In this document: positions 1 through 64,000 of the stretch, in pieces | Numbering within the stretch: position 1 is the first letter of the stretch | Layout: the number at the start of each line of letters is the position of its first letter | From: Bacteroides fragilis NCTC 9343 | GTDB taxonomy: Bacteria; Bacteroidota; Bacteroidia; Bacteroidales; Bacteroidaceae | Assembly (NCBI RefSeq): GCF_000025985.1 | Contig: NC_003228.3 | Coordinates: 1-64,000 of the forward strand | Reading direction: 5' to 3' | DNA: 64,000 bases | Notes under the pieces: model-generated | What the model was told of the DNA's origin: nothing | What the model saw: the letters and a program-made list of their open reading frames with translations, nothing else | The model's database searches: none | Translations under genes and position numbers: made by a program

Positions 1-66
1 TTATCAACACCTATGTTAACAAGAAAAGAATTACTTTTGCAACATACTAACAGAAACGACATCATC

Positions 67-594
67 ATGCGAAAATTGAAAATAACCGAGCTGAACCGGA
101 TAAGTATAGAAGAGTTTAAAGAAGCTGATAAATTGCCTTTAGTTGTAGTGTTGGACGATATACGGAGTTTGCATAATATCGGTTCTGTGTTTCGTACGGC
201 AGATGCTTTCCGGATTGAATGTATTTATCTGTGTGGAATTACGGCTACTCCTCCCCATCCCGAGATGCATAAGACAGCTTTGGGAGCCGAGTTTACAGTG
301 GATTGGAAGTATGTTAATAACGCAGTTGAAACGGTTGATAACCTCCGGAGTGAAGGATATGTGGTATACTCTGTCGAACAGGCGGAAGGGAGTATCATGT
401 TGGATGAGTTAACACTGGACCGTTCGAAGAAATATGCTGTAGTTATGGGAAATGAAGTAAAAGGAGTGCAGCAGGAGGTTATTGACCATTCGGATGGTTG
501 TATTGAAATTCCCCAATATGGCACAAAACATTCATTGAATGTATCGGTAACAGCAGGAATTGTGATCTGGGATTTATTTAAAAAGTTGAAATAG
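67..594 (+). CDS. SpoU/TrmH-family RNA 2'-O-methyltransferase
   Basis: This is a small SAM-dependent RNA ribose methyltransferase of the SpoU (SPOUT) class, about 175 residues from the chosen start. Motif 1 is visible as VVVLDDIRSLHNIGSVFRTAD, with the N and R typical of the family. Motif 2 is VVMGNEVKGV, and motif 3 is the C-terminal IPQYGTKHSLNVSVTAGI, which forms the SAM-binding knot. The ATG at 67 is preferred over the in-frame ATG at 13 because family members start close to MRKLKITEL. The target (tRNA or rRNA) cannot be read from the sequence. It stands alone on the plus strand upstream of the peptide operon and is probably not part of it. Confidence 0.9.
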   Translation: MRKLKITELNRISIEEFKEADKLPLVVVLDDIRSLHNIGSVFRTADAFRIECIYLCGITATPPHPEMHKTALGAEFTVDWKYVNNAVETVDNLRSEGYVVYSVEQAEGSIMLDELTLDRSKKYAVVMGNEVKGVQQEVIDHSDGCIEIPQYGTKHSLNVSVTAGIVIWDLFKKLK

Positions 595-748
595 TCTTGT
601 AGATGATCTTTGTTAAATATCTTATGGTTTTAGAATAAATTACTGTATAATTATTAAAAATAAATAAATAGAAATAGTAATATTATTCTATTTATATGGT
701 TTTTATGATATTGCAAAATAAACCTAAACCTAAAGATATTCTAAAACA

Positions 749-2218
749 TTGAAAACATTATTAGTCTATATATTGGTATTTTCTTTGTGCTATACGAATG
801 CATATTGTCAAAGTATACCAAGGGAAGTGACATTAGATGAAGTGATAAACAGACTATCTCTGGAATCATCATCGGCTAAAATAGAATTACTTAACTTCCA
901 AAATGACTTATTGCAATACGAGAATTATAAGAAAAGCTTTCTCCCTGCATTTGTGCTGAATTTTAATCCTATCAATTTTAACAGGTCACTGCGATTATTG
1001 CAACAACCGATCGATGGAAGTTATTCTTATGTAGAGGACAATTCAAATAATACTAATTTTGGTACTACTGTACGACAGAAAATAAGCATAACAGGAGGGG
1101 AACTGAGTATTGGAAGTAATATAAATTATTTGAATGAGTTTTCACGTAAACAAAACAGTTTTAGTACAAATCCGTTTTTTATAAGCTATTCGCAGCAGTT
1201 GTGGGGAGGAGGAAAATTACAAAGGTTGGAAAATAAAATTGAACGTGCCAAAAACGAAGTGGCCGTGAAACAATATTGTTCAAACATTGCCCAGATCCAG
1301 CAACAAGCATTGACGCTTTATTTATCCGCCATACTGAGTAAGATGGATAGTGAACTTGCCATAGATATCAAACAGAGCAACGACACTCTGTTACATATTG
1401 CAGAGATAAAATTGAGGAATGGAAGTATCACTGAATATGATTACAAGCAGATGGAATTGCAGTCTTTAAACTTGCAATACATGTATGAAAATGCGGTCAG
1501 ACACTATGCGGAATCAAGACAAAAACTTTTTACTTTTTTAGGAATAGAAAATAATGCCGAAATTACAATACCGGATTTTGACTTACCCTTAACCATCGAT
1601 GCTCGGCTTGCAATCTACTATGTGAAAAAAAATAATCCAATTTCAAATCAGCAAGAGATTCAACAGTTGGAAGAGGAGAAAAACCTGTTCTCTATCAAAT
1701 TAAAGAATAGGTTCAATGGGAATATAAGTTTAAACTATGGAATAAATCAGTATGCTGAAACATTGGCAGATGCTTACCGGCATGGAAATACAAGACAGTC
1801 CGTGATCATTGAATTTCAAATACCTATTTTTCAGTGGGGCATCAACAAAAATAATATCCGGATCGCAAAGAATAATTATGATGCAAGTCGGTTGCGAATA
1901 GAAAAAAAAATTTTTGAATTTGAGAACGAAGTAAAAGAAAAGATAAATGCTTATGATCATAGTGTAAAGCTTTGGCTGACAGCATCAAGAGCCTATGCGT
2001 TATCGAAAGAACAGTATAAGATGTTGACGAAAAAGTTTTCATTGGGAAAAGTGTCGGTATATGAACTTGCCACCGCACAAAAAGAGCGGAATGATGCTAT
2101 GCAGCGTTACTACTCTGCCATCAAAGATTCTTACGAAAGCTTCTTTACATTACGTAATTTGGCTTTATATGATTTTAAAAAAAATGTCGAATTAGAAAAA
2201 ATACTCTTCAATGATTAG
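749..2218 (+). CDS. TolC-like outer-membrane channel of the peptide export locus
   Basis: A 489-residue outer-membrane efflux protein. It has an N-terminal signal peptide (MKTLLVYILVFSLCYTNAYC), then long amphipathic helices duplicated in two halves, as in TolC-family trimers. Typical segments are the residues around NGSITEYDYKQMELQ and FSLGKVSVYELATAQKER. No ATG gives the signal peptide, so a TTG start at 749 is used. It opens a co-directional gene set running to 13935 and overlaps the next gene by 8 nt. With the HlyD-like adaptor and C39 ABC exporter further down, it can form a complete type I secretion path across both membranes. It is AT-rich compared with the housekeeping genes downstream. 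Confidence 0.85.
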   Translation: MKTLLVYILVFSLCYTNAYCQSIPREVTLDEVINRLSLESSSAKIELLNFQNDLLQYENYKKSFLPAFVLNFNPINFNRSLRLLQQPIDGSYSYVEDNSNNTNFGTTVRQKISITGGELSIGSNINYLNEFSRKQNSFSTNPFFISYSQQLWGGGKLQRLENKIERAKNEVAVKQYCSNIAQIQQQALTLYLSAILSKMDSELAIDIKQSNDTLLHIAEIKLRNGSITEYDYKQMELQSLNLQYMYENAVRHYAESRQKLFTFLGIENNAEITIPDFDLPLTIDARLAIYYVKKNNPISNQQEIQQLEEEKNLFSIKLKNRFNGNISLNYGINQYAETLADAYRHGNTRQSVIIEFQIPIFQWGINKNNIRIAKNNYDASRLRIEKKIFEFENEVKEKINAYDHSVKLWLTASRAYALSKEQYKMLTKKFSLGKVSVYELATAQKERNDAMQRYYSAIKDSYESFFTLRNLALYDFKKNVELEKILFND

Positions 2219-3182
2219 TGATACAACCATACGAAAACTTGTTGATTATATCTCACTGAATGCCTGCTCTGTCAACTCTTCCGGTCTTTACAACGGAAAG
2301 TCAGGAATCTCTTTAGCGTTATTTGAAACTGCTAAATGTTTGCAAGATACTGAAATTGAAGATAAAGCTTTCAGCCTATTCCAAGAATCTTTAATAAGAA
2401 AAACAAATGATTATGGCTTTGAAAATGGTATGTCCGGAATAGGATATGTCCTTATTTATCTAATAACAAATAAATTAATTGATGCCGATTTTGAAGATTT
2501 GTTTGGAGACCAACGCGAAGCAATAATCAAACATTTTGAAAACATTGACAAGCAGCCGGATAAGCTGTTAGTTTCATATAAAATTATTTATTTTTTATTT
2601 GTCTTGGATAAATTACAAAAGCAAGATGAGAGAATATATTCAATTATTGAGAAAATATTTCAAGGACTGGAACTTTATTTATCACTTCAGTTTTTCGATT
2701 GGAAAAATATTTATTACATAAATAGTAAAGATTATGTATTACAAATGTATGAGGCTTATTTAAAGTTGGTCGATTTTTGCAATTATAAATATTTTTCAAA
2801 ATCATTGATGGATAGTTACGTTACATTATATAGTGAGGGAAGAATTGCGAGTTCACTCGTTAGGGGGTATTATTTACATAGTATCATTACTAAAAATAAT
2901 ATGGTCGGGTTTAATGATGTAATAAGAGATCATATTAGATATGGACAAAAGAATATTAATCCAGCTATTCTCTTTTTGGACCAAAAGATAAATTTAACGG
3001 GAATCATAGAAAACGCTGATGAAAATCGTGTAAAAATTCAGCGTATAGAAATGGATTTGTTTGAAGAAAGTTTAGAAAGGATAAAAAGAATGGTTCGTCC
3101 CAATTGTATACATGTTGGATATCAATATGGATTGGCCCGTTATCTTGGCTTTTGCGCGAATAAAAAATTTCCTTTACTTTAA
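2211..3182 (+). CDS. LanC-like protein, short, lacking visible zinc-site motifs
   Basis: A 323-residue soluble protein. Its N-terminal motifs GLYNGKSGISLALFETAK (residues about 26-43) and GFENGMSGIGYVLIYLI match the glycine-rich helical repeats of the LanC-like double alpha-barrel. LanC cyclases are usually near 400 residues and carry a C-terminal Cys/Cys-His zinc site (WCYG and CHG motifs). Neither motif is visible here; the protein ends at GFCANKKFPLL, so it looks C-terminally short. The neighbouring precursor (4069-4602) has no cysteine, so a lanthionine cyclase role is unlikely. It may be a scaffold or bind the modification enzymes. ATG at 2211 overlaps the TolC-like gene, suggesting translational coupling. 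The family call is moderately sure; the function is not known. Confidence 0.6.
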   Translation: MISDTTIRKLVDYISLNACSVNSSGLYNGKSGISLALFETAKCLQDTEIEDKAFSLFQESLIRKTNDYGFENGMSGIGYVLIYLITNKLIDADFEDLFGDQREAIIKHFENIDKQPDKLLVSYKIIYFLFVLDKLQKQDERIYSIIEKIFQGLELYLSLQFFDWKNIYYINSKDYVLQMYEAYLKLVDFCNYKYFSKSLMDSYVTLYSEGRIASSLVRGYYLHSIITKNNMVGFNDVIRDHIRYGQKNINPAILFLDQKINLTGIIENADENRVKIQRIEMDLFEESLERIKRMVRPNCIHVGYQYGLARYLGFCANKKFPLL

Positions 3183-3195
3183 TAACTTGATAACA

Positions 3196-4035
3196 ATGTG
3201 TGAGATATCTGTTGTAATGCCTGTCTATAATGCCGAAATGCATATAAAAGATGCGATAGAAAGCGTCTTAGAGCAATCTTTTGTGGATTTTGAGTTCATC
3301 CTCATAGACGATGGTTCTACTGACCACACGTCTTCTATTATTCAGTCATATAATGATAAAAGAGTACGTCTTATTCAGAACAGTCATAATTTTATAGAGT
3401 CATTGAACCTTGGAATAGAGAATTCTTTAGGAAAGTATATGGCTCGCATGGATGGAGATGATATAATGCATATCGATAGACTAAAAATTCAATATGCGAT
3501 TATGCAAGAATATCCGGATGTAACTGTTTGTGGAACTTGGATGAACAGTATTGGAACATATTCACAAACGAATGGTCTATTGAGTACCTTGAGTGGGTGG
3601 GTTGAACAACCACTGTTAAAATTTACAAAGGGAAATTTCTTATTTCATCCCACTACTATGATAAGGATGGATTTTTTGAAAAAGAATGCATTAAAATATG
3701 AGAACTACCCTTATGCCGAAGATTTTAAATTTTGGGTGGAGATAGCAAAGTCAGGAGGGAGATTTTATATTGACAGTCAACCATTACTCTATTACCGGAT
3801 ATCAGACAGTCAGGTCAGTAGCCAAAAAAGTAGTGAGCAAAGAGCAACAACAGAGTCTATAATTAATGAGGTTTTGGAATATCTGATGGAACTCAATAAA
3901 AATGAATATCCGGAATTGGCAGCAGCTTATGGTGATTTATGTAAGTTGTACGAAAAACAATTACTTACTAAATGTGAAGTATTAACTTTATTTCAAACTT
4001 TATTTTCAAAGAATGAAAAGAAGTTGAACCTATAA
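3196..4035 (+). CDS. Family 2 glycosyltransferase
   Basis: A GT-A fold glycosyltransferase of about 279 residues. The N-terminus is the family-2 signature SVVMPVYNAEMHIKDAIESV, followed by FILIDDGSTD and the metal-binding ARMDGDD motif. There is no signal peptide or membrane helix, so it should act in the cytoplasm on a nucleotide-sugar donor. An in-frame upstream start at 3112 would lie inside the previous gene and place extra residues before the fold, so ATG 3196, 13 nt after the LanC-like gene, is used. It sits immediately before the double-glycine precursor gene. Glycosylation of the precursor is therefore a reasonable inference, although synthesis of a sugar on another molecule cannot be excluded. 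Confidence 0.85.
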   Translation: MCEISVVMPVYNAEMHIKDAIESVLEQSFVDFEFILIDDGSTDHTSSIIQSYNDKRVRLIQNSHNFIESLNLGIENSLGKYMARMDGDDIMHIDRLKIQYAIMQEYPDVTVCGTWMNSIGTYSQTNGLLSTLSGWVEQPLLKFTKGNFLFHPTTMIRMDFLKKNALKYENYPYAEDFKFWVEIAKSGGRFYIDSQPLLYYRISDSQVSSQKSSEQRATTESIINEVLEYLMELNKNEYPELAAAYGDLCKLYEKQLLTKCEVLTLFQTLFSKNEKKLNL

Positions 4036-4068
4036 TAAATTTAATAATAACTTTAAAATTCAACAACA

Positions 4069-4602
4069 ATGAAAAAACTGACAAGAAAAAGTTTAAATGA
4101 ACTGGCGAAAACAATGCCGGTAATTGAAGAGTCCTTGCAAATGAGCTACGTTGGGGGAGGAAATGGAACATCAGCTAATCCTTATACCCAAGCGGAATTC
4201 GATAACATGCTTAGCAATGACAACTGGAACGGTGGTTATGTAGAAGGAATGGGATATGTAGCTACCAATACGTATATTTATGGGAGTTCGGTATACTCGG
4301 GATCGGTATCACAAATGTATTATACATTTCCTGATTATGTCACCTCGATCTCCTCTACAGGGTGGGACAGATTTCTCTCCGAAGCTGTAGGGCTTACTCC
4401 GTTAGGATCACTCGTAAGCCATGTTTCACAAGACATCACCAATATGGAATTATCTATTTTGAGAGAGCTGTTGGAAAAGGGCTATAATGCTTCGTCTTCT
4501 TTCAACTTTGTTAAAACGAATATACCGTACGGAGGGACTCAAATTTCAGTTTATGATGCTGCCACGGGTCAGTTTGTTACATCAAGAACGGTTGGTGAAT
4601 GA
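4069..4602 (+). CDS. Double-glycine leader peptide precursor (RiPP or bacteriocin-like)
   Basis: A 177-residue protein with a charged amphipathic leader (MKKLTRKSLNELAKTMPV) ending in SYVGG at residues 27-31. This is the double-glycine type of site cut by C39-peptidase exporters, one of which is encoded at 11752. The remaining core of about 147 residues is rich in Ser, Thr, Tyr, Gly and Asn and contains no cysteine at all. That rules out lanthionine or disulfide formation in the core but suits O-glycosylation. The core is long for a bacteriocin. A family of such long Bacteroides double-glycine proteins beginning GGGNGT with a nearby VEGMGYV-like motif is known to me only as uncharacterised. 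Its place between a glycosyltransferase and the esterase-like genes marks it as the likely cargo. Confidence 0.7.
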   Translation: MKKLTRKSLNELAKTMPVIEESLQMSYVGGGNGTSANPYTQAEFDNMLSNDNWNGGYVEGMGYVATNTYIYGSSVYSGSVSQMYYTFPDYVTSISSTGWDRFLSEAVGLTPLGSLVSHVSQDITNMELSILRELLEKGYNASSSFNFVKTNIPYGGTQISVYDAATGQFVTSRTVGE

Positions 4603-4662
4603 AATTCCCCGCATAAGATCCTTCGGCTTTAATGAAAATAAAACCTTATAAAAACATAGGTT

Positions 4663-6468
4663 ATGAAATACCTTATATTATTGGCGTCGGTTATTTTTTT
4701 AGCGCAATCTTGCTCGGTTGCACCCTCCATGCGTGAATCCGCCCGATCGTACGACTGGGCTACGTACACTAATTTTTCCTGGCAATCAAAAATAGATAGC
4801 GCGATCAGCTCTTATCCGCTTTTATTGTATCCGTCATATGAAGCTAAGGGGAGCGCGGGGTTCACGGTACCGCTTTTTTATCATATGGATAAAAAAAAGC
4901 GGGCAGATATTGAAGTGAGGATAAAGTATAAAACAGAAAACTGCAATGACCTGTATTTGAAGCTGAGTGGGATTAGTGAATGCAGGGAGGTCACTTCCGT
5001 GGACACGTTTCGGTTGTCTGCTGCCAACACATGGAGGGTAGCCCGCCGGAGTGTGGATATAGCTTCTCCTCTGTTGCTGGGAGTGGCTCTTGAAGCCCAA
5101 GGGGAGAAGCCCTGGAAAAAGGATTTTCCGGTCGATCCTTTAGGATCGGCGGATAATTCCTTTAAGCCCGGGGAATACTCTAAAATATGGATTGACTCTT
5201 TGGATATCTTAATTGATGGAAAATATGCGGTTGAACCCCCATCATTGAATAACGGTGCAACGGCTTCCGTTCGGGAATTGGATGTGATACCCGTGAACGG
5301 TGACGATCTTAAGTCTCTGTCCTTTTCCGATAAGAGGATACTTGCCATCGGAGAGAGCGTGCATGGCACCGGAACGATGAATGACATGGGTGTTGAAATA
5401 ATCAAGAATAGGATCGAACACGGAAAATGCAGGCTCGTCTTGTTAGAAATGCCCCTGACATTGTCTTTCCATATCAACCGGTATTTGGAGGGGGACGAGC
5501 GGTTCAAGCCGGACAGTATCGCTTCCTCTTTTGACAAGGTCTTATTTTCTTCTTCATCCTTTGTGTCTCTTATGCGATGGATTAAAGAATACAACCGGCA
5601 TTCGGAAGAAAAGGTGAGCTTCTTTGGCATTGACCGGAATATTTACCGCTTACAAAGCAGTATCGACCTGTTTTACTTCTTTTACACGCTCCGCAGAGGT
5701 AAAGGCGACGAAGGCTTGAAAGCGATATGCAATTCTCTTCTGTTGTCGGACGAGAAGTTCCCTTTTAAAGGGGCGGACTCTGTGTTGCATGCCAATCATG
5801 GCTTCAAGGGCATACTTACCCGGCGAGAAGCGGAAATAATGAGTTATTGCCTGAATGCGGAGGAGGAAGCGACCGTTGATGAACTGAATCGTTTTCGGGG
5901 TAGGGATTCCGGCATGTACGAGAATGCGAAGTTCTTAATGAAAACAATGCTTAAAAAAGATGAAACGACTACCGTATATTGTCATTTGGGGCATGCGAAT
6001 TATACAAGTATCGCTGGATGGCTGGGATCGGACATGCGCCCTTTCGGAGAATATATGAAGGGTTCATACGGTGATGACTACTCCGCCGTGGGACTGCTTG
6101 CCGGAGGGGGAAGTTATTTGACATGGGTATTTCCTGGTAAAATGGGAATAAGGCGATTGCAGTCTTCGTCGTCTGCCGGATTGGAATACTGTATCGAACG
6201 TTCGGGTATCAGTCCGTGTTATCTGTCGATGGATAAACTGTCCGATGCGGATGTTTTGAAAATGAGATATATAGGAAATACAGAATCGAAAATTGGACAA
6301 TTCCAGTGGGTTTTTCCAAAATGTATGATGGACGGAGTGCTGTTCACAAAAAACGCGTCCGCCATAAATAAGAGGGAAGAGTTTTTTAAAATGAACTTAG
6401 ACTATCATGTCCAAACTTTATTTGCTCTTATGTATTTGTATGAAAAGAAAAGAAAATGGATTCCATGA
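4663..6468 (+). CDS. Erythromycin-esterase-like lipoprotein, copy 1
   Basis: A 601-residue lipoprotein: signal peptide with lipobox LAQSC (Cys17), about 200 residues of unknown N-terminal domain, then an erythromycin-esterase (EreA/EreB-like) domain. The domain is recognised by GESVHGTGTM with the catalytic Glu/His motif, LLEMPL, and HLGHANYTSIAGW near the C-terminal half. The characterised family hydrolyses macrolactones, but many members in biosynthetic loci have unknown substrates. Lipidation places it in the periplasm or on the outer membrane, so it could act on an exported product or protect the producer. A paralogue follows at 6658 and a stump of a third copy at 8481. GC is higher than in the paralogue, suggesting a different history. 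Confidence 0.75.
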   Translation: MKYLILLASVIFLAQSCSVAPSMRESARSYDWATYTNFSWQSKIDSAISSYPLLLYPSYEAKGSAGFTVPLFYHMDKKKRADIEVRIKYKTENCNDLYLKLSGISECREVTSVDTFRLSAANTWRVARRSVDIASPLLLGVALEAQGEKPWKKDFPVDPLGSADNSFKPGEYSKIWIDSLDILIDGKYAVEPPSLNNGATASVRELDVIPVNGDDLKSLSFSDKRILAIGESVHGTGTMNDMGVEIIKNRIEHGKCRLVLLEMPLTLSFHINRYLEGDERFKPDSIASSFDKVLFSSSSFVSLMRWIKEYNRHSEEKVSFFGIDRNIYRLQSSIDLFYFFYTLRRGKGDEGLKAICNSLLLSDEKFPFKGADSVLHANHGFKGILTRREAEIMSYCLNAEEEATVDELNRFRGRDSGMYENAKFLMKTMLKKDETTTVYCHLGHANYTSIAGWLGSDMRPFGEYMKGSYGDDYSAVGLLAGGGSYLTWVFPGKMGIRRLQSSSSAGLEYCIERSGISPCYLSMDKLSDADVLKMRYIGNTESKIGQFQWVFPKCMMDGVLFTKNASAINKREEFFKMNLDYHVQTLFALMYLYEKKRKWIP

Positions 6469-6469
6469 A

Positions 6470-6498
6470 CCTTTTCTCCGAAATATTCGGAAAAAAGG
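6470..6498 (+). terminator. Hairpin after first esterase-like gene
   Basis: An inverted repeat (CCTTTTCTCCGAA / TTCGGAAAAAAGG, one mismatch, 3-nt loop) lies directly after the stop at 6468. It has no clear T tract, so it may act as an RNA stabiliser or partial terminator inside the operon rather than a full stop. Confidence 0.4.
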
Positions 6499-6504
6499 TG
6501 GTAC

Positions 6505-6622
6505 TTCCTCTGACTTTATCGCTATTTTGGAATCCATAGTGGCATAATGCCGATTATGAAATGTTATGGTATTCTAAAGGGCTGAGAGATGGTTTGGCGA
6601 AAGAACGAGAAGTCAGAGGAAA
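6505..6622. repeat. Perfect 12-bp inverted repeat pair flanking a non-coding segment
   Basis: TTCCTCTGACTT at 6505-6516 and its exact reverse complement at 6611-6622 enclose 94 bp with no reading frame. It lies in the gap between the two esterase-like genes. It could be a small transposon-derived element or a long stem; I see no target-site duplication. Confidence 0.35.
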
Positions 6623-6657
6623 CTAAGTATTGATAATCTTTATAAATAATATTAAAC

Positions 6658-8469
6658 ATGAATTCAATAACAAAACTCCATGTATTGTTTTTCTTTGTAT
6701 TTATATTCTATGCCGTATCATGTACCGCTAAATTAGAGAAACAAACATATACGAATGTATATGATTTACATTTTGCTATGCGTTTCGATTCTGCGGTGGT
6801 TTATCCGTGGCGTGAAAATGGAGCATATAGCAATTATACTATCCCTGCTTATATACAAGATTCAAATCGAAATTTGTTCGCTAAAAAATATTTTAAAGGA
6901 TTTCCTTTTTCTAAGCGGTTAAGATCAGAGTACGAACAGAGAATTTTGCTTCCCAATAATAACATAAAAGAAGCTGTAATCGGATTTGAAGGTAAAGGTG
7001 ATAATATAAAACTTGTCTCTATCATCTTGGATGCGATAGGTAAACAGGAAAACATTCTTTTTTCTGACACCTTAAGATTCAGGCCTGACAGTATATTAAG
7101 CTTGGTTACCCAAAACATTAATTTGAATAATGCGGAGATGTTAAACGTACGGATTAATGTGGAAGGAGAAATTGATAAGAATGCTTATATTGCTTTCTCT
7201 CGATTGGACATACTGATTGACGGTAAACCTATCGACGAATTTCCTGTTCGAACCCTTTCCCCGTTGATAGTAGATAAAAAAATTAACTATACGGGTATAA
7301 ATGTTGATAGAAAAATAGGATTGGAGCAAATCAATGAAATCAATGATAAAAAGATTATCGGCTTAGGGGAGTCAGTCCACGGGAATGACGGTATAAAAAA
7401 TTTAGCGTATCAATTGATTATCCAGGCAGTGGAAAGGTTAAATTGCAAATTAGTACTGCAGGAAATGCCCCTCGAACAATCATTTGCCTACAATAGGTTT
7501 ATACAAGATGACAATTATGAACTTGATTCTTCCTTGGTTATCAACCATGCTACAATTAATTTTTTAAAAAGATTGCGGAGCTTTAATTCTGGTAAAACGA
7601 AAGATTCTAAAGTTAAATTATATGGCATGGATTACAATTCAATCCTTTCTTCCACTCAAAGTTCCGCTATGGATATTTTTGATTTTATTACCGGGCTTAA
7701 CAAAAAATCGCAGATTCCGGAAGTTGATCAATTATCCCTGCTGTTAATGAAAAAAGATCGTAACTGTGCGATAAACTTTCTTGATATTCATCGAGATAAG
7801 ATAAAAAAACTTCTTACTGCTGAAGAAATAGAATGTATCTTGCATATTCTGAGGGTTTCAAAGCAAGCCGGAGATGGCGGAATAGAAAGATTCATACGGC
7901 GGGATTCCATTATGTTCGTAAATGCAAGATTCTTAATTGACAAGTTCGCCAAAGACGAAAACGTAAAAACGGTAATCTACGGGCATGCGGGACATATTAA
8001 TCCTATTTCGAGTTATCCTGCCGTACCTTGTATTCCTTTCGGGAGGTATATGCGCAAAGCGTATGGTGAAAGTTACTCTCCTTTGCTATTTCTGATAGGA
8101 AGTGGAGAAGCCATGGCATATGATGAGCATTATAACAGGAAAGATAATTGGTTGAGTAGTCCTCCTGAAAACAGTATGGAATATTTTTTAAGTCTTATTG
8201 ATGACAATGTTTTTTACACCCCCTTAACTGTCGATTTTAATGAATTAACACTGTCTCGACTTCAGGGGAGTCACCATATCCCACAAGAATTTTATCCATT
8301 TAACTTATATCAAAGATTTAAAGGTGTGTTTTTCATAAAAAGTACGGATTGTACCCATAAGGATGAAAAAGAAATCTCTTTTGAGAAAGCTTCTGATAGG
8401 CTTATAATGAAAATAAAACAAAGACAGGAAAAAATAAAGGAGATACAGAAGCGGATAGAAAATTTATAA
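6658..8469 (+). CDS. Erythromycin-esterase-like lipoprotein, copy 2
   Basis: A 603-residue paralogue of the gene at 4663 with the same layout: signal peptide and lipobox (AVSC, about Cys22), a 200-residue N-terminal domain containing the shared phrase LDILIDGKP, then the esterase-like domain with GLGESVHGN, LQEMPLEQSFAYNRF and IYGHAGHINP. It has diverged strongly from copy 1 and is much more AT-rich, so the pair is not a recent tandem duplication. The C-terminus ends in a Lys/Glu-rich helical tail (MKIKQRQEKIKEIQ) that copy 1 lacks. The substrate is unknown; action on the exported peptide or on an outer-surface ester is inference from the context. Confidence 0.72.
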   Translation: MNSITKLHVLFFFVFIFYAVSCTAKLEKQTYTNVYDLHFAMRFDSAVVYPWRENGAYSNYTIPAYIQDSNRNLFAKKYFKGFPFSKRLRSEYEQRILLPNNNIKEAVIGFEGKGDNIKLVSIILDAIGKQENILFSDTLRFRPDSILSLVTQNINLNNAEMLNVRINVEGEIDKNAYIAFSRLDILIDGKPIDEFPVRTLSPLIVDKKINYTGINVDRKIGLEQINEINDKKIIGLGESVHGNDGIKNLAYQLIIQAVERLNCKLVLQEMPLEQSFAYNRFIQDDNYELDSSLVINHATINFLKRLRSFNSGKTKDSKVKLYGMDYNSILSSTQSSAMDIFDFITGLNKKSQIPEVDQLSLLLMKKDRNCAINFLDIHRDKIKKLLTAEEIECILHILRVSKQAGDGGIERFIRRDSIMFVNARFLIDKFAKDENVKTVIYGHAGHINPISSYPAVPCIPFGRYMRKAYGESYSPLLFLIGSGEAMAYDEHYNRKDNWLSSPPENSMEYFLSLIDDNVFYTPLTVDFNELTLSRLQGSHHIPQEFYPFNLYQRFKGVFFIKSTDCTHKDEKEISFEKASDRLIMKIKQRQEKIKEIQKRIENL

Positions 8470-8480
8470 AAACACCGGTT

Positions 8481-8617
8481 ATGAAATACTTTATATTATT
8501 GGCATCGGTTCTTTTTTTAGCGCAATCTTGCTCGGTTGAACCCTCCATGCGGTAAATCCGACCGATCGTACGACCGGGTGAGTGAAACTAATTTTTTTAT
8601 GCAATCAAAAATAGATC
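8481..8617 (+). pseudogene. Stump of a third esterase-like lipoprotein gene
   Basis: About 137 bp closely matching the first part of the gene at 4663: the same signal peptide with lipobox (FLAQSCSVEPSMR), then a stop codon after 25 codons, and continuing nucleotide similarity up to the counterpart of QSKID. It is abruptly replaced by the start of the GT4 gene at 8625. It shows that a copy 1-like gene once stood here or that its 5' end was copied here. Confidence 0.75.
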
Positions 8618-8624
8618 TCAATAT

Positions 8625-9743
8625 ATGAATATTGCATTTTTAACAACATTAAATCCGGCTGATATAAATAATTGGTCGGGAACGACATTTCATTTGTTTC
8701 ACGCTCTAAGCAGAAAGCATCATGTAAAAGTGATTGGACAGAATACCCTTCCTCAGGCAGCGTATTTTACCAAAGATAATTGTATTAAAAAAAATCCATT
8801 AGAGAACTATGTTTCTGTTTTCGGGAAATTATGTACCGAACAATTGACGAATTATGATCTTGTGTTTTTTGGAGATTTATATTTAGCTCCTTTTCTGGAT
8901 GTAAATGTTCCGGTCGTGCATCTTAGTGATGTGACATACCACTCATTCCAAAGCTACTTAAACCCACTAAAGAATGAAGAACAGATAAAGAAAATAGAAA
9001 TGATGGAGAAGAAATTATTGAATAAATATACTGCCATCATTTATAGTTCGGAATGGGCAAAGCAAAGTACAATAAATTATTATGATATAGAGCCGGGTAA
9101 AATTCATGTAGTGGAATTTGGGGCAAATATCCCTACTCCTTCAGACTATAAAATAGATATACAGACAGATATTTGTAATTTAGTCTTTATCGGAAAAAAT
9201 TGGCAGAAAAAAGGTGGAGATAAAGTTTTAGGGGCATATAGAAAGCTTAAATCCGATGGATTTCGATGTACGCTTACGATTATTGGTTCTATTATTCGGG
9301 AACCTTATGATGAAGATGAGAATTTAGTTATAATTCCTTATTTAGATAAATCCCAACCGGAACATTTGGAAAGATTTTGTAATATCTTGCAGGAAGCTCA
9401 TTTTTTAGTACTTCCTACAGAGTTCGACGCATTTGGAATTGTGTTTTGTGAAGCATCGGCTTATGCTGTACCCAGCATTGCCGCCAATGTGGGTGGAGTG
9501 AGTCAACCGGTACGTGAAGGGAAAAACGGGTATTTGCTCATGCCGGATGCTACAGCTGAAGATTATGCTGAGAAAATAAAGTCGGTTTTCGCTGACAAAG
9601 AAAACTATCTGAAACTCCGGATGTCATCGCGGCAAGAATTTGAAACCCGTCTTAATTGGGAGGTATGGAGCGAGAAAGTAAATAAAATATTGGAAGAAAT
9701 TGTAGAAGAACATCATAAGAATAATGGGAACAAACAACAGTGA
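8625..9743 (+). CDS. Family 4 glycosyltransferase
   Basis: A 372-residue GT-B fold glycosyltransferase. The N-terminal half starts MNIAFLTTLNPADINNWSGT. The C-terminal half has the nucleotide-sugar site of group 1 enzymes: FIGKNWQKKGGDKVLGAY, then the motif LPTEFDAFGIVFCEASAYA with the E-x7-E glutamates, and VPSIAANVGGVSQPVREGKNG. There is no membrane segment, so it is cytoplasmic. It overlaps the next gene by 20 nt and belongs to the peptide operon. With the GT2 and GT25-like enzymes it suggests a two- or three-step glycan, possibly on the precursor. Confidence 0.88.
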   Translation: MNIAFLTTLNPADINNWSGTTFHLFHALSRKHHVKVIGQNTLPQAAYFTKDNCIKKNPLENYVSVFGKLCTEQLTNYDLVFFGDLYLAPFLDVNVPVVHLSDVTYHSFQSYLNPLKNEEQIKKIEMMEKKLLNKYTAIIYSSEWAKQSTINYYDIEPGKIHVVEFGANIPTPSDYKIDIQTDICNLVFIGKNWQKKGGDKVLGAYRKLKSDGFRCTLTIIGSIIREPYDEDENLVIIPYLDKSQPEHLERFCNILQEAHFLVLPTEFDAFGIVFCEASAYAVPSIAANVGGVSQPVREGKNGYLLMPDATAEDYAEKIKSVFADKENYLKLRMSSRQEFETRLNWEVWSEKVNKILEEIVEEHHKNNGNKQQ

Positions 9744-10392
9744 TTTTTATCTGCCTGTATATGTCATTAACCTTAAAGAGCGCACGGAACGGCGGCAGCA
9801 TATAGAGGAACAGTTTCAAGGGAAGGTAGAGTTTGCTCTCCATTGGATAGAGGCAATCGAACATTCCATTGGAGCAGTTGGATTATGGCAAAGCATGCTA
9901 AAGGCTGTACAAACAGCTATCGACAAAAGGGATGATATCATGATCATTTGCGAAGACGACCATATATTTACCCCCGCATATAACAAAGATTATTTGTTTG
10001 CCAATATAATAGGAGCAAACGCTCAAGGTTCCGAGTTGCTTTCGGGAGGTGTCGGAGGATTTGGCACAGCGGTACCAGTGGACACAAATCGCTATTGGAT
10101 GGATTGGTTTTGGTCTACGCAATTTATCATTATTTTTAAGCCGCTATTTCAAAAGATATTAGACTATGACTTCAAAGACACTGATACGGCAGATGGAGTT
10201 TTATCTGTCCTTGCTAAAGATAAGATGACTATCTATCCGTTCATCTCCGTTCAAAAAGATTTTGGCTATTCGGACGTAACCGTTTATAATGGGACTCCGG
10301 GGATGATAAGCAACTATTTTTCTCAGGCGAACTACCGCTTGAGAATGATTCATCATGTTAGTCATAAATTTAAAGAACAGGCAAAAAGATGA
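9724..10392 (+). CDS. GT25-like glycosyltransferase
   Basis: A 222-residue protein whose N-terminus YVINLKERTERRQHIEEQF is the signature of family-25 (LPS galactosyltransferase-like) enzymes, followed by the acidic motif IICEDDHIFT that would hold the metal and sugar nucleotide. It is about the usual length of compact family members and has no signal peptide. It overlaps the GT4 gene by 20 nt and the HlyD-like gene by 4 nt (ATGA), indicating translational coupling. Its acceptor is unknown. Its position directly before the exporter genes supports a role in modifying the exported peptide before secretion. Confidence 0.78.
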   Translation: MGTNNSDFYLPVYVINLKERTERRQHIEEQFQGKVEFALHWIEAIEHSIGAVGLWQSMLKAVQTAIDKRDDIMIICEDDHIFTPAYNKDYLFANIIGANAQGSELLSGGVGGFGTAVPVDTNRYWMDWFWSTQFIIIFKPLFQKILDYDFKDTDTADGVLSVLAKDKMTIYPFISVQKDFGYSDVTVYNGTPGMISNYFSQANYRLRMIHHVSHKFKEQAKR

Positions 10393-11747
10393 ATTCAAGA
10401 ATACAAAAGCAGGAACAACCTATATGTTCACCAAAAATTATTTTGCCTAATCCGAACAAAAAATCTGATGTGATTGCCAGATCTGAGGAAGTACAAGCCA
10501 TTATTGACCGTATGCCCACCTACTGGGCAAAATGGGTGATACTATGCGTAGGGGTACTGATGGGAATGATCATATTACTTGGTTTTTTGATACAGTATCC
10601 CGATACGGTAGACGGACAAATATCAGTAACCGCAAATGCAGCACCGGTACGTTTGGTCGCTAACAGTAACGGACGGATTACGTTATTTCAACCCAATAAA
10701 GCATTACTGCATAAAAACGATGTGATTAGTTGTATTGAAAGTGGTGCGGATTACAAACATATTTTATGGATTGATTCTTTTTTGAAGACACTTAGTGACA
10801 AAAGCACAATTCGTGTTGCATTGCCCGATACGCTGTTGCTTGGGGAAGTCAGTTCCGCATACAATTCCTTTTTACTTTCCTTTTTACAATATGAGCGGTT
10901 ACTTACTTCAGACATTTATTCAACCATGCGACAAAAATTGCAACAACAAATTATTTCTGACGAAGCAGTCATTGCTAATTTTAATAATGAGCTGCGATTA
11001 AAAAAACAAATATTGGATAACTCTCAAAACCAATTGAGTAAGGACAGTATATTGCTGTCGATGAAAGGAATAAGCGAACAAGAATACCAGCAAAAGTTCT
11101 CGACACATCTTTCTTTAAAAGAATCACAATTAAATTTGCAAAGTAACCGACAGATGAAACAATCGGAAATAAGTCGTAATCAATTGGAAATACAGCGTAT
11201 CTGTTTGGAAGAAACTGAGGCTAAAGAGAAAGCCTATTCCGATTATATTACTCGGAAGAATGAACTTTCAAATGCCATTAAACTCTGGAAAGAGCATTAT
11301 TTGCAATATGCACCTGTAGAAGGGGAGTTAGAATATCTTGGTTTCTGGCGGAACAATCGTTTTGTACAGTCTGGGCAGGAGCTATTCTCCATCATTCCCG
11401 ATAAAACTAACATCTTGGGTGAAGTAGTGATACCTTCTTTCGGTGCAGGAAAAGTAGAAGTTGGGCAAACAGTAAACGTAAAAATGGACAACTATCCATA
11501 TGATGAATATGGATTACTGAAGGGAGTGGTGAAATCTGTTTCACGCATTACCAACAAGATAAAAACTCAAAATGGAGACATGGATACTTATCTGGTAATC
11601 ATATCTTTTCCCGATGGTACATTAACTAACTTTGGGAAAATATTACCCCTCGATTTTGAAACAAAAGGTACAGTTGAGATTATCACCAAACGAAAACGTT
11701 TGATTGAAAGACTATTTGATAATTTAAAATCAAAAGGAGAAAAATAA
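10389..11747 (+). CDS. HlyD-type membrane fusion protein of peptide exporter
   Basis: A 452-residue periplasmic adaptor. It has a cytoplasmic N-terminus of about 47 residues, one membrane helix (about 48-70, ILCVGVLMGMIILLGFLI), a lipoyl/barrel segment beginning VDGQISVTANAAPVRLVA, a long helical hairpin (about residues 165-300, rich in Gln, Lys, Glu and Ser), and a C-terminal barrel with GEVVIPSFGAGKVEVGQTV and LVIISFPDG. Such proteins link an inner-membrane ABC transporter to a TolC-like channel. Overlap with the upstream glycosyltransferase and a 4-nt gap to the exporter show a tight operon. Confidence 0.88.
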   Translation: MNSRIQKQEQPICSPKIILPNPNKKSDVIARSEEVQAIIDRMPTYWAKWVILCVGVLMGMIILLGFLIQYPDTVDGQISVTANAAPVRLVANSNGRITLFQPNKALLHKNDVISCIESGADYKHILWIDSFLKTLSDKSTIRVALPDTLLLGEVSSAYNSFLLSFLQYERLLTSDIYSTMRQKLQQQIISDEAVIANFNNELRLKKQILDNSQNQLSKDSILLSMKGISEQEYQQKFSTHLSLKESQLNLQSNRQMKQSEISRNQLEIQRICLEETEAKEKAYSDYITRKNELSNAIKLWKEHYLQYAPVEGELEYLGFWRNNRFVQSGQELFSIIPDKTNILGEVVIPSFGAGKVEVGQTVNVKMDNYPYDEYGLLKGVVKSVSRITNKIKTQNGDMDTYLVIISFPDGTLTNFGKILPLDFETKGTVEIITKRKRLIERLFDNLKSKGEK

Positions 11748-11751
11748 GAAT

Positions 11752-13935
11752 ATGCTACTCCACCGTTTTCCCGTAGAATACCAAATGGATTCGCAAGACT
11801 GCGGACCCGCATCCCTTAAAATTATTGCTAAGCATTTTGGTAAGTTTTACTCATTGCAGTTCATGCGTGACCGTTGCGGCATTACCAAAGAAGGTGTATC
11901 GCTACTTGATCTAAGTACCGGGGCAGAAAGTATCGGGCTGCGAACGCTTGCCATAAAATGTACCATTGATGATGTGGTGAACAGCATTCCGTTTCCTGCA
12001 ATTGTGTTTTGGAATGACAGTCATTTCATCGTGGTATATCATTCTGATAGGAAATACATATGGGTCTCGGATCCAGCAAAAGGACGCATAAAATACACGC
12101 ATGAAGAATTTCGAAAGGGTTGGTATCAAAGGGATGAAAGCCAAGGTGTATTACTTGCCGTGGAACCAACTACTGATTTTAAGAATAGTAAAGCTGAACA
12201 AGAACAGAAGAGAAACAGCTTTTCGAGCATTCTTAAATATTTTTTTCCATATAAAAAGAGCTTCGGGTTAATATTTATTATTATGCTCGTTGTTACTGTC
12301 TTACAAGGTATGTTACCATTTATCTCTAAAGCGGTGATTGATGTCGGCATTAAAACTTCGGACAGGAACTTTATTAATATGGTACTGATAGGGAACATCT
12401 GTATCTTGTTGAGTGTAATGATTTTCAATGTGTTGAGGGATTGGATCTTATTGCATATCACGGCGCGAGTAAATATTGCTTTGATTTCTGACTACTTGAT
12501 AAAATTGATGAAACTACCTGTTACTTTCTTTGAGAATAAGCTGCTGGGCGATATTTTGCAACGGGCACAAGATCATGAACGTATACGCAGTTTCATTATG
12601 AATAATTCTTTGGCATTGATATTTTCAACGCTTACATTTGCCGTCTTTAGTATTATTTTATTGATTTACAATACTATAATTTTCTATATATTTTTATCAG
12701 GATCGGTTCTGTACGCTTGTTGGGTGTTACTGTTTTTGAGCATACGTAAAAAACTGGATTGGGAATATTTTGAACTTTTGTCCAAAAACCAAAGCTATTG
12801 GGTGGAAACCGTTTCGACTATACAGGATATCAAAATCTACAATTATGACAAGTACCGGCGGTGGAAATGGGAAGAAATTCAGGCACGGCTTTATCATGTC
12901 AATAAGCGTGTTCTTGCCATAACCAATGCTCAAAATCTGGGTGCCCAATTTATAGAAAATATCAAAAATATGGCTATCGTGTTTTTCTGTGCTATGGCGG
13001 TTATCAAGGGTGAAATAACATTTGGAATAATGATTTCTACACAATTTATTATTGGTATGCTCAATGGTCCGCTTGTGCAATTTATTAATTTTGTGGTATC
13101 AGCGCAATATGCCAAAATCAGTTTCTTACGCATCAACGAGATTCGTCAGTTGGAAAATGAGGATGAATTACTTTCTATTGGCAGTACAACCATCCTTCCG
13201 GAAAGAAAAACGATTCTATTAGAGAATATACATTTTCAATACACGCCTAACTCTCCTTTGGTTCTGCGTAATATTTACTTACAAATACCGGAAAATAAAA
13301 TCACGGCAATTGTGGGAGGAAGTGGTAGTGGTAAGTCAACTCTTCTGAAACTATTGGTTCGGCTTTATAAGCCCAGCCATGGAGAAATAAAAATGGACAA
13401 GATGAATGTAAGTGCCATTAATCTACGCCAATGGAGAAACATGTGTGGGGTGGTAATGCAAGATGGAAAAATATTCAGTGATACCATCTTGAATAATATT
13501 GTATTAGATGATGAACAAATTAATTATACGCGTTTGAGGGAAGTTTGTCGTATCGCTCAGATTGAGGATGAGATAAACGCGATGCCTAAGGGTTTTGAAA
13601 CGACCATTGGAGAAACCGGACGCGGGTTGAGTGGAGGACAAAAGCAGCGTTTGTTGATTGCTCGTGCGCTGTATCGGGATCCGAAATTTCTCTTTATGGA
13701 CGAAGCCACAAACTCTTTGGATTCAATAAATGAACGAAAAATTGTGAATGCCTTGAACAATGCATTTGAACAGCGTACTGTTGTTGTTATTGCTCATAGG
13801 CTTAGTACCATTCGTAATGCTGATCAAATTGTGGTGTTGGACAAAGGTTTTATCGTTGAGACCGGAACTCATGAAATATTGATGGAGAAAAAGGGGCATT
13901 ATTTTGAGTTGGTTTCTTCACAGGTACAAGATTAA
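11752..13935 (+). CDS. C39 peptidase-containing ABC exporter (PCAT)
   Basis: A 727-residue bifunctional exporter that cuts double-glycine leaders and exports the core. The N-terminal C39 peptidase has the catalytic set Cys17 (SQDCGPASL), His91 (NDSHFIVV) and Asp107 (VSDPAKG). Six membrane helices span roughly residues 165-450. The nucleotide-binding domain has Walker A GGSGSGKST (about 522), the signature LSGGQKQR (about 626), Walker B FLFMDEA (about 650) and the H-loop IAHRLS (about 681). All key residues are intact, so leader cleavage and ATP hydrolysis should work. The only visible leader-bearing substrate is the precursor at 4069. It is the last gene of the operon. Confidence 0.93.
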   Translation: MLLHRFPVEYQMDSQDCGPASLKIIAKHFGKFYSLQFMRDRCGITKEGVSLLDLSTGAESIGLRTLAIKCTIDDVVNSIPFPAIVFWNDSHFIVVYHSDRKYIWVSDPAKGRIKYTHEEFRKGWYQRDESQGVLLAVEPTTDFKNSKAEQEQKRNSFSSILKYFFPYKKSFGLIFIIMLVVTVLQGMLPFISKAVIDVGIKTSDRNFINMVLIGNICILLSVMIFNVLRDWILLHITARVNIALISDYLIKLMKLPVTFFENKLLGDILQRAQDHERIRSFIMNNSLALIFSTLTFAVFSIILLIYNTIIFYIFLSGSVLYACWVLLFLSIRKKLDWEYFELLSKNQSYWVETVSTIQDIKIYNYDKYRRWKWEEIQARLYHVNKRVLAITNAQNLGAQFIENIKNMAIVFFCAMAVIKGEITFGIMISTQFIIGMLNGPLVQFINFVVSAQYAKISFLRINEIRQLENEDELLSIGSTTILPERKTILLENIHFQYTPNSPLVLRNIYLQIPENKITAIVGGSGSGKSTLLKLLVRLYKPSHGEIKMDKMNVSAINLRQWRNMCGVVMQDGKIFSDTILNNIVLDDEQINYTRLREVCRIAQIEDEINAMPKGFETTIGETGRGLSGGQKQRLLIARALYRDPKFLFMDEATNSLDSINERKIVNALNNAFEQRTVVVIAHRLSTIRNADQIVVLDKGFIVETGTHEILMEKKGHYFELVSSQVQD

Positions 13936-14051
13936 CGAAGAATATCTAGGAGCATGTATCAAAAGTCACTCCTATAACACACTTATAAGATAATATGAAT
14001 TTGAGAATAACCTATTACTCAAAGTATAGGAAATGAATCTGGAAGGATACA

Positions 14052-14657
14052 TTACAATTGTCCGCTTTCTACCAACAGTATCACTCGTTCGGTTAACTTA
14101 TCTTCTCCTTCGGGGTCATATTGTTTTTTTAAACTGGCTCCGAAAAGAGCGGCAAATGTTTGATAGAATCCTGCTTTAAAAGGTCCCATAAATGCTTTTA
14201 CCAGTTCATAAGAACTTTGATGGCTTTGCCGGTCTATCAGCTTTATCAACAGTTTGCCTTGTGCAAAAGAGAGCTTTTTCATTCGTGGAGTATATTGCTC
14301 CTTCAATCCTTTTTCCACCCGTTTGATATGACGTTGGCGGGCTTTTTCGTTGGGCAGGGTCTGTAAGTATTCGTAAGTTTCAATGATGGTGCGGTTAATT
14401 TCTCTGGCAATAGGATACACTTTCTTCACATTTCTCACCAATTTATAATATTCCATCTGCTCTTTTCTGTTTCTGAATTTTAAAGGCTTGAATATATGAA
14501 TGGTCGGAATCTGGAAAGCCGGGATTGTATCACCATTATACACACACATAGGTACCAGGTATCCACCGAGATTTGTTTTTTCCTGTGCCAGTGATTCGGA
14601 AGAAAACAATAAGGCGATAGATAACATTAAAAGTCCTATGGTAAGCCTCATATTCAT
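14052..14657 (-). CDS. DUF4294 secreted protein
   Basis: A 201-residue protein with a cleavable signal peptide (MRLTIGLLMLSIALLFSSESLAQ) and a Bacteroidetes-restricted domain that I recognise as DUF4294: GGYLVPMCVYNGDTIPAFQIP, then RNVKKVYPIAREINRTIIE, and a basic middle region. It is probably periplasmic; its function is unknown. It runs opposite to the peptide operon and faces away from the HhH gene, so it is an independent unit. ATG at residue 3 is an equally good start. Confidence 0.75.
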   Translation of the reverse strand: MNMRLTIGLLMLSIALLFSSESLAQEKTNLGGYLVPMCVYNGDTIPAFQIPTIHIFKPLKFRNRKEQMEYYKLVRNVKKVYPIAREINRTIIETYEYLQTLPNEKARQRHIKRVEKGLKEQYTPRMKKLSFAQGKLLIKLIDRQSHQSSYELVKAFMGPFKAGFYQTFAALFGASLKKQYDPEGEDKLTERVILLVESGQL

Positions 14658-14770
14658 TTTGCAAAAATAAAGGATTAAATTTATATTAATGGTTTTCCTT
14701 GCAGCATTAACCTATTTAAATTATCTTCGACAATTCGTTTGCTATTTAAAACACAATAATCACACTCGAT

Positions 14771-16798
14771 ATGAACGAAAGCATATCTATATTGAGTATA
14801 TTCCTACTTGTTAATATGACGTTGATAACTTCTACTTGCCATGCTCAGAATCGTTCGGATTATCCTTGGGAAGAGGTGATGGAAAACTTGTCTATATCCG
14901 ATGAAGAAGGAGATATACGTAATTGGGAGAATGAATTGGAGGAATTAACCGATCTTGTTAACAACCCTGTTAATATAAACTCTGCCACCAAAGAGCAGTT
15001 ACAGCGGTTTCCTTTTCTTAATGATGTTCAGATTGAGAATTTACTTGCGTACATTTATATTCACGGATCGATGCAGACTGTCTATGAACTTCAGTTAGTG
15101 GAGGAGTTGGATCGGCAGACTATTCAATATCTGCTTCCTTTTGTCTGTGTAGAGCCTGTTGATAAGAAAGAGTCTGTTACGTTAAAGCAGATTTTAAAAT
15201 ATGGAAAACATGAAGCGGTGACTCGTATGGATGTGCCTTTGTATAAGCGTAAGGGATACGAGAAAAATTACTTGGGTCCTGCTGTTTATAACTCGGTGAA
15301 ATATGGATTTCACTATCGGGAAAAGGTTTATGCAGGTATAGTTGCCGAGAAAGATAGTGGCGAACCTTTCGGAGCTTTACATAATAAGCAGGGATACGAT
15401 TACTACTCTTTCTATCTACTTCTTCATGATATAGGAATACTGAAAACTGGAATTGTAGGAAACTATCGGTTGAATTTCGGTCAGGGACTGGTACTCGGAC
15501 AAGGTTCTATGTTTGGAAAAACAGCTTATTCTTCGTCTTTCACTTTCAGGAGTACAGGTATACGCAGACATACTTCTACCGACGAATATAATTATTTCCG
15601 TGGGAGTGGCATAGCTCTAAAATGGAAACAATGGACACTTTCCGTATTTTATTCACATCGTTCGTTGGATGGAGTGATAAAAGGCGGTGAAATTACCTCG
15701 ATTTATAAAACAGGTTTACACCGAAGCGAAAAGGAAGCTGATAAAATGAATCAATTGACTATGCAGATGAGCGGAGGAAATATCAGTTATACCGGAAATA
15801 GTTATCAACTGGGTATAACCGGTGTTTACTACTGTTTTAACAGGTCTTATGAACCGGAACTTAAAGACTATTCAAAATACAACCTACATGGTCGTTCTTT
15901 TTATAATCTGGGTATGGATTATAAATATCGTTTTCATCGTTTTTCTATACAAGGAGAAGCAGCTTTGGGGATCAGTGGTATGGCTTTTATGAATCAGGTG
16001 CTTTATTCTCCTTTACAAGATATCCGGTTGATGTTGGTTCACCGTTATTATTCCCATGATTATTGGGCTATGTTTGCTCATTCATTTAGTGAAGGAAGTA
16101 GTGTTCAGAATGAAAACGGATGGTATCTGGCTGCTTCTGTAAATCCTTTCAACCGTTGGACATTTTTTGTTTCTGCCGATCTGTTTTCTTTTCCGTGGTG
16201 GAGGTACCGGATAAGTAAGGCCTCGAAAGGAGTGGATCTGCTCTTTCAGGCAGATTACGTTCCGTCGAAAACGGTTGATATGTATGTGAATTACCGTTAT
16301 AAACAAAAAGAACGTGATGTGACCGGTACGCAGGGAAAAGTGATTCTGCCCACCTATCATCACCGGCTGCGTTATCGATTGAACTATTTACCCTGCTCTT
16401 CGTTATCTCTCCGGACAACAGTCGATTATAATCATTTTCATTCATCCGGAAAAACGGCTGGACAAGGTTATCAACTGACGCAGACGGCTGGATGGAAACT
16501 TCCCTGGTTGCCTCTGACAACAGAATTGCAAGGTAGTTATTTTCATACAGACGATTATGATTCACGCATTTATATCTACGAGAAAGGGTTGCTGTATTCT
16601 TTTTATACTCCATCTTTTCAGGGAGAAGGTATTCGCTTGGCTATTCATTTTCGCTATGATATGAACAAGCATTGGACAGCAATTGCCAAGCTTGGACAAA
16701 CCACATATTTTGATCGTGATGAAATAGGTTCCGGCAACGACCTGATCAGGGGAAATAAAAAAACGGATGTACAAATGCAGCTGCGTCTAAAGTTTTAG
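14771..16798 (+). CDS. Helix-hairpin-helix and beta-barrel secreted protein
   Basis: A 675-residue protein with a signal peptide (SILSIFLLVNMTLITSTCHAQ) and an N-terminal helix-hairpin-helix motif similar to the ComEA type: VNINSATKEQLQRFPFLND, then MQTVYELQLVEELDRQTI. The remaining 500 or so residues are rich in aromatic alternating strands and end in MQLRLKF, typical of an outer-membrane beta-barrel. Such fusions are common in Bacteroides and usually have no assigned function. The HhH part could bind DNA or act as a structural plug. No partner genes are evident. Confidence 0.7.
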   Translation: MNESISILSIFLLVNMTLITSTCHAQNRSDYPWEEVMENLSISDEEGDIRNWENELEELTDLVNNPVNINSATKEQLQRFPFLNDVQIENLLAYIYIHGSMQTVYELQLVEELDRQTIQYLLPFVCVEPVDKKESVTLKQILKYGKHEAVTRMDVPLYKRKGYEKNYLGPAVYNSVKYGFHYREKVYAGIVAEKDSGEPFGALHNKQGYDYYSFYLLLHDIGILKTGIVGNYRLNFGQGLVLGQGSMFGKTAYSSSFTFRSTGIRRHTSTDEYNYFRGSGIALKWKQWTLSVFYSHRSLDGVIKGGEITSIYKTGLHRSEKEADKMNQLTMQMSGGNISYTGNSYQLGITGVYYCFNRSYEPELKDYSKYNLHGRSFYNLGMDYKYRFHRFSIQGEAALGISGMAFMNQVLYSPLQDIRLMLVHRYYSHDYWAMFAHSFSEGSSVQNENGWYLAASVNPFNRWTFFVSADLFSFPWWRYRISKASKGVDLLFQADYVPSKTVDMYVNYRYKQKERDVTGTQGKVILPTYHHRLRYRLNYLPCSSLSLRTTVDYNHFHSSGKTAGQGYQLTQTAGWKLPWLPLTTELQGSYFHTDDYDSRIYIYEKGLLYSFYTPSFQGEGIRLAIHFRYDMNKHWTAIAKLGQTTYFDRDEIGSGNDLIRGNKKTDVQMQLRLKF

Positions 16799-16855
16799 TA
16801 ATTTTGTAGAAATTCAAAACAGTTTCTAAGTTTGAACGATTAAACAGAATTAAGT

Positions 16856-17629
16856 ATGACTATTATTTTTCCTTCTCCTATATTCGGACCGGTTCATTCA
16901 CGTCGGTTAGGGGTCTCACTTGGAATAAATTTGCTTCCTTCCGATGGAAAAGTATGTTCTTTCGATTGCATTTATTGTGAATGTGGTTACAATGGCGAAC
17001 ATCGTCCTAAATCTTCATTACCGACCCGCGAAGAAGTCTGTATGGCTCTGGAAGAGAAATTAAAAGAGATGAAAAGCAACGGACCTGCTCCCGACGTACT
17101 GACTTTCGCCGGAAACGGTGAGCCGACTGCTCATCCTCACTTTCCGGAGATTATCGAGGATACACTTGCTTTGCGTGATGCTTACTTTCCGGATGCAAAG
17201 GTGAGTGTGCTCAGTAATGCTACTTTTATTAACCGTCCGGCTGTATTCGATGCGTTGAACAGGGTGGATAATAACATTTTAAAGTTGGACACGGTGGATG
17301 AAGAGTATATCCGGACTGTAGATCGTCCGAACGGACGATACGATCTGAATGGAACAGTCGGACTTTTAAAAGCTTTTAAAGGTAATTGCATCGTGCAGAC
17401 TATGTTTATGAAAGGAAAATATAAGGGGAAAGATGTGGATAATACTTCTGACAAGTATGTACTTCCCTGGTTGAAAGTTGTAAAGGATATTGCCCCAAGA
17501 CAGGTAATGATTTATACGATCGATCGGGAAACTCCCGATCAGGACTTGCAAAAAGCTACTCATGAAGAGTTGGATCGTATTGTGGCTCTTCTCACGAAAG
17601 AAGGACTTTCGGCATCTGCTTCTTATTGA
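16856..17629 (+). CDS. Radical SAM protein related to COG0731
   Basis: A 257-residue radical SAM enzyme. The [4Fe-4S] cluster motif is CSFDCIYC (CxxxCxxC, about residues 33-40). After it comes VLTFAGNGEPTAHP, a typical GGEP-like SAM-binding motif, and LSNATFINR. The overall pattern matches the bacterial relatives of the wyosine-type radical SAM enzymes (COG0731), whose bacterial role is not defined. It is not an anaerobic sulfatase maturase, which is longer and carries extra cysteine clusters, although a Cys-type sulfatase lies 0.6 kb downstream. The next gene starts 41 nt later, so co-transcription is likely. Confidence 0.82.
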   Translation: MTIIFPSPIFGPVHSRRLGVSLGINLLPSDGKVCSFDCIYCECGYNGEHRPKSSLPTREEVCMALEEKLKEMKSNGPAPDVLTFAGNGEPTAHPHFPEIIEDTLALRDAYFPDAKVSVLSNATFINRPAVFDALNRVDNNILKLDTVDEEYIRTVDRPNGRYDLNGTVGLLKAFKGNCIVQTMFMKGKYKGKDVDNTSDKYVLPWLKVVKDIAPRQVMIYTIDRETPDQDLQKATHEELDRIVALLTKEGLSASASY

Positions 17630-17670
17630 GAAGTATTCTTAAATGTATCATTTATAAAAAAGATTTGGAT

Positions 17671-18180
17671 ATGATGAAACCAATTGCTGTCAGCCAACTT
17701 AGTGATAATTTCTTTGAAACCATCAGTAAAGAATGGATGTTGGTAACTGCCGGTAATAAAAATGCTTTTAATACCATGACTGCCAACTGGGGTGGTATCG
17801 GATTTCTGTGGAATAAACCGGTTGTTTATGTTTTCATTCGTCCGGAAAGATATACGTTCGGCTTTATGGAGAAAAGTGATTATTTCACTCTTTCTTTTTT
17901 AGGGGAGGAGAATAAAAGTATTCATAAAATATGTGGTTCTAAGTCGGGACGTGAGGTGGATAAGATCAAGGAGACCGGATTGAAACCGATGATTACCGAT
18001 AAAGGCAACGTTCTGTTCGAACAAGGAAGGTTGAGTCTGGAATGCCGGAAATTATATACTGATGTGTTGCGGAAAGAAAACTTTCTGGATCCGTCTGTGT
18101 ATGAACAATGGTATACTACACATGGAGGTTTGCATCATGTGTATGTGGCGGAGATTACGAGTGCATGGATAAAAGATTAA
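17671..18180 (+). CDS. Flavin reductase-like FMN-binding protein
   Basis: A small FMN-binding split-barrel protein of about 169 residues. The conserved segment NTMTANWGGIGFLWNKPVVYVFIRPERYT binds flavin in this family, followed by FTLSFLGEENKSIHKICGSKSGREVDK. It is probably a cytoplasmic NAD(P)H:flavin oxidoreductase or a related electron carrier. The frame extends upstream to a TTG at 17626 that overlaps the radical SAM stop codon, but MMKPIAVSQL at 17671/17674 fits the family start better. Confidence 0.82.
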   Translation: MMKPIAVSQLSDNFFETISKEWMLVTAGNKNAFNTMTANWGGIGFLWNKPVVYVFIRPERYTFGFMEKSDYFTLSFLGEENKSIHKICGSKSGREVDKIKETGLKPMITDKGNVLFEQGRLSLECRKLYTDVLRKENFLDPSVYEQWYTTHGGLHHVYVAEITSAWIKD

Positions 18181-18197
18181 TCTTAATAGCTTAATTT

Positions 18198-19811
18198 ATG
18201 AAAAACAATTGTCTGATATGTTCCTTATTGTTTGCTTCGGGAATTCAGAATGCTTGGGGAACTCAAATAACAGACCGTAAAGCGAATCCTGATCAAGCGA
18301 AACCCAATATAATTCTGATTATGTGTGATGATATGGGGTTTTCTGATTTATCGTGTTATGGCGGAGAAGTACACACACCACATATTGATTTTCTGGCGGA
18401 AAACGGGATACGTTTCAGTCAATTTAAAAATACGGGACGCAGTTGCCCCAGCCGGGCGGCTTTGCTGACAGGTAGATATCAACACGAAGTAGGTATGGGC
18501 TGGATGACTGCTGTGGATGAACATCGTCCGGGATACAGAGGACAGATATCGGACCGGTATCCTACAATCGCAGAGGTATTTCGTGAAAATGGGTACCACA
18601 CTTATATGAGCGGTAAATGGCATGTTACCGTTGAAGGAGCATTTACCCAACCTAATGGAAGCTATCCAGTTGAACGGGGATTTGAGAAATATTACGGTTG
18701 CCTTTCGGGAGGGGGCAGCTATTATACTCCCAAACCGGTATTTTCGGGTTTGCAGCGCATTACGGAGTTTCCGAAAGACTATTATTATACCACAGCCATA
18801 ACCGATTCTGCCGTTAGTTTTATCCGTCAACATCCGGTTGATGAACCTATGTTCATGTATTTGGCTCACTATGCTCCTCATCTGCCCCTTCAGGCTCCAA
18901 AAGAGAGAGTAGAGGCTTGTCGGGAAAAGTATAAAGCGGGATATGACGTATTGCGTAAACAACGCTTCGAACGCATCCGTCGCAATGGCTTAATCGACAT
19001 TGAAAGAGAACTTCCGGTATTTGAAAAAGAGTTTGGAGGAAAACGTCCCGCATGGAATAGTCTTACTCCGCAGCAGCAGGAACGATGGATTACGGAAATG
19101 GCTACTTATGCTGCCATGATTGAAATTATGGACGATGGTATCGGAGAAGTAATAAAAGCCACTAAGGAAAAAGGTATATTTGATAATACCATATTTTTAT
19201 TCTTAACTGATAACGGTGCTACCAATGAAGGCGATATGATCACGCAATTGCGTGCAGATTTGAGTAATACTCCATTTCGCAGTTATAAGCAATGGTGTTT
19301 TCAGGGAGGTACGAGTGCTCCTCTGATTATCATGTACGGAGGCGGACAACCTGATGGAAAAAAGGGAGCGGTTCGTCACGAATTTACACATATTATCGAT
19401 CTTTTTCCCACTTGCCTGGATATGGCTTCTATTGAATATCCCCGGGAATTTCGAAATCATGCCATTGATGCTCCTGGAGGCAGAACGATTCTTCCGGCGT
19501 TGAAAGGAAAGAAATTATCGAAAAGAGATTTGTTTTTTGAACATCAAACCTCCTGTGGCATTATATCCGGAGACTGGAAGTTGGTTCGGGCTAATGGTAA
19601 GCAGCCGTGGGAACTGTTTAACCTGTTACAAGATCCGTTTGAACAGAACGATTTATCTGCCCGTTACCCGGATAGAGTGAAAACATTGGAAAAAAAGTGG
19701 AATCAATGGGCAGAAAAACAACAGGTATTTCCTTTTGAATACAGACCATGGACTAAGCGTATCAATTATTATAAATCCCTGTATCCTGATCAATCCGGAA
19801 AGGATTTATGA
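18198..19811 (+). CDS. Sulfatase (arylsulfatase type, Cys-type active site)
   Basis: A 537-residue secreted sulfatase with a signal peptide (MKNNCLICSLLFASGIQNAWG). The calcium site is DDMGFSDLSCYGG (Asp44/Asp45). The signature CPSRAALLTG starts at Cys83, which must be converted to formylglycine by a maturase; none is visible in this window. Further family motifs are MSGKWHV, FEKYYGCLSGGGSYY and FLTDNGATNEG. The likely substrate is a sulfated host glycan or a small sulfate ester. It is followed by a hairpin separating it from the convergent PepSY/TonB pair. Confidence 0.9.
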   Translation: MKNNCLICSLLFASGIQNAWGTQITDRKANPDQAKPNIILIMCDDMGFSDLSCYGGEVHTPHIDFLAENGIRFSQFKNTGRSCPSRAALLTGRYQHEVGMGWMTAVDEHRPGYRGQISDRYPTIAEVFRENGYHTYMSGKWHVTVEGAFTQPNGSYPVERGFEKYYGCLSGGGSYYTPKPVFSGLQRITEFPKDYYYTTAITDSAVSFIRQHPVDEPMFMYLAHYAPHLPLQAPKERVEACREKYKAGYDVLRKQRFERIRRNGLIDIERELPVFEKEFGGKRPAWNSLTPQQQERWITEMATYAAMIEIMDDGIGEVIKATKEKGIFDNTIFLFLTDNGATNEGDMITQLRADLSNTPFRSYKQWCFQGGTSAPLIIMYGGGQPDGKKGAVRHEFTHIIDLFPTCLDMASIEYPREFRNHAIDAPGGRTILPALKGKKLSKRDLFFEHQTSCGIISGDWKLVRANGKQPWELFNLLQDPFEQNDLSARYPDRVKTLEKKWNQWAEKQQVFPFEYRPWTKRINYYKSLYPDQSGKDL

Positions 19812-19852
19812 TCCCAACCGTTATTCCAGACCATGAAGATGTGTTGAAAACA

Positions 19853-19907
19853 CCGCAAATTACACAGATTAACATAGAAATGATTATTAAATCTGTGAAA
19901 TTTGCGG
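19853..19907. terminator. Long imperfect hairpin between convergent genes
   Basis: CCGCAAATTACACAGATT at 19853-19870 pairs with AATCTGTGAAATTTGCGG at 19890-19907, with one mismatch and a 19-nt loop. It lies between the sulfatase and the convergent PepSY gene and can serve as a bidirectional terminator. The sequence resembles REP-like hairpins I associate with Bacteroides genomes, an impression that needs a genome search. Confidence 0.6.
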
Positions 19908-19914
19908 TAGCGGG

Positions 19915-20541
19915 CTATAGTAATTTTTTTCTTTTCAGATACATCCAATATCCTGTGACAGGTAATGAAGTTCCTATCAGGGCAGCGATAAAAGTGACGA
20001 TCTTTGAAAACATTCCCGCATAGGTGCCAAAATGTAAAGCACGTACTATTTTCCAGATAGGTGCTCCGCGTTTTACTTCCGCATCAAAGATAAAACTTAC
20101 GATGTCTCTGTACCATTGAAATGACCACATCAATCCGGTGAGTGCACATACTAATAAGATAAGTGCTGCATATAATCCCAGTACAGAGTGTAAATCGAAC
20201 ATTAACCTTCTTCTGCCTTTTTGATGTTCTATAATCAACCGGCTTTTCTTCCACTTGCGCGGCCAGTATACTGTAAGTCCGCTGATCAGGATAAAGATGA
20301 AAAAAAGGGTAGAAATACCTACAATCATTTTACCTGTCGTACGGGTATCATCCATAAGCCACCGATGAAGCTTCATTACGATCATCAAAGGACTTTCTCG
20401 GATGGAATCATATCCCATTATTGTCAGAAGCTCTTCTTTGAATACAAGGATGGCGCCTGTAAAACAAATGATGCTGATCAGGATCCCTGCCGGTAGTGAA
20501 AGCCATAAGTGAATGTAACGGCAATATTTTTTTATCTTCAT
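19915..20541 (-). CDS. PepSY-associated membrane protein
   Basis: A 208-residue inner-membrane protein with four hydrophobic segments (about residues 13-33, 70-92, 120-140 and 175-200). The motifs HLWLSLPAGILISIICFTGAIL, HRWLM, and FDLHSVLGLYAALILLVCALTGLMWSF belong to the PepSY-associated TM family. The histidine-rich helices are thought to bind metal or haem, and members act as ferric-reductase-like partners of siderophore receptors. It is shorter than the usual 350-500 residues. It directly follows the TonB-dependent receptor with no gap, so the two form an iron-uptake operon. Confidence 0.82.
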   Translation of the reverse strand: MKIKKYCRYIHLWLSLPAGILISIICFTGAILVFKEELLTIMGYDSIRESPLMIVMKLHRWLMDDTRTTGKMIVGISTLFFIFILISGLTVYWPRKWKKSRLIIEHQKGRRRLMFDLHSVLGLYAALILLVCALTGLMWSFQWYRDIVSFIFDAEVKRGAPIWKIVRALHFGTYAGMFSKIVTFIAALIGTSLPVTGYWMYLKRKKLL

Positions 20542-22956
20542 TTAAAAATGGTAAGAGATTACTGCTGAGAAATTACGTGGATCGATCTGATTGATATAAC
20601 CTCCGCGATAATACGAATTGTATCCTAATGCATCGAACAGGTTGTTCAGGTATACACGGGCAGTAAACTTGTGGATACTATAGGCCAGCTGGGCGTTTAT
20701 TGTAGTATAACCGGGCATGTCAAAAGGCTTTTCGTTGGTCATGGAGCCGTGTCCGTCCGGCTTGATTGCAAAATCATTAACAGGACGTTTACCTACGAAA
20801 TAGACTCCTATACCGGCTGATAGTCTTTTTAATACTCCTTTGTCGAATCGATATTGAATCCATCCGTTAGCAGTATGTTTCGGGGTATTCATCGGGGCTG
20901 AACCATTTTTAAAGGCCGGGCTGTTTTCGTATTTTGCATCCAGATAAGCGTAACCCATCATTACTTGGAGGTTTTCAAGTATACTTCCGCTTAATTCGGT
21001 TTCAATACCTTTTCTTTTCAGACTTCCCGCTTTATCAAAATAACCGGTAGGTTGAGTAGTTCCCGGATGATAAGTACTATAAGAGAGGTTTTTAGTAAGG
21101 ATATCGAAATATGTCAGGTTAAAGCGCAGGCGGTTATTCAGCCAATCGGACTTGATGCCCACTTCAAACTGGCGGGTCTTCGACGGACCTATTTCATCTC
21201 CGTTCTCCATTCGTCTGGCTGCATGGAGAAGGCTGGTAGTAGTTGTATATGAACCGAACAAATTAATGTTCTTTATCGGAGTCAGCATGATGCCTAACAT
21301 CGGATTCCAGGCATCTCCGGTAGTGGGACCTGCACTTGTGCCGTCCTGACTGCTGATATAACTGTATCTCAGTCCCAGGATAGCCTTTATATACTTATTA
21401 AAAGTCATTACTTCCTGTGCCATTATTCCATAACTTGAAGAATTGGATTCTACCGGGGTTTCGGGAACAAATTTAACCGCGACAGGTAGCACATTCGAGA
21501 TGCTCGGGGCCAGTACGTTGATAGTGTCTATATTGACAGGGGTATAATTGGTGATCGACAGATCGGTGTTTTTGTAGTCGAATCCTAATTGGAATGTATG
21601 TTTAACAGGGCCGGTGAAAATATCTCTGCCGATAAAGTCAAGCTGGAAAGTTGAGTTGCGGTCATCGCGTAATGAACGTGAAATCGTTCTTCTACGCATG
21701 TTATATTCTTTATTGACTACGGTTTTTACGGAAGTACTTGTATTATCCACTTTATATGAAGAGCCGAAATATGCTGCCCGCACACTGATATTATCTGTCA
21801 GCTGGCGAGTGATGCGTGCGGCATAAGTCAGCGTCTTGTTGTTTACGTTATCGTTTTTGAATCCCAGGAATTTGTTGTGTGGCATGTCGTACAGATTCTC
21901 TTCCGTATCTTTCGATAGATTGACTGAACTGGTATAAGGAGTACGGTTATCATTCAGATAATCCATTTCTATGGTAACGCTTGTTTTGTCATCCGGACGC
22001 CATTCTAATGAAGGGTTGATGTATACGCGATTGGAATGGATAACCGGACGATAATTATCCGAACGTTCGAAGGCACCGTTCATACGGAAAGCGATCGTCT
22101 GATTTTTATCCAGAACGGACTGTACGTCGAATGTGGGGCGGAACAATCCCCAGCTGCCTGCCCGCAAAGATACTTCTCCTTCATTGGTGAACTTGGGTGT
22201 TTTGGTTACTACGTTGATTACTCCGCCTGCACTTCCGAGGTCGTTTCCGATACCTTGTGTGACGGCTGCGGAACCTTTGATGACCTGTATGCTTTCTACT
22301 CCCTGCATTTCGGATAAAGCAGAGCCGGTACGGAAATCGGAATCTATCCGGACTCCATTCTTTAAAATAGGTACTCCCCGGTATCCGCGGATGGACATGC
22401 TTTCTCTTACTCCGCCATACGATCCGAAAAGAGTAACTCCGGGTACATTTCTTGCGACATCGGTTACGGTAAGTGCCCCCTGTTCGGTAATCGATTTTTC
22501 TGAGATTACAGAAATACTCTGTATCTGTTCACTGGGACGTAAAGGCATGCGGGTGATGGCATCCAGTTTTTTCGGTTGTTTATATCGTTCTCCGAACACT
22601 TCTACAGTCGATAGTAAATTATCGTCCGGTAAGAGCGTAAACGAGAGTTGCGCTACACTTCTCGAGGTGAGATCGACTGTACGGGTTTGAGTGACATATC
22701 CTACAAAGCTGACATTTATCTTGTAAACTTTACGTGCCAGATTACGCAGAATAAATCGGCCTTCACTATTGGTTGTTGTTCCGATGGTGGTACCTTCTAT
22801 TTGGACAGTGGCCGAAGCCAATGGCGTATCAGTTTCGTCATAGACTACTCCACGGATGGCAGGGACTCTATCGACAGACTCTGGTTCTGTGGCAAAAAGT
22901 AACGATGGGAATATTAGTAAAACTAATAAAAGCAGGGTACTATAAATTTGCTTCAT
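20542..22956 (-). CDS. TonB-dependent siderophore-type receptor
   Basis: An 804-residue outer-membrane receptor. It has a signal peptide (LLLLVLLIFPSLLFA), a carboxypeptidase-regulatory-like domain (GVVYDETDTPLASATVQIEG, about 35-115), a plug domain (SISVISEKSITEQGALTV, VPGVTLFGSYGG, then MSIRGYRG), and a 22-strand barrel ending in NFSAVISYHF with the usual terminal aromatic. The plug pattern and the short PepSY partner indicate iron-siderophore or haem-like uptake rather than a SusC glycan system; there is no SusD beside it. It is expected to be iron-regulated, but I did not find a convincing Fur box. Confidence 0.9.
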   Translation of the reverse strand: MKQIYSTLLLLVLLIFPSLLFATEPESVDRVPAIRGVVYDETDTPLASATVQIEGTTIGTTTNSEGRFILRNLARKVYKINVSFVGYVTQTRTVDLTSRSVAQLSFTLLPDDNLLSTVEVFGERYKQPKKLDAITRMPLRPSEQIQSISVISEKSITEQGALTVTDVARNVPGVTLFGSYGGVRESMSIRGYRGVPILKNGVRIDSDFRTGSALSEMQGVESIQVIKGSAAVTQGIGNDLGSAGGVINVVTKTPKFTNEGEVSLRAGSWGLFRPTFDVQSVLDKNQTIAFRMNGAFERSDNYRPVIHSNRVYINPSLEWRPDDKTSVTIEMDYLNDNRTPYTSSVNLSKDTEENLYDMPHNKFLGFKNDNVNNKTLTYAARITRQLTDNISVRAAYFGSSYKVDNTSTSVKTVVNKEYNMRRRTISRSLRDDRNSTFQLDFIGRDIFTGPVKHTFQLGFDYKNTDLSITNYTPVNIDTINVLAPSISNVLPVAVKFVPETPVESNSSSYGIMAQEVMTFNKYIKAILGLRYSYISSQDGTSAGPTTGDAWNPMLGIMLTPIKNINLFGSYTTTTSLLHAARRMENGDEIGPSKTRQFEVGIKSDWLNNRLRFNLTYFDILTKNLSYSTYHPGTTQPTGYFDKAGSLKRKGIETELSGSILENLQVMMGYAYLDAKYENSPAFKNGSAPMNTPKHTANGWIQYRFDKGVLKRLSAGIGVYFVGKRPVNDFAIKPDGHGSMTNEKPFDMPGYTTINAQLAYSIHKFTARVYLNNLFDALGYNSYYRGGYINQIDPRNFSAVISYHF

Positions 22957-23091
22957 ACATTTAACAGCATTAAATTAATATTAAAATTTAGCGAGCCGCA
23001 AAGGTATGTGTACCTGAAAGAGTCTACAATACCTATAAAAAGGTATAATGCAATGTGGAATCCATAGAATTGGTGAGTTATATAATAAAGA

Positions 23092-23131
23092 AAGCGGATG
23101 AAAGTGATGATTTATTCACTTCCATCCGCTT
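23092..23131 (-). terminator. Terminator of the SulP gene
   Basis: AAGCGGATG-A-AAGTGA (23092-23107) pairs with TCACTT-C-CATCCGCTT (23116-23131), giving a 15-bp stem with one mismatch and an 8-nt loop, just after the stop of the minus-strand SulP gene. Confidence 0.7.
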
Positions 23132-23156
23132 CGTGTGTGCAGATAGTATCAGATGA

Positions 23157-24836
23157 TTAATTTATAATTTCTTTGGCTCTGTCCAACGCTACATTTATAT
23201 TCGGGCAGATGTTTTGTTTTCCCAGTAATTCATAGAAACCCGACTTCTCAAGGGTTTTGTGTACTTTCTCGTTTACTCCCGAGAGTACGATAGTGATCTT
23301 TTCCTTTTGAGACATTTTACAAAGGCTGGTCAGGTTGTGAATACCGGTCGAATCGATGAATGGAACTTTACGCATACGGATGATGCGTACTTTAGGACGG
23401 TCACCCAATTGTGCCATTGTTTCTTCAAATTTGGTGGCAATACCAAAAAAGTACGGACCATTAATTTCATATACCTCCACGCCGGCAGGGATTATCAGAT
23501 GCTCTTCGCATGCGGCAATGTCCAGTTCGTCATTCGGATCGATTTCATCTTTGATGACAGATATCTCGGTTGTTTCCATCACACGTCGCATAAACAGGAT
23601 ACAGGCGATCACCAAACCTACTTCGATGGCAATAGTCAGATCGAAGATAATGGTAAGGAAGAAGGTGATCAGCAATACGGTCACATCCGATTTGGGATTC
23701 TTCAGCAATGCTTTGAATGTACGCCACTCACTCATATTATATGATACGATGACTAATACACCTGCCAGGCAGGCCATTGGGATGTATTGCGCCAGAGGCA
23801 TCAGAAACAGGAGGATCAGCAATAAAACTATAGCATGAATGATACCGGCTACCGGTGTTTTACCGCCATTATTGATATTAGTCATTGTGCGGGCAATGGC
23901 TCCGGTTGCGGGGATGCCACCAAATAACGGTGTGATCAGATTGGCTGTTCCTTGTGCGATCAGTTCGGTATTTGAATCGTGTTTATCTCCTGTCACACCG
24001 TCGGCTACGGTTGCCGATAGTAATGATTCGATAGCTCCCAATACAGCGATTGTAATGGCTACAGGGAATAAATCCTTGATGGCTTCCCAGTTGAGGGTGG
24101 GTATGGCTGCTTCGGGCAATTCTGATTTGATGGTAAAACGATCGCCAATGGTATCGATGGAATCAATGCCGGCATATGTCTTTAATACATATACCCCTAT
24201 CGTTACCACAATAATAGCAATAAGAGAACCCGGTATCTTTTTCGAAAACCGCGGAGTAATGGCAATAATGATGATGCTGAGAATACTTACGACAGCGTTC
24301 CACCAGTTGACTGTGTCGAAATGCCGGAAATAGATCATCCATTTTCCGATAAAGTCTCCCGGAACTTTCTCTCCACCGAAATTCAATCCGAATATGTCAG
24401 CAATCTGGGTTGTAAAAATAGTGACGGCTATACCGCTGGTAAAGCCTACAATGATCGGATAGGGAATAAATTTAATAATCGCTCCCAATTTAAATACTCC
24501 TAATAGGATCAGGAGTATGCCGGCCATCAGTGTAGCTACGATTAATCCCGCTTCTCCATATTGCTGGATGATGCCATAAATGATGACGATGAATGCTCCG
24601 GTCGGTCCTCCGATTTGTACCTTGCTTCCTCCGAGCAAAGAGATGATGAATCCTGCAATGATAGCTGTAATAATTCCTTTCTCGGGTGATACACCTGATG
24701 CGATACCGAATGCGATGGCCAGAGGTAAGGCTACGATACCTACTATGATACCTGCCATCAGATCTGACATAAACGTTTCCTTAGAGTAGTTCTTCAAGGT
24801 AGAGAATAACCTTGGTTTGAAATCCAACACTTTCAT
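23157..24836 (-). CDS. SulP-family anion transporter with STAS domain
   Basis: A 559-residue SLC26/SulP transporter. The membrane part (about residues 20-415) begins with LMAGIIVGIVALPLAIAFGIASGVSPEKG and contains GGPTGAF and the family signature around VAVLGAIESLLSATVADG. The C-terminal STAS domain (about 440-555) contains FIDSTGIHNL, with the serine position typical of anti-sigma-factor-antagonist-like domains. It is probably a proton- or sodium-coupled sulfate, bicarbonate or dicarboxylate transporter; the substrate cannot be decided. It is a single-gene unit with its own terminator. Confidence 0.9.
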   Translation of the reverse strand: MKVLDFKPRLFSTLKNYSKETFMSDLMAGIIVGIVALPLAIAFGIASGVSPEKGIITAIIAGFIISLLGGSKVQIGGPTGAFIVIIYGIIQQYGEAGLIVATLMAGILLILLGVFKLGAIIKFIPYPIIVGFTSGIAVTIFTTQIADIFGLNFGGEKVPGDFIGKWMIYFRHFDTVNWWNAVVSILSIIIIAITPRFSKKIPGSLIAIIVVTIGVYVLKTYAGIDSIDTIGDRFTIKSELPEAAIPTLNWEAIKDLFPVAITIAVLGAIESLLSATVADGVTGDKHDSNTELIAQGTANLITPLFGGIPATGAIARTMTNINNGGKTPVAGIIHAIVLLLILLFLMPLAQYIPMACLAGVLVIVSYNMSEWRTFKALLKNPKSDVTVLLITFFLTIIFDLTIAIEVGLVIACILFMRRVMETTEISVIKDEIDPNDELDIAACEEHLIIPAGVEVYEINGPYFFGIATKFEETMAQLGDRPKVRIIRMRKVPFIDSTGIHNLTSLCKMSQKEKITIVLSGVNEKVHKTLEKSGFYELLGKQNICPNINVALDRAKEIIN

Positions 24837-25028
24837 TTCCTTCTTTTACTTATATAATGTGATAAATGTCGTTATAATCTCCGTTTTGCAAAGTCGAGGT
24901 TGCAAAATTACATAAAATAAATGGCAATATTATGTTTTTGAACATCTTATTTATTTTAGATCGGTTTTGTCTATGTTCTTATAGATATTATTAATGGATA
25001 AAGTTCCGTGTTTTTTGAACTAAATCCT

Positions 25029-25036
25029 TATATTTG
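25029..25036 (+). promoter_or_regulatory. -7 box of the rubrerythrin gene
   Basis: TATATTTG matches the Bacteroides -7 consensus TAnnTTTG, 60 bp before the rubrerythrin ATG. The -33 element is not clear at the expected spacing. Confidence 0.5.
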
Positions 25037-25096
25037 CGTTATTAATAACGGCATATAATCGACAAACGTAATTACCAATCTAAAATAAATCAGATT

Positions 25097-25675
25097 ATGA
25101 CTAAAAGTATTAAAGGCACTCAGACAGAAAAGAATTTGCTGACATCATTTGCTGGAGAATCACAGGCAAGAATGCGTTACACTTATTTTGCAAGTGTAGC
25201 TAAAAAAGAAGGTTACGAACAGATTGCAGCTATCTTTACAGAGACTGCCGATCAGGAAAAAGAGCATGCAAAACGTATGTTTAAGTTCCTTGAAGGAGGT
25301 ATGGTTGAAATCACTGCAAGCTATCCTGCCGGTGTTATCGGTAATACTCTTCAGAATTTGCAGGCTGCAGCGGCAGGCGAACATGAAGAATGGTCTTTGG
25401 ATTATCCGCATTTTGCAGATGTTGCAGAACAGGAAGGTTTCCCAATGATCGCTGCTATGTATCGCAATATCTCTATTGCAGAAAAAGGGCATGAAGAAAG
25501 ATACCTTGCTTTCGTAAAAAATATAGAAGTTGCATCTGTATTCGCTAAAGAAGGCGAAGTTGTATGGCAGTGCCGTAACTGTGGTTATATCGAAGTGGGT
25601 AAAGAAGCTCCTGAGGTATGTCCGGCATGTCTGCATCCACAAGCATACTTCGAAATCAAGAAAGAAAATTATTAA
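25097..25675 (+). CDS. rbr: Rubrerythrin
   Basis: A 192-residue non-haem iron protein. The diiron domain contains the paired ligand motifs (FAGESQARMRY, ETADQEKEHAK, and AEKGHEERY), and the C-terminal rubredoxin-like domain holds iron with CRNCGY and CPACLHP. It reduces hydrogen peroxide in the cytoplasm of anaerobes using NAD(P)H-derived electrons. It is monocistronic, with a strong hairpin terminator directly downstream. The length and metal ligands are normal. Confidence 0.95.
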   Translation: MTKSIKGTQTEKNLLTSFAGESQARMRYTYFASVAKKEGYEQIAAIFTETADQEKEHAKRMFKFLEGGMVEITASYPAGVIGNTLQNLQAAAAGEHEEWSLDYPHFADVAEQEGFPMIAAMYRNISIAEKGHEERYLAFVKNIEVASVFAKEGEVVWQCRNCGYIEVGKEAPEVCPACLHPQAYFEIKKENY

Positions 25676-25692
25676 CAGATTGCATTTTGCAG

Positions 25693-25732
25693 AAAGGTGG
25701 AGCTATACTTAAATATAGCCCCACCTTTTCTT
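25693..25732. terminator. Bidirectional terminator between rbr and nadB
   Basis: AAAGGTGG-A-GCTATA pairs with TATAGC-C-CCACCTTT over a 6-nt loop and is followed by TTCTTTT. It lies between the convergent rubrerythrin and nadB genes and could serve both. Confidence 0.8.
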
Positions 25733-25758
25733 TTATCTCTCTGTTGAGTTATTTTTTT

Positions 25759-27330
25759 CTATTTACCGGCATGCGGATAATCGACCGTGTAGTGAAGACC
25801 GCGGCTCTCTTTACGCTCCATGGCCATACGCATAATCAGATAACCTACATTGATCATATTACGCAGCTCACATATTTCTTTAGATGCTACACTACGCTTG
25901 AAAAGGCTTTCGGTCTCTTCATATAAGATATCCAGACGATCCCATGCACGTTTCAACCGGAGATCGCTGCGGACGATACCTACATAGGTACTCATGATCT
26001 GATTGACTTCTTTCATGCTTTGAGTAATAAGTACCATTTCTTCCGGTGAGCGGGTACCTTCGTCATTCCATTCCGGAATTTCTTCGTTATAAGTATATTG
26101 GTCGATAACCGATAAACAATGTCTGGCAGCAGCATCTGCATAAACCACTGCTTCTATCAGTGAGTTTGAAGCCAACCGGTTGCCACCATGCAAACCTGTA
26201 CACGAACATTCGCCGGCAGCGTATAGCCGCTCGATAGAAGATTGGCCATTCAAATCCACTTTAATACCTCCGCAAAGGTAATGAGCCGATGGTGCTACAG
26301 GGATATATTCTCTGGTAATATCGATTCCCAGGCTCAGGCACTTCTCATATATATTGGGGAAGTGTTTTTTAGTCTCTTCCGGATCTTTATGAGTTACGTC
26401 GAGGTAAACGTGGTCGTCTCCACGGTTTTTCATTTCATTATCGATAGCACGCGCTACGATATCACGCGGTGCCAGAGACAAACGGGGATCATATTTCTGC
26501 ATGAACTCTTTCCCGTCCATGGTACGAAGTACACCACCGTATCCCCTCATCGCCTCGGTAATGAGGAAAGAAGGACGATCGCCCGGATGGTAAAGCGCTG
26601 TCGGGTGGAATTGTACGAATTCCATATCTTTTACGGTTCCTTTTGCCCGATATACCATGGCAATGCCGTCGCCGGTTGCTACAAGCGGGTTGGTTGTAGT
26701 CTGGTAGACAGCCCCTACTCCACCTGTTGCCATTAATGTCACTTTGGCCAGATAAGTATCCACTTTCCCTGTTTTCGGATCGAGTATGTAGGCTCCATAA
26801 CATTTGATGTTCGGTGTCTGACGGGTGACGGTTACTCCTAAATGGTGTTGTGTCAGGATTTCGATGGCAAAATGATTTTCAATAACCGTTATATTCGGAT
26901 GTTGTTGTACGGCTCGAATCAGGCTGTCCTGAATTTCGGCGCCGGTATTATCTTTATGGTGCAGGATACGAAACTCCGAATGACCTCCTTCCCGGTGAAG
27001 ATCGAACTCTCCTTTTTCGTTTTTATCGAAGTTTACACCCCAACTGATCAGTTCTTGTATCTGTGCGGGAGCTTCACGTACGACTTTTTCTACAGCGGTA
27101 CGGTCACTGATCCAGTCACCGGCAATCATTGTATCTTCAATATGTTTTTCAAAATTGTCTACCAGCAGATTGGTCACTGAGGCCACTCCTCCTTGGGCAA
27201 AATAAGTGTTTGCTTCTTCCAGCCCGCTTTTGCAAACAAGGGCAACTTTTCCTTTATGTGCCACTTTTAGGGCAAAACTCATTCCGGCGATACCAGAACC
27301 GATTACGAGGAAATCGAACTTTTTAACCAT
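25759..27330 (-). CDS. nadB: L-aspartate oxidase
   Basis: A 523-residue flavoprotein that oxidises L-aspartate to iminoaspartate, the first step of NAD synthesis. The FAD site is FLVIGSGIAGMSFALKVA at the N-terminus. The family motifs FAQGGVA and REGGHSEFRILH are present, together with MEFVQFHPTALYHPGDRP and the C-terminal HGGNRLASNSLIEAVVY. In anaerobes fumarate serves as electron acceptor. The other quinolinate genes (nadA, nadC) are not adjacent in this window. Length is normal for the family. Confidence 0.93.
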   Translation of the reverse strand: MVKKFDFLVIGSGIAGMSFALKVAHKGKVALVCKSGLEEANTYFAQGGVASVTNLLVDNFEKHIEDTMIAGDWISDRTAVEKVVREAPAQIQELISWGVNFDKNEKGEFDLHREGGHSEFRILHHKDNTGAEIQDSLIRAVQQHPNITVIENHFAIEILTQHHLGVTVTRQTPNIKCYGAYILDPKTGKVDTYLAKVTLMATGGVGAVYQTTTNPLVATGDGIAMVYRAKGTVKDMEFVQFHPTALYHPGDRPSFLITEAMRGYGGVLRTMDGKEFMQKYDPRLSLAPRDIVARAIDNEMKNRGDDHVYLDVTHKDPEETKKHFPNIYEKCLSLGIDITREYIPVAPSAHYLCGGIKVDLNGQSSIERLYAAGECSCTGLHGGNRLASNSLIEAVVYADAAARHCLSVIDQYTYNEEIPEWNDEGTRSPEEMVLITQSMKEVNQIMSTYVGIVRSDLRLKRAWDRLDILYEETESLFKRSVASKEICELRNMINVGYLIMRMAMERKESRGLHYTVDYPHAGK

Positions 27331-27437
27331 AAGTTTTAGTGTTTATCACCGCAAAGCTACAAAATAAGTTTTTTCGTTGTGCTTTTCGTTGCCATTAATT
27401 CATAAATTTACTAACTTTCCGCCAAAAATCTGACAAA

Positions 27438-27836
27438 ATGAACCGTATCTTTCATGCTCGCATTGTCTGGTACCAATATTTCCTGCTGGTTGTATTGGGT
27501 GTTAATGCTTTTGGTTTCTTATGGTGTAAGAATATTATATTAGCTACTCTGATGATGTTGTTTCTGATTGTTGTTATCGAACAGATCATACATACTGTTT
27601 ATACCGTTACGGCAGACGGCCTGCTGTTACTTAATCATGGCCGTTTTATCCGTAAGAAAACCATTCCTATTGCAGAAATTACTTCTATCCGGAAAGTCCA
27701 TTCTATGAAATTCGGAAGTTTCTCTGTAACCAACTATCTATTGATAGAATATGGAAAAGGGAAATACGCTTCTGTACTTCCGGTGAAAGAAAAGGAATTT
27801 ATGGAACTGATTGAAAAAACAAGAAACTTAATTTAG
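27438..27836 (+). CDS. Small membrane protein with PH-like domain
   Basis: A 132-residue protein with two closely spaced N-terminal membrane helices (about residues 12-30 and 33-55) followed by a bacterial PH-like domain (TVTADGLLLLNHGRFIRKKTIPIAEITSIRKV). The pattern matches small bacterial PH-domain proteins of unknown function that sit at the inner membrane with the domain in the cytoplasm. It starts 107 bp from the divergent nadB gene and ends 6 bp before lpdA, so it is probably co-transcribed with the latter. Confidence 0.7.
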   Translation: MNRIFHARIVWYQYFLLVVLGVNAFGFLWCKNIILATLMMLFLIVVIEQIIHTVYTVTADGLLLLNHGRFIRKKTIPIAEITSIRKVHSMKFGSFSVTNYLLIEYGKGKYASVLPVKEKEFMELIEKTRNLI

Positions 27837-27842
27837 TGAACT

Positions 27843-29186
27843 ATGAAATACCAGGTTATTATTATCGGTGGAGGGCCTGCCGGCTATACGGCTGCTGAGG
27901 CTGCCGGGAAAGCAGGACTGAGTGTGTTGCTTTTTGAGAAACAAAATTTAGGAGGTGTTTGTCTGAACGAAGGGTGTATCCCGACAAAAACGTTACTCTA
28001 TTCGGCTAAAACCTATGATGGTGCTAAACATGCGTCAAAATATGCTGTAACGGTTCCAGAGGTCTTTTTTGATCTTCCTAAGATCATTGCTCGTAAATCG
28101 AAGGTGGTACGTAAACTGGTTTTAGGGGTAAAATCGAAGTTAACGTCCAATAATGTTACTATTATAAGTGGAGAGGCAACCATTTTGGACAAGAATACGG
28201 TTCGTTGCGGTGAAGAAACTTATGAATGTGATAACTTAATTCTCTGTACAGGTTCCGAAACTTTTATTCCTCCTATTCCCGGAATCGATAGTGTAAACTA
28301 TTGGACACATCGTGAAGCGTTAGACAATAAGGAGTTGCCGGCTTCACTTGCCATTGTGGGCGGTGGAGTGATCGGTATGGAGTTTGCGTCCTTTTTCAAT
28401 AGTCTGGGTGTGAAGGTGACCGTTATTGAGATGATGGATGAAATTCTGGGAGGCATGGATAAAGAGCTTTCCGCCCTGTTGCGTGCCGACTATGCAAAGC
28501 GGGGCATTCAGTTCCTGTTAAGTACCAAAGTCGTTTCATTGGCACAGACGGAAGAAGGTGCTGTGGTTTCTTATGAAAACGCCGAAGGGGCAGGAAGCGT
28601 GATTGCCGAAAAGCTATTAATGAGTGTGGGACGTCGTCCGGTGACAAAAGGCTTTGGGCTTGAGAACCTTAACCTGCAACGGACAGAACGTGGAAGTATT
28701 GTAGTGAACGGGCAAATGGAAAGCTCGTTACCCGGAGTCTATGTTTGCGGTGATTTAACCGGATTCTCCTTATTGGCACATACTGCTGTCCGTGAAGCAG
28801 AAGTAGCCGTACATGCAATTCTTGGAAAAGAAGATAGGATGAGTTATGCCGCTATCCCCGGGGTAGTTTATACTAATCCTGAAATAGCCGGTGTCGGGCA
28901 GACAGAAGAATCTCTGACTGCAAAAGGCATTGCTTACCGTGCCGTAAAACTTCCCATGGCATATTCCGGACGTTTTGTTGCTGAGAATGAAGGAGTGAAT
29001 GGAGTATGTAAGGTGCTGCTTGGCGAGGATGATACTATTTTGGGAGCACATGTTTTGGGTAATCCTGCTTCTGAGATTATCACGTTGGCAGGGATGGCTG
29101 TAGAAATGAAACTGAAGGCAGCCGAGTGGAAGAAGATTGTTTTCCCACATCCTACGGTTGCCGAGATTTTCCGTGAAGCATTATAA
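27843..29186 (+). CDS. lpdA: Dihydrolipoyl dehydrogenase
   Basis: A 447-residue FAD-dependent dithiol reductase. The N-terminus has the FAD motif VIIIGGGPAGYTAAEAAGKAG, and the redox-active disulfide is Cys40/Cys45 in GGVCLNEGCIPTK. The NAD-binding motif is AIVGGGVIGMEFA. The C-terminal active-site base lies in FPHPTVAEIF. It reoxidises lipoamide for 2-oxoacid dehydrogenase or glycine cleavage complexes; no lipoyl E2 partner is encoded nearby. Key residues are intact. Confidence 0.93.
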   Translation: MKYQVIIIGGGPAGYTAAEAAGKAGLSVLLFEKQNLGGVCLNEGCIPTKTLLYSAKTYDGAKHASKYAVTVPEVFFDLPKIIARKSKVVRKLVLGVKSKLTSNNVTIISGEATILDKNTVRCGEETYECDNLILCTGSETFIPPIPGIDSVNYWTHREALDNKELPASLAIVGGGVIGMEFASFFNSLGVKVTVIEMMDEILGGMDKELSALLRADYAKRGIQFLLSTKVVSLAQTEEGAVVSYENAEGAGSVIAEKLLMSVGRRPVTKGFGLENLNLQRTERGSIVVNGQMESSLPGVYVCGDLTGFSLLAHTAVREAEVAVHAILGKEDRMSYAAIPGVVYTNPEIAGVGQTEESLTAKGIAYRAVKLPMAYSGRFVAENEGVNGVCKVLLGEDDTILGAHVLGNPASEIITLAGMAVEMKLKAAEWKKIVFPHPTVAEIFREAL

Positions 29187-29202
29187 GAGTTACAGATTGC
29201 AG

Positions 29203-29257
29203 GTTACGGATTATAGTGGGGTGCAGATTAATCATGTAGCGAACTGCAGTCCGTAAC
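29203..29257. repeat. Inverted repeat after lpdA
   Basis: GTTACGGA (29203-29210) and TCCGTAAC (29250-29257) flank about 39 bp in the gap between lpdA and dacB. The gap is built of short related words (TTACAGATTGCAGG, GTAACTTGTAG), so it may be a small repetitive element or a weak terminator. Confidence 0.3.
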
Positions 29258-29289
29258 TTGTAGTTTGTCATTCGTAGCTTGTAAGCATT

Positions 29290-30699
29290 ATGAAGAAACT
29301 GAACTTATTTATTTTATTCTCTTTTTGTTTTTCGATTATCACTTGGGGACAAGCCAATTTTGCAGCGATTGATTCACTTATTAAAAAAGAACTGCCTCAA
29401 GGTTCGGAGGTTGGTATTTCCGTGTATGACCTGACTGCCCGAAAGACACTTTACACCTATCGTGATACCAAACTTTCGCGTCCGGCATCTACCATGAAAC
29501 TTTTGACTACCATTACTGCGCTTGCCCGGTCGGACGCAGATGAACCTTTTCGTACTGAAGTGTGGTATAAAGGTACAATAGAACATGATACACTTCGAGG
29601 AGATATCTATGTGGTTGGCGGATTCGATCCGGAGTTTAATGATGAAGGAATGAATGCATTGGTAGAAGAGGTGATTACTTTCCCTTTCTCGGTATTGAAA
29701 GGGAATATCTACGGAGATATATCGATGAAAGATTCTCTCTATTGGGGAAGCGGTTGGGCATGGGATGATACTCCCTCCTCTTTTCAACCTTATCTATCAC
29801 CATTAATGTATCATAAAGGCATGGTGAAAGTGACAGCTGTTCCGGGGGCGACACGAGGTGACTCGGCACGTTTAAGCTTTGAGCCGTCATCGTCTTATTA
29901 TACTATGACCAATGAAACTAAAACACGTACATCCTCTGCCGGTAAGTTTTCTGTGTCAAGAGGTTGGTTGGAAAATAAAAATAATCTTATTGTCAGTGGA
30001 AATGTAGAGAATAGAAGAATAGGTGATGTAAATGTATATTCTTCGCAGGACTTTTTCATGCATACTTTTGTCGAACGTTTACGTAATAAAGGTATAGAGA
30101 TTTCCAATCATTATGCTTTCGACAGTTTCCGGTCTGACAGTCTTTCTATCTGTATGGCACGTTGGGAGTGCCCGGCTCAGGATGTGATAGACCAGATTAT
30201 GAAAGAGAGTGATAATTTGAGTGCGGAAGCACTGCTTTGCCGTTTAGGTGCCCGGGCCACAGGTAAGAAGCAGGTTTCGGCTAAGGACGGAATTGAGGAA
30301 ATATATCGGTTGATTCAGGATTTGGGACATGATCCGGATAACTATAAGATAGCTGATGGTTGTGGATTGTCCAACTACGACTACCTCTCTCCTGCCCTAC
30401 TGGTTGATTTTCTGAAGTTTGCTTATTCGCGGACAGATATTTTCCGGAAATTATATAAGGCCCTTCCGGTTGCAGGCATCGATGGAACATTAAAAAATCG
30501 GATGAAACAAGGGGCGGCGTTTAAGAATGTACATGCCAAGACCGGTTCTTATACTGCTATCAATACATTAGCCGGTTATCTTAAGATGGCTAATGGACAC
30601 CAAGTGGCTTTTGCCATAATGAACCAGAATATACTTTCAGCCGCTAAAGCAAGGAATTTTCAAAATAAAGTATGTGAGATACTGGCAAACCATCAATGA
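29290..30699 (+). CDS. dacB: D-alanyl-D-alanine carboxypeptidase/endopeptidase (PBP4 type)
   Basis: A 469-residue periplasmic penicillin-binding protein of the class C (DacB/PBP4) type. It has a signal peptide (LFILFSFCFSIITWGQA). The active-site serine is in RPASTMK (Ser67, Lys70), the second motif is SDN in MKESDNLSAE, and the third is KTG in HAKTGSYTAINTLAGY. The insertion between motifs 1 and 2 is the domain typical of this class. It trims or cuts peptidoglycan cross-links. A hairpin follows directly. Confidence 0.9.
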   Translation: MKKLNLFILFSFCFSIITWGQANFAAIDSLIKKELPQGSEVGISVYDLTARKTLYTYRDTKLSRPASTMKLLTTITALARSDADEPFRTEVWYKGTIEHDTLRGDIYVVGGFDPEFNDEGMNALVEEVITFPFSVLKGNIYGDISMKDSLYWGSGWAWDDTPSSFQPYLSPLMYHKGMVKVTAVPGATRGDSARLSFEPSSSYYTMTNETKTRTSSAGKFSVSRGWLENKNNLIVSGNVENRRIGDVNVYSSQDFFMHTFVERLRNKGIEISNHYAFDSFRSDSLSICMARWECPAQDVIDQIMKESDNLSAEALLCRLGARATGKKQVSAKDGIEEIYRLIQDLGHDPDNYKIADGCGLSNYDYLSPALLVDFLKFAYSRTDIFRKLYKALPVAGIDGTLKNRMKQGAAFKNVHAKTGSYTAINTLAGYLKMANGHQVAFAIMNQNILSAAKARNFQNKVCEILANHQ

Positions 30700-30702
30700 C
30701 GA

Positions 30703-30741
30703 ACGATGAACCCTCTGTGGAAACCACAGTCGGTTCATCGT
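30703..30741. terminator. Nested hairpin between dacB and the convergent CoA-transferase gene
   Basis: Outer stem ACGATGAACC/GGTTCATCGT (30703-30712 and 30732-30741), inner stem CTGTGG/CCACAG with a 3-nt loop. It probably ends transcripts from both sides. Similar GGTTCATCGTTCAT words continue to the end of the neighbouring gene. Confidence 0.65.
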
Positions 30742-30774
30742 CCCATTGATCGTTAACGGTTTACCATTAATGGT

Positions 30775-32274
30775 TCATCGTTCATATTCTGCCCAGTTCA
30801 CGTTTTTCATGTCTCCGCTTTTAGCCAGTTCGGCGTGCATTCCTAAAGCGGCTTGAATGGCATGAGGAGTCTGTGACTTATTACCTGCCAGTTTCAGGTA
30901 ATCCCATAAAATCTGTTTGTAATCCGGGTGTGCACAATTCTCGATGATTGCTTGTGCTCTCTCTTTCGGACTCTTACCGCGCAGATCGGCTACTCCCTGT
31001 TCGGTAATAACGATGTTGACAGAGTGTTCGCTATGATCCAGGTGAGAAACCATCGGAACGATAGAACTGATCTTACCTTCCTTAGCCACTGACGGACAAG
31101 TGAAGATAGAGATGTACGCATTACGTGTAAAGTCGCCCGAACCGCCGATACCGTTCATCATTTTGGTTCCGCCAATGTGGGTAGAGTTTACATTACCATA
31201 GATATCCGCTTCAATGGCTGTATTGATAGAGATGATGCCTAAACGGCGAACTACTTCGGGGCTGTTAGAGATTTCTGACGGACGGAGGATCAGTTTATCA
31301 CGGAAAAAGTCCATATCGTCATATATACCCTGCAGACAATCGTTGGTTACGGTCAGCGAACAGGCACTGCCGAATTTTACACGTCCTTCGCGAATCAAAC
31401 CGATCACAGAGTTCTGGATAACCTCAGTATACATTTCGAAGGCAGGAATTGTTTGGTCACGTCCCAATGCACCCAAAACTGCATTGGCGATGTTGCCTAC
31501 TCCCGATTGTAACGGAAGGAATGTAGAAGGAATGATACCGCGTTTCATATCGGCAGCCAGGAAGTCGGCTACGTTCTGGCCGATTTTATCGGTGATAGGA
31601 TCGGCTGCTGCAAATGAGCGGGCTTCGTCGGGCCAGTTTGTCTCTACTATACCTACGATTTTTTTCGGATCGACCTGTATGTAAGGTAGTCCGATGCGGT
31701 CACTTGGTTTATAGATCGGAATTTCACGGCGATAAGGCGGATCGAGTGGTTCGTATACGTCATGCATTCCCATCATGTTTTTGCTGTGTGCACTGTTCAG
31801 TTCGACAATGATCTGGTCGGCCAGGCGGCAGACGGTCGGAGCAATTCCGCCGGCAGCCGTCAGATAGATTTTTCCGTCCGGAGTTACTTCGCAGGCTTCG
31901 ATAATGGCTACATTCACTTTTCCCATGAATCCGTAGCGTACCTCTTGTGCCATTTGTGAAAGGTGAATGTCATTATAGGCAATCTCACCGTTGTTCACAG
32001 CTTTACGGAAATCGGGGTTGGTAGTGTAAGGGGCACGATAGCGGATGGCTTTTACACGTGATAATATACCGTCACATGAATCTCCGGTAGAGGCTCCGGT
32101 AAAGATGCCGATTTGGAAAGGATTTCCTTTTGCGTGTTCCGCTTCCGCTATTTTTGCTATTTCGGAAGTGACCGCTTTGGCCGTTCCTGCGGGTGTGAAA
32201 CCGCTGAGGCCGATGTTGTAGCCATGTTTGACAAGGCTGGCAGCTTCTGCTGCAGAAATGGATTTGAATGCCAT
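30775..32274 (-). CDS. Acetyl-CoA hydrolase/transferase family (succinyl-CoA:acetate CoA-transferase type)
   Basis: A 499-residue cytoplasmic CoA-transferase. The N-terminal domain contains GLSGFTPAGTAKAV and FTGASTGDSCDG. The C-terminal domain contains the catalytic glutamate region FEMYTEVIQNSVIGLI and the CoA-binding GNVNSTHIGGTKMMNGIGGSGDF. Family members move CoA between succinyl-CoA, propionyl-CoA and acetate, which fits the succinate/propionate/acetate fermentation of Bacteroides. Length and motifs are normal. Which acyl-CoA is preferred cannot be read from the sequence. Confidence 0.88.
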   Translation of the reverse strand: MAFKSISAAEAASLVKHGYNIGLSGFTPAGTAKAVTSEIAKIAEAEHAKGNPFQIGIFTGASTGDSCDGILSRVKAIRYRAPYTTNPDFRKAVNNGEIAYNDIHLSQMAQEVRYGFMGKVNVAIIEACEVTPDGKIYLTAAGGIAPTVCRLADQIIVELNSAHSKNMMGMHDVYEPLDPPYRREIPIYKPSDRIGLPYIQVDPKKIVGIVETNWPDEARSFAAADPITDKIGQNVADFLAADMKRGIIPSTFLPLQSGVGNIANAVLGALGRDQTIPAFEMYTEVIQNSVIGLIREGRVKFGSACSLTVTNDCLQGIYDDMDFFRDKLILRPSEISNSPEVVRRLGIISINTAIEADIYGNVNSTHIGGTKMMNGIGGSGDFTRNAYISIFTCPSVAKEGKISSIVPMVSHLDHSEHSVNIVITEQGVADLRGKSPKERAQAIIENCAHPDYKQILWDYLKLAGNKSQTPHAIQAALGMHAELAKSGDMKNVNWAEYER

Positions 32275-32310
32275 AATTATAGTATTATTTTCGTGTTAGG
32301 AATAATTATT

Positions 32311-32640
32311 TCAATATTTTCTATTCAGAATTTCGGACCAGATAATGGCTTTTCGGGCTTCTTCAGCCGAATGAATGGTAAATTCCGGGTCGTTGGCCGG
32401 AGTCGTTTCTATTTTCTGAGAAACTGTTTTGTTCTTTTTTACTTCCACTTTCTGAGAAGTGGGTTGGGAGTGTAACGGTTGGTATTTTCGCGTGACTTTC
32501 AGGACTTCCGGTTCTTCAGTATCCGGAATGGGTACGAAAGGTTTTTGGGCAGATCTTTCTGTTTTGCTCTTTTTGATCTGTCTGATAAGAGGTAATGCGA
32601 AAGCAGCCATAATGACGAGGACTTTTACAATATCATCCAT
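32311..32640 (-). CDS. Small single-pass membrane protein of unknown function
   Basis: A 109-residue protein with one N-terminal membrane helix (VKVLVIMAAFALPLI, about residues 6-20) followed by a charged, Lys/Pro/Ser-rich tail. The tail end SAEEARKAIIWSEILNRKY resembles a short helical C-terminus seen in Bacteroides hypothetical proteins. I do not recognise a family. It ends 36 bp before the CoA-transferase start on the same strand, so a shared transcript is likely. Confidence 0.6.
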   Translation of the reverse strand: MDDIVKVLVIMAAFALPLIRQIKKSKTERSAQKPFVPIPDTEEPEVLKVTRKYQPLHSQPTSQKVEVKKNKTVSQKIETTPANDPEFTIHSAEEARKAIIWSEILNRKY

Positions 32641-32713
32641 AGTACTTTTATTTTCTACAGTCCGCCAAAGTTATACATTTAATCTGATTGATACCAATAT
32701 TTTGGCATGAAAA

Positions 32714-32746
32714 AAGGGCAGCTTCACAGCTCCCCTTAATTTTTTT
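32714..32746 (+). terminator. Intrinsic terminator-like hairpin in a divergent gap
   Basis: AAGGG-C-AGCT pairs with AGCT-C-CCCTT over a TCAC loop, followed by a T run. Nothing is annotated upstream on this strand, as the neighbouring genes diverge, so it may end a short untranslated RNA starting near 32650 or belong to a leader. Confidence 0.5.
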
Positions 32747-32762
32747 AACCTAAACCTTAACT

Positions 32763-32891
32763 ATGAAAAAATCTAATGTTTCTTTCATTGCACAAATGTG
32801 TGAAATAAAATTAATAGTGCCAAATCCTTACGCCATAAATGTTTGTTCTATTAACATAAATTATCCTTTTAGCTCTAAATTGATAAGTTAA
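32763..32891 (+). CDS. Possible 42-codon ORF in the gap before miaB
   Basis: An ATG frame beginning MKKSNVSFIAQMCEIKLIV follows the hairpin at 32714 and the phrase AACCTAAACCTTAACT. It has no recognisable domain and could be chance. The rest of the 330-bp gap holds the miaB -7 box TATCTTTG at 32937-32944. Confidence 0.2.
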   Translation: MKKSNVSFIAQMCEIKLIVPNPYAINVCSININYPFSSKLIS

Positions 32892-32970
32892 GGTGTTATT
32901 TTGGTTTCATTTTACAACTTTTTGAGGATGAAGCAGTATCTTTGCGGACGCAAATTTAAATTCTGAATTT

Positions 32971-34344
32971 ATGAACGAATTGACGGGAGCGGACTTTAAA
33001 TCCGCAACTGCTGATGACAACAAGAAGTTGTTTATCGAGACTTATGGCTGCCAAATGAATGTGGCAGATAGTGAAGTAATCGCCTCTGTGATGCAAATGG
33101 CGGGTTATTCGGTTGCCGAAACGCTGGAAGAGGCTGATGCGGTGTTTATGAATACCTGCTCTATCCGTGACAATGCCGAACAGAAGATTTTGAATCGTCT
33201 GGAGTTCTTTCATTCGATGAAGAAGAAAAAGAAGCACCTTATTGTAGGTGTATTGGGGTGTATGGCCGAGCGGGTAAAAGATGATCTGATAGAACACCAT
33301 CATGTGGACCTTGTAGTAGGACCGGATGCTTATCTGACTCTTCCTGAGTTGATTGCTTCGGTAGAGGCCGGTGAGAAGGCAATGAATGTAGAACTTTCGA
33401 CTACTGAAACCTACCGGGATGTGATTCCTTCGCGTATCTGTGGTAACCATATCTCCGGATTTGTATCCATCATGCGCGGATGCAATAACTTTTGTACCTA
33501 TTGTATTGTGCCTTATACCCGTGGACGTGAACGTAGCCGGGATGTGGAGAGTATATTGAATGAAGTGGCCGATTTGGTATCAAAAGGTTACAAAGAGATC
33601 ACTCTGCTGGGGCAGAATGTAAACTCTTATCGTTTTGAGAAGGAGGGGGGGGAAGTAGTTACTTTCCCAATGTTACTTCGTCTGGTGGCTGAGGCTGCAC
33701 CGGGAATACGTGTCCGTTTCACCACTTCGCATCCCAAAGATATGAGTGATGAAACCTTGGAGGTGATTGCACAGGTTCCTAACGTATGCAAACACATTCA
33801 CCTTCCCGTACAAAGCGGAAGTTCGCGTATCCTGAAATTGATGAATCGCAAATATACGCGTGAATGGTATCTGGACCGGGTAGCGGCGATCAAACGTATT
33901 GTGCCCGATTGCGGACTTACTACCGATATATTTTCCGGCTTCCATTCCGAAACGGAAGAAGACCACCGGGAATCACTTTCGTTGATGGAAGCTTGTGGTT
34001 ATGATGCAGCATTTATGTTTAAATATTCGGAGCGTCCCGGTACTTATGCTTCCAAGCATCTGGAGGACAACGTTCCCGAAGAGATAAAAGTCCGTCGGCT
34101 GAATGAAATCATTGCTTTGCAGAATCGTTTGTCGGCCGAATCCAATAATCGTTGCATCGGTAAAACGTACGAAGTGTTGGTTGAAGGTGTTTCGAAGCGT
34201 TCACGCGACCAGCTGTTCGGCCGGACCGAACAGAATAGGGTAGTGGTATTCGACCGCGGTACCCATCGGATAGGTGATTTCGTGAATGTGAGAATCACGG
34301 AGGCCAGTTCTGCCACATTGAAGGGTGAAGAAGTCTTCAGCTAA
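32971..34344 (+). CDS. miaB: tRNA-2-methylthio-N6-dimethylallyladenosine synthase
   Basis: A 457-residue radical SAM methylthiotransferase acting on A37 of tRNAs reading UNN codons. The N-terminal domain holds the auxiliary cluster cysteines (ETYGCQMN, MNTCSIRD, GVLGCMAE). The radical SAM motif is CNNFCTYC within SIMRGCNNFCTYCIVPYTRG. The C-terminal TRAM domain (about 390-450) ends the protein. The motif set GRERSRDVESI favours MiaB over RimO or MtaB. It is a single-gene unit with a strong terminator. Confidence 0.95.
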   Translation: MNELTGADFKSATADDNKKLFIETYGCQMNVADSEVIASVMQMAGYSVAETLEEADAVFMNTCSIRDNAEQKILNRLEFFHSMKKKKKHLIVGVLGCMAERVKDDLIEHHHVDLVVGPDAYLTLPELIASVEAGEKAMNVELSTTETYRDVIPSRICGNHISGFVSIMRGCNNFCTYCIVPYTRGRERSRDVESILNEVADLVSKGYKEITLLGQNVNSYRFEKEGGEVVTFPMLLRLVAEAAPGIRVRFTTSHPKDMSDETLEVIAQVPNVCKHIHLPVQSGSSRILKLMNRKYTREWYLDRVAAIKRIVPDCGLTTDIFSGFHSETEEDHRESLSLMEACGYDAAFMFKYSERPGTYASKHLEDNVPEEIKVRRLNEIIALQNRLSAESNNRCIGKTYEVLVEGVSKRSRDQLFGRTEQNRVVVFDRGTHRIGDFVNVRITEASSATLKGEEVFS

Positions 34345-34369
34345 TCCGGGTTTTTGTATATAAGATAAA

Positions 34370-34404
34370 AAGGTGTAGTCATCAGGAAGGTATGACTGCA
34401 CCTT
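34370..34404 (+). terminator. Terminator of miaB
   Basis: AAGGTGTAGTCAT pairs with ATGACTGCACCTT (one G-T pair) over a 9-nt loop, followed by a T-rich stretch that also carries the -33 element of the next gene. Confidence 0.8.
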
Positions 34405-34405
34405 G

Positions 34406-34436
34406 TTTGTTATATGGCTACATTGTTTTATCTTTG
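34406..34436 (+). promoter_or_regulatory. Bacteroides-type promoter of the fucosidase gene
   Basis: TTTG at 34406-34409, a 19-bp spacer, then TATCTTTG at 34429-34436 match the -33/-7 consensus. The gene starts 26 bp further on. Confidence 0.75.
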
Positions 34437-34461
34437 TGCGTACCTTAGAAAATAGAACACT

Positions 34462-35880
34462 ATGAAGAACAAATTATTTATTTTATTTGCATTTTGTATT
34501 TCAGTCCATGTTTATGCTCAACAGCCCTCCAGGGAGATACCTTTAAAATATGGAGCTACCAACATTGGCAAACGTCAGGATGATGCTATGAAGCGGTTTC
34601 GCAACAATCGCTTGGGAGAGTTTATTCATTGGGGACTGTATGCTATTCCCGGTGGCGAATGGAAAGGTAAAGTATATAATGGGGCTGCCGAATGGCTGAA
34701 ATCATGGGCTAAAGTCCCTGCTGCCGATTGGCTGGAATTGATGAAACAATGGAATCCTGTTAAGTTCGATGCCAGACAATGGGCCCGGATGGCCAAAGAG
34801 ATGGGAGTGAAATACGTTAAGATTACGACAAAACATCATGAAGGTTTCTGTCTCTGGCCCAGTCAATACAGTCAGTATACCGTAGCGCAGACGCCTTATA
34901 GAAAAGATATCTTAGGTGAATTGGTGAAAGCCTACAATGATGAAGGTATCGATGTACATTTCTATTTTTCGGTGATGGATTGGAGTCATCCGGATTATCG
35001 TTATGAGATTACATCGAAAGAAGACAGCATTGCTTTCAGCCGTTTTCTGACTTTTACCGACCATCAGTTGAAGGAACTGGCTACCCGTTATCCGACAGTC
35101 AAAGATTTCTGGTTTGACGGAACTTGGGATGCAAGTATCAAGAAGAACGGTTGGTGGACAGCTCATGCCGAACAAATGCTGAAAGAACTTGTACCGGGAG
35201 TTACCGTTAATAGCCGGCTTCGTGCCGATGATTATGGTAAGAGGCACTTTGACAGTAATGGCCGTCTTATGGGAGATTATGAGTCGGGATATGAACGGCG
35301 TCTTCCCGATCCGGTAAAAGACTTACAAGTGACTAAGTGGGACTGGGAGGCTTGTATGACTGTTCCCGAAAATCAGTGGGGATATCACAAAGATTGGTCG
35401 TTGAGCTATGTTAAAACCCCGATAGAGGTGATCGACCGCATTGTGCATGCGGTGTCGATGGGAGGAAATATGGTAGTGAATTTCGGTCCTCAGCCCGATG
35501 GAGATTTCCGTTCGGAAGAGAAAGAGTTGGCGATGGCATTGGGGTGCTGGATGAAGAGGTATGGTGAATGTATATATGGATGCGACTATGCCGGATGGGA
35601 TAAGCAGGACTGGGGATACTATACCCGTAAGGGGCAAGAGGTATACATGGTTGTATTTAATCGCCCCTATTCGGGGCTTCTTAAAGTAAAGGTTCCCAAA
35701 GGTACCGAAATAGAAAGAGCCGTTTTGCCGGATGGACAGGTGGTAAAGGTAACTGAAACTGCCCGGAATGAATATAATGTGGCCATGCCTTCGCAAGATC
35801 CGGGTGAGCCGTTTATAATCAAACTACAAGTTAAGGAGGCTTCCGGAGCAGCAGACGGATATCGGGACGCATTAACGTAA
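34462..35880 (+). CDS. GH29 alpha-L-fucosidase
   Basis: A 472-residue secreted glycosidase with a signal peptide (KLFILFAFCISVHVYAQ). The TIM-barrel motifs are GEFIHWGLYAIPGGEW, KYVKITTKHHEGFCLWPS, and the nucleophile region KDFWFDGTWDASI, where Asp in FDG is the expected nucleophile of family 29. WGYHKDW and GGNMVVNFGPQPDG follow. The general acid of this family is poorly conserved and cannot be assigned here. It removes alpha-L-fucose from glycans. It is followed 55 bp later by a GH2 enzyme, so the pair probably strips host or plant glycans together. Confidence 0.9.
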   Translation: MKNKLFILFAFCISVHVYAQQPSREIPLKYGATNIGKRQDDAMKRFRNNRLGEFIHWGLYAIPGGEWKGKVYNGAAEWLKSWAKVPAADWLELMKQWNPVKFDARQWARMAKEMGVKYVKITTKHHEGFCLWPSQYSQYTVAQTPYRKDILGELVKAYNDEGIDVHFYFSVMDWSHPDYRYEITSKEDSIAFSRFLTFTDHQLKELATRYPTVKDFWFDGTWDASIKKNGWWTAHAEQMLKELVPGVTVNSRLRADDYGKRHFDSNGRLMGDYESGYERRLPDPVKDLQVTKWDWEACMTVPENQWGYHKDWSLSYVKTPIEVIDRIVHAVSMGGNMVVNFGPQPDGDFRSEEKELAMALGCWMKRYGECIYGCDYAGWDKQDWGYYTRKGQEVYMVVFNRPYSGLLKVKVPKGTEIERAVLPDGQVVKVTETARNEYNVAMPSQDPGEPFIIKLQVKEASGAADGYRDALT

Positions 35881-35935
35881 CGGTACCCCCGTCACGCTAT
35901 GCACTTGCTTTAACAAACCATTAAAATAAAATATC

Positions 35936-38050
35936 ATGAGAAAACTATCTTATTTAATCATCGTGTGCTTATGCCTGTGCAGTGGTGTCATTCCTCTGAT
36001 GGCACGTCAGGTCACGGCTTTCAATACCGGCTGGCAATTTAAGAAAGGTCCTTTTGCTACAGATCCGATGCGAGCCGCCTCCCAATGGGATGGAAAGTGG
36101 GAAACGGTCGAAATTCCACATACCTGGAATGCCATGGATATGCAGGTACAGTCGGGCTCTTTCTACGAAGGGGCAGGCTACTACCGCAAAACACAGTTCT
36201 TTCCCCACGACCTGGAGGGTAAGCGTGTTTTTTTGCGTTTCGAAGGGGTAGGAGCCTGTGCCGAAGTGTATGTCAACGGGAAACTGGCAGGTACGCACAA
36301 AGGTGGTTATTCTGCCTTTGCATGCGAAATAGGTACAGCGCTCAAACTCGGTGCCGAGAATGAAATCATTGTTAAAGCCGACAATAAAGCCCGTCCCGAT
36401 GTAATTCCGGTCAATCAAAACCTTTTCGGTGTCTACGGCGGTATTTATCGTCCCGTATGGCTGATTGTAACCGAACAGAATAACATAACGGTTACCGATT
36501 GTGCCTCGCCGGGTGTCTACATCACCCAAAAGGATGTATCGAAGAAATCGGCCGATATCACCGTAAAAGTAAAATTGGATAATGCAGGACTTCAACCTGC
36601 TGCTGTAACACTCGAAAACACTATTTATACGCAGGAGGGTCAGAAAGTCGGTACACACAGCCGGTCGTTTGACTTGAGTCCGCAAGGGACACAAACTTAT
36701 TTGTCCACTTTTAAACTGAAGAACCCACATCTCTGGCAGGGACGTAAAGATCCGTATCTTTATAAAGTTGTCTGCAGGCTGATGGCAGACGGAAAAGTAA
36801 TCGATGAAGTGGTGCAGCCTCTCGGGGTGCGTAAGTATGAGATAGTAGCCGGGAAAGGCTTTTTCCTGAACGGAGAGAAGTACTCGATGTATGGTGTGAC
36901 CCGTCATCAGGATTGGTGGGGATTGGGTAGCGCCCTTAAAAACGAACATCACGATTTCGATTTGGCTGCCATTATGGATGTGGGAGCCACTACTGTCCGT
37001 TTTGCCCACTACCAGCAATCAGACTACCTTTATTCCCGCTGTGATACATTGGGACTGATTATTTGGGCCGAAATACCTTGCGTGAACCGGGTAACCGGAT
37101 ACGAAACTGAGAATGCGCAAAGCCAGCTTCGCGAATTGATCCGCCAGAGTTTCAATCATCCTTCCATTTATGTATGGGGGCTTCACAATGAAGTATATCA
37201 ACCACATGAGTATACAGCTGCATTGACCCGTTCTCTCCATGATCTTGCCAAGACAGAAGATCCGGACCGTTACACCGTTTCGGTCAATGGGTATGGTCAC
37301 ATGGATCATCCGGTCAACCTGAACGCAGACATACAGGGTATGAACCGTTATTTTGGCTGGTACGAGAAAAAGATACAGGACATCAAGCCATGGGTGGAAC
37401 AACTTGAAAAAGACTATCCCTATCAAAAATTGATGTTGACCGAATATGGTGCCGATGCGAATCTGGCTCATCAGACCGAATACCTTGGGGATGCCCTGAA
37501 TTGGGGAAAGCCTTTTTATCCGGAAACATTTCAGACTAAGACACATGAATACCAGTGGAGTATTATCAAAGACCATCCGTACATCATTGCTTCTTATCTC
37601 TGGAATATGTTCGATTTTGCCGTACCTATGTGGACTCGTGGCGGTGTGCCTGCCCGTAACATGAAGGGGCTGATTACCTTCGATCGTAAAACAAAGAAAG
37701 ACTCTTATTTCTGGTATAAAGCCAACTGGAGCGAAGAGCCGGTACTCTATCTCACACAGCGTCGCAATGCCGATCGTGAAAAGCGAACGACAGCCGTTAC
37801 CGTTTATTCCAATATCGGAACTCCGAAAGTATACTTGAATGGGCAGGAACTGAGTGGCATTCGCAATGGCTATACCGATGTACATTATGTGTTTGACAAT
37901 GTATCACTTGCCGACGGAAAAAATATACTGAAAGCTGTAGTCTCAACTAAGGGGAAGGAATATACTGACGAGATTGAATGGAATTATTCCGGTGAGAAAA
38001 ACAGGGAAATCGATTCATATGAAAATAAGAATGAACATTCGGGCTTTTGA
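35936..38050 (+). CDS. GH2 beta-galactosidase-like enzyme
   Basis: A 704-residue secreted family 2 glycoside hydrolase. It has a signal peptide, a sugar-binding jelly-roll (FNTGWQFKKGPF; EGVGACAEVYVNGKLAGTH), an immunoglobulin-like domain, and a TIM barrel with the acid/base Glu in YVWGLHNEVYQP and the nucleophile Glu in LMLTEYGADAN. WDW- or WNMFDFAVPMW-type motifs line the site. The length suits the compact Bacteroides GH2 enzymes without extra C-terminal domains. Beta-galactosidase is the usual annotation; beta-glucuronidase or mannosidase activity cannot be excluded by eye. Confidence 0.88.
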   Translation: MRKLSYLIIVCLCLCSGVIPLMARQVTAFNTGWQFKKGPFATDPMRAASQWDGKWETVEIPHTWNAMDMQVQSGSFYEGAGYYRKTQFFPHDLEGKRVFLRFEGVGACAEVYVNGKLAGTHKGGYSAFACEIGTALKLGAENEIIVKADNKARPDVIPVNQNLFGVYGGIYRPVWLIVTEQNNITVTDCASPGVYITQKDVSKKSADITVKVKLDNAGLQPAAVTLENTIYTQEGQKVGTHSRSFDLSPQGTQTYLSTFKLKNPHLWQGRKDPYLYKVVCRLMADGKVIDEVVQPLGVRKYEIVAGKGFFLNGEKYSMYGVTRHQDWWGLGSALKNEHHDFDLAAIMDVGATTVRFAHYQQSDYLYSRCDTLGLIIWAEIPCVNRVTGYETENAQSQLRELIRQSFNHPSIYVWGLHNEVYQPHEYTAALTRSLHDLAKTEDPDRYTVSVNGYGHMDHPVNLNADIQGMNRYFGWYEKKIQDIKPWVEQLEKDYPYQKLMLTEYGADANLAHQTEYLGDALNWGKPFYPETFQTKTHEYQWSIIKDHPYIIASYLWNMFDFAVPMWTRGGVPARNMKGLITFDRKTKKDSYFWYKANWSEEPVLYLTQRRNADREKRTTAVTVYSNIGTPKVYLNGQELSGIRNGYTDVHYVFDNVSLADGKNILKAVVSTKGKEYTDEIEWNYSGEKNREIDSYENKNEHSGF

Positions 38051-38141
38051 TCGTAGATTTCAAAATTTCCTACGAAAATGTATTTTGATCTTCCATCTTC
38101 CACCTCCTGTTTTTAAGGACCGAATAGATCATAAATTTCTG

Positions 38142-38177
38142 ATAAACAGATAAAAATTCGGATTTTTATCTGTTTAT
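38142..38177. terminator. Perfect 16-bp hairpin after the GH2 gene
   Basis: ATAAACAGATAAAAAT and its exact complement enclose a TCGG tetraloop. The A-rich and T-rich arms make it suitable as a bidirectional terminator between the GH2 gene and the convergent regulator gene. Confidence 0.75.
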
Positions 38178-38240
38178 ATCCATTATTGTATTTTGTTTTT
38201 CTCGTTATCTTTAGTGAAAATGGTCTTTTCTTTATCTCGT

Positions 38241-38328
38241 CCCGCATACCTGTGCCCATTGTCCCGGGTACACAGGCCCATCAGCCCGGGTATGCGGGCC
38301 GATGAGCCCGGGTATATGGACTCAGATA
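38241..38328. repeat. Four 22-bp GC-rich tandem units
   Basis: Units start at 38241, 38263, 38285 and 38307. The first begins CCCGCATA and the other three begin CCCGGGTA. The second half follows the loose pattern GGCCCAT-AG. The units form overlapping inverted repeats (CCTGTG/CACAGG; CCCGCATACC/GGTATGCGGG). The block is far more GC-rich than its surroundings and holds no reading frame. Confidence 0.6.
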
Positions 38329-38441
38329 ATGATGCCATATAAGGAAATAACATTCTTATTGTAAGCGTGTTATGAAAAGAAGATTATTAACTTGTTTTCT
38401 TCTGAATTTGCTTTTTGAAAGGAGTATAAAGCCGTATAACT

Positions 38442-40181
38442 TTAGAAAACCTCTTTAATATATTGTGTAGGTGGAACTTTATAGAATTTCTTAAATCGTT
38501 TTCCGAAATATTTGGCATTACAAAAGCCTAGAAAAGTGGCTATTTCCGTAACTGTATATTGTTGGGTAACCAATAAAATTTTAGCTTTATTCATTTTGAA
38601 ATAATGCATGTATTCTGTAGGTGTCTTGTCTGTAATTTCTTTTATTTTGGTGTAGAATTTGGTACGACACATTCCCATATCAGCACTTAACATGTCAACT
38701 GTATAGCTTTCTGTTGAAAGATTCTTTTCCAGAAGCTTGTTCACTTTGTTTATGAACAGTGTGTCCTCTTCACTTTTTGCAGTTGGTGAAGGCAGATTGT
38801 CCGACAGGTTTTTCTCCAGGAGTTTCATGATACGTTCATGCTTATTGATAAGTATTTGTATATCCATTTTGAGTCTGCAAATATTGATTGCGCGCGGTTC
38901 CAATTTATCTACTCCACAGTCCGCATGGGCAAGATAACTTCCGTTATCATTGTTACTGATCAGGAGAATGACAGGAATATGAACCATGCTTGTATTCGAT
39001 TTTATTTTAGAACAGATTTCCTTGCCGCGTATGCCGTTTACCGTTTCGTCAATAACGATAATATCCGGTAGCCGATCTCCCGAGAAATGTAATATCTGTT
39101 CCGGATTTTCAAGGATCGTTATTCTGAAAAGTATGGAGAACGCCTTATGCAAATAGTTGCTTAACTCTGTATCTGCCATAACCAGCAGTATGTGATGCTG
39201 TTTTTTATCGGGACGGATGATTTTATCATCTTTCATTACAGGAGGCACTACTTCCGGACATTGGATGGTATTACAATATCCGTTGATAGGTACAGTAACC
39301 CGGAGAGTTATTGACCGTCCGTGATAGCTGCCAATCAACTTTCCACCATGTAAGCGGATTATCTTTTTTATAATTTGAAGACTTCCGCAATAGTGTATTA
39401 ACATAAATGTAGAGATGAACGAAAGTATCTTTTTGTGACTTTGCCTGCATTCCGGTCCATTGGTTATCTGGAGGTTCCAATGCTTGATGCTGTGTGACAC
39501 GTCCATATTTATGCAGCCTTTGCAAGGTGTGGCTTCTATCATTTTATTCAGCAGGCATTGCAGAGCGGCAGTCATCGTTATTTCGTCCATCCGGCAACTG
39601 ATATAACTGAAGTCTTTATTAATATTTAATTTTATTTGACGAGTATCGGCATACGCCCGGCATTGGTTGACGATTGAGGTTATAAAAGTGTAAAGTTCGA
39701 ATTCAATGGGAGAGGAGCCCGGATGCAGTTCATTCTCCTTATCGTCGAATACCGCAATGTTCTGGTAGCAACTCATAATATGACTGGTGTATCCGAGTAT
39801 CCGCTTTATCTTTTGGGATGTAGATTCGGAGAGACTGTCCGAAATGATTTCTTCCAGTAGGTGGTGGATCAAAGTTAGCGGTGTCTGAGTTTTATGGGTT
39901 ATGTTTAAGATCAGTCTCAGCTTTTCGTGAGGAAATAGCTTTGTGCTGTATACCATTCGGTAATATACGATAAGGGAGATAAGTAACCCTATTGCCAGGC
40001 CCTCAATAGGATAAGACCATGACGATTGCCATAAGAACATTGGAATAATGGTGGCCGTTTGAAACTGACTCGCGAAACTTTCATTCATTTCAATAAATGT
40101 ATTGGTTGGGCTACAGGGGCATGCGTAATTAAGTTGTATGTCCATTAAGATAATTAGTAAGAAAGTGAGAATTGATTTCAT
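38442..40181 (-). CDS. Hybrid sensor/response regulator-like protein with AraC domain, degenerate kinase
   Basis: A 579-residue membrane protein. It has a signal peptide (residues 1-20), a short periplasmic stretch, a membrane helix (about 58-75), a dimerisation helix with His96 in ITHKTQTPLTL, and a poorly conserved ATPase-like region with no clear N, G1 or G2 boxes. A receiver follows with Asp378 in IIVIDETVNG, although its acidic pair and conserved Lys are altered. The C-terminal AraC-type DNA-binding domain (about 475-579) is well preserved (EIATFLGFCNAKYFGKRFKKFY). Canonical Bacteroides hybrid systems carry a large propeller sensor, which is missing. It may be a phosphorylation-independent regulator. 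It stands beside the NVEALA array, but no direct link is shown. Confidence 0.7.
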   Translation of the reverse strand: MKSILTFLLIILMDIQLNYACPCSPTNTFIEMNESFASQFQTATIIPMFLWQSSWSYPIEGLAIGLLISLIVYYRMVYSTKLFPHEKLRLILNITHKTQTPLTLIHHLLEEIISDSLSESTSQKIKRILGYTSHIMSCYQNIAVFDDKENELHPGSSPIEFELYTFITSIVNQCRAYADTRQIKLNINKDFSYISCRMDEITMTAALQCLLNKMIEATPCKGCINMDVSHSIKHWNLQITNGPECRQSHKKILSFISTFMLIHYCGSLQIIKKIIRLHGGKLIGSYHGRSITLRVTVPINGYCNTIQCPEVVPPVMKDDKIIRPDKKQHHILLVMADTELSNYLHKAFSILFRITILENPEQILHFSGDRLPDIIVIDETVNGIRGKEICSKIKSNTSMVHIPVILLISNNDNGSYLAHADCGVDKLEPRAINICRLKMDIQILINKHERIMKLLEKNLSDNLPSPTAKSEEDTLFINKVNKLLEKNLSTESYTVDMLSADMGMCRTKFYTKIKEITDKTPTEYMHYFKMNKAKILLVTQQYTVTEIATFLGFCNAKYFGKRFKKFYKVPPTQYIKEVF

Positions 40182-41105
40182 AATTATAGCTAGATAAATT
40201 TTAATTTTATGTTTCTATTCAATCTATGGTTTTTTATACATTTTTTATTCCTGTGAATATCTTAACTACTGTTGTTGCTGCAAGTATATGATTTTTTGAA
40301 CATCCTGATTGGGTATAATCTTTCAAAAGAAATGGGTAATATTTGGTGCAGAATTGCGATGTATATCTTTTTCGTAATAAAGACCCTTTTGCCATGAGGA
40401 GTTATTTATTATTTTGAACTGTCAAGTCTCTTTCTCTCTTTTATGCCCGAATGGTCCTATTTTATATGTTTTTTATTCCTATTTAGATGTCGATTGGCTA
40501 TATTGAAGATGCTATATAGGGCTTATTGGGTGGGTAGAAAGAAACCTCCAACGGAGTATTTTCTCTAGTTGAATCAGATTCAATTTAGGGATGCCTCTTC
40601 TCTATATGTAATACCTGTCTTATGCAACTATCTTTTGGATTATAAGTTGTTGATATACTGATGAAAATATCTGTTTCTGATTTTTGGATATGATGATTTT
40701 TTTTGATTGAAAGGGATATCTTGGTCAATCCAAATTTATAAAAATAGTAGTATAATCAAGGGCTGATGCGATTGTGTCAAGTGTTAATTCGATGTGCTAA
40801 TTGAGGTTAAATGTAGATTATTACTTATTATTACCTGTATATGGGGTAAATATCGACATTGTAATACTATGTAATAAATTGTAATACACTGAAATATACC
40901 CATAATGTAAAGGTTTCTTTTTAAAGGGAAAATATTAAAATAATCTGAATTTGATATGAAAAATAGGACAGTGGCAAACATCTGCTTTTCTGTGTCTGTT
41001 TGAGGCAAATATTTGAAGACCTGCTTACCAGCATCAACAATGGGCCAATTGTGAGTTTATTCTCTGTCAGTCAGTGAAATCTATGAGGGAACTTTGAGAT
41101 AATAT
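40182..41105. other. AT-rich non-coding gap before the array
   Basis: About 920 bp without a credible gene on either strand. Only short frames without start context or known motifs occur. It contains the phased box array at 40817-40885, and a loosely repeated phrase ending TTTTTTATTCCT near 40233 and 40466. It may be eroded coding sequence or an extended regulatory region. Confidence 0.5.
40817..40885. promoter_or_regulatory. Cluster of five 10-bp-phased GTAAT boxes
   Basis: Two boxes in reverse orientation (ATTATTAC at 40817-40824 and 40827-40834) are followed by three in forward orientation (TGTAAT at 40860, 40870 and 40880). All spacings within each group are exactly 10 bp. The forward boxes equal those in front of the first type-A peptide (42382 and 42392), so this is probably a distal operator of the regulator at 41143. 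Confidence 0.55.
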
Positions 41106-41123
41106 TGTAAAGTATTACATTTG
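41106..41123 (+). promoter_or_regulatory. -7 box of regulator 1 overlapped by an inverted TGTAA repeat
   Basis: TACATTTG (41116-41123) fits TAnnTTTG, 20 bp before the ATG at 41143. TGTAA-AGTA-TTACA (41106-41119) is a perfect inverted repeat of the regulator's presumed box and covers the upstream half of the -7 box. This suggests autorepression. Confidence 0.5.
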
Positions 41124-41142
41124 TTTGCAAAAACAAACAGTG

Positions 41143-42360
41143 ATGAAACGTTCTAGGTTATTTTTATGGATTTTGGGGATATTGATGCAAGCATTTTTAA
41201 TTAGTATGCACTTCTATCAGAGGAACATGGAAGCAATGTATACCGAAACCGAGTATCTTCTGAAGGAAGTTTTGAATGAGGAACTACACAGAAAGCAATT
41301 AGAGTTAAATATGTTTTATGTTTCTAGAATAGTAGTCGATACTGTTCCTTTAACCATTCGTGTTACAACTAGTGAGGGAGTTAAGACTTATACTGTTGAC
41401 CTCCAGAAAAGTAAAAAGAATATTTCACAAAGTATGGCAGAGCGATCTTGGCACTCAATTGTTTGTATGAAAAGTTGTCTATCTACAGATAGTTTGCAAC
41501 AACTATGGAACGAAAGGCTCAAGAAATCTAAAATTTTTGCTAATACCGACATACATATATCAATAACTCATTTGGATAATACTACCTCTTATTTTAAATG
41601 TAAAACTTGTGACGACCTGTGTTTCGGTACACACAAAATTACTTTTTATGTAGGTAATAGATGTGAAATTGAGATCACTGCTTTCTGGTCTTATTTATGG
41701 CAAGCTATATATCAGTATAATAGCACTCCATTTGAAGTAATAGGTATTGTGGCAGCTGTTCTTATCATTATTTTCTGTAGTTGGTATCTGACGAAGAGAT
41801 ATATATCTAAAATTCGAAATGATAGAAGGCGTTTAGCCAATGATCGGGATCGCGAGAGAAAGGTTCGCATGCAATTGGAGAAGGATCAGAAGAGATTGGA
41901 GGTAAAGCAAAAAGAGTATGAAAGACGAATTAAAGATCTTTCTTTAAAAGGTGAAGAGCGTGAAGAAGAACGAAAAAGTATGGAGAAAATATTGAAAGAG
42001 TATAAGATGCAGATTCAAAAACTTAAAGAATTAAGAGAATCCGGAAAAGAACCGTTACTTTACATACTGAGTTCAAAAGTTACTTTTGATTCCTATGCAA
42101 AACTATTGATTTGTGGTGATCAGTCGATATCTCTAACTTCGCAGGCATGTCAACTATTGGATACTTTCCTGAATGCTCCTGAATATATTTTAACATACGA
42201 GGAACTATTGGAATGTTTATGGAAAGATGGTAGTGGAGACATGATTCGTTTGCGAGTTGCAATTTCTCGTTTACGTATTGTGCTGAGTGTAGATCCTGAG
42301 ATTTCTATTTTTCAGAAGGATATTAATAAATATCAATTAGTACTACCTGAAAAGGGTTAA
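41143..42360 (+). CDS. Transmembrane winged-helix regulator 1 of the NVEALA array
   Basis: A 405-residue protein: membrane helix 1 (about residues 6-24), an extracytoplasmic domain of some 170 residues, membrane helix 2 (about 197-217), a charged coiled coil (about 220-305), and a C-terminal OmpR/PhoB-like winged helix (LTSQACQLLDTFLNAPEYIL, then RLRVAISRLRIVL). The outer domain shares DTVPLTI, SKKNISQ, RSWHSIVC and YVGNRCEIEI with the paralogues at 46514 and 53468. No receiver or kinase exists, so it resembles the ToxR/CadC plan: an outer signal read directly by an inner DNA-binding domain. It lies directly upstream of a type-A peptide whose promoter carries TGTAAT boxes. ATG 41143 is preferred to an in-frame TTG at 41125. 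Confidence 0.75.
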   Translation: MKRSRLFLWILGILMQAFLISMHFYQRNMEAMYTETEYLLKEVLNEELHRKQLELNMFYVSRIVVDTVPLTIRVTTSEGVKTYTVDLQKSKKNISQSMAERSWHSIVCMKSCLSTDSLQQLWNERLKKSKIFANTDIHISITHLDNTTSYFKCKTCDDLCFGTHKITFYVGNRCEIEITAFWSYLWQAIYQYNSTPFEVIGIVAAVLIIIFCSWYLTKRYISKIRNDRRRLANDRDRERKVRMQLEKDQKRLEVKQKEYERRIKDLSLKGEEREEERKSMEKILKEYKMQIQKLKELRESGKEPLLYILSSKVTFDSYAKLLICGDQSISLTSQACQLLDTFLNAPEYILTYEELLECLWKDGSGDMIRLRVAISRLRIVLSVDPEISIFQKDINKYQLVLPEKG

Positions 42361-42381
42361 TTTAGGACAGTTTTTATGCAA

Positions 42382-42438
42382 TGTAATAAATTGTAATGTA
42401 TTACATGATATTTTATTGGTTAATAGCCTTTAACTTTG
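42382..42438 (+). promoter_or_regulatory. Phased operator and promoter of type-A peptide 1
   Basis: TGTAAT boxes at 42382 and 42392 (10 bp apart), an inverted copy ATTACA at 42400-42405, and the -7 box TAACTTTG at 42431-42438. No -33 element is present at the expected place. The boxes start 49 and 39 bp before the -7 box, as at the other two regulated promoters. Confidence 0.6.
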
Positions 42439-42464
42439 GAGTGAATAATTTAAATTTATATTTT

Positions 42465-42704
42465 ATGAAGATGAAAAACTATTTAAAAGCAGCTTTTCTT
42501 TTGGTTGCTATCGTTTCTGTTTGGGTTTTAAAACCGATAGAAAAATCTCAGGATGCAGATCCTCTTTTGTTACAAAATGTAGAAGCTTTGGCAAGTGGGG
42601 AAGATTCTTCTCAGACTCATTGTTATGGACGGGGATCTGTAGATTGTCCCGTTAGTCATGATAAGGTAGATGTCGTATATGACTCCTACAGTCTAGGAGA
42701 ATAA
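42465..42704 (+). CDS. NVEALA peptide, type A, copy 1
   Basis: A 79-residue peptide: hydrophobic N-terminal segment (YLKAAFLLVAIVSVWVL), the motif LLLQNVEALASGE, then a tail with two cysteines in the pattern C-x-G-x-GSVDCPVSHDKV and the ending SLGE. It belongs to the NVEALA family (Pfam NVEALA), whose function is not known to me. It should be exported and membrane-held or cleaved. The ALA within the motif fits a signal-peptidase AxA site, but lies about 20 residues past the hydrophobic stretch. A second ATG at 42471 (MKNYLK) matches the start of the other copies. It follows regulator 1. Confidence 0.75.
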   Translation: MKMKNYLKAAFLLVAIVSVWVLKPIEKSQDADPLLLQNVEALASGEDSSQTHCYGRGSVDCPVSHDKVDVVYDSYSLGE

Positions 42705-42807
42705 AGTTGGCTCAGTATTTCTTCTTGAAAGAGGAATCGATTTAGGAAAGGGGGGATTTCAAATACTTATAGCAGAACTCTTTAGTCAGCTCTAAATTAA
42801 AAAGATC

Positions 42808-43740
42808 ATGGGAAAATATATCAGTATATTGATCTTAATAGAGACTATTCTTTTAGGATGTCACTCGACAAAAGAGAAGATTGAGTTTTCAAACAGAGTG
42901 ATTTGTAGCGATAGCATATCGCGAGAACTGGTTGTTTTAAATGATACGTTTTTATTTTCGTATCCTTTGCAAATAGAATGTATAGACTCAATGCTACTGG
43001 TATTGGATAATGTTAATAATAATTTCTTCCATCTGTTTACTCTAAAGGGTGTACCCATAAAATCATTTGGAGAAAAAGGGCAAGGGCCTATTGACTTTAT
43101 AAATGTGGAATCATTCAATTTATCTGAAGATAGGGAAACCATGTATGCCTACGATACGTCATTACGTAAAATAGTGAAATATGATGTTTCTTCTTTTTTA
43201 AAAGATTCATTGAAATCTGAGGTTATACAGGTGAATTATGATAGCTTGCCTCAAGCCGAAGTGCCTACAATAGTCTATGATATGCTTTCTCTTAAAGATT
43301 CAAACTTTCTTGTAAAAGCAAATCATAAGGGCCTTCGGTTTGGATTATTAAAAGATGGAAAGATTACTCAATTATACAATTCTTTCTCAGATTGTGTAAA
43401 TACGAACGATGACGAAGAAGTCTGGTCAGTTTTCTGTAGCAATACCAAAACTAAATTAAGACCTGACAGGACAAAGATGTTGAATGCAACCTATCTTGGA
43501 GGAGTATTGGAATTGTTTGATTTGGATGATAATTGTTCCTTATCATTGGCAAAGATACTTTATATTTACGAGCCTAAATATGGTATTGCCGAAGGGGCAA
43601 TACCTAAATATGTTGTTTTCAATGAAACGACTCAGATTGGTAGGTCTTTCACATGTCATTGGAGTGATAACCCTATCACCATTGGTTGGAGCTTGATAAA
43701 ACATACATCAATGGCAGGCTTCTTTTCAAAGAAACAGTAA
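42808..43740 (+). pseudogene. 6-bladed beta-propeller lipoprotein, 3'-truncated chimera
   Basis: The first 834 or so bases are almost identical to the intact gene at 55722: lipobox LLGC, propeller motif FGEKGQGPIDF, ending at NETTQIG. At about 43642 the sequence switches to that of a regulator's membrane helix (the counterpart of 46537-46580) read in another frame, so about 80 propeller residues are lost and replaced by 32 unrelated ones. A one-blade-short propeller is unlikely to fold normally. The frame itself is open, so a chimeric protein could be made. Confidence 0.8.
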
Positions 43741-44046
43741 GCAGCAATGGCTGAAGAGCATTGGCTATAGAGTTTTTGAATCAGCGGTGTCTGGATGTTC
43801 AATCTGTGTAATATTTTTCAATTTATTATTTTAAATGCTCCCGATTATACGGTGAGTGATGAGGATATCATTAAGTTTATTTGGAAAGGCGAAACGAGTA
43901 TTCAGATAAATACGTTTTGTTCTGCCGGAAACAAATTAGGGAAGAGATTGGAGTAAGCTGGTTGTGACGTTTGCTTCAGGCGTTTTGGAACCGATTGTTA
44001 TCGTATGTTGTTCATAGAGGATCTTGTTGGCAATGATTTGATATAA
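43642..44046 (+). pseudogene. Relic of a regulator like the one at 46514
   Basis: Two pieces of a regulator gene remain. 43653-43697 matches its first membrane helix region. 43836-44046 matches its C-terminal winged helix (from the counterpart of DAPDYTVTDEDIIKF to the stop), with an added stop codon near 43955. The piece between (about 43698-43835) is foreign: in one frame it reads KTYINGRLLFKET followed by a stop, origin unknown. Confidence 0.75.
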
Positions 44047-44095
44047 ATGGCAATAAAATTGATAGCAGTTTATCCAAAATCTCTTTTTACCTTTG
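44039..44095 (+). promoter_or_regulatory. Operator-like boxes and promoter of type-A peptide 2
   Basis: TGATATAAAT and GGCAATAAAA, 10 bp apart, lie 49 and 39 bp before the -7 box TACCTTTG (44088-44095). This matches the promoter at 47646-47702 and is kept although the adjacent regulator is a relic, so control from the intact regulator at 46514 is plausible. Confidence 0.5.
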
Positions 44096-44127
44096 CTGCC
44101 AGTTATTAACACTTATACTTTGAAGCC

Positions 44128-44355
44128 ATGAAAAACTATATGAAATTAATCTTTGGGTTAATAGTCTTGATCGGGTATTGGCCTACCACGAAAATTCCTA
44201 AGAGAGTAAATTCCCTATTCTTGCAAAATGTAGAGGCGCTTGCCGGCAGTGAACACGTTACCAATTTAGGTTGCTTGGGTGACGGATCTGTAGATTGTCC
44301 TATTAACCATATCAAAGTAGAACATGTGGTTCAAGGATTTAGTCTTGGGGAGTGA
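44128..44355 (+). CDS. NVEALA peptide, type A, copy 2
   Basis: A 75-residue peptide nearly identical to copy 3 at 47735: hydrophobic segment (KLIFGLIVLIGYW), SLFLQNVEALAGSE, then CLGDGSVDCPINHIKV and the terminal SLGE. It is two residues shorter in the hydrophobic part. Both cysteines are kept. It follows the regulator relic and precedes hairpin cassette A, so it is part of a decayed duplicate of the 46.5-50.6 kb module. Intact start and stop codons and a kept promoter suggest that it is still expressed. Confidence 0.75.
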   Translation: MKNYMKLIFGLIVLIGYWPTTKIPKRVNSLFLQNVEALAGSEHVTNLGCLGDGSVDCPINHIKVEHVVQGFSLGE

Positions 44356-44413
44356 GGATTCATTTTATATAAATCTCATCACACTAGAATCATTCATTGC
44401 ATTATCAATTAGG

Positions 44414-44581
44414 GTTAGAAAGGGAGTGAACGATCTACGTCCTGGGAAAAGTCTTAGAATCGTTCACTCCCGGATAACCTTTAAAAAAGGAGGTTGCCCG
44501 GCACGAAGATAGCGAAAAATTTATTGGAATGAGTAAATGTAGCATTTACTTTTTCTACGGCGGAGGTGGCTACCCGAAATA
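44414..44581 (+). repeat. Hairpin cassette A
   Basis: A conserved non-coding block. Stem 1 is GGGAGTGAACGAT (44422-44434) with ATCGTTCACTCCC (44459-44471) around a conserved 24-nt loop. Then comes a small CCTTT/AAAGG hairpin, and finally AGTAAATG-TAG-CATTTACT (44532-44550) followed by TTTT, which looks like an intrinsic terminator. Copies occur at 48027, 55142 and, in part, 57437. Confidence 0.75.
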
Positions 44582-44690
44582 TCCTTGCTCCCATACGTGT
44601 TCTGATGGAGTAGGACGTTGCTACAAGGTTTATGATGATTAGGGAAACTGTCATTTTGACGGTAGTCAAACATATTCTTGTGCCTGCTAA
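44582..44690 (+). pseudogene. Relic of an NVEALA type-B peptide
   Basis: It matches the Cys-rich tail of the gene at 48234 (CSRTCSDGVGRCYKV and onward) but has lost start codon, membrane segment and NVEALA motif by a deletion that joins the hairpin cassette directly to the tail. An in-frame TAG replaces the codon for Trp near 44639. Confidence 0.8.
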
Positions 44691-44819
44691 CTATTAAGAA
44701 GAAGTTATATCAAAAGTTTAGAGTTTCTTCATTTCCTTTTTTAAAATACAGGAGAGGAGATGATTACTACAATTTTCTTGGTATAACTTCCTGTATTGTT
44801 AATTTAATGTAATAAAATT

Positions 44820-45938
44820 ATGAAGAATATCTTGTTAACACTTCTCTTGTTTATACTTTTTTCATGTAAAAGCACTGGAGATAAAACCGACTGTGAAGTA
44901 TTACATGTCGATTTGGTTGAACGCCCTGTTCCAACAGAAGAATTATTTTCTAAAATATCTGTCATTCCATTGGAAACCAATGATAGTTCCTTTCTTGTAA
45001 GGCCTGTAAAAGTTATTATAAAAGATAACGGATATTATATTGTCGATGAAGGGGTTCCGGCTGTGTTTTCTTTTGATGAAGAAGGGCACCTTTTGCATAA
45101 AATAGGTAAAAAGGGACAAGGCCCCGGAGAGTATCGTGAAATATATGATGCCGTTATTAAAGAAAAAGAAAATGCAGTGTATATGCTATCTCCATTTGGC
45201 TCTCTTTATGTGTATTCTCTGGATGGAAAATTCATAAAAGAAATAAAACTGCCAACGAGGTCTAATTATCAATTGATAGAGGAACTGGATAGTAAGTATT
45301 TCGTTACATGGACATTACCTGCTTCTGAGAATGAAAATTGTATCAGCGTTATTTCTAAAGAGTCTTTCAATAATGTGAAAGAATTTTGGCATGTCCCTCC
45401 CGTTCTCACTACTCTGAATTCTAAACCTTTTTATAATTATGAACATAAAGTATATTTTTCGAATCCTTATCAAAATGAAGTATATGAAGTAAGGACAGAT
45501 AGCTTACGGGTTGCATACCGTTGGGATTTTGGAAAAGATAATCTTGATTTGAAGGAGTATGGATTCACTTTATTAGAGGATCAAAAGGTTGAGGAATATA
45601 AATTAATGTTGCAGTGTTTACGTGATTCTACTGTACCTTATTTATTAAGGCATCAATTTCAGAATAAAAAATATTATTATACCATGTTGACGTTTGGCTT
45701 TCGGCATCGGATAAATCTGTTTTATCGAAAGGATGACGGCAAGAGTTTCTTTTTTGAGAAAACAGCGGAAGGTGTTTTGCTCCATCCTTTAGCCTTTAAT
45801 GAAGATTTTCTGACTTGTATTGTTTTCAATGAAGACTTTCCAAACTATGAAAAAGTGCTTCCTTCGGAGGAATATAAGAAGCTGGAAGAGCGTTTAGAAG
45901 ATGATAACCCCTGTTTAATCAAATTTTATTTTAAATGA
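44820..45938 (+). CDS. 6-bladed beta-propeller lipoprotein (copy 2)
   Basis: A 372-residue lipoprotein: lipobox LFILFSC (about Cys16), then a repeated propeller with the family phrase IGKKGQGPGEY and blades such as YMLSPFGSLYVYSLDGKFIKEI. It is nearly identical to the gene at 48631 except for a patch at residues 262-325 where about 20 positions differ. It should sit on the periplasmic or outer face. Its stop overlaps the start of a broken thioredoxin-like gene (ATGA). Function is unknown; propellers of this type are usually ligand- or peptide-binding. Confidence 0.8.
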   Translation: MKNILLTLLLFILFSCKSTGDKTDCEVLHVDLVERPVPTEELFSKISVIPLETNDSSFLVRPVKVIIKDNGYYIVDEGVPAVFSFDEEGHLLHKIGKKGQGPGEYREIYDAVIKEKENAVYMLSPFGSLYVYSLDGKFIKEIKLPTRSNYQLIEELDSKYFVTWTLPASENENCISVISKESFNNVKEFWHVPPVLTTLNSKPFYNYEHKVYFSNPYQNEVYEVRTDSLRVAYRWDFGKDNLDLKEYGFTLLEDQKVEEYKLMLQCLRDSTVPYLLRHQFQNKKYYYTMLTFGFRHRINLFYRKDDGKSFFFEKTAEGVLLHPLAFNEDFLTCIVFNEDFPNYEKVLPSEEYKKLEERLEDDNPCLIKFYFK

Positions 45939-46054
45939 AAAATCTTATACTGGTGTTAGGTTGTTTTTTCTTTCTAATCTCATGTCAGCAGACCGAGAAG
46001 GAAAGACTTGAAGAACTTGTTAAAAATTGGAATGGGAAGGAGGTACTATTGTAA
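45935..46054 (+). pseudogene. 5' stump of a thioredoxin-like/DUF1573 lipoprotein
   Basis: Forty or so codons match the gene at 49746 (LVLGCFFFLISCQQTEKE, NWNGKEVLL), then a stop arises where the sequence jumps to the tail of a propeller gene. Only the lipoprotein signal and the first helix remain. Confidence 0.85.
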
Positions 46055-46185
46055 AGAAAGTGATACTGGATAGATGGGATATATGCATCTCGGTGGATAG
46101 TAATGATGAGCGACTCTGCCTGATGACAAAGGAAACGGATGGTGGAGAAGAGCGTTATCATTATTATTGTTATCAGTTAAACTGA
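46051..46185 (+). pseudogene. 3' tail of a propeller gene
   Basis: Matches the last 135 bases of the gene at 52054 (VKKVILDRWG to the stop) with few changes. The joint to the preceding stump is at about 46050. The same tail is present at 57249-57383. Confidence 0.85.
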
Positions 46186-46250
46186 CTTTTTTATTAGGGT
46201 GTTACGGGGTTGCTTGATATGTATATTTTTTGTTTTTCAAATTTTTCTTT

Positions 46251-46420
46251 ATGCAGGGATGGAACAGACAAGCGGGAGGAGGCTTTGTTATTTTCGGGCA
46301 ATAACCGTGATGAATTTGAAACGGTACTGAATGCAATCTATCTTGGAGGAATATTGGAATTAGTTGACTCGTACAAGAGTTCTTGTTTGCGTGTGAAATG
46401 AACAGAATACTTACAAACTG
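46251..46420 (+). pseudogene. Mosaic of gene fragments
   Basis: 46251-46331 resembles the start of the transglutaminase-like gene at 62080 (the part encoding RDRQVEEALSLSGNNRNELE). 46328-46363 resembles a propeller segment (LNATYLGGVLEL). 46370-46420 resembles a propeller 3' end. No intact protein is encoded; the pieces record past deletions and rearrangements. Confidence 0.65.
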
Positions 46421-46487
46421 TTTTGTATATCCCTAAATTTGTTATTTAATTTTTTCTATATTTTAGTTTCTTGTTAAGAAATAATAT

Positions 46488-46495
46488 TATTTTTG
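46488..46495 (+). promoter_or_regulatory. -7 box of regulator 2
   Basis: TATTTTTG, 19 bp before the ATG at 46514. The surrounding phrase (TTATTTTTGTC, then GTAAAATAAATCGAAATG) is repeated in front of regulator 3 at 53407, so both share one promoter design. Confidence 0.55.
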
Positions 46496-46513
46496 TCGGT
46501 AAAATAAATCGAA

Positions 46514-47653
46514 ATGACAAAAAATAAATTGCTTTCGTGTGTTATTGGAGTGATAATCCTATCACTATTGGTTGGAGCCTATTTCTATCAACGAAATAAG
46601 GTGGCTGTACATCAACAGGCGGAGAGGCTATTCGTACAGATGCTTCAAGAAGAGATAGAAAGAAAAGAAAGAAATTTAAATCTATTTCATCTGTTTTCTG
46701 AGAGTTCATCTGATACTTTACCTTTGAAAATTTGCATTATCACAGAAGAGGGGAAAAAAGAGTATGAGGTTGATTCCCTGAAAAGTAAAAAGAACATTTC
46801 TCAGAACCTGAGAAACCGGTCAATACACTCTATATTATGTGAGAAATCCCATTTATTGCCGGATTCTTTAAATGAACATTGGCAGAGTATGCTTAAGAAA
46901 GATCACATTGATACAGAGTCCACTATACATGTGCGGATGGAAAATCTTCAAGGAAAGATTATTAGTTCATCAAGTCACGATGGTGTGTGGGATACTTCTT
47001 CTGGGATTATAACTTCATATATAGGTAATCGTTGTGAGATAGAGGTCATCGGTCTTTTAGCTTTTAGTTGGAAAACAATATTATGGTATCATTGGCAACC
47101 TTTTGGATGGATTGTAATTTGTTTGTTATTGATGCTTTTATTTATCTGCTTTTATTATAAAAAGGTGAATCGCCCTCCGGAATTAAAAGAGGTTCCTTAT
47201 GAGGTTGTCGTTGAAAAGGAAGTCGTTGTTGAGAAAGAGGTCATTCGTGAGATAATAGTTGAAAAAGAAACATCTCCGGAAAAAAAGGCACCTTTAATAA
47301 AGCAAATTTGTAAAGTAGAAGGACAACTATATGGTTTACGTTATGGAGTTGTTTTTGATTCCCAGAATAGAGTTCTTAATTGTAATGGCAAGAAAATGTC
47401 TTTGTCCCCCCAACAGTGTCAGATTCTAAAGCTTTTTTTAGATGCTCCCGATTATACTGTGACTGATGAGGATATTATTAAGTTTATTTGGAAAGGTCAA
47501 TCGAACGTTCAGATAAATACGTTTTGTTCTGCCGGAAACAAATTAGGGAAGAGATTAGAGCAAGCTGGTTGTGGTGTTTGTTTCAGGCGTTTTGGAAGCG
47601 ATCGTTATCGTATGTTGTTCATAGACGACCTTGTTGATAATGATTTGACATAA
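46514..47653 (+). CDS. Transmembrane winged-helix regulator 2 of the NVEALA array
   Basis: A 379-residue paralogue of the regulator at 41143: membrane helix 1 (about 7-24), outer domain with DTLPLKI, SKKNISQ, RSIHSILC and YIGNRCEIEV, membrane helix 2 (about 196-215), a short linker made of repeated VEKEV units (EVVVEKEVVVEKEVI), and a C-terminal winged helix (LSPQQCQILKLFLDAPDYTV, then RFGSDRYRMLF). The linker replaces the long coiled coil of the other two. It is followed by type-A peptide copy 3, whose promoter has variant boxes. The stop codon lies within the first box, which ties gene and operator together. Confidence 0.75.
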   Translation: MTKNKLLSCVIGVIILSLLVGAYFYQRNKVAVHQQAERLFVQMLQEEIERKERNLNLFHLFSESSSDTLPLKICIITEEGKKEYEVDSLKSKKNISQNLRNRSIHSILCEKSHLLPDSLNEHWQSMLKKDHIDTESTIHVRMENLQGKIISSSSHDGVWDTSSGIITSYIGNRCEIEVIGLLAFSWKTILWYHWQPFGWIVICLLLMLLFICFYYKKVNRPPELKEVPYEVVVEKEVVVEKEVIREIIVEKETSPEKKAPLIKQICKVEGQLYGLRYGVVFDSQNRVLNCNGKKMSLSPQQCQILKLFLDAPDYTVTDEDIIKFIWKGQSNVQINTFCSAGNKLGKRLEQAGCGVCFRRFGSDRYRMLFIDDLVDNDLT

Positions 47654-47702
47654 ATGGCAATAAAATTGATAGCAGTTTATCCAAAATCTCTTTTTACCTT
47701 TG
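47646..47702 (+). promoter_or_regulatory. Operator-like boxes and promoter of type-A peptide 3
   Basis: TGACATAAAT (47646) and GGCAATAAAA (47656), 10 bp apart, start 49 and 39 bp before the -7 box TACCTTTG (47695-47702). The position equals that of the TGTAAT boxes of regulator 1; the sequence is a variant. Confidence 0.5.
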
Positions 47703-47734
47703 CTGCCAGTTATTAACACTTATACTTTGAAACC

Positions 47735-47968
47735 ATGAAAAACTATATGAAATTGATCTTTGGGCTTGGTTTAATAGCCTTGGTCGGGTATTGGCCTGCC
47801 GCGAAAACTCCTAAGAGAGTAAATTCCTTATTCTTGCAAAATGTAGAGGCGCTTGCCGGTAGTGAACACGTTACCAATTTAGGTTGCTTGGGTGACGGAT
47901 CTGTAGATTGTCCTATTAACCATATTAAAGTAGAATATGTGGTTCAAGGATTTAGTCTTGGGGAGTGA
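47735..47968 (+). CDS. NVEALA peptide, type A, copy 3
   Basis: A 77-residue exported peptide: hydrophobic segment (KLIFGLGLIALVGYW), SLFLQNVEALAGSE, then CLGDGSVDCPINHIKV with two cysteines and the terminal SLGE. It is the first gene after regulator 2 and is separated from the type-B peptide by hairpin cassette B. Its tail is nearly invariant across copies 2 and 3 and similar in copies 1 and 4, in contrast to the variable type-B tails. It may be a signal ligand of the regulator or a structural partner; this is inference from position. Confidence 0.75.
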   Translation: MKNYMKLIFGLGLIALVGYWPAAKTPKRVNSLFLQNVEALAGSEHVTNLGCLGDGSVDCPINHIKVEYVVQGFSLGE

Positions 47969-48026
47969 GTGCTCTTTTATATAAATCTTATCACACTAGA
48001 ATCATTCATTGCATTATTAACTTGGG

Positions 48027-48190
48027 TTAGAAAGGGAGTGGACGATCTACGTCCGGGAAAAGTCTTAGAATCGTTCACTCCCGGATAACCTTTAAAAAAG
48101 GAGGTTGCCCGGCACGAAGATAGCGAAAAAATAATTGGAATGAGTAAATGTAGCATTTACTTTTTTTACGGAGGAGGTGGCTCCCCGAAA
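48027..48190 (+). repeat. Hairpin cassette B
   Basis: Second copy of the cassette. Stem 1 is 48034-48046 with 48070-48082; it has GGACGAT in place of GAACGAT, which turns an A-T pair into a G-T pair and keeps the stem. The terminator-like hairpin is 48143-48161 followed by a T run. Confidence 0.75.
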
Positions 48191-48233
48191 GAGAGATATG
48201 GGAGAAAAATAATTAACATCATAAAAGTAGATT

Positions 48234-48500
48234 ATGAGTAAAAAGATTTTTGCGGCCCTGATAGTCGCTGTAGTCGCAACTTTTGCAGGCTACAATATAT
48301 ATCAGTCACAGAAAACAGAGAAAATAGTTTCAGACTTGGTGATAGCTAATGTCGAAGCATTGGCAGGCGATACTGAGGGCGGTGCTACTATCACTTGCTC
48401 CCGTACGTGTTCTGACGGAGTAGGACGTTGCTACAAGGTTTATGATAAGTGGGGAAACTGTCATTTTGACGGTAGTCAAACATATTCTTGTACCTGCTAA
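48234..48500 (+). CDS. NVEALA peptide, type B, six-cysteine tail
   Basis: An 88-residue peptide. The first 30 residues are nearly invariant among type-B copies (MSKKIFAALIVAVVATFAGY, then NIYQSQ): a signal-anchor-like helix. After ANVEALAGD comes a unique tail of about 35 residues with six cysteines (TCSRTCS, GRCYK, GNCHF, SCTC), likely disulfide-bonded. It lies after hairpin cassette B and before a propeller lipoprotein and a CxxC thioredoxin-like lipoprotein. A relic of the same tail is at 44582. Confidence 0.8.
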   Translation: MSKKIFAALIVAVVATFAGYNIYQSQKTEKIVSDLVIANVEALAGDTEGGATITCSRTCSDGVGRCYKVYDKWGNCHFDGSQTYSCTC

Positions 48501-48630
48501 CTATTAAGAGGAAGTTATACCAAAAGTTTAGAGTTTCTTCATTTCTTTTTTTAAAATACAGGAGGGGGAGATGATTACTACAAATTTCTTGGTATAACTT
48601 CCTGTATTGTTAATCTAATCTAATAAAGTT

Positions 48631-49749
48631 ATGAAGAATATCTCGTTAATCCTTCTCTTGTTTATACTTTTTTCATGTAAAAGCACTGGAGATAAAACCG
48701 ACTGTGAAGTATTACATGTCGATTTGGTTGAACGCCCTGTTCCAACGGAAGAATTATTCTCTAAAATATCTGTCATTCCATTGGAAACCAATGATAGTTC
48801 CTTTCTTGTAAGGCCTGTAAAAGTTATTATAAAAGATAACAGATATTATATTGTCGATGAAGGGGTTCCGGCTGTGTTTTCTTTTGATGAAGAAGGGCAT
48901 CTTTTGCATAAAATAGGTAAAAAGGGACAAGGTCCCGGAGAGTATCGTGAAATATACGATGCCGTTATTAAAGAAAAAGAAAATGCAGTGTATATGCTAT
49001 CTCCATTTGGCTCTCTTTATGTGTATTCTCTGGATGGAAAATTCATAAAAGAAATAAAACTGCCAACGAGGGCAAATTATCAATTGATAGAGGAGCTGGA
49101 GAGTAAGTATTTCGTTACATGGACACTTCCTGCCTCTGAGAATGATAATTGTATCAGCGTTATTTCTAAAGAGTCTTCCAAGAATGTGAAAGAATTTTGG
49201 CATGTTCCTCCCGTTCTCACTACTCTGAATTCTAAACCTTTTTATAATTATGAACATAAAATATATTTTTCGAATCCTTATCAAAATGAAGTATATGAAG
49301 TAAGGACAGATAGCTTACGGGTTGCATACCGTTGGGATTTTGGAAAAGATAATCTTGATTTGAAGGAGTATGGATTCACTTTATTAGAGGATAAAAAGGT
49401 TGAAGAATATAAATTAATGTTGCAGTATTTACGTGATTCTACTGTGCCTTATTTTTTATGCGATCAATATCAGAATGATAAATTCTATTATATCATGTTG
49501 GTGTTCGGGCTTAAGCATTCGAAAAATCTATTTTATCGGAAGGAAGACAGTAAGAGTTTCTTTTTTGAAAAAACAACAGAAGGCATTCATTTTGAACCTT
49601 TAGCTTTTAATGAAGATTTCCTGACTTGTATTGTTTTCAATGAAGACTTTCCAAACTATGAAAAAGTGCTTCCTCCGGAGGAATATAAGAAGCTGGAAGA
49701 GCGTTTAGAAGATGATAACCCCTGTTTAATCAAATTTTATTTCAAATGA
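48631..49749 (+). CDS. 6-bladed beta-propeller lipoprotein (copy 3)
   Basis: A 372-residue lipoprotein with lipobox LFILFSC and the family phrase IGKKGQGPGEY near residue 90. It is a close duplicate of the gene at 44820; differences concentrate at residues 262-325 (for example RHQFQNKK against CDQYQNDK). The stop overlaps the next start (ATGA), so it is translationally coupled to the thioredoxin-like lipoprotein at 49746. It is probably anchored in the periplasm or on the outer membrane. The ligand is unknown. Confidence 0.82.
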   Translation: MKNISLILLLFILFSCKSTGDKTDCEVLHVDLVERPVPTEELFSKISVIPLETNDSSFLVRPVKVIIKDNRYYIVDEGVPAVFSFDEEGHLLHKIGKKGQGPGEYREIYDAVIKEKENAVYMLSPFGSLYVYSLDGKFIKEIKLPTRANYQLIEELESKYFVTWTLPASENDNCISVISKESSKNVKEFWHVPPVLTTLNSKPFYNYEHKIYFSNPYQNEVYEVRTDSLRVAYRWDFGKDNLDLKEYGFTLLEDKKVEEYKLMLQYLRDSTVPYFLCDQYQNDKFYYIMLVFGLKHSKNLFYRKEDSKSFFFEKTTEGIHFEPLAFNEDFLTCIVFNEDFPNYEKVLPPEEYKKLEERLEDDNPCLIKFYFK

Positions 49750-50615
49750 AAAATCTTATACTGGTGTTAGGTTGTTTTTTCTTTCTAATCTCATGTCAGC
49801 AGACCGAGAAGGAAAAACTTGAAGAACTTGTTAAAAATTGGAATGGGAAGGAGGTACTATTTCCGACAAATCCTAGTTTTACGTTATATGGAAAAACTCC
49901 TGTCGATTTTAAAATCCCTGTTTCGGATTATAAGATCGTGACCTATGTCGATTCGTTGGGTTGTTCCAGCTGTAAATTGCAATTGCCTAAATGGAAGGAA
50001 TTTATGAAATATGCGGATTCTATAGTAGGCTATCAAATACCGGTTCTTTTTTTTCTTCATCCTGCTAATGTTCGCGAGATGAGGTCTGTGTTAAAACAAA
50101 ATCGTTTTGATTATCCTGTTTGTATGGATACGGAAGATACTTTTAATAAAGTGAATAAGTTTCCTTCACAGCTAAATTTTCAAACTTTTTTATTAGATAA
50201 AAACAATCATGTAATTGCGATAGGAAATCCGGTCCATAATTACGATGTAAGAGAACTCTATATCCATCTTATTTCAGGAGGAATAGATGGAGATTCTCTT
50301 TCAAATATGCGAACAGTGATAAAAATAGAGGAAGATATGGTTGATTTGGGGAGTTTTGATTGGAGACGAGAGCAGCATATAACTTTTGAGATACACAATA
50401 TTGGTAATAATAATTTGGTCGTTTATGATAATAAGACATCTTGCGGATGTACTTCTGTTGAATATTCCAAAGAACCCGTTCAGCCCGGAAAGTCTTTAGC
50501 AGTTAAAGTAACTTATAAAGCAGACCATCCGGAACACTTTAATAAAACTATTATACTATATTGCAATGCTTCCGCTTCTCCTTTGGAATTAAAGATAACT
50601 GGAAATGCTAAATAA
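49746..50615 (+). CDS. Thioredoxin-like/DUF1573 lipoprotein
   Basis: A 289-residue lipoprotein (lipobox FFLISC, Cys17). Residues about 60-180 look like a thioredoxin-fold domain: YVDSLGCSSCKLQLPKW with a CxxC at Cys73/Cys76, and FQTFLLDKNNHVIAIGNP near the expected cis-Pro side. The C-terminal 90 residues are DUF1573 (FEIHNIGNNNLVVYDNKTSCGCTSVEY), with an SCGCT cysteine motif near 232. TlpA-like proteins reduce or make disulfides in the periplasm, so a role on the Cys-rich peptides beside it is attractive but unproven. A paralogue is at 59016 and a stump at 45935. Confidence 0.8.
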   Translation: MKNLILVLGCFFFLISCQQTEKEKLEELVKNWNGKEVLFPTNPSFTLYGKTPVDFKIPVSDYKIVTYVDSLGCSSCKLQLPKWKEFMKYADSIVGYQIPVLFFLHPANVREMRSVLKQNRFDYPVCMDTEDTFNKVNKFPSQLNFQTFLLDKNNHVIAIGNPVHNYDVRELYIHLISGGIDGDSLSNMRTVIKIEEDMVDLGSFDWRREQHITFEIHNIGNNNLVVYDNKTSCGCTSVEYSKEPVQPGKSLAVKVTYKADHPEHFNKTIILYCNASASPLELKITGNAK

Positions 50616-50659
50616 TTGGAGCATAATGAAATAAATTTCTATAGGGCGAGTGCTGCCAG

Positions 50660-50902
50660 TTGTCTTATTTGTCTTTGATAGTCGCTGTAGTCGCAACTTT
50701 TGCAGGCTACAATATATATCAGTCACAGAGAGTAGAAAGTATCATGTCGGATTTGACGATGGCCAATGTAGAGGCGTTAGCTGGTTCTGAGATTAATGAT
50801 GAGGATTGTGTCAGTGCATCTAATCGTTATTGCTCTGTTTTGATAGTGACCCCAAATGGGAATTATCTAGAAACTTATTTTGACCAAAAAACAAAGTACT
50901 GA
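50660..50902 (+). CDS. NVEALA peptide, type B, with replaced 5' end
   Basis: About 80 codons. From IVAVVATFAGYNIYQSQ onward it matches the other type-B copies, including MANVEALAGSE, followed by a two-cysteine tail (DEDCVSASNRYCSVLIV). The usual start MSKKIFAAL is missing: the sequence switches exactly at the codons for LIVAV to unrelated DNA. Only a TTG at 50660 could start it, and there is no hairpin cassette upstream. It may be expressed weakly, coupled to the gene before it, or be a pseudogene. Confidence 0.55.
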   Translation: MSYLSLIVAVVATFAGYNIYQSQRVESIMSDLTMANVEALAGSEINDEDCVSASNRYCSVLIVTPNGNYLETYFDQKTKY

Positions 50903-50969
50903 TTCTTATAAAAAGTGGGGATAGAAATATTAGTTTTGACTAGTCAATTTTATCCCCTAATTTATTATT

Positions 50970-52025
50970 ATGAATAAAATTGTATCGTTTTTTATTTTAA
51001 TTCTTGTTTGTTCTTGTTCAGATAGGAAAGAGCATATAGCAAATATTCTGTCAATGAATTCTATAGATATTAAAACTAATAGGATTAATAAAGACGAAGT
51101 AATTGCTAGAGGTGCATTTCCTTTTGAAATGATTGATTCATTATTCTTTCTTTTCAATGGAGATCCTTCGTCTGGAGCATTGGTTTTATGTGAATCGAAT
51201 GCTTCCGAACTGGGACACTTCTTGCAAAAAGGAAATGGTTTTGGAGAATGTATCACTCCTGGATATATAGGACATTGCAATGATACTATTTATGTTTCTG
51301 AACGTTCTAGAACAAGGCGAATGACTTATTTACTATCAAATCATAATGATAGTTTGCAATATAAGTGTCTTGAAGATGTTAGTCCTAAAATGAATTCAGA
51401 ATTTTATTATCAGATTTGTCGTCTACAAAGTGGTTTATTTGTAGGTGCCCGTTTATTTGGAAAAGAACATTTGTTTACATTGTTAGACGAAAGTTTGGAT
51501 ACACTTACCACTTTTGCACGGGTGCCGATAGACATTGAGGAAAATGCAAATAATAAGCTCGCTCCTTTTATTGGTCATTTATGTATAGATGATAATACGG
51601 TTTATTATGCTTCTAATGACTTTTCTTATATGGCTGCTTATGATATTTTATCTGAGAAAGAGATAAAACCAGTATTTGAGAGGATGTATATATCTCCAAT
51701 AATCCAAAAATCAGCGAATGGGATTTCATTAGATAAATACAAACATCTTTTGGGCTTTGGTGATATCAGGGTTTATCAGAATTATATTTTTGCGACGTAT
51801 ATAGGGAAACCTGATATAACAATGGATCAAGAGAATGATATTTCAGCTTTAGTCCCCACTCATTTGCTGGTTTTTAATAAAGATGGAGTTCCAATTGTAA
51901 AATTTAAGTTTCCGTTTAAAATAAGATCATTCGTGTTTACCAAATCCAAGATGTATCTATTAGATGTGGATTGTAATATAGAATCTGTCGATTTGGTAGA
52001 GTTGTGGAAGCATTTGCCCGATTGA
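50970..52025 (+). CDS. 6-bladed beta-propeller lipoprotein (copy 4)
   Basis: A 351-residue lipoprotein (FILILVCSC signal and lipobox) of the same propeller family but divergent. The central glycine phrase is degenerate (LGHFLQKGNGFGE and ITPGY in place of GQGPGEY). Repeated blade features are visible, such as AYDILSEKEIKPVFE and LLVFNKDGVPIVKFK. It lies between a type-B peptide and another propeller gene with 28 bp to the next start, so it is in the same operon. Function is unknown. Confidence 0.75.
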   Translation: MNKIVSFFILILVCSCSDRKEHIANILSMNSIDIKTNRINKDEVIARGAFPFEMIDSLFFLFNGDPSSGALVLCESNASELGHFLQKGNGFGECITPGYIGHCNDTIYVSERSRTRRMTYLLSNHNDSLQYKCLEDVSPKMNSEFYYQICRLQSGLFVGARLFGKEHLFTLLDESLDTLTTFARVPIDIEENANNKLAPFIGHLCIDDNTVYYASNDFSYMAAYDILSEKEIKPVFERMYISPIIQKSANGISLDKYKHLLGFGDIRVYQNYIFATYIGKPDITMDQENDISALVPTHLLVFNKDGVPIVKFKFPFKIRSFVFTKSKMYLLDVDCNIESVDLVELWKHLPD

Positions 52026-52053
52026 AGTGGGATAGTGACTTTATAGAATAAAT

Positions 52054-53106
52054 ATGAATAATATGAGATTTAATTTAGTCGTTTTATTTGTAATTTTACT
52101 TTCTTTCTATTCTTGTGGCAGGGAAGAAAAAACTGTGTATGATTTTCCTTTAGAACAATCGCTTAAGAGTGATAAGGAAGTTAGTTTAAACAAGGAACTA
52201 TTAGCTCCCTATCTGATGTGTTCTTATGATTCCACTCTGTGTCTAATAGATTGGACTGCCAATCCGATGGTGCATGTTTATAACATGAATACAGGGAAAG
52301 AGATGGTTGCTTTTGGGAATAAAGGCATGGGGCCGGATGATTTTCTATCTATATCCCAAATGTATGTAGATATGGGCAAGCGTTCTTTGCTACTGTATGA
52401 TCAGTCTTTACAAACTATAAGTTCTTTTCAAATTGATAGTTTAGCTCAAGGCAGTCTTTCAAAGATAGATTGTGTTTCAGCTCCTAAGTTAGGAATGAAT
52501 AGGGTATATGCTTATTCGGATTCCATATTTTACGGGAGTGGGACTTTTGAAAGTGGCTTGATAGCGAAATGTAATCAGAAAGAGATTTTAAATCAATATC
52601 TTCCTTTTCCACACACAGAGCAAGCGGTAAATCGGGATGTAAACTATTTGTTGTTCCAGGGGGATCTTATTATGAAGCCGGATAAAAAACGTTTTGCTTA
52701 CTTGGCGTATGAGTGCGATTTATTATCTATTCAGAAAGTGGTAAATGATACGTGCCTGGAAAGTGTAGTACATTTGAATACGTATACGCCGGTATTTGAG
52801 AATCAATCTACTAACGAAGTGTCTTCTGTTAATGTCTCTACCGATTCTCCTAAAGGATTTCTTCGTGGGGTAGCCACTGAAAACTATGTTTATGCACTTT
52901 ACAGTGGGCAAATTGGGAAAAATAAGGCAATAGCAAATGAAGTTTATGTATTTGATTGGGAAGGACGTGCTGTAAAGAAAGTGATACTGGATAGATGGGG
53001 TATATGCATCTCGGTGGATAGTAATGATGAACGACTCTGCCTGATGACAAAGGAAACGGATGGTGGAGAAGAACGTTATCATTATTATTGTTATCAGTTA
53101 AACTGA
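52054..53106 (+). CDS. 6-bladed beta-propeller lipoprotein (copy 5)
   Basis: A 350-residue lipoprotein with signal and lipobox (FVILLSFYSC) and the family phrase FGNKGMGPDDF near residue 87. Blade sequences include VHVYNMNTGKEMVAF and VYVFDWEGRAVKKVILDRW. Start may be ATG 52054 or 52063. Its 3' half has been copied twice elsewhere in broken form (56803-57383, and the tail at 46051), so this gene has been a donor or parent in rearrangements. It ends the second intact module. Confidence 0.78.
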   Translation: MNNMRFNLVVLFVILLSFYSCGREEKTVYDFPLEQSLKSDKEVSLNKELLAPYLMCSYDSTLCLIDWTANPMVHVYNMNTGKEMVAFGNKGMGPDDFLSISQMYVDMGKRSLLLYDQSLQTISSFQIDSLAQGSLSKIDCVSAPKLGMNRVYAYSDSIFYGSGTFESGLIAKCNQKEILNQYLPFPHTEQAVNRDVNYLLFQGDLIMKPDKKRFAYLAYECDLLSIQKVVNDTCLESVVHLNTYTPVFENQSTNEVSSVNVSTDSPKGFLRGVATENYVYALYSGQIGKNKAIANEVYVFDWEGRAVKKVILDRWGICISVDSNDERLCLMTKETDGGEERYHYYCYQLN

Positions 53107-53400
53107 CTTTTTGGTTAGGGTGTTACGGGTTTGTTTGATATATATTTTTTATCTTTCAAATTTTTCTTCATGCAGGGATCTTTTCTCGAATTGTGTAAAT
53201 ACAAATAATGAAGAAGCATGGCCGTAATGAATAAGAGCTAATTAGAATTTGACAGGACGAAAATGCTGAATGCAATCTATATTGGAATAATCTGAATTGT
53301 ACAAGAGTTATTGTTTGTGCTGAAAATGAACAGAATGCTTATGAACAGTCTTGTTTGTTTTTTTAATTATTTTCTTCGATGTCTTTGTTCTTGTTGTAAA
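53107..53400 (+). pseudogene. Propeller gene fragments before regulator 3
   Basis: No intact gene. 53180-53220 resembles the segment of the gene at 55722 that encodes NSFSDCVNTNDDEEVW. 53249-53297 resembles the segment encoding DRTKMLNATYLGG, and 53320-53362 resembles its last codons (NEQNAYELSCLS). The order matches the parent gene, so this is one propeller gene with several deletions. Confidence 0.7.
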
Positions 53401-53406
53401 TAATCT

Positions 53407-53472
53407 TATTTTTGTCAGTAAAATAAATCGAAATGGTAAGAACGGTTTTTCACTTAAATATATTGATATGAA
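53407..53472 (+). promoter_or_regulatory. -7 box and 12-codon upstream frame of regulator 3
   Basis: TATTTTTG at 53407-53414 repeats the regulator 2 promoter. The ATG at 53434 stands where regulator 2 starts but is out of frame with regulator 3. It reads MVRTVFHLNILI and stops at 53470-53472, overlapping the likely true start at 53468. This could couple or limit translation. Confidence 0.45.
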
Positions 53473-54817
53473 GTATATTCGGTTATTGCTATGCATTCTG
53501 GGGATAGTGTTATTAGCATTTCTGGTTAGTTTGTATTTCTTTCAAAGAAATAGAAAGTTGATGCACATAAAGGCGGAAAAGCTGTTTACACAAGTATTGA
53601 AAGATGAAATGAAAAAGAAAGGGGAGGAATTGGATTTATTTTATTCTTTTTCCGGGATATCAAGTGACACGATACCTTTAACTATTTCGATAATGACCGA
53701 AACCGGATCCAGACAGTATAAAGTGGATGCTGGGAAGAGCCGGAAAAATCTTTCTCAGATATCGAGAGAACGTTCATTACACTCTGTTATTTGTTCTGAG
53801 AAGCAGTTATCTCCCATGACTTTGAGTCAGACCTGGGCGGATAGTCTGCAAACACGACATATTTTGGCAAGAGCTGCGATACAAATAGTAACTACAGACT
53901 TGGAAAATAATACCTTATATAAAAAGAGTCGGACTGTCAATCTGTCTCCAGAGTTGAAGTTTGTTGTTTATTTGGGGGAGAGATGTGAAATAGAGGTTTC
54001 CGGTTTTTTATATTATACTTGGTGGTCGGTTTGTAGATACCATTTCTTTCCATTCGGAATGATTGTTGGTATAGCTTTGTGTTTGATTGTTTATTTGATC
54101 TATTTGTTTAGGGTGAAAAACCGTTTGTTTAAAATACAATCTGAGCGTTGGCTGTTAGCGGAGAAGCTAAAAAGAAGGGAAGAAAAATTAGTAGAGTTAG
54201 CGAGTATACGGGATCAATATGCGCACCAGATTGAAGTGCAGCGATCTGACGCTCGGGAGAAGGACATATTGTTGAAGGATCTGGAGCAAAAGTTGAAAGA
54301 GTGTGAAGATCAGATAGCCGATTTAAATAAGTCAAAAGAAAAATTAGTAGAGTTAGCGAGTATACGGGATCAATATGCGCAACAAGTTGAAATGCAGCGA
54401 TCTGATGCTCGGGAAAAGGACATGCTGTTGAAGGATCTGGAGCAAAAGTCAAAGGCGTACGAAGGGCAAATAGCGGAATTAAAAAAGGCAAAAGAACTGT
54501 TGGGAACAAAATCTCTGGTTTATAAATTGAGCCCTATACTGACCTTTGATGCATATAAAAAGATATTGGTGTGTAATGAAGAAATAATTCCACTTAATCT
54601 TCAGTCCTCTACTCTCTTGCTGGCTTTCTTAAATGCTACTGATTGTCAATTGACACGTGAAGAAATCGAGAAGTGTTTATCTGGAAGGAGCCGGGAGTGC
54701 CTCCGGACAGCTAAGCATCGTTTATCTAAGGTACTTCAAATCGATCCTTCTATTTCTATTGTTCAGCACAACAGAGATCTTTTTCAGCTGCAACTGCCGG
54801 AAATTGAGGCCTTGTAA
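53468..54817 (+). CDS. Transmembrane winged-helix regulator 3 of the NVEALA array
   Basis: A 449-residue paralogue of the regulators at 41143 and 46514: membrane helix 1 (about 5-25), outer domain with DTIPLTI, KSRKNLSQ, RSLHSVIC and YLGERCEIEV, membrane helix 2 (about 198-217), a long coiled coil that includes two tandem 52-residue repeats (54182-54493), and a C-terminal winged helix (LNLQSSTLLLAFLNATDCQLT, then RTAKHRLSKVL). ATG 53468 is chosen because upstream residues from a TTG at 53351 would add an unrelated hydrophobic stretch. The stop codon is inside the first TGTAAC operator box. Likely role: sense an outer signal and activate the type-A peptide promoter at 54862. Confidence 0.75.
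   Translation: MKYIRLLLCILGIVLLAFLVSLYFFQRNRKLMHIKAEKLFTQVLKDEMKKKGEELDLFYSFSGISSDTIPLTISIMTETGSRQYKVDAGKSRKNLSQISRERSLHSVICSEKQLSPMTLSQTWADSLQTRHILARAAIQIVTTDLENNTLYKKSRTVNLSPELKFVVYLGERCEIEVSGFLYYTWWSVCRYHFFPFGMIVGIALCLIVYLIYLFRVKNRLFKIQSERWLLAEKLKRREEKLVELASIRDQYAHQIEVQRSDAREKDILLKDLEQKLKECEDQIADLNKSKEKLVELASIRDQYAQQVEMQRSDAREKDMLLKDLEQKSKAYEGQIAELKKAKELLGTKSLVYKLSPILTFDAYKKILVCNEEIIPLNLQSSTLLLAFLNATDCQLTREEIEKCLSGRSRECLRTAKHRLSKVLQIDPSISIVQHNRDLFQLQLPEIEAL
54182..54493 (+). repeat. Tandem 156-bp repeat inside regulator 3
   Basis: Two units (54182-54337 and 54338-54493) encode EKLVELASIRDQYA-type coiled-coil segments, in frame, with the first 100 bp nearly identical. This is recent internal duplication lengthening the linker between membrane and DNA-binding domain. 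Confidence 0.85.
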
Positions 54818-54869
54818 CGCTTTGTAACGCGGCAAATGATGATGATAAGAAAAATATGGTTTATGTTTG
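54813..54869 (+). promoter_or_regulatory. Phased operator and promoter of type-A peptide 4
   Basis: TTGTAACGC appears twice, with TGTAAC at 54813 and 54823 (10 bp apart). The -7 box TATGTTTG is at 54862-54869, so the boxes start 49 and 39 bp upstream of it, exactly as at 42382-42438. No -33 element is seen. Confidence 0.6.
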
Positions 54870-54893
54870 TATGCATTTTAAACGCATATAGAC

Positions 54894-55127
54894 ATGAAAA
54901 AAACTTTAAAAGTAGCTATTCTTCTTATTGCTATTCTTTCTATGGGGCACTGGATGCCTGTGAAACAAGTTCGTGATTTAAATTCTTTATCACTTCAGAA
55001 TGTAGAAGCTTTGGCTAGCGGAGAAACTCCTATTTATACTTCTTGCATTGGTACAGGTTCTGTGGACTGCCCAATTCAACATGATAAAGTGAAGTATGTG
55101 AGCCAAGGATTTAGTTTGGATTATTAG
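54894..55127 (+). CDS. NVEALA peptide, type A, copy 4
   Basis: A 77-residue peptide: hydrophobic segment (LKVAILLIAILSMGHWM), SLQNVEALASGE, then CIGTGSVDCPIQHDKV and a terminal QGFSLDY. It keeps the two-cysteine pattern of the other type-A copies but is the most divergent in the first 30 residues. It is the first gene after regulator 3, 32 bp downstream of the -7 box, and is followed by hairpin cassette C. Signal or structural roles are both possible. Confidence 0.75.
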   Translation: MKKTLKVAILLIAILSMGHWMPVKQVRDLNSLSLQNVEALASGETPIYTSCIGTGSVDCPIQHDKVKYVSQGFSLDY

Positions 55128-55141
55128 AAATATTAACTTGG

Positions 55142-55316
55142 TTAGAAAGGGAGTGGAACGATCTACGTCCTGTGAAAAGTCTTAGAATCGTTCACTCCCG
55201 GATAACCTTTAAAAAAGGAGGTTGCCCGGCACGAAGATAGCGAAAAAAAAATTGGAATGAGTAAATGTAGCATTTACTTTTTCTACGGAGGAGGTGGCTT
55301 CCCGAAAGAGAGACAC
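55142..55316 (+). repeat. Hairpin cassette C
   Basis: Third copy of the cassette. Stem 1 is 55149-55162 with 55187-55199 (one extra G bulged in the left arm). The terminator-like hairpin AGTAAATG/CATTTACT is 55260-55278 followed by TTTTT. Confidence 0.75.
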
Positions 55317-55359
55317 GACAAATAAAAGAATTACTAACCTCATAAAAAATATGTAGATT

Positions 55360-55632
55360 ATGAGTAAGAAGATTTTTGCGGCTCTGATAGTCGCTGTAGT
55401 CGCAACTTTTGCAGGCTACAATATATATCAGTCACAGAGAGCAGAAATGGAGATGTCAGATTTGGCAATGGCTAATATAGAAGCTTTGGCTAATGATGGT
55501 GAATCTAGTACTGAAACGACTTGGTCCTGTAAAGGAACGGTTGGTACATGTGGTGCAAAATGTGGATTATGTGGTACCACAATTCCTAAGTCAAAAGGAA
55601 CATTAACAGGAAGTCATAAATGTAGTATGTAG
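55360..55632 (+). CDS. NVEALA peptide, type B, five-cysteine tail
   Basis: A 90-residue peptide with the near-invariant type-B N-terminus (MSKKIFAALIVAVVATFAGY, NIYQSQ), motif variant MANIEALAND, and a Gly/Thr/Cys-rich tail (WSCKGTVGTCGAKCGLCGTT, ending HKCSM) with five cysteines. The tail shares no sequence with the other type-B copies. It follows hairpin cassette C and precedes the propeller gene at 55722. Confidence 0.8.
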   Translation: MSKKIFAALIVAVVATFAGYNIYQSQRAEMEMSDLAMANIEALANDGESSTETTWSCKGTVGTCGAKCGLCGTTIPKSKGTLTGSHKCSM

Positions 55633-55721
55633 TTTTATAATAGGGCTGACTTTAAAGGGTAGGCGTTGATTAAACTATATAATCTGGCAGATTTTTAGTC
55701 AGCTCTAAATTAAAAAAGATC

Positions 55722-56789
55722 ATGGGAAAAAATTTTAGTATATTGATCTTAATAGGGACTATTCTTTTAGGGTGTCACTCGACAAAAGAGAAGATTGAGT
55801 TTTCAAACAGAGTGATTTGTAGCGATAGTATATCGCGAGGACTGGTTGTTTTAAATGATACGTTTTTATTTTCGTATCCTTTGCAAATGGAATGTATAGA
55901 CTCAATGCTACTGGTATTGGATAATGTTAATAATAACTTCTTCCATCTGTTTACTCTAAAGGGGGTACCTATAAAATCATTTGGAGAAAAAGGGCAAGGG
56001 CCTACTGATTTTATAAATGTGGAATCATTCAATTTATCTGAAGATAGAAAAAACATGTATGCCTACGATACGTCATTACGTAAAATAGTGAAATATGATG
56101 TTTCTTCTTTTCTAAAAGACTCATTGAAATCTGAGGTTATACAGGTGAATTATGATAGCTTGCCTCAAGCCGAAGTGCCTACAATAATCTATGATATGCT
56201 TTCTCTTAAAGATTCAAACTTTCTTGTAAAAGCAAATCATAAGGGTCTTCGGTTTGGATTATTAAAAGATAGAAAGGTTACTCAATTATACAATTCTTTC
56301 TCAGATTGTGTAAATACGAATGATGATGAAGAAGTCTGGTCAGTTTTCTGTAGCAATACCAAAACCAAATTAAGACCTGACAGGACAAAGATGTTGAATG
56401 CAACCTATCTTGGAGGAGTATTGGAATTGTTTGATTTGGATGATAATTGTTCCTTATCATTGGCAAAGATACTTTATATTTACGAGCCTAAATATGGTAT
56501 TGCCGAAGGGGCAATACCCAAATATGTTGTTTTCAATGAAACGACTCAGATTGGTTTTGAGGACATATATGTAACCAATAATAGTATATATACATTATTA
56601 CATAGTATAGGGAGTGAAACTTTACCTTCGGAAATTACTGTATTTAATTGGGAGGGAATTCCGATAACTAAAATTAAAACAGGGTGCTCCCTCTCTAATA
56701 TTGCCGTCGATGAGAAGGATAACGCAATCTATGTAATTGCCGAGAACGAACAGAATGCTTATGAGCTTTCTTGTTTGTCTTTAAATTGA
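55722..56789 (+). CDS. 6-bladed beta-propeller lipoprotein (copy 6)
   Basis: A 355-residue intact lipoprotein (lipobox LLGC, about Cys15) with the family phrase FGEKGQGPTDF and blades such as LFTLKGVPIKSF and ITVFNWEGIPITKIKTG. It is the full-length counterpart of the truncated gene at 42808, with which it is nearly identical over the first 280 residues, and of the fragments at 53107-53400. A broken propeller gene follows directly. Confidence 0.8.
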   Translation: MGKNFSILILIGTILLGCHSTKEKIEFSNRVICSDSISRGLVVLNDTFLFSYPLQMECIDSMLLVLDNVNNNFFHLFTLKGVPIKSFGEKGQGPTDFINVESFNLSEDRKNMYAYDTSLRKIVKYDVSSFLKDSLKSEVIQVNYDSLPQAEVPTIIYDMLSLKDSNFLVKANHKGLRFGLLKDRKVTQLYNSFSDCVNTNDDEEVWSVFCSNTKTKLRPDRTKMLNATYLGGVLELFDLDDNCSLSLAKILYIYEPKYGIAEGAIPKYVVFNETTQIGFEDIYVTNNSIYTLLHSIGSETLPSEITVFNWEGIPITKIKTGCSLSNIAVDEKDNAIYVIAENEQNAYELSCLSLN

Positions 56790-56802
56790 TTTATATTTTG
56801 TT

Positions 56803-57383
56803 TTTTTACGGAAGTGGGACTTTTGAAAGTGGCCTGATAGCAAAATGTAATCAGAAAAAGGTTTTAAATCAATATCTCCCTTTTCCACAAACAGAGCAAG
56901 CGGTAAATCGGGATGTAAACTATTTGTTGTTCCAGGGGGGATCTTATTATGAAGCCGGATAAAAAACGTTTTGCTTACTTGGCGTATGAGTGCGATTTAT
57001 TATCTATTCAGAAAGTGGTAAATGACACGTGCCTGGAAAGTGTAGTACATTTGAATACGTATACGCCGTTATTTGAGAATCAATCTACTAACGAAGTGTC
57101 TTCTGTTAATGTCTCTACCGATTCTCCTAAAGGATTTCTTCGTGGGGTAGCCACTGAAAACTATGTTTATGCACTTTACAGTGGGCAAATTGGGAAAAAT
57201 AAGGCAATAGCAAATGAAGTTTATGTATTTGATTGGGAAGGACGTGCTGTAAAGAGAGTGATACTGGATAGATGGGGTATATGCATCTCGGTGGATAGTA
57301 ATGATGAACGACTCTGCCTGATGACAAAGGAAACGGATGGTGGAGAAGAGCGTTATCATTATTATTGTTATCAGTTAAACTGA
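56803..57383 (+). pseudogene. 3' half of a propeller gene with frameshift
   Basis: Matches positions 52526-53106 of the gene at 52054 with few substitutions, but lacks the 5' half and start. It carries one extra G in a G run (56935-56940, six against five), which breaks the frame. It joins the end of the intact gene at 55722 without a gap of its own. Confidence 0.85.
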
Positions 57384-57436
57384 CTTTTTGGTTAGGGTGT
57401 TACGGGTTTGCTTGATATACTTTAAAAATGAAATAT

Positions 57437-57520
57437 ACGTTGTATTTACTTTTTCTATGGAGGAGGTGGCTCTCCGAAAGAGAGACACGACAAATAAAAG
57501 AATTACTAACCACATAAAAA
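57437..57520 (+). repeat. Partial hairpin cassette D
   Basis: Only the last part of the cassette remains: a degraded version of the terminator-like hairpin, TATTTACTTTTTCTATGG, then GGAGGTGGCTCTCCGAAAG and the region leading to the type-B start. Stem 1 is absent. Confidence 0.65.
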
Positions 57521-57531
57521 ATATGTAAGTT

Positions 57532-57783
57532 ATGAGTAAGAAGATTTTTGCAGCCCTGATAGTCGCTGTAGTCGCAACTTTTGCAGGCTACAATATATAT
57601 AAGTCACAAAGAGCAGAGGTGACAATGTCGGATTTGGCAATGGCAAATGTGGAGGCATTGGCAGATTCTCGCGAATCGTCGGCTGATTGTACGTTTGGGA
57701 ATGTAAATTATGATCAGTATTCCAATACTTTGCATTGCAGTGGTAATGGTACACTTTGTTGTAAAAAAACAGTAGCAGGATAG
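57532..57783 (+). CDS. NVEALA peptide, type B, four-cysteine tail
   Basis: An 83-residue peptide with the invariant type-B N-terminus (one change, NIYKSQ), MANVEALADS, and a third unrelated tail (ADCTFGNVNYDQYSN, HCSGNG, LCCKK) with four cysteines. There is no type-A peptide or regulator directly before it; it sits behind the broken propeller gene and partial cassette D. It precedes the propeller gene at 57856 and is probably transcribed from the module promoter at 54862 or an unseen one. Confidence 0.8.
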   Translation: MSKKIFAALIVAVVATFAGYNIYKSQRAEVTMSDLAMANVEALADSRESSADCTFGNVNYDQYSNTLHCSGNGTLCCKKTVAG

Positions 57784-57855
57784 GAGCTTTATTCTTTATT
57801 ATAGAGTTTGGAGGTTGTTTGGTAGCCTCCCACTCTTTATTAAGTCAATATTATT

Positions 57856-59007
57856 ATGGTGACAAAGTGGAAAATTACAGTTGGGCTACTACTTATACTA
57901 TTTTGTGGTTGTAGCCAAGTGAAAGAATTGCATGAAAGCAGTACAATTATTTCTTTTAAAGAACATACTGATGTAAATGCGGATAGTATATTAGAGTTAT
58001 CTTTCTTAAAGCTTCAAACAAAAGATTCATGTTTGGTAAAGAATGTTGGGCTTATTAGAGAATTAAATAATTGTTTATTAATATTGGATTCTGCCAACTC
58101 TAATTTGTATGTTTTTAACAAATCAGGAGCTTTTGTAAATCAGATAGGACAGAAGGGAAGTGGCCCCGGTGAATATATATTGTTATCTTCATTTTTTGTA
58201 GACAATAATAAAAATTATATTGCCGCAATTGATATTGCCCAAGATAAAGTATTGTATTACAATGCGACTGATTTTAGTTTTTTGTACGAAAGGAGATTAC
58301 CTTTTAGTACATCTTGCTGTTTACAGTTAGAGGATGGTAATTTGCTTTGGAATAGTAGAGAATATACAGACTCTAAATTATCTGACTTCTATTTTGTGGT
58401 TACAGATTCTTTGTTTGATATTATAGATTATAAAATGAATAAAGAGTTTAAATCTGGTTATACAACAGGGCCTTCTCAAATGATATATAAGGTTGGAACC
58501 AATGTATTTGCATATACTCCTTTTGATTTGACGATTTATAGAGTGGGTACTTCTGAGATAGTTCCTGCTCATTCTTTTTCATTTGAGGGTACTGATATCC
58601 CTTCTTTAGATTTTCTGAATAAAACTAGTAATCAGGGAAACTCTAATTACTTATATGATCTGATTCAATCCGATTATATTTCTTATTATTGTGTAGAAGA
58701 AACTGAACGTGATTTGTTTGTATGCTATATGAAAAATAAAGAAAAGTATATAGGGTTGTATGATAAGAATACTGATAGAACGTATAATTATCCAATTAAA
58801 ATATTTCAGGATCAGTTAAAGGTCGGTGAACTGAATTATTTTAGTATAGGTTCAGTTGATGATTATCATGTGGCTCCATTGGATGTATTATCCTTAAAAG
58901 ATATGGCAGGAAATGGATATGTGTTTGATGATAAGTTGTCTGAATTGCTAACAATATCGAACGAAGAGGATAATTCTATATTATTATTTGTTCGGATTAA
59001 AAAATAG
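57856..59007 (+). CDS. 6-bladed beta-propeller lipoprotein (copy 7)
   Basis: A 383-residue lipoprotein (LLLILFCGC lipobox) of the propeller family with IGQKGSGPGEYILL near residue 100. It is divergent from the other copies. Blades include LLILDSANSNLYVFNKSGA and KVLYYNATDFSFLYERRL. It is followed 8 bp later by the thioredoxin-like/DUF1573 lipoprotein, repeating the propeller-redox gene pair seen at 48631-50615. Function is unknown. Confidence 0.78.
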   Translation: MVTKWKITVGLLLILFCGCSQVKELHESSTIISFKEHTDVNADSILELSFLKLQTKDSCLVKNVGLIRELNNCLLILDSANSNLYVFNKSGAFVNQIGQKGSGPGEYILLSSFFVDNNKNYIAAIDIAQDKVLYYNATDFSFLYERRLPFSTSCCLQLEDGNLLWNSREYTDSKLSDFYFVVTDSLFDIIDYKMNKEFKSGYTTGPSQMIYKVGTNVFAYTPFDLTIYRVGTSEIVPAHSFSFEGTDIPSLDFLNKTSNQGNSNYLYDLIQSDYISYYCVEETERDLFVCYMKNKEKYIGLYDKNTDRTYNYPIKIFQDQLKVGELNYFSIGSVDDYHVAPLDVLSLKDMAGNGYVFDDKLSELLTISNEEDNSILLFVRIKK

Positions 59008-59015
59008 AACGCTGT

Positions 59016-59885
59016 ATGAAAAGTGGGTTGATCTGTTGTTTAATGCTCTGCATATTATTGGTTGGTTGTGAAGGTAAAAAGGTGAAAGGTATTAAAAATA
59101 TGGTAGATAGCTGGATGGGAAGAGAGATTCTTTTTCCCAATAGTGTTTCATGTATGGCTTTAAAGGAGTCTAATTTGGGACTTATTGAGCGGAGGACAGA
59201 TTATACTATCGTTTCTTATATTGACTCTAGCGGATGTACTGCTTGTAAAATGCAATTGAGAAAATGGATGGAAGTGATAAACTGTTTTGATTCATTAAAT
59301 ACGAATGTCAAATTTCTTTTTTATTTGCATCCGAAAGAGCCAAAAGAAATCACTTATTTATTAAAACGTGATGGTTTTGAGTATCCCGTTTTTGTTGATA
59401 GATTAGATTCATTTAACATATTAAATCATTTTTCTACTGATATTAATTTCTGTACATTTCTGCTTGATAAAACTAATAGAGTAATAGCTATAGGTAACCC
59501 TCTTTATAGTAAAAAAGTTAAGGATTTATATAAGGGTATTGTTTTGAAAAGGAAAGAAGTAACTGTCTCTGGAATTTTACAGACAGAAACGACGTTGCCG
59601 AAATCTTCTATTGATATGGGAAGTTTTTCTTCTGAGAAATCCCAATCTTGTATTTTTACTTTATATAATATAGGTAAAAATATGCTTGTCATTGATGATG
59701 CGGTTACATCTTGTGGGTGTACTTCAGTGGAGTATTCAAAAGAACCGGTTTCGCCAGGGAAGTCTTTGGATATCATTGTAACTTATAAAGCGGATCATCC
59801 GGAGCACTTTAATAAAACTATTACGGTATACTGTAACTCTTCTGTGTCTCCATTGCGATTAAAGATAATGGGGAATGCTAAATAG
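59016..59885 (+). CDS. Thioredoxin-like/DUF1573 lipoprotein, second copy
   Basis: A 289-residue paralogue of the gene at 49746: lipobox LLVGC (Cys18), thioredoxin-like region with YIDSSGCTACKMQLRKW (CxxC at Cys74/Cys77), NFCTFLLDKTNRVIAIGNP, and a C-terminal DUF1573 with VTSCGCTSVEYSKEPV. The last 60 residues are highly similar between the copies (KADHPEHFNKTI), while the thioredoxin-like part has diverged. It is probably periplasmic and redox-active towards disulfides. It precedes the EALA-motif peptide at 59928. Confidence 0.8.
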   Translation: MKSGLICCLMLCILLVGCEGKKVKGIKNMVDSWMGREILFPNSVSCMALKESNLGLIERRTDYTIVSYIDSSGCTACKMQLRKWMEVINCFDSLNTNVKFLFYLHPKEPKEITYLLKRDGFEYPVFVDRLDSFNILNHFSTDINFCTFLLDKTNRVIAIGNPLYSKKVKDLYKGIVLKRKEVTVSGILQTETTLPKSSIDMGSFSSEKSQSCIFTLYNIGKNMLVIDDAVTSCGCTSVEYSKEPVSPGKSLDIIVTYKADHPEHFNKTITVYCNSSVSPLRLKIMGNAK

Positions 59886-59927
59886 TTTGAAATGAAATAT
59901 ATTTGTTGAACTTTAAATTTGATTATT

Positions 59928-60293
59928 ATGAGGAAAAAACTTGTTTTAAGTGTAATGGGTATTCTATTGATTTTAGGTACTGTTACAAATGTAATGTTTA
60001 CAAGAGCGGAGAAGTCTTCTGATAGAGCCTGGTTGGCTTCTATTGAAGCTTTAGAAGCTTTGGCTGAAGATGAAATAGGGGGCAGTCCGGGTGGATGTGG
60101 AACTGCGGTTGGGACTGTTTTGGAAGAGCAAGAGTGTAATGGGCGTAAGGTACTATCTCGTTATCTTGTAAAATTCTCCTGCACAGGTTCAAGGACGGGG
60201 GTATGTCAATCTGGTACTATTTATTATTTTTATGATTGTTATGGAGCACAAATTGCAGAAAATGATTTTACGAGATCAATACCTTGTCAATAA
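59928..60293 (+). CDS. EALA-motif peptide, type-B related, six-cysteine tail
   Basis: About 121 residues: hydrophobic segment (LVLSVMGILLILGTVTNVMF), then WLASIEALEALAEDE, a duplicated version of the NVEALA motif, and the longest tail of the set with six cysteines (GGCGTA, EQECNG, FSCTG, GVCQS, YDCYG, PCQ). It overlaps the next gene. ATG 59928 is used rather than a TTG three codons earlier. Its position after a thioredoxin-like lipoprotein matches that of the copy at 50660. Confidence 0.7.
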   Translation: MRKKLVLSVMGILLILGTVTNVMFTRAEKSSDRAWLASIEALEALAEDEIGGSPGGCGTAVGTVLEEQECNGRKVLSRYLVKFSCTGSRTGVCQSGTIYYFYDCYGAQIAENDFTRSIPCQ

Positions 60294-61524
60294 AAAGATT
60301 GCTTGGTACCGTATAGTATCGGTTTTATTGTTTCTTAGTGCTTTTTCTTCTTGTTCTTTGGTGGAGAAATCAAAGAACGAAATATATATAGCTGATCTGG
60401 ATAGTGCCATTCAGAAAGATTGGTATTTGTATTCTGATGTGTTTAAATCTGTAAGAGTGATTCCTTTGGCAATGGATAAATCTGTGTTGCTGGGAGACGT
60501 TAATAAAATGCAGGTTTATAAAGGTCATTATATTGTACTTGATGAAGAGATAGCACGCGGAGTATATCTTTTCGATTCTAAAGGGCGGTTTATCCGTAAG
60601 ATAGGTGATGTGGGCAGTGGACCGGGAGAATATTCTAAGCCGACAGATTTTACGATTGATACAAAAAAAGGGGAAATATATATATTCGATTATAGTCAAA
60701 AAAAGATATTTAAGTATGATATTGCTTCGGGAAAGTATTTAGGAGTTTGCAATGTTGAACATCGATTGAATCGGATGTTTTTTTCAAAGGGGTACTTGTA
60801 CGCAAATATTGATTATCAATTGGAAGATGAACCTGGACAAGAGCATTACCTATTACAAAGAATCGACTTTGATAATGAAGGTAATGTAGAAATGTTTTTT
60901 AAAGTAGCTGATTACAAAAAGGGTTGGGACGGGATAGCTCTTCAAGGGAATATGTTTTTTAATTTAGGAACTGAGTCTGCTCTTTTTGTTCAGGACTTTA
61001 TGGATACGATTATCTATGTGAATGGGGATCAGGTTATTCCTTATATGGTAGTGAAGAGTCAGGATTGGGTGTGTAAAACAGATTTAGAAATACTTGGGAC
61101 TACTGATAATCCTTCGGCCAAAGGATTGGCTATGATGAAGCTGATTCAGCATTTAGGGGCACAAAGAAGGGCCTATAATCTATCTGATGTGTTTGTGAAC
61201 GACTCTGTTATTGGGTTTTCGTATATGCAAGGAATGATGGGGACGGATGCGTTGTATGATAAGAGTACGGGTGAAACTATGGTGTTTGATCGCTCTAAAG
61301 ATGATGTGTTGTTCGGAGAGCAACCATCACACAGGCAGATACCTACTTTTTTGTATGCGAGTGATAGAGGTGTTTTCTATTCTCTTAAACCCAGTCATTT
61401 GCCTGAGATGAAGTATTTTATCTCTCAAGGCCTTGTGAAGGATGAAGTGATTGGGAAAAATGATTTGGATTCTTTGGATGGTGATGCAAATCCGGTGTTA
61501 TTGTATTATGAATATAAAGATTAA
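60262..61524 (+). CDS. 6-bladed beta-propeller lipoprotein (copy 8)
   Basis: A propeller lipoprotein of about 420 residues, the longest of the set. The signal is VSVLLFLSAFSSC and the family phrase IGDVGSGPGEYSKP is followed by IYIFDYSQKKIFKYD. The N-terminal phrase FKSVRVIPLAMDKSVLLGDVNKMQVY is typical of the family. The frame overlaps the end of the peptide gene at 59928; ATG 60262 places the signal closest to the N-terminus, with ATG 60241 as alternative. Its 3' end overlaps the next gene by 17 nt, so translation is coupled. Confidence 0.78.
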   Translation: MILRDQYLVNKKIAWYRIVSVLLFLSAFSSCSLVEKSKNEIYIADLDSAIQKDWYLYSDVFKSVRVIPLAMDKSVLLGDVNKMQVYKGHYIVLDEEIARGVYLFDSKGRFIRKIGDVGSGPGEYSKPTDFTIDTKKGEIYIFDYSQKKIFKYDIASGKYLGVCNVEHRLNRMFFSKGYLYANIDYQLEDEPGQEHYLLQRIDFDNEGNVEMFFKVADYKKGWDGIALQGNMFFNLGTESALFVQDFMDTIIYVNGDQVIPYMVVKSQDWVCKTDLEILGTTDNPSAKGLAMMKLIQHLGAQRRAYNLSDVFVNDSVIGFSYMQGMMGTDALYDKSTGETMVFDRSKDDVLFGEQPSHRQIPTFLYASDRGVFYSLKPSHLPEMKYFISQGLVKDEVIGKNDLDSLDGDANPVLLYYEYKD

Positions 61525-62083
61525 GATAGTATTAATAGGATTGGTTATCAGTAACTTCTTTCTTCTATGGAATGTTGTAACACAAAGGATAAAAGTATAT
61601 GACGGTTTGGATAGGATAAATGATCTAAAAGAAAAGGTTGATAGTTGTGGAGATTCATTCTTTAATTATATAGATGTGAATAGTGACCTTACTTTTGATA
61701 TTAAACCCATTGATACTTTAAAAAATGTGCAATTAGTATATTGTTTTTCCGAGTATATGTGTGAGGAATGTGTACGACAGGATTTATGTGTATTATTGGA
61801 TATTCAGAAACGAATTGGTGCAGATAGGATATTAATACTTACGGCATATGCTGATAATCGGAATAATCATATTAGGTTGAGTAATTTATTGCGAAAATTT
61901 CGATATAGGAATATAGATTATTCTTGTCTTGTTTTTCCTAAGCATAATAGGACTGGAATGGATCAACGTTACTTTTATTTTATAGATAAGGACGGGAATT
62001 GTAAATATCCTTTTTATCCTCTTAAAGATCACCTTGAGTTGACACAATACTATTTAGGGTTTATTGCTAAAAAGATAGTATGA
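61508..62083 (+). CDS. Membrane-anchored thioredoxin-like protein with CEEC motif
   Basis: A 191-residue protein with an N-terminal anchor helix (VLIGLVISNFFLLWNVV), then a thioredoxin-like segment in which VYCFSEYMCEECVRQDL puts a CxxC at Cys85/Cys88 after a beta strand, followed by RILILTAYAD and YFYFIDKDGNCKYPF. I do not recognise a named family. It overlaps both neighbours (17 nt upstream, ATGA downstream), so it is part of the same transcript as the propeller and the transglutaminase-like gene. A thiol-redox role near the outer face of the inner membrane is inferred. Confidence 0.62.
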   Translation: MNIKIKIVLIGLVISNFFLLWNVVTQRIKVYDGLDRINDLKEKVDSCGDSFFNYIDVNSDLTFDIKPIDTLKNVQLVYCFSEYMCEECVRQDLCVLLDIQKRIGADRILILTAYADNRNNHIRLSNLLRKFRYRNIDYSCLVFPKHNRTGMDQRYFYFIDKDGNCKYPFYPLKDHLELTQYYLGFIAKKIV

Positions 62084-64000
62084 AGAGGACTGAAATATTT
62101 ATAGCGACCGGTTTATTTTGCCTTGTTTCTTCATGCGGGGGCAGAGACAGACAAGTGGAGGAGGCCTTATCCCTTTCGGGCAATAACCGTAATGAACTTG
62201 AAGCGGTGCTGAAGCATTATGAAGGAGATGGCCGGAAGCTGGAGGCGGCACGCTTCTTGATTGGCAATATGCCCGGAAGTTATGGAGCTAATCCGATAGT
62301 AGAGCAGGATTGTTCTGCTTTTTACGAGGCTTATGATTCATTGGGACAAAAGTATGGCTATCGGGTAGGAACGGAATGGGGGAAACAGGTAGATAGTCTT
62401 TGGCAAAATTTTAGTAATCGACATCGGGTGAGACAGGAGCTTAACTATGATATTACCCGCATGAAGGCGGAAGATTTAATCCGGGAAATTGATCTGGCAT
62501 TTCGGGCATGGGTGGAGAATGTGCATTCAAGAAACTGTTCGTTTGAAGATTTTTGTGAGTATATACTGCCTTATAGGCGACAGAATGGCTTATTGATTGA
62601 CAATGCACGCCGGGAGTTCAACAAACGGCATCAGGGAAAGTATTTTGTGAAAGAGGGAAAGGATTGGCAACAAGAGATCGATTCGTTGTTATACGAATAT
62701 AAGTATCTGACTCATTCCGGTTTTTGGGGGACGAAGATTCCGATATGGAATGCGGCGACTCTTGAGAAGATGCGTCATGGGTTATGTGCACAGCGCTGTT
62801 GGTATAACTCTTTGTTATTATCATCATTGGGGATTCCGGTTGCCATTGACTTTGTTCCGGCATGGGGAAACCGAAATAATTCGCATACCTGGAATGTGGT
62901 GCTAATAAACGGGGAATCGCATGCTTTTGAGGCGTTTTGGGATAATGATCGCTGGAAATATAAGCGGATTTATAATAACCGGAATGATGATGAGCTTTGG
63001 GGAAGATTCCGCCTTCCGAAGGTATACAGATATACCTATTCAAATCACATTGAAGGACCGTTGGCAGATGTAGAGGTGGATAAAGCTGATATTCCGGAGC
63101 TATTTCGTAGTGTGAAAAAGGTGGATGTTTCTTCGGAGTATTTTGAAACGGCCGATGTAACGGTGGAGTTGACAGGTGAGGCGCCTCAAGGGGTGAAATA
63201 TGCGTATTTGGCTGTGTTCGGATATCAGGACTGGCACCCTGTGCAGTGGGGAAAGGTAGAAAACGGGAGGGCTGTCTTTCGGGAAATAGGTAAGGATATG
63301 GTTTATTTACCCGTTTATTACAAGCGGGGAGGATTATTGCCCGCAGCAGAACCTTTCAGATTGCGGAATGACGGAACGATGGAGAAGCTGAGCGGAAATG
63401 AAGGAACAGAGGAGGTTGCCGTGAGGATGGTGACGGGAGCGCCGGCTTATGATCAGAATAGGGAATATCTGGGGTGTATGAAAGGAAGCCGGATAGTAGG
63501 ATTACTTGATGGAAAATCAGAAGAAGAACTGTGCAGATGGACGGACTCGCTGGCTCTGCAGTCGGTTGTACGGAAGGTGTCCGCACGATTACCTTACCGT
63601 TTTGTAAGGTTATTATTACCGTCGGATAGCATTGCTTTGGGGGAGCTTTCTTTTTATACGGAAGAAGGACGGATCGGGAATGTGAGGATAATTACTCCGA
63701 TGAGAGCTACCGGAAGGAATGAAGTGCCCGGGATGATAACCGATGGTTTGGGGGCGACGGGCTATAGAGGCAGGGTGGCAGAAAGGCTGGTAGATATAGA
63801 TCTGGGAAAAGAGTATATGGTCAGTCATATTGGAATGACTTCTTACCTGAAAACACAGTTGTTCTGTCCGGATGAATTTGAGTTAAGATATTGGGATAAT
63901 GGTTGGAAGACTGTGGAGCGTAAGCAAGCTGATCATAAAGGGTATCTTGTATTTGAGAGAGTGCCCCGGGGAGCATTGCTGATGTTGAAAAACTGTCGCT
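62080..64000 (+). CDS. Transglutaminase-fold lipoprotein (runs off window)
   Basis: At least 640 codons, open to the window end. It has a lipoprotein signal (LFCLVSSC, Cys19), about 200 residues of helical N-terminal region, then a transglutaminase-like core. In the core, Cys236 in HGLCAQRCWYNSLLL is followed at the usual distance by LGIPVAIDF, His269 is in NNSHTWNVV and Asp288 in FEAFWDND, a complete Cys-His-Asp triad. The rest (from about 330) is beta-rich and undefined. Such folds act as peptidases, transglutaminases or peptide-N-glycanases. It may process the array's peptides. A fragment of its 5' end is found at 46251. Start ATG overlaps the preceding stop. Confidence 0.75.
   Translation, partial: MKRTEIFIATGLFCLVSSCGGRDRQVEEALSLSGNNRNELEAVLKHYEGDGRKLEAARFLIGNMPGSYGANPIVEQDCSAFYEAYDSLGQKYGYRVGTEWGKQVDSLWQNFSNRHRVRQELNYDITRMKAEDLIREIDLAFRAWVENVHSRNCSFEDFCEYILPYRRQNGLLIDNARREFNKRHQGKYFVKEGKDWQQEIDSLLYEYKYLTHSGFWGTKIPIWNAATLEKMRHGLCAQRCWYNSLLLSSLGIPVAIDFVPAWGNRNNSHTWNVVLINGESHAFEAFWDNDRWKYKRIYNNRNDDELWGRFRLPKVYRYTYSNHIEGPLADVEVDKADIPELFRSVKKVDVSSEYFETADVTVELTGEAPQGVKYAYLAVFGYQDWHPVQWGKVENGRAVFREIGKDMVYLPVYYKRGGLLPAAEPFRLRNDGTMEKLSGNEGTEEVAVRMVTGAPAYDQNREYLGCMKGSRIVGLLDGKSEEELCRWTDSLALQSVVRKVSARLPYRFVRLLLPSDSIALGELSFYTEEGRIGNVRIITPMRATGRNEVPGMITDGLGATGYRGRVAERLVDIDLGKEYMVSHIGMTSYLKTQLFCPDEFELRYWDNGWKTVERKQADHKGYLVFERVPRGALLMLKNCR

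Follow-up and report, generated by a model that had tools for sequence, protein, structure and literature searches.

Does the crowded end of the first 64,000 nucleotides of Bacteroides fragilis NCTC 9343 contig NC_003228.3 (forward strand; this whole stretch is called the window) encode one system, or a set of families that share no function? The first-pass annotation had read it as a single secreted-peptide system, whose small Cys-rich peptides are exported, oxidised or processed at the surface and bound by propeller lipoproteins. To us the array looks like repeated copies of a system that makes small cysteine-bonded peptides, trims them and exports them, all controlled by a membrane-spanning switch. 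The 41.1-64.0 kb region has three regulators that are intact and the remnant of another. Its NVEALA peptides comprise four of type A and both intact and decayed ones of type B. Alongside them stand lipoproteins of the propeller and thioredoxin-DUF1573 kinds, one CxxC protein and one transglutaminase-like lipoprotein, as follows.

41116..41123, +, TAnnTTTG before R1, resembling a Bacteroides -7 box
41143..42360, +, regulator R1: TM helix, predicted periplasmic domain, TM helix, coiled coil, OmpR-type winged helix (Trans_reg_C 1.7e-8)
42431..42438, +, TAnnTTTG before A1
42465..42704, +, type-A NVEALA peptide A1 (PF14055)
42808..43740, +, propeller lipoprotein whose 3' end is altered (matches the 55722 copy at 96% identity over 278 residues, then other sequence)
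43807..44040, +, regulator C-terminus remnant containing a single stop (78% identical to the regulator at 46514)
44088..44095, +, TAnnTTTG before A2
44128..44355, +, type-A NVEALA peptide A2 (PF14055)
44392..44579, +, hairpin cassette copy 1
44584..44690, +, decayed type-B peptide of which the C-terminal half is left (94% DNA identity with the 48394 copy)
44820..45938, +, propeller lipoprotein (DUF5128)
45935..46401, +, remnants: start of a DUF1573-type lipoprotein, propeller tail, mosaic of transglutaminase-like and propeller sequence
46514..47653, +, regulator R3, intact
47695..47702, +, TAnnTTTG before A3
47735..47968, +, type-A NVEALA peptide A3 (PF14055)
48003..48190, +, hairpin cassette copy 2
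48234..48500, +, type-B NVEALA peptide (PF14055)
48631..49749, +, propeller lipoprotein (DUF5128 3.9e-45)
49746..50615, +, 289-aa lipoprotein, CxxC thioredoxin-like part plus DUF1573 (1.7e-28)
50660..50902, +, type-B NVEALA peptide (PF14055)
50970..52025, +, propeller lipoprotein (TolB_like)
52054..53106, +, propeller lipoprotein
53468..54817, +, regulator R4, intact, 156-nt in-frame repeat inside the coiled coil
54862..54869, +, TAnnTTTG before A4
54894..55127, +, type-A NVEALA peptide A4 (PF14055)
55120..55307, +, hairpin cassette copy 3
55360..55632, +, type-B NVEALA peptide (PF14055)
55722..56789, +, propeller lipoprotein (TolB_like 1.2e-28)
56771..57383, +, decayed propeller gene
57444, 36-nt piece of the hairpin cassette
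57532..57783, +, type-B NVEALA peptide (PF14055)
57856..59007, +, propeller lipoprotein (DUF5128 6.3e-111)
59016..59885, +, 289-aa lipoprotein, CxxC plus DUF1573 (4e-28)
59919..60293, +, divergent NVEALA-like peptide, 6 Cys, ..IEALEALAEDE.. (iterated profile only)
60232..61524, +, propeller lipoprotein (DUF5128 5.6e-34)
61502..62083, +, CEEC (CxxC) protein, hydrophobic N-terminus (no Pfam or NCBIfam match)
62080..63999, +, transglutaminase-like lipoprotein, extending beyond the window as far as about genome position 64062

The order of regulator, type-A peptide, hairpin cassette, type-B peptide, propeller and DUF1573 lipoprotein had been said to occur four times in 23 kb, and it does if one includes the decayed units; every unit differs from the others in which parts are complete, and the cassette, whose RNA folds more stably than shuffled sequence (z -3.85, -2.70 and -2.55), is missing after the first type-A gene. 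The described end of the array was likewise found, i.e. the CEEC protein and the transglutaminase-like lipoprotein, except that a Pfam scan of the latter gave no match; a relative in locus L011 reached Transglut_core at 7.6e-4 (20.2 bits, below the cut-off of 23), and G-x-C...H-x-W is present in 33 of 39 such proteins longer than 500 aa, followed by D in 23. Repeat families in the window share 63 to 99% DNA identity, several of them 90-99%, which is a sign of recent duplication, and the copies have been duplicated and shuffled. Six local profiles gave zero matches in flanking control sequence totalling 89,903 bases.

We scored NVEALA membership by the Pfam PF14055 cut-off of 27 bits together with the NVEALA motif. 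All 16 PF14055 matches in the genome lie above the cut-off, eight of them inside the window, and five loci of this kind hold all 16; the peptide at 59919 had zero matches in the Pfam scan. The resources consulted attached no function to PF14055. The array is no local accident, as it has five loci in this genome and repeats in other Bacteroidales. The literature searched contained no description of the array as a system and did not contain the word NVEALA, and the titles of papers mentioning PF14055 concern malaria parasites or enzyme profiles; the type A/B split, the regulator pairing and the link to a signal peptidase and pump are contributions of the present analysis. Among 146 motif-bearing NVEALA genes, Ala occupies position -3 in 144 and position -1 in 144, which is compatible with a signal peptidase cut. 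Assuming a cut after EALA, the mature part would be 28-39 residues in type A and a median of 39 (range 8-93) in type B; length and Cys number differ among mature parts, and the number of Cys is even in 121/146. Type A keeps a mature core, C-x-G-x-G-[SN]-V-[DV]-C-P..KV. One feature of the leader counts against a regulated peptide system: the A-x-A lies far beyond the hydrophobic core, at a median of 22 residues in type A and 24 in type B, and such distances exceed those usual for signal peptidase I. Many leaders have a second A-x-A-like stretch at the end of the core (67/104 in type B, 14/32 in type A), and the enzyme may therefore cut there.

The regulators place an OmpR-type winged helix in a membrane protein, in the predicted order TM helix, domain, TM helix, winged helix. 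In ToxR and CadC the order is an N-terminal winged helix, one TM helix and a C-terminal periplasmic domain; the array regulators share the OmpR-type winged helix in a membrane protein with these, but carry it C-terminally behind the second TM helix, beside a peptide gene, and their predicted sensor domain gave no clear fold match. Long regulators adjoin an NVEALA gene in 35/39 cases and a type-A gene in 28/39, in tandem or divergently, in loci that had been picked for NVEALA. The sequence TAnnTTTG, which we take to be a Bacteroides -7 box-like consensus, was enriched upstream of regulators (25/50, expected 5.9) and type-A genes (21/34, expected 5.2), with lower ratios upstream of propeller genes (38/221, expected 28.2), DUF1573-type genes (11/66, expected 8.4) and transglutaminase-like lipoprotein genes (1/47, expected 4.8). 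It is plausible that the regulator reads type A as a signal. A fuller version, with type A acting as ligand for the regulator next to it (self-induction) and type B as the regulated output, draws on this pairing, on the predicted domain between the two TM helices ahead of the winged helix, and on a strict core, C-x-G-x-G-xxx-C, which 105 of the 117 NVEALA-bearing proteins have among the matches listed (120 of 894); we regard peptide signalling of this pheromone (quorum-sensing) kind as a tentative possibility.

Propellers may bind the peptides, as first proposed, a suggestion that has gene neighbourhood in its favour: a propeller gene directly follows 98 of 127 type-B genes. This arrangement, the variable mature parts and the duplicated and shuffled copies would suit antibacterial type-B peptides acting on neighbours, with the following propeller lipoprotein protecting the maker. 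However, propellers also follow type-A genes (19/34) and are present at a great distance from NVEALA matches, a PADLOC search with nine array and partner proteins gave nothing at E <= 0.001, and the leader and neighbours lack the GG motif and C39 exporter described below, so we consider an antibacterial role unlikely. The 38 of 50 PF17170 match rows of this genome outside NVEALA loci count against a regulated peptide system as well. Oxidation and processing of the Cys-rich peptides, as first proposed, gain indirect support from the even Cys numbers, from CxxC in 38 of 41 full-length thioredoxin-DUF1573 proteins and from a dedicated signal peptidase (below). The proposed surface location is not supported, since only 3/276 lipoproteins have an acidic +3/+4 signal; the Bacteroides surface-export signal of lipoproteins is CS(D/E)2 in the accessible part of PMC6222051.

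The remaining partners were invisible to the earlier reading. They lie outside the window, at 3.476-3.480 Mb in this genome, and comprise, besides a Wzy_C protein and an RND pump, a dedicated type I signal peptidase (S26). The S26 protein matches PF10502 (2.5e-27), its best PDB matches are signal peptidase I (down to 2.8e-22), and S-M-x-P, KRC..PGD and GD..DSR, presumably the conserved boxes of type I signal peptidase, are invariant in a five-row alignment. The pump is a tripartite RND-TolC set, with the permease (ACR_tran 8.9e-175) and channel (OEP 1.3e-33) both beside an adaptor that is 59% identical to the adaptor of locus L080, itself a HlyD_D23 match (2.8e-16).

These genes travel with NVEALA. 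Across 56 NVEALA loci (four of our own genome outside the window and 52 fetched), a propeller was present in 56, the DUF1573 type in 42, the transglutaminase-like protein in 35, S26 in 27 and Wzy_C in 26; the S26 and Wzy_C genes often overlap or lie <30 nt from the transglutaminase-like gene or one another. The neighbourhood recurs in several genera of other Bacteroidales. In 249 Bacteroidaceae genomes, 70 NVEALA-positive and 179 negative, S26 was found in 58 versus 9, Wzy_C in 60 versus 3, the RND adaptor in 64 versus 20 and the regulator in 40 versus 2; within the own genus, the figures were 24/27 versus 1/21 for S26 and 25/27 versus 2/21 for the adaptor. P values overstate this co-occurrence because the genomes are related by descent and the lists had been viewed before the thresholds were chosen. 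S26 and adaptor lie <=10 kb apart in 43 of the 52 genomes with both on one contig (64 genomes have both). At the threshold used, this S26 was missing from 12/70 NVEALA genomes; its locus held sub-threshold NVEALA-like peptides in four of the nine NVEALA-negative genomes that have it and none that we found in the other five. The adaptor in 20/179 negative genomes speaks against the regulated-peptide reading. Recurrence of the neighbourhood, together with the co-occurrence across genomes, supports the idea of one system.

Small molecules are the usual cargo of RND pumps, which counts against a regulated peptide system too, and for the Wzy_C and RND families together, glycans and small molecules are common substrates. 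NVEALA proteins might accordingly be membrane-retained small subunits or sensors of an envelope module, with S26, Wzy_C and pump making or exporting another product, e.g. a glycan or small molecule, and the long helix-to-A-x-A spacer would fit. We think this improbable: S26 tracks NVEALA presence, and a released peptide is the better fit because of the even Cys count and variable mature parts. That tandem duplication brought together unrelated lipoprotein and peptide families that share no function is very unlikely, despite the recent duplication and chimera in the window and the genome-wide abundance of propellers, as the neighbourhoods recur in several genera and the co-occurrence tables contradict it through shared presence with S26, Wzy_C and the pump.

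Judged from sequence, the array and its partners probably form a regulated system by which small peptides are trimmed, oxidised and exported. The families, neighbourhoods, pairing, co-occurrence, Cys parity and promoter-like boxes are observed, whereas cleavage and its site, topology, export, activity and the order of the steps are inferred. NVEALA proteins would be pre-peptides held in the inner membrane by their N-terminal helix and cut by the dedicated signal peptidase. The cut would most likely fall behind the A-x-A of N-[VI]-E-A-L-A, and the peptides so released would then form disulfides with help from the CxxC lipoproteins, be held or checked in the periplasm by the propeller lipoproteins and leave through the dedicated RND-TolC pump. 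The Wzy_C and transglutaminase-like proteins may modify them, the two-TM winged-helix regulator beside the first peptide would switch the operon, and a single signal peptidase/Wzy_C/pump set would serve all five genome loci in trans. More speculative, and rather doubtful, is cell-to-cell signalling among gut Bacteroidales, in which a signal peptidase and an RND-TolC pump of the system's own would release and export the conserved disulfide-looped type A; the adjacent regulator would read it in the periplasm and then switch on variable Cys-rich peptides and their lipoprotein partners.

Bacteroidales RiPPs and bacteroidetocins are small leader-bearing peptides with C39 transporters, and in most described clusters a GG leader goes together with a C39 transporter, according to the accessible part of PMC10352776. 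The NVEALA peptides are also small leader-bearing peptides of gut Bacteroidales, but their leader ends in EALA, not GG, and a signal peptidase and RND pump stand in place of C39; as no C39/ABC exporter was found among the 17 recurrent neighbour clusters listed (by Pfam where scanned, by an N-terminal look for the rest), we rejected the double-glycine/C39-exported class. If real, this widespread system would offer a second route beside GG/C39, equipped with a signal peptidase, a pump and a regulator of its own, and the NVEALA, 6-bladed propeller and DUF1573 families would gain a testable joint role.

SipW with TasA is an example of a dedicated signal peptidase. Both cases have a second type I signal peptidase encoded near its likely substrates; here, however, the setting is Bacteroidota, with many small Cys peptides as candidate substrates and an RND pump nearby. 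In B. thetaiotaomicron, the accessible part of PMC10434189 lists an O-antigen ligase (BT0662), a 6-bladed propeller (BT0664), a signal peptidase I (BT0667) and an RND adaptor (BT0669), which appear there only as single rows in iron-response tables (P values 0.11-0.35) and which, by product names alone, are the same gene mix as the array partners.

The genome that holds the window measures 5.24 Mb in two contigs. From 41.1 kb to the window end all of the array genes lie on the + strand, in four units that combine winged-helix regulators with two transmembrane segments (R), NVEALA peptides of types A and B, propeller lipoproteins (P), thioredoxin-DUF1573 lipoproteins (D), a protein with a CxxC motif (CEEC) and a transglutaminase-like lipoprotein (T).

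Unit 1, + strand: R-A-P
Unit 2, + strand: (R remnant)-A-(decayed B)-P-(D remnant)
Unit 3, + strand: R-A-B-P-D-B-P-P
Unit 4, + strand: R-A-B-P-(decayed P)-B-P-D-(NVEALA-like)-P-CEEC-T

The array repeats reach up to 99% DNA identity and one of the propellers is a chimera, which shows recent copying and recombination within the array. A mosaic of fragments at 45935-46401 of the window (DUF1573-type lipoprotein, propeller tail, T-like) looks as if it arose from recombination among array copies. The coiled coil of the last regulator, R4, is lengthened by a 156-nt in-frame tandem repeat (window 54180-54491, copies 87% identical). The first regulator, R1, is 99% identical to a protein from an uncultured Bacteroides assembly and 78-79% identical to two B. 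fragilis genomes.

The best-supported reading of the array, which we favour with moderate confidence, is a regulated system for peptide processing and export. The 16 NVEALA matches of this genome are spread over the window and four further loci (at 224 kb, 489-494 kb, 881 kb and 3489-3494 kb). All five loci have propellers and four have DUF1573-like proteins, the 224-kb locus being the exception. Relatives of the window regulators were found by whole-genome protein and profile searches (the latter with 11 of 36 candidates scored) in the window, at 223 kb and at 488 kb only; a more divergent regulator was seen in the stretch fetched at 3494 kb, and the 881-kb locus is without one. Since 12 of the 50 genome-wide PF17170 match rows lie inside the five loci, propellers are enriched there, yet they are also present beyond them. 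Another dense cluster of PF17170 propeller matches, without NVEALA matches, occupies 4.95-4.98 Mb.

NVEALA genes occur in at least 17 of 295 Bacteroidales and at least 70 of 249 Bacteroidaceae genomes searched, both lower bounds as the best candidates alone were scored in many genomes. We compared 56 loci (992,060 bases): four from this genome outside the window, and 52 regions from 51 genomes, hand-picked among the listed matches, one per genome except for one with two. The first-pass annotation had described NVEALA, propeller, DUF1573 and regulator genes in a repeating order within the array. Across the 56 loci their co-occurrence held, with propellers in 56/56 loci, D in 42 and a regulator-profile match in 36 (counting fragments and four response regulators), and T was found in 35; a constant gene order did not, as D is absent from 14 stretches and T from 21, some of which stop at contig ends. 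Control DNA of 89,903 bases, from this genome only, gave none of these profile matches. A propeller directly follows 98 of 127 type-B genes on the same strand; after type A (n=34) comes a propeller in 19 cases, another NVEALA gene in nine and D in six. Several loci hold further genes. L120, L121 and L123, which come from genomes of another family, have a response regulator in the vicinity of the NVEALA gene, and in L120 and L123 this regulator adjoins a gene clustering with the L072 histidine kinase. A protein of 626 residues, matching GtaA_6/DUF5127 (glutaminase-A-like) in L106 (14338-16218), stands between T and the signal peptidase in that locus and also in L102, L109 and L176. Lipoproteins of ~387 residues in 10 loci, among them L080 (whose copy scores DUF4221), L082 and L101, may be propeller substitutes.

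Clustering of neighbours, in regions limited to 20 kb, revealed further partners in the 56 loci: a dedicated type I signal peptidase (S26; 27 loci), a Wzy_C protein (26), an RND adaptor (16), RND permeases (12) and a TolC-like channel (6). Representatives were assigned to PF10502 (S26), PF04932 (Wzy_C) and the HlyD type (adaptor), and the RND pump genes of this genome to ACR_tran and OEP. Genes for S26, Wzy_C, T and D frequently overlap or sit <30 nt apart. In this genome three partners adjoin the 3490-kb NVEALA locus.

3476323-3477390, - strand: RND adaptor
3477819-3479477, - strand: Wzy_C protein
3479483-3480346, - strand: S26 signal peptidase

No copy of these three lies within the window, so they would serve the window peptides in trans.

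Profiles of S26, Wzy_C, the adaptor and the regulator were run on the same 249 genomes as NVEALA. Almost every genome has ordinary signal peptidases that match the S26 profile at roughly 1e-28 to 1e-36, and the separate S26 group was counted at E <= 1e-46. In NVEALA-positive versus NVEALA-negative genomes we found S26 in 58/70 vs 9/179 (Fisher P 8.5e-35), Wzy_C (1e-50) in 60/70 vs 3/179 (P 4.4e-43), the regulator in 40/70 vs 2/179 (P 1.1e-24) and the adaptor in 64/70 vs 20/179 (P 2.9e-34), with the S26 and Wzy_C thresholds set after the lists were seen and all P values inflated by common ancestry. The contrast persists inside the genus (48 genomes): S26 24/27 vs 1/21, regulator 20/27 vs 0/21, adaptor 25/27 vs 2/21. 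Of the three NVEALA-positive genus members in which S26 was scored absent, one (G357) carries an S26-like fragment adjoining Wzy_C. Four of the nine NVEALA-negative genomes with S26 hold, in the S26 locus, NVEALA-like peptides under the search cut-off, with the motif ending in EALA, EALS or EALT; in the other five no such peptide was found.

The motif pattern fits 146 of 161 NVEALA-profile genes, with A at -3 and at -1 in 144 each, counts partly built in by a pattern that requires A/S and A/G/S/T there, and E at +3 in 124; most of the 15 genes outside it also have A at -1. Cysteine number is even in 121 and odd in 25 distinct mature parts (n=146, a partly different set). Type A has a single core in a mature part of 28-39 residues. 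Among the best 120 of 894 database matches, NVEALA is present in 117, of which 105 show the strict C-x-G-x-G-xxx-C core and the other 12 are mostly near variants or truncated. An ordinary signal-peptide cut at A-x-A is argued against by the long spacer from the hydrophobic core (median 22 in type A, 24 in type B). The product of the system may tentatively be a signal, with type A acting on the regulator, or, with somewhat lower probability, an antibacterial agent.

In B. thetaiotaomicron, SusG needs acidic residues at +3 and +4 in order to reach the cell surface (PMC6222051). Among proteins bearing a lipobox by our own pattern, these residues are nearly absent (2/190 propellers, 1/48 D, 0/38 T), in a test whose SusD control performed poorly. 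This speaks against the surface step envisaged in the first-pass annotation; the lipoproteins most likely sit on the periplasmic face of the outer membrane, but they may carry export signals of other kinds.

Among the papers searched, none mentions NVEALA and no description of the system was found (the five papers with PF14055 were judged by title), and propeller, signal peptidase and DUF1573 are all absent from the main text of a RiPP survey (PMC10352776). The B. thetaiotaomicron iron-response tables of PMC10434189 list BT0662 (O-antigen ligase), BT0664 (propeller), BT0667 (signal peptidase I) and BT0669 (RND adaptor), as separate rows rather than a described system; they offer a lead to a tractable strain.

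The hairpin cassette, a local feature of this lineage, has three full copies in the window, each between A and B; the main stem of the first measures 13 bp. Additional copies in a relative (G511), where a few stem positions have changed in both arms, hint at a conserved RNA stem, which could possibly reduce read-through from A to B.

A distinct C39-type peptide cluster lies at 749-13935 of the window. It encodes TolC-like, LanC-like (weak, just below cut-off) and HlyD proteins, a glycosyltransferase, two erythromycin-esterase-family proteins, a C39 peptidase-ABC transporter and, at 4069-4602, a protein with a GG-type leader as judged by eye.
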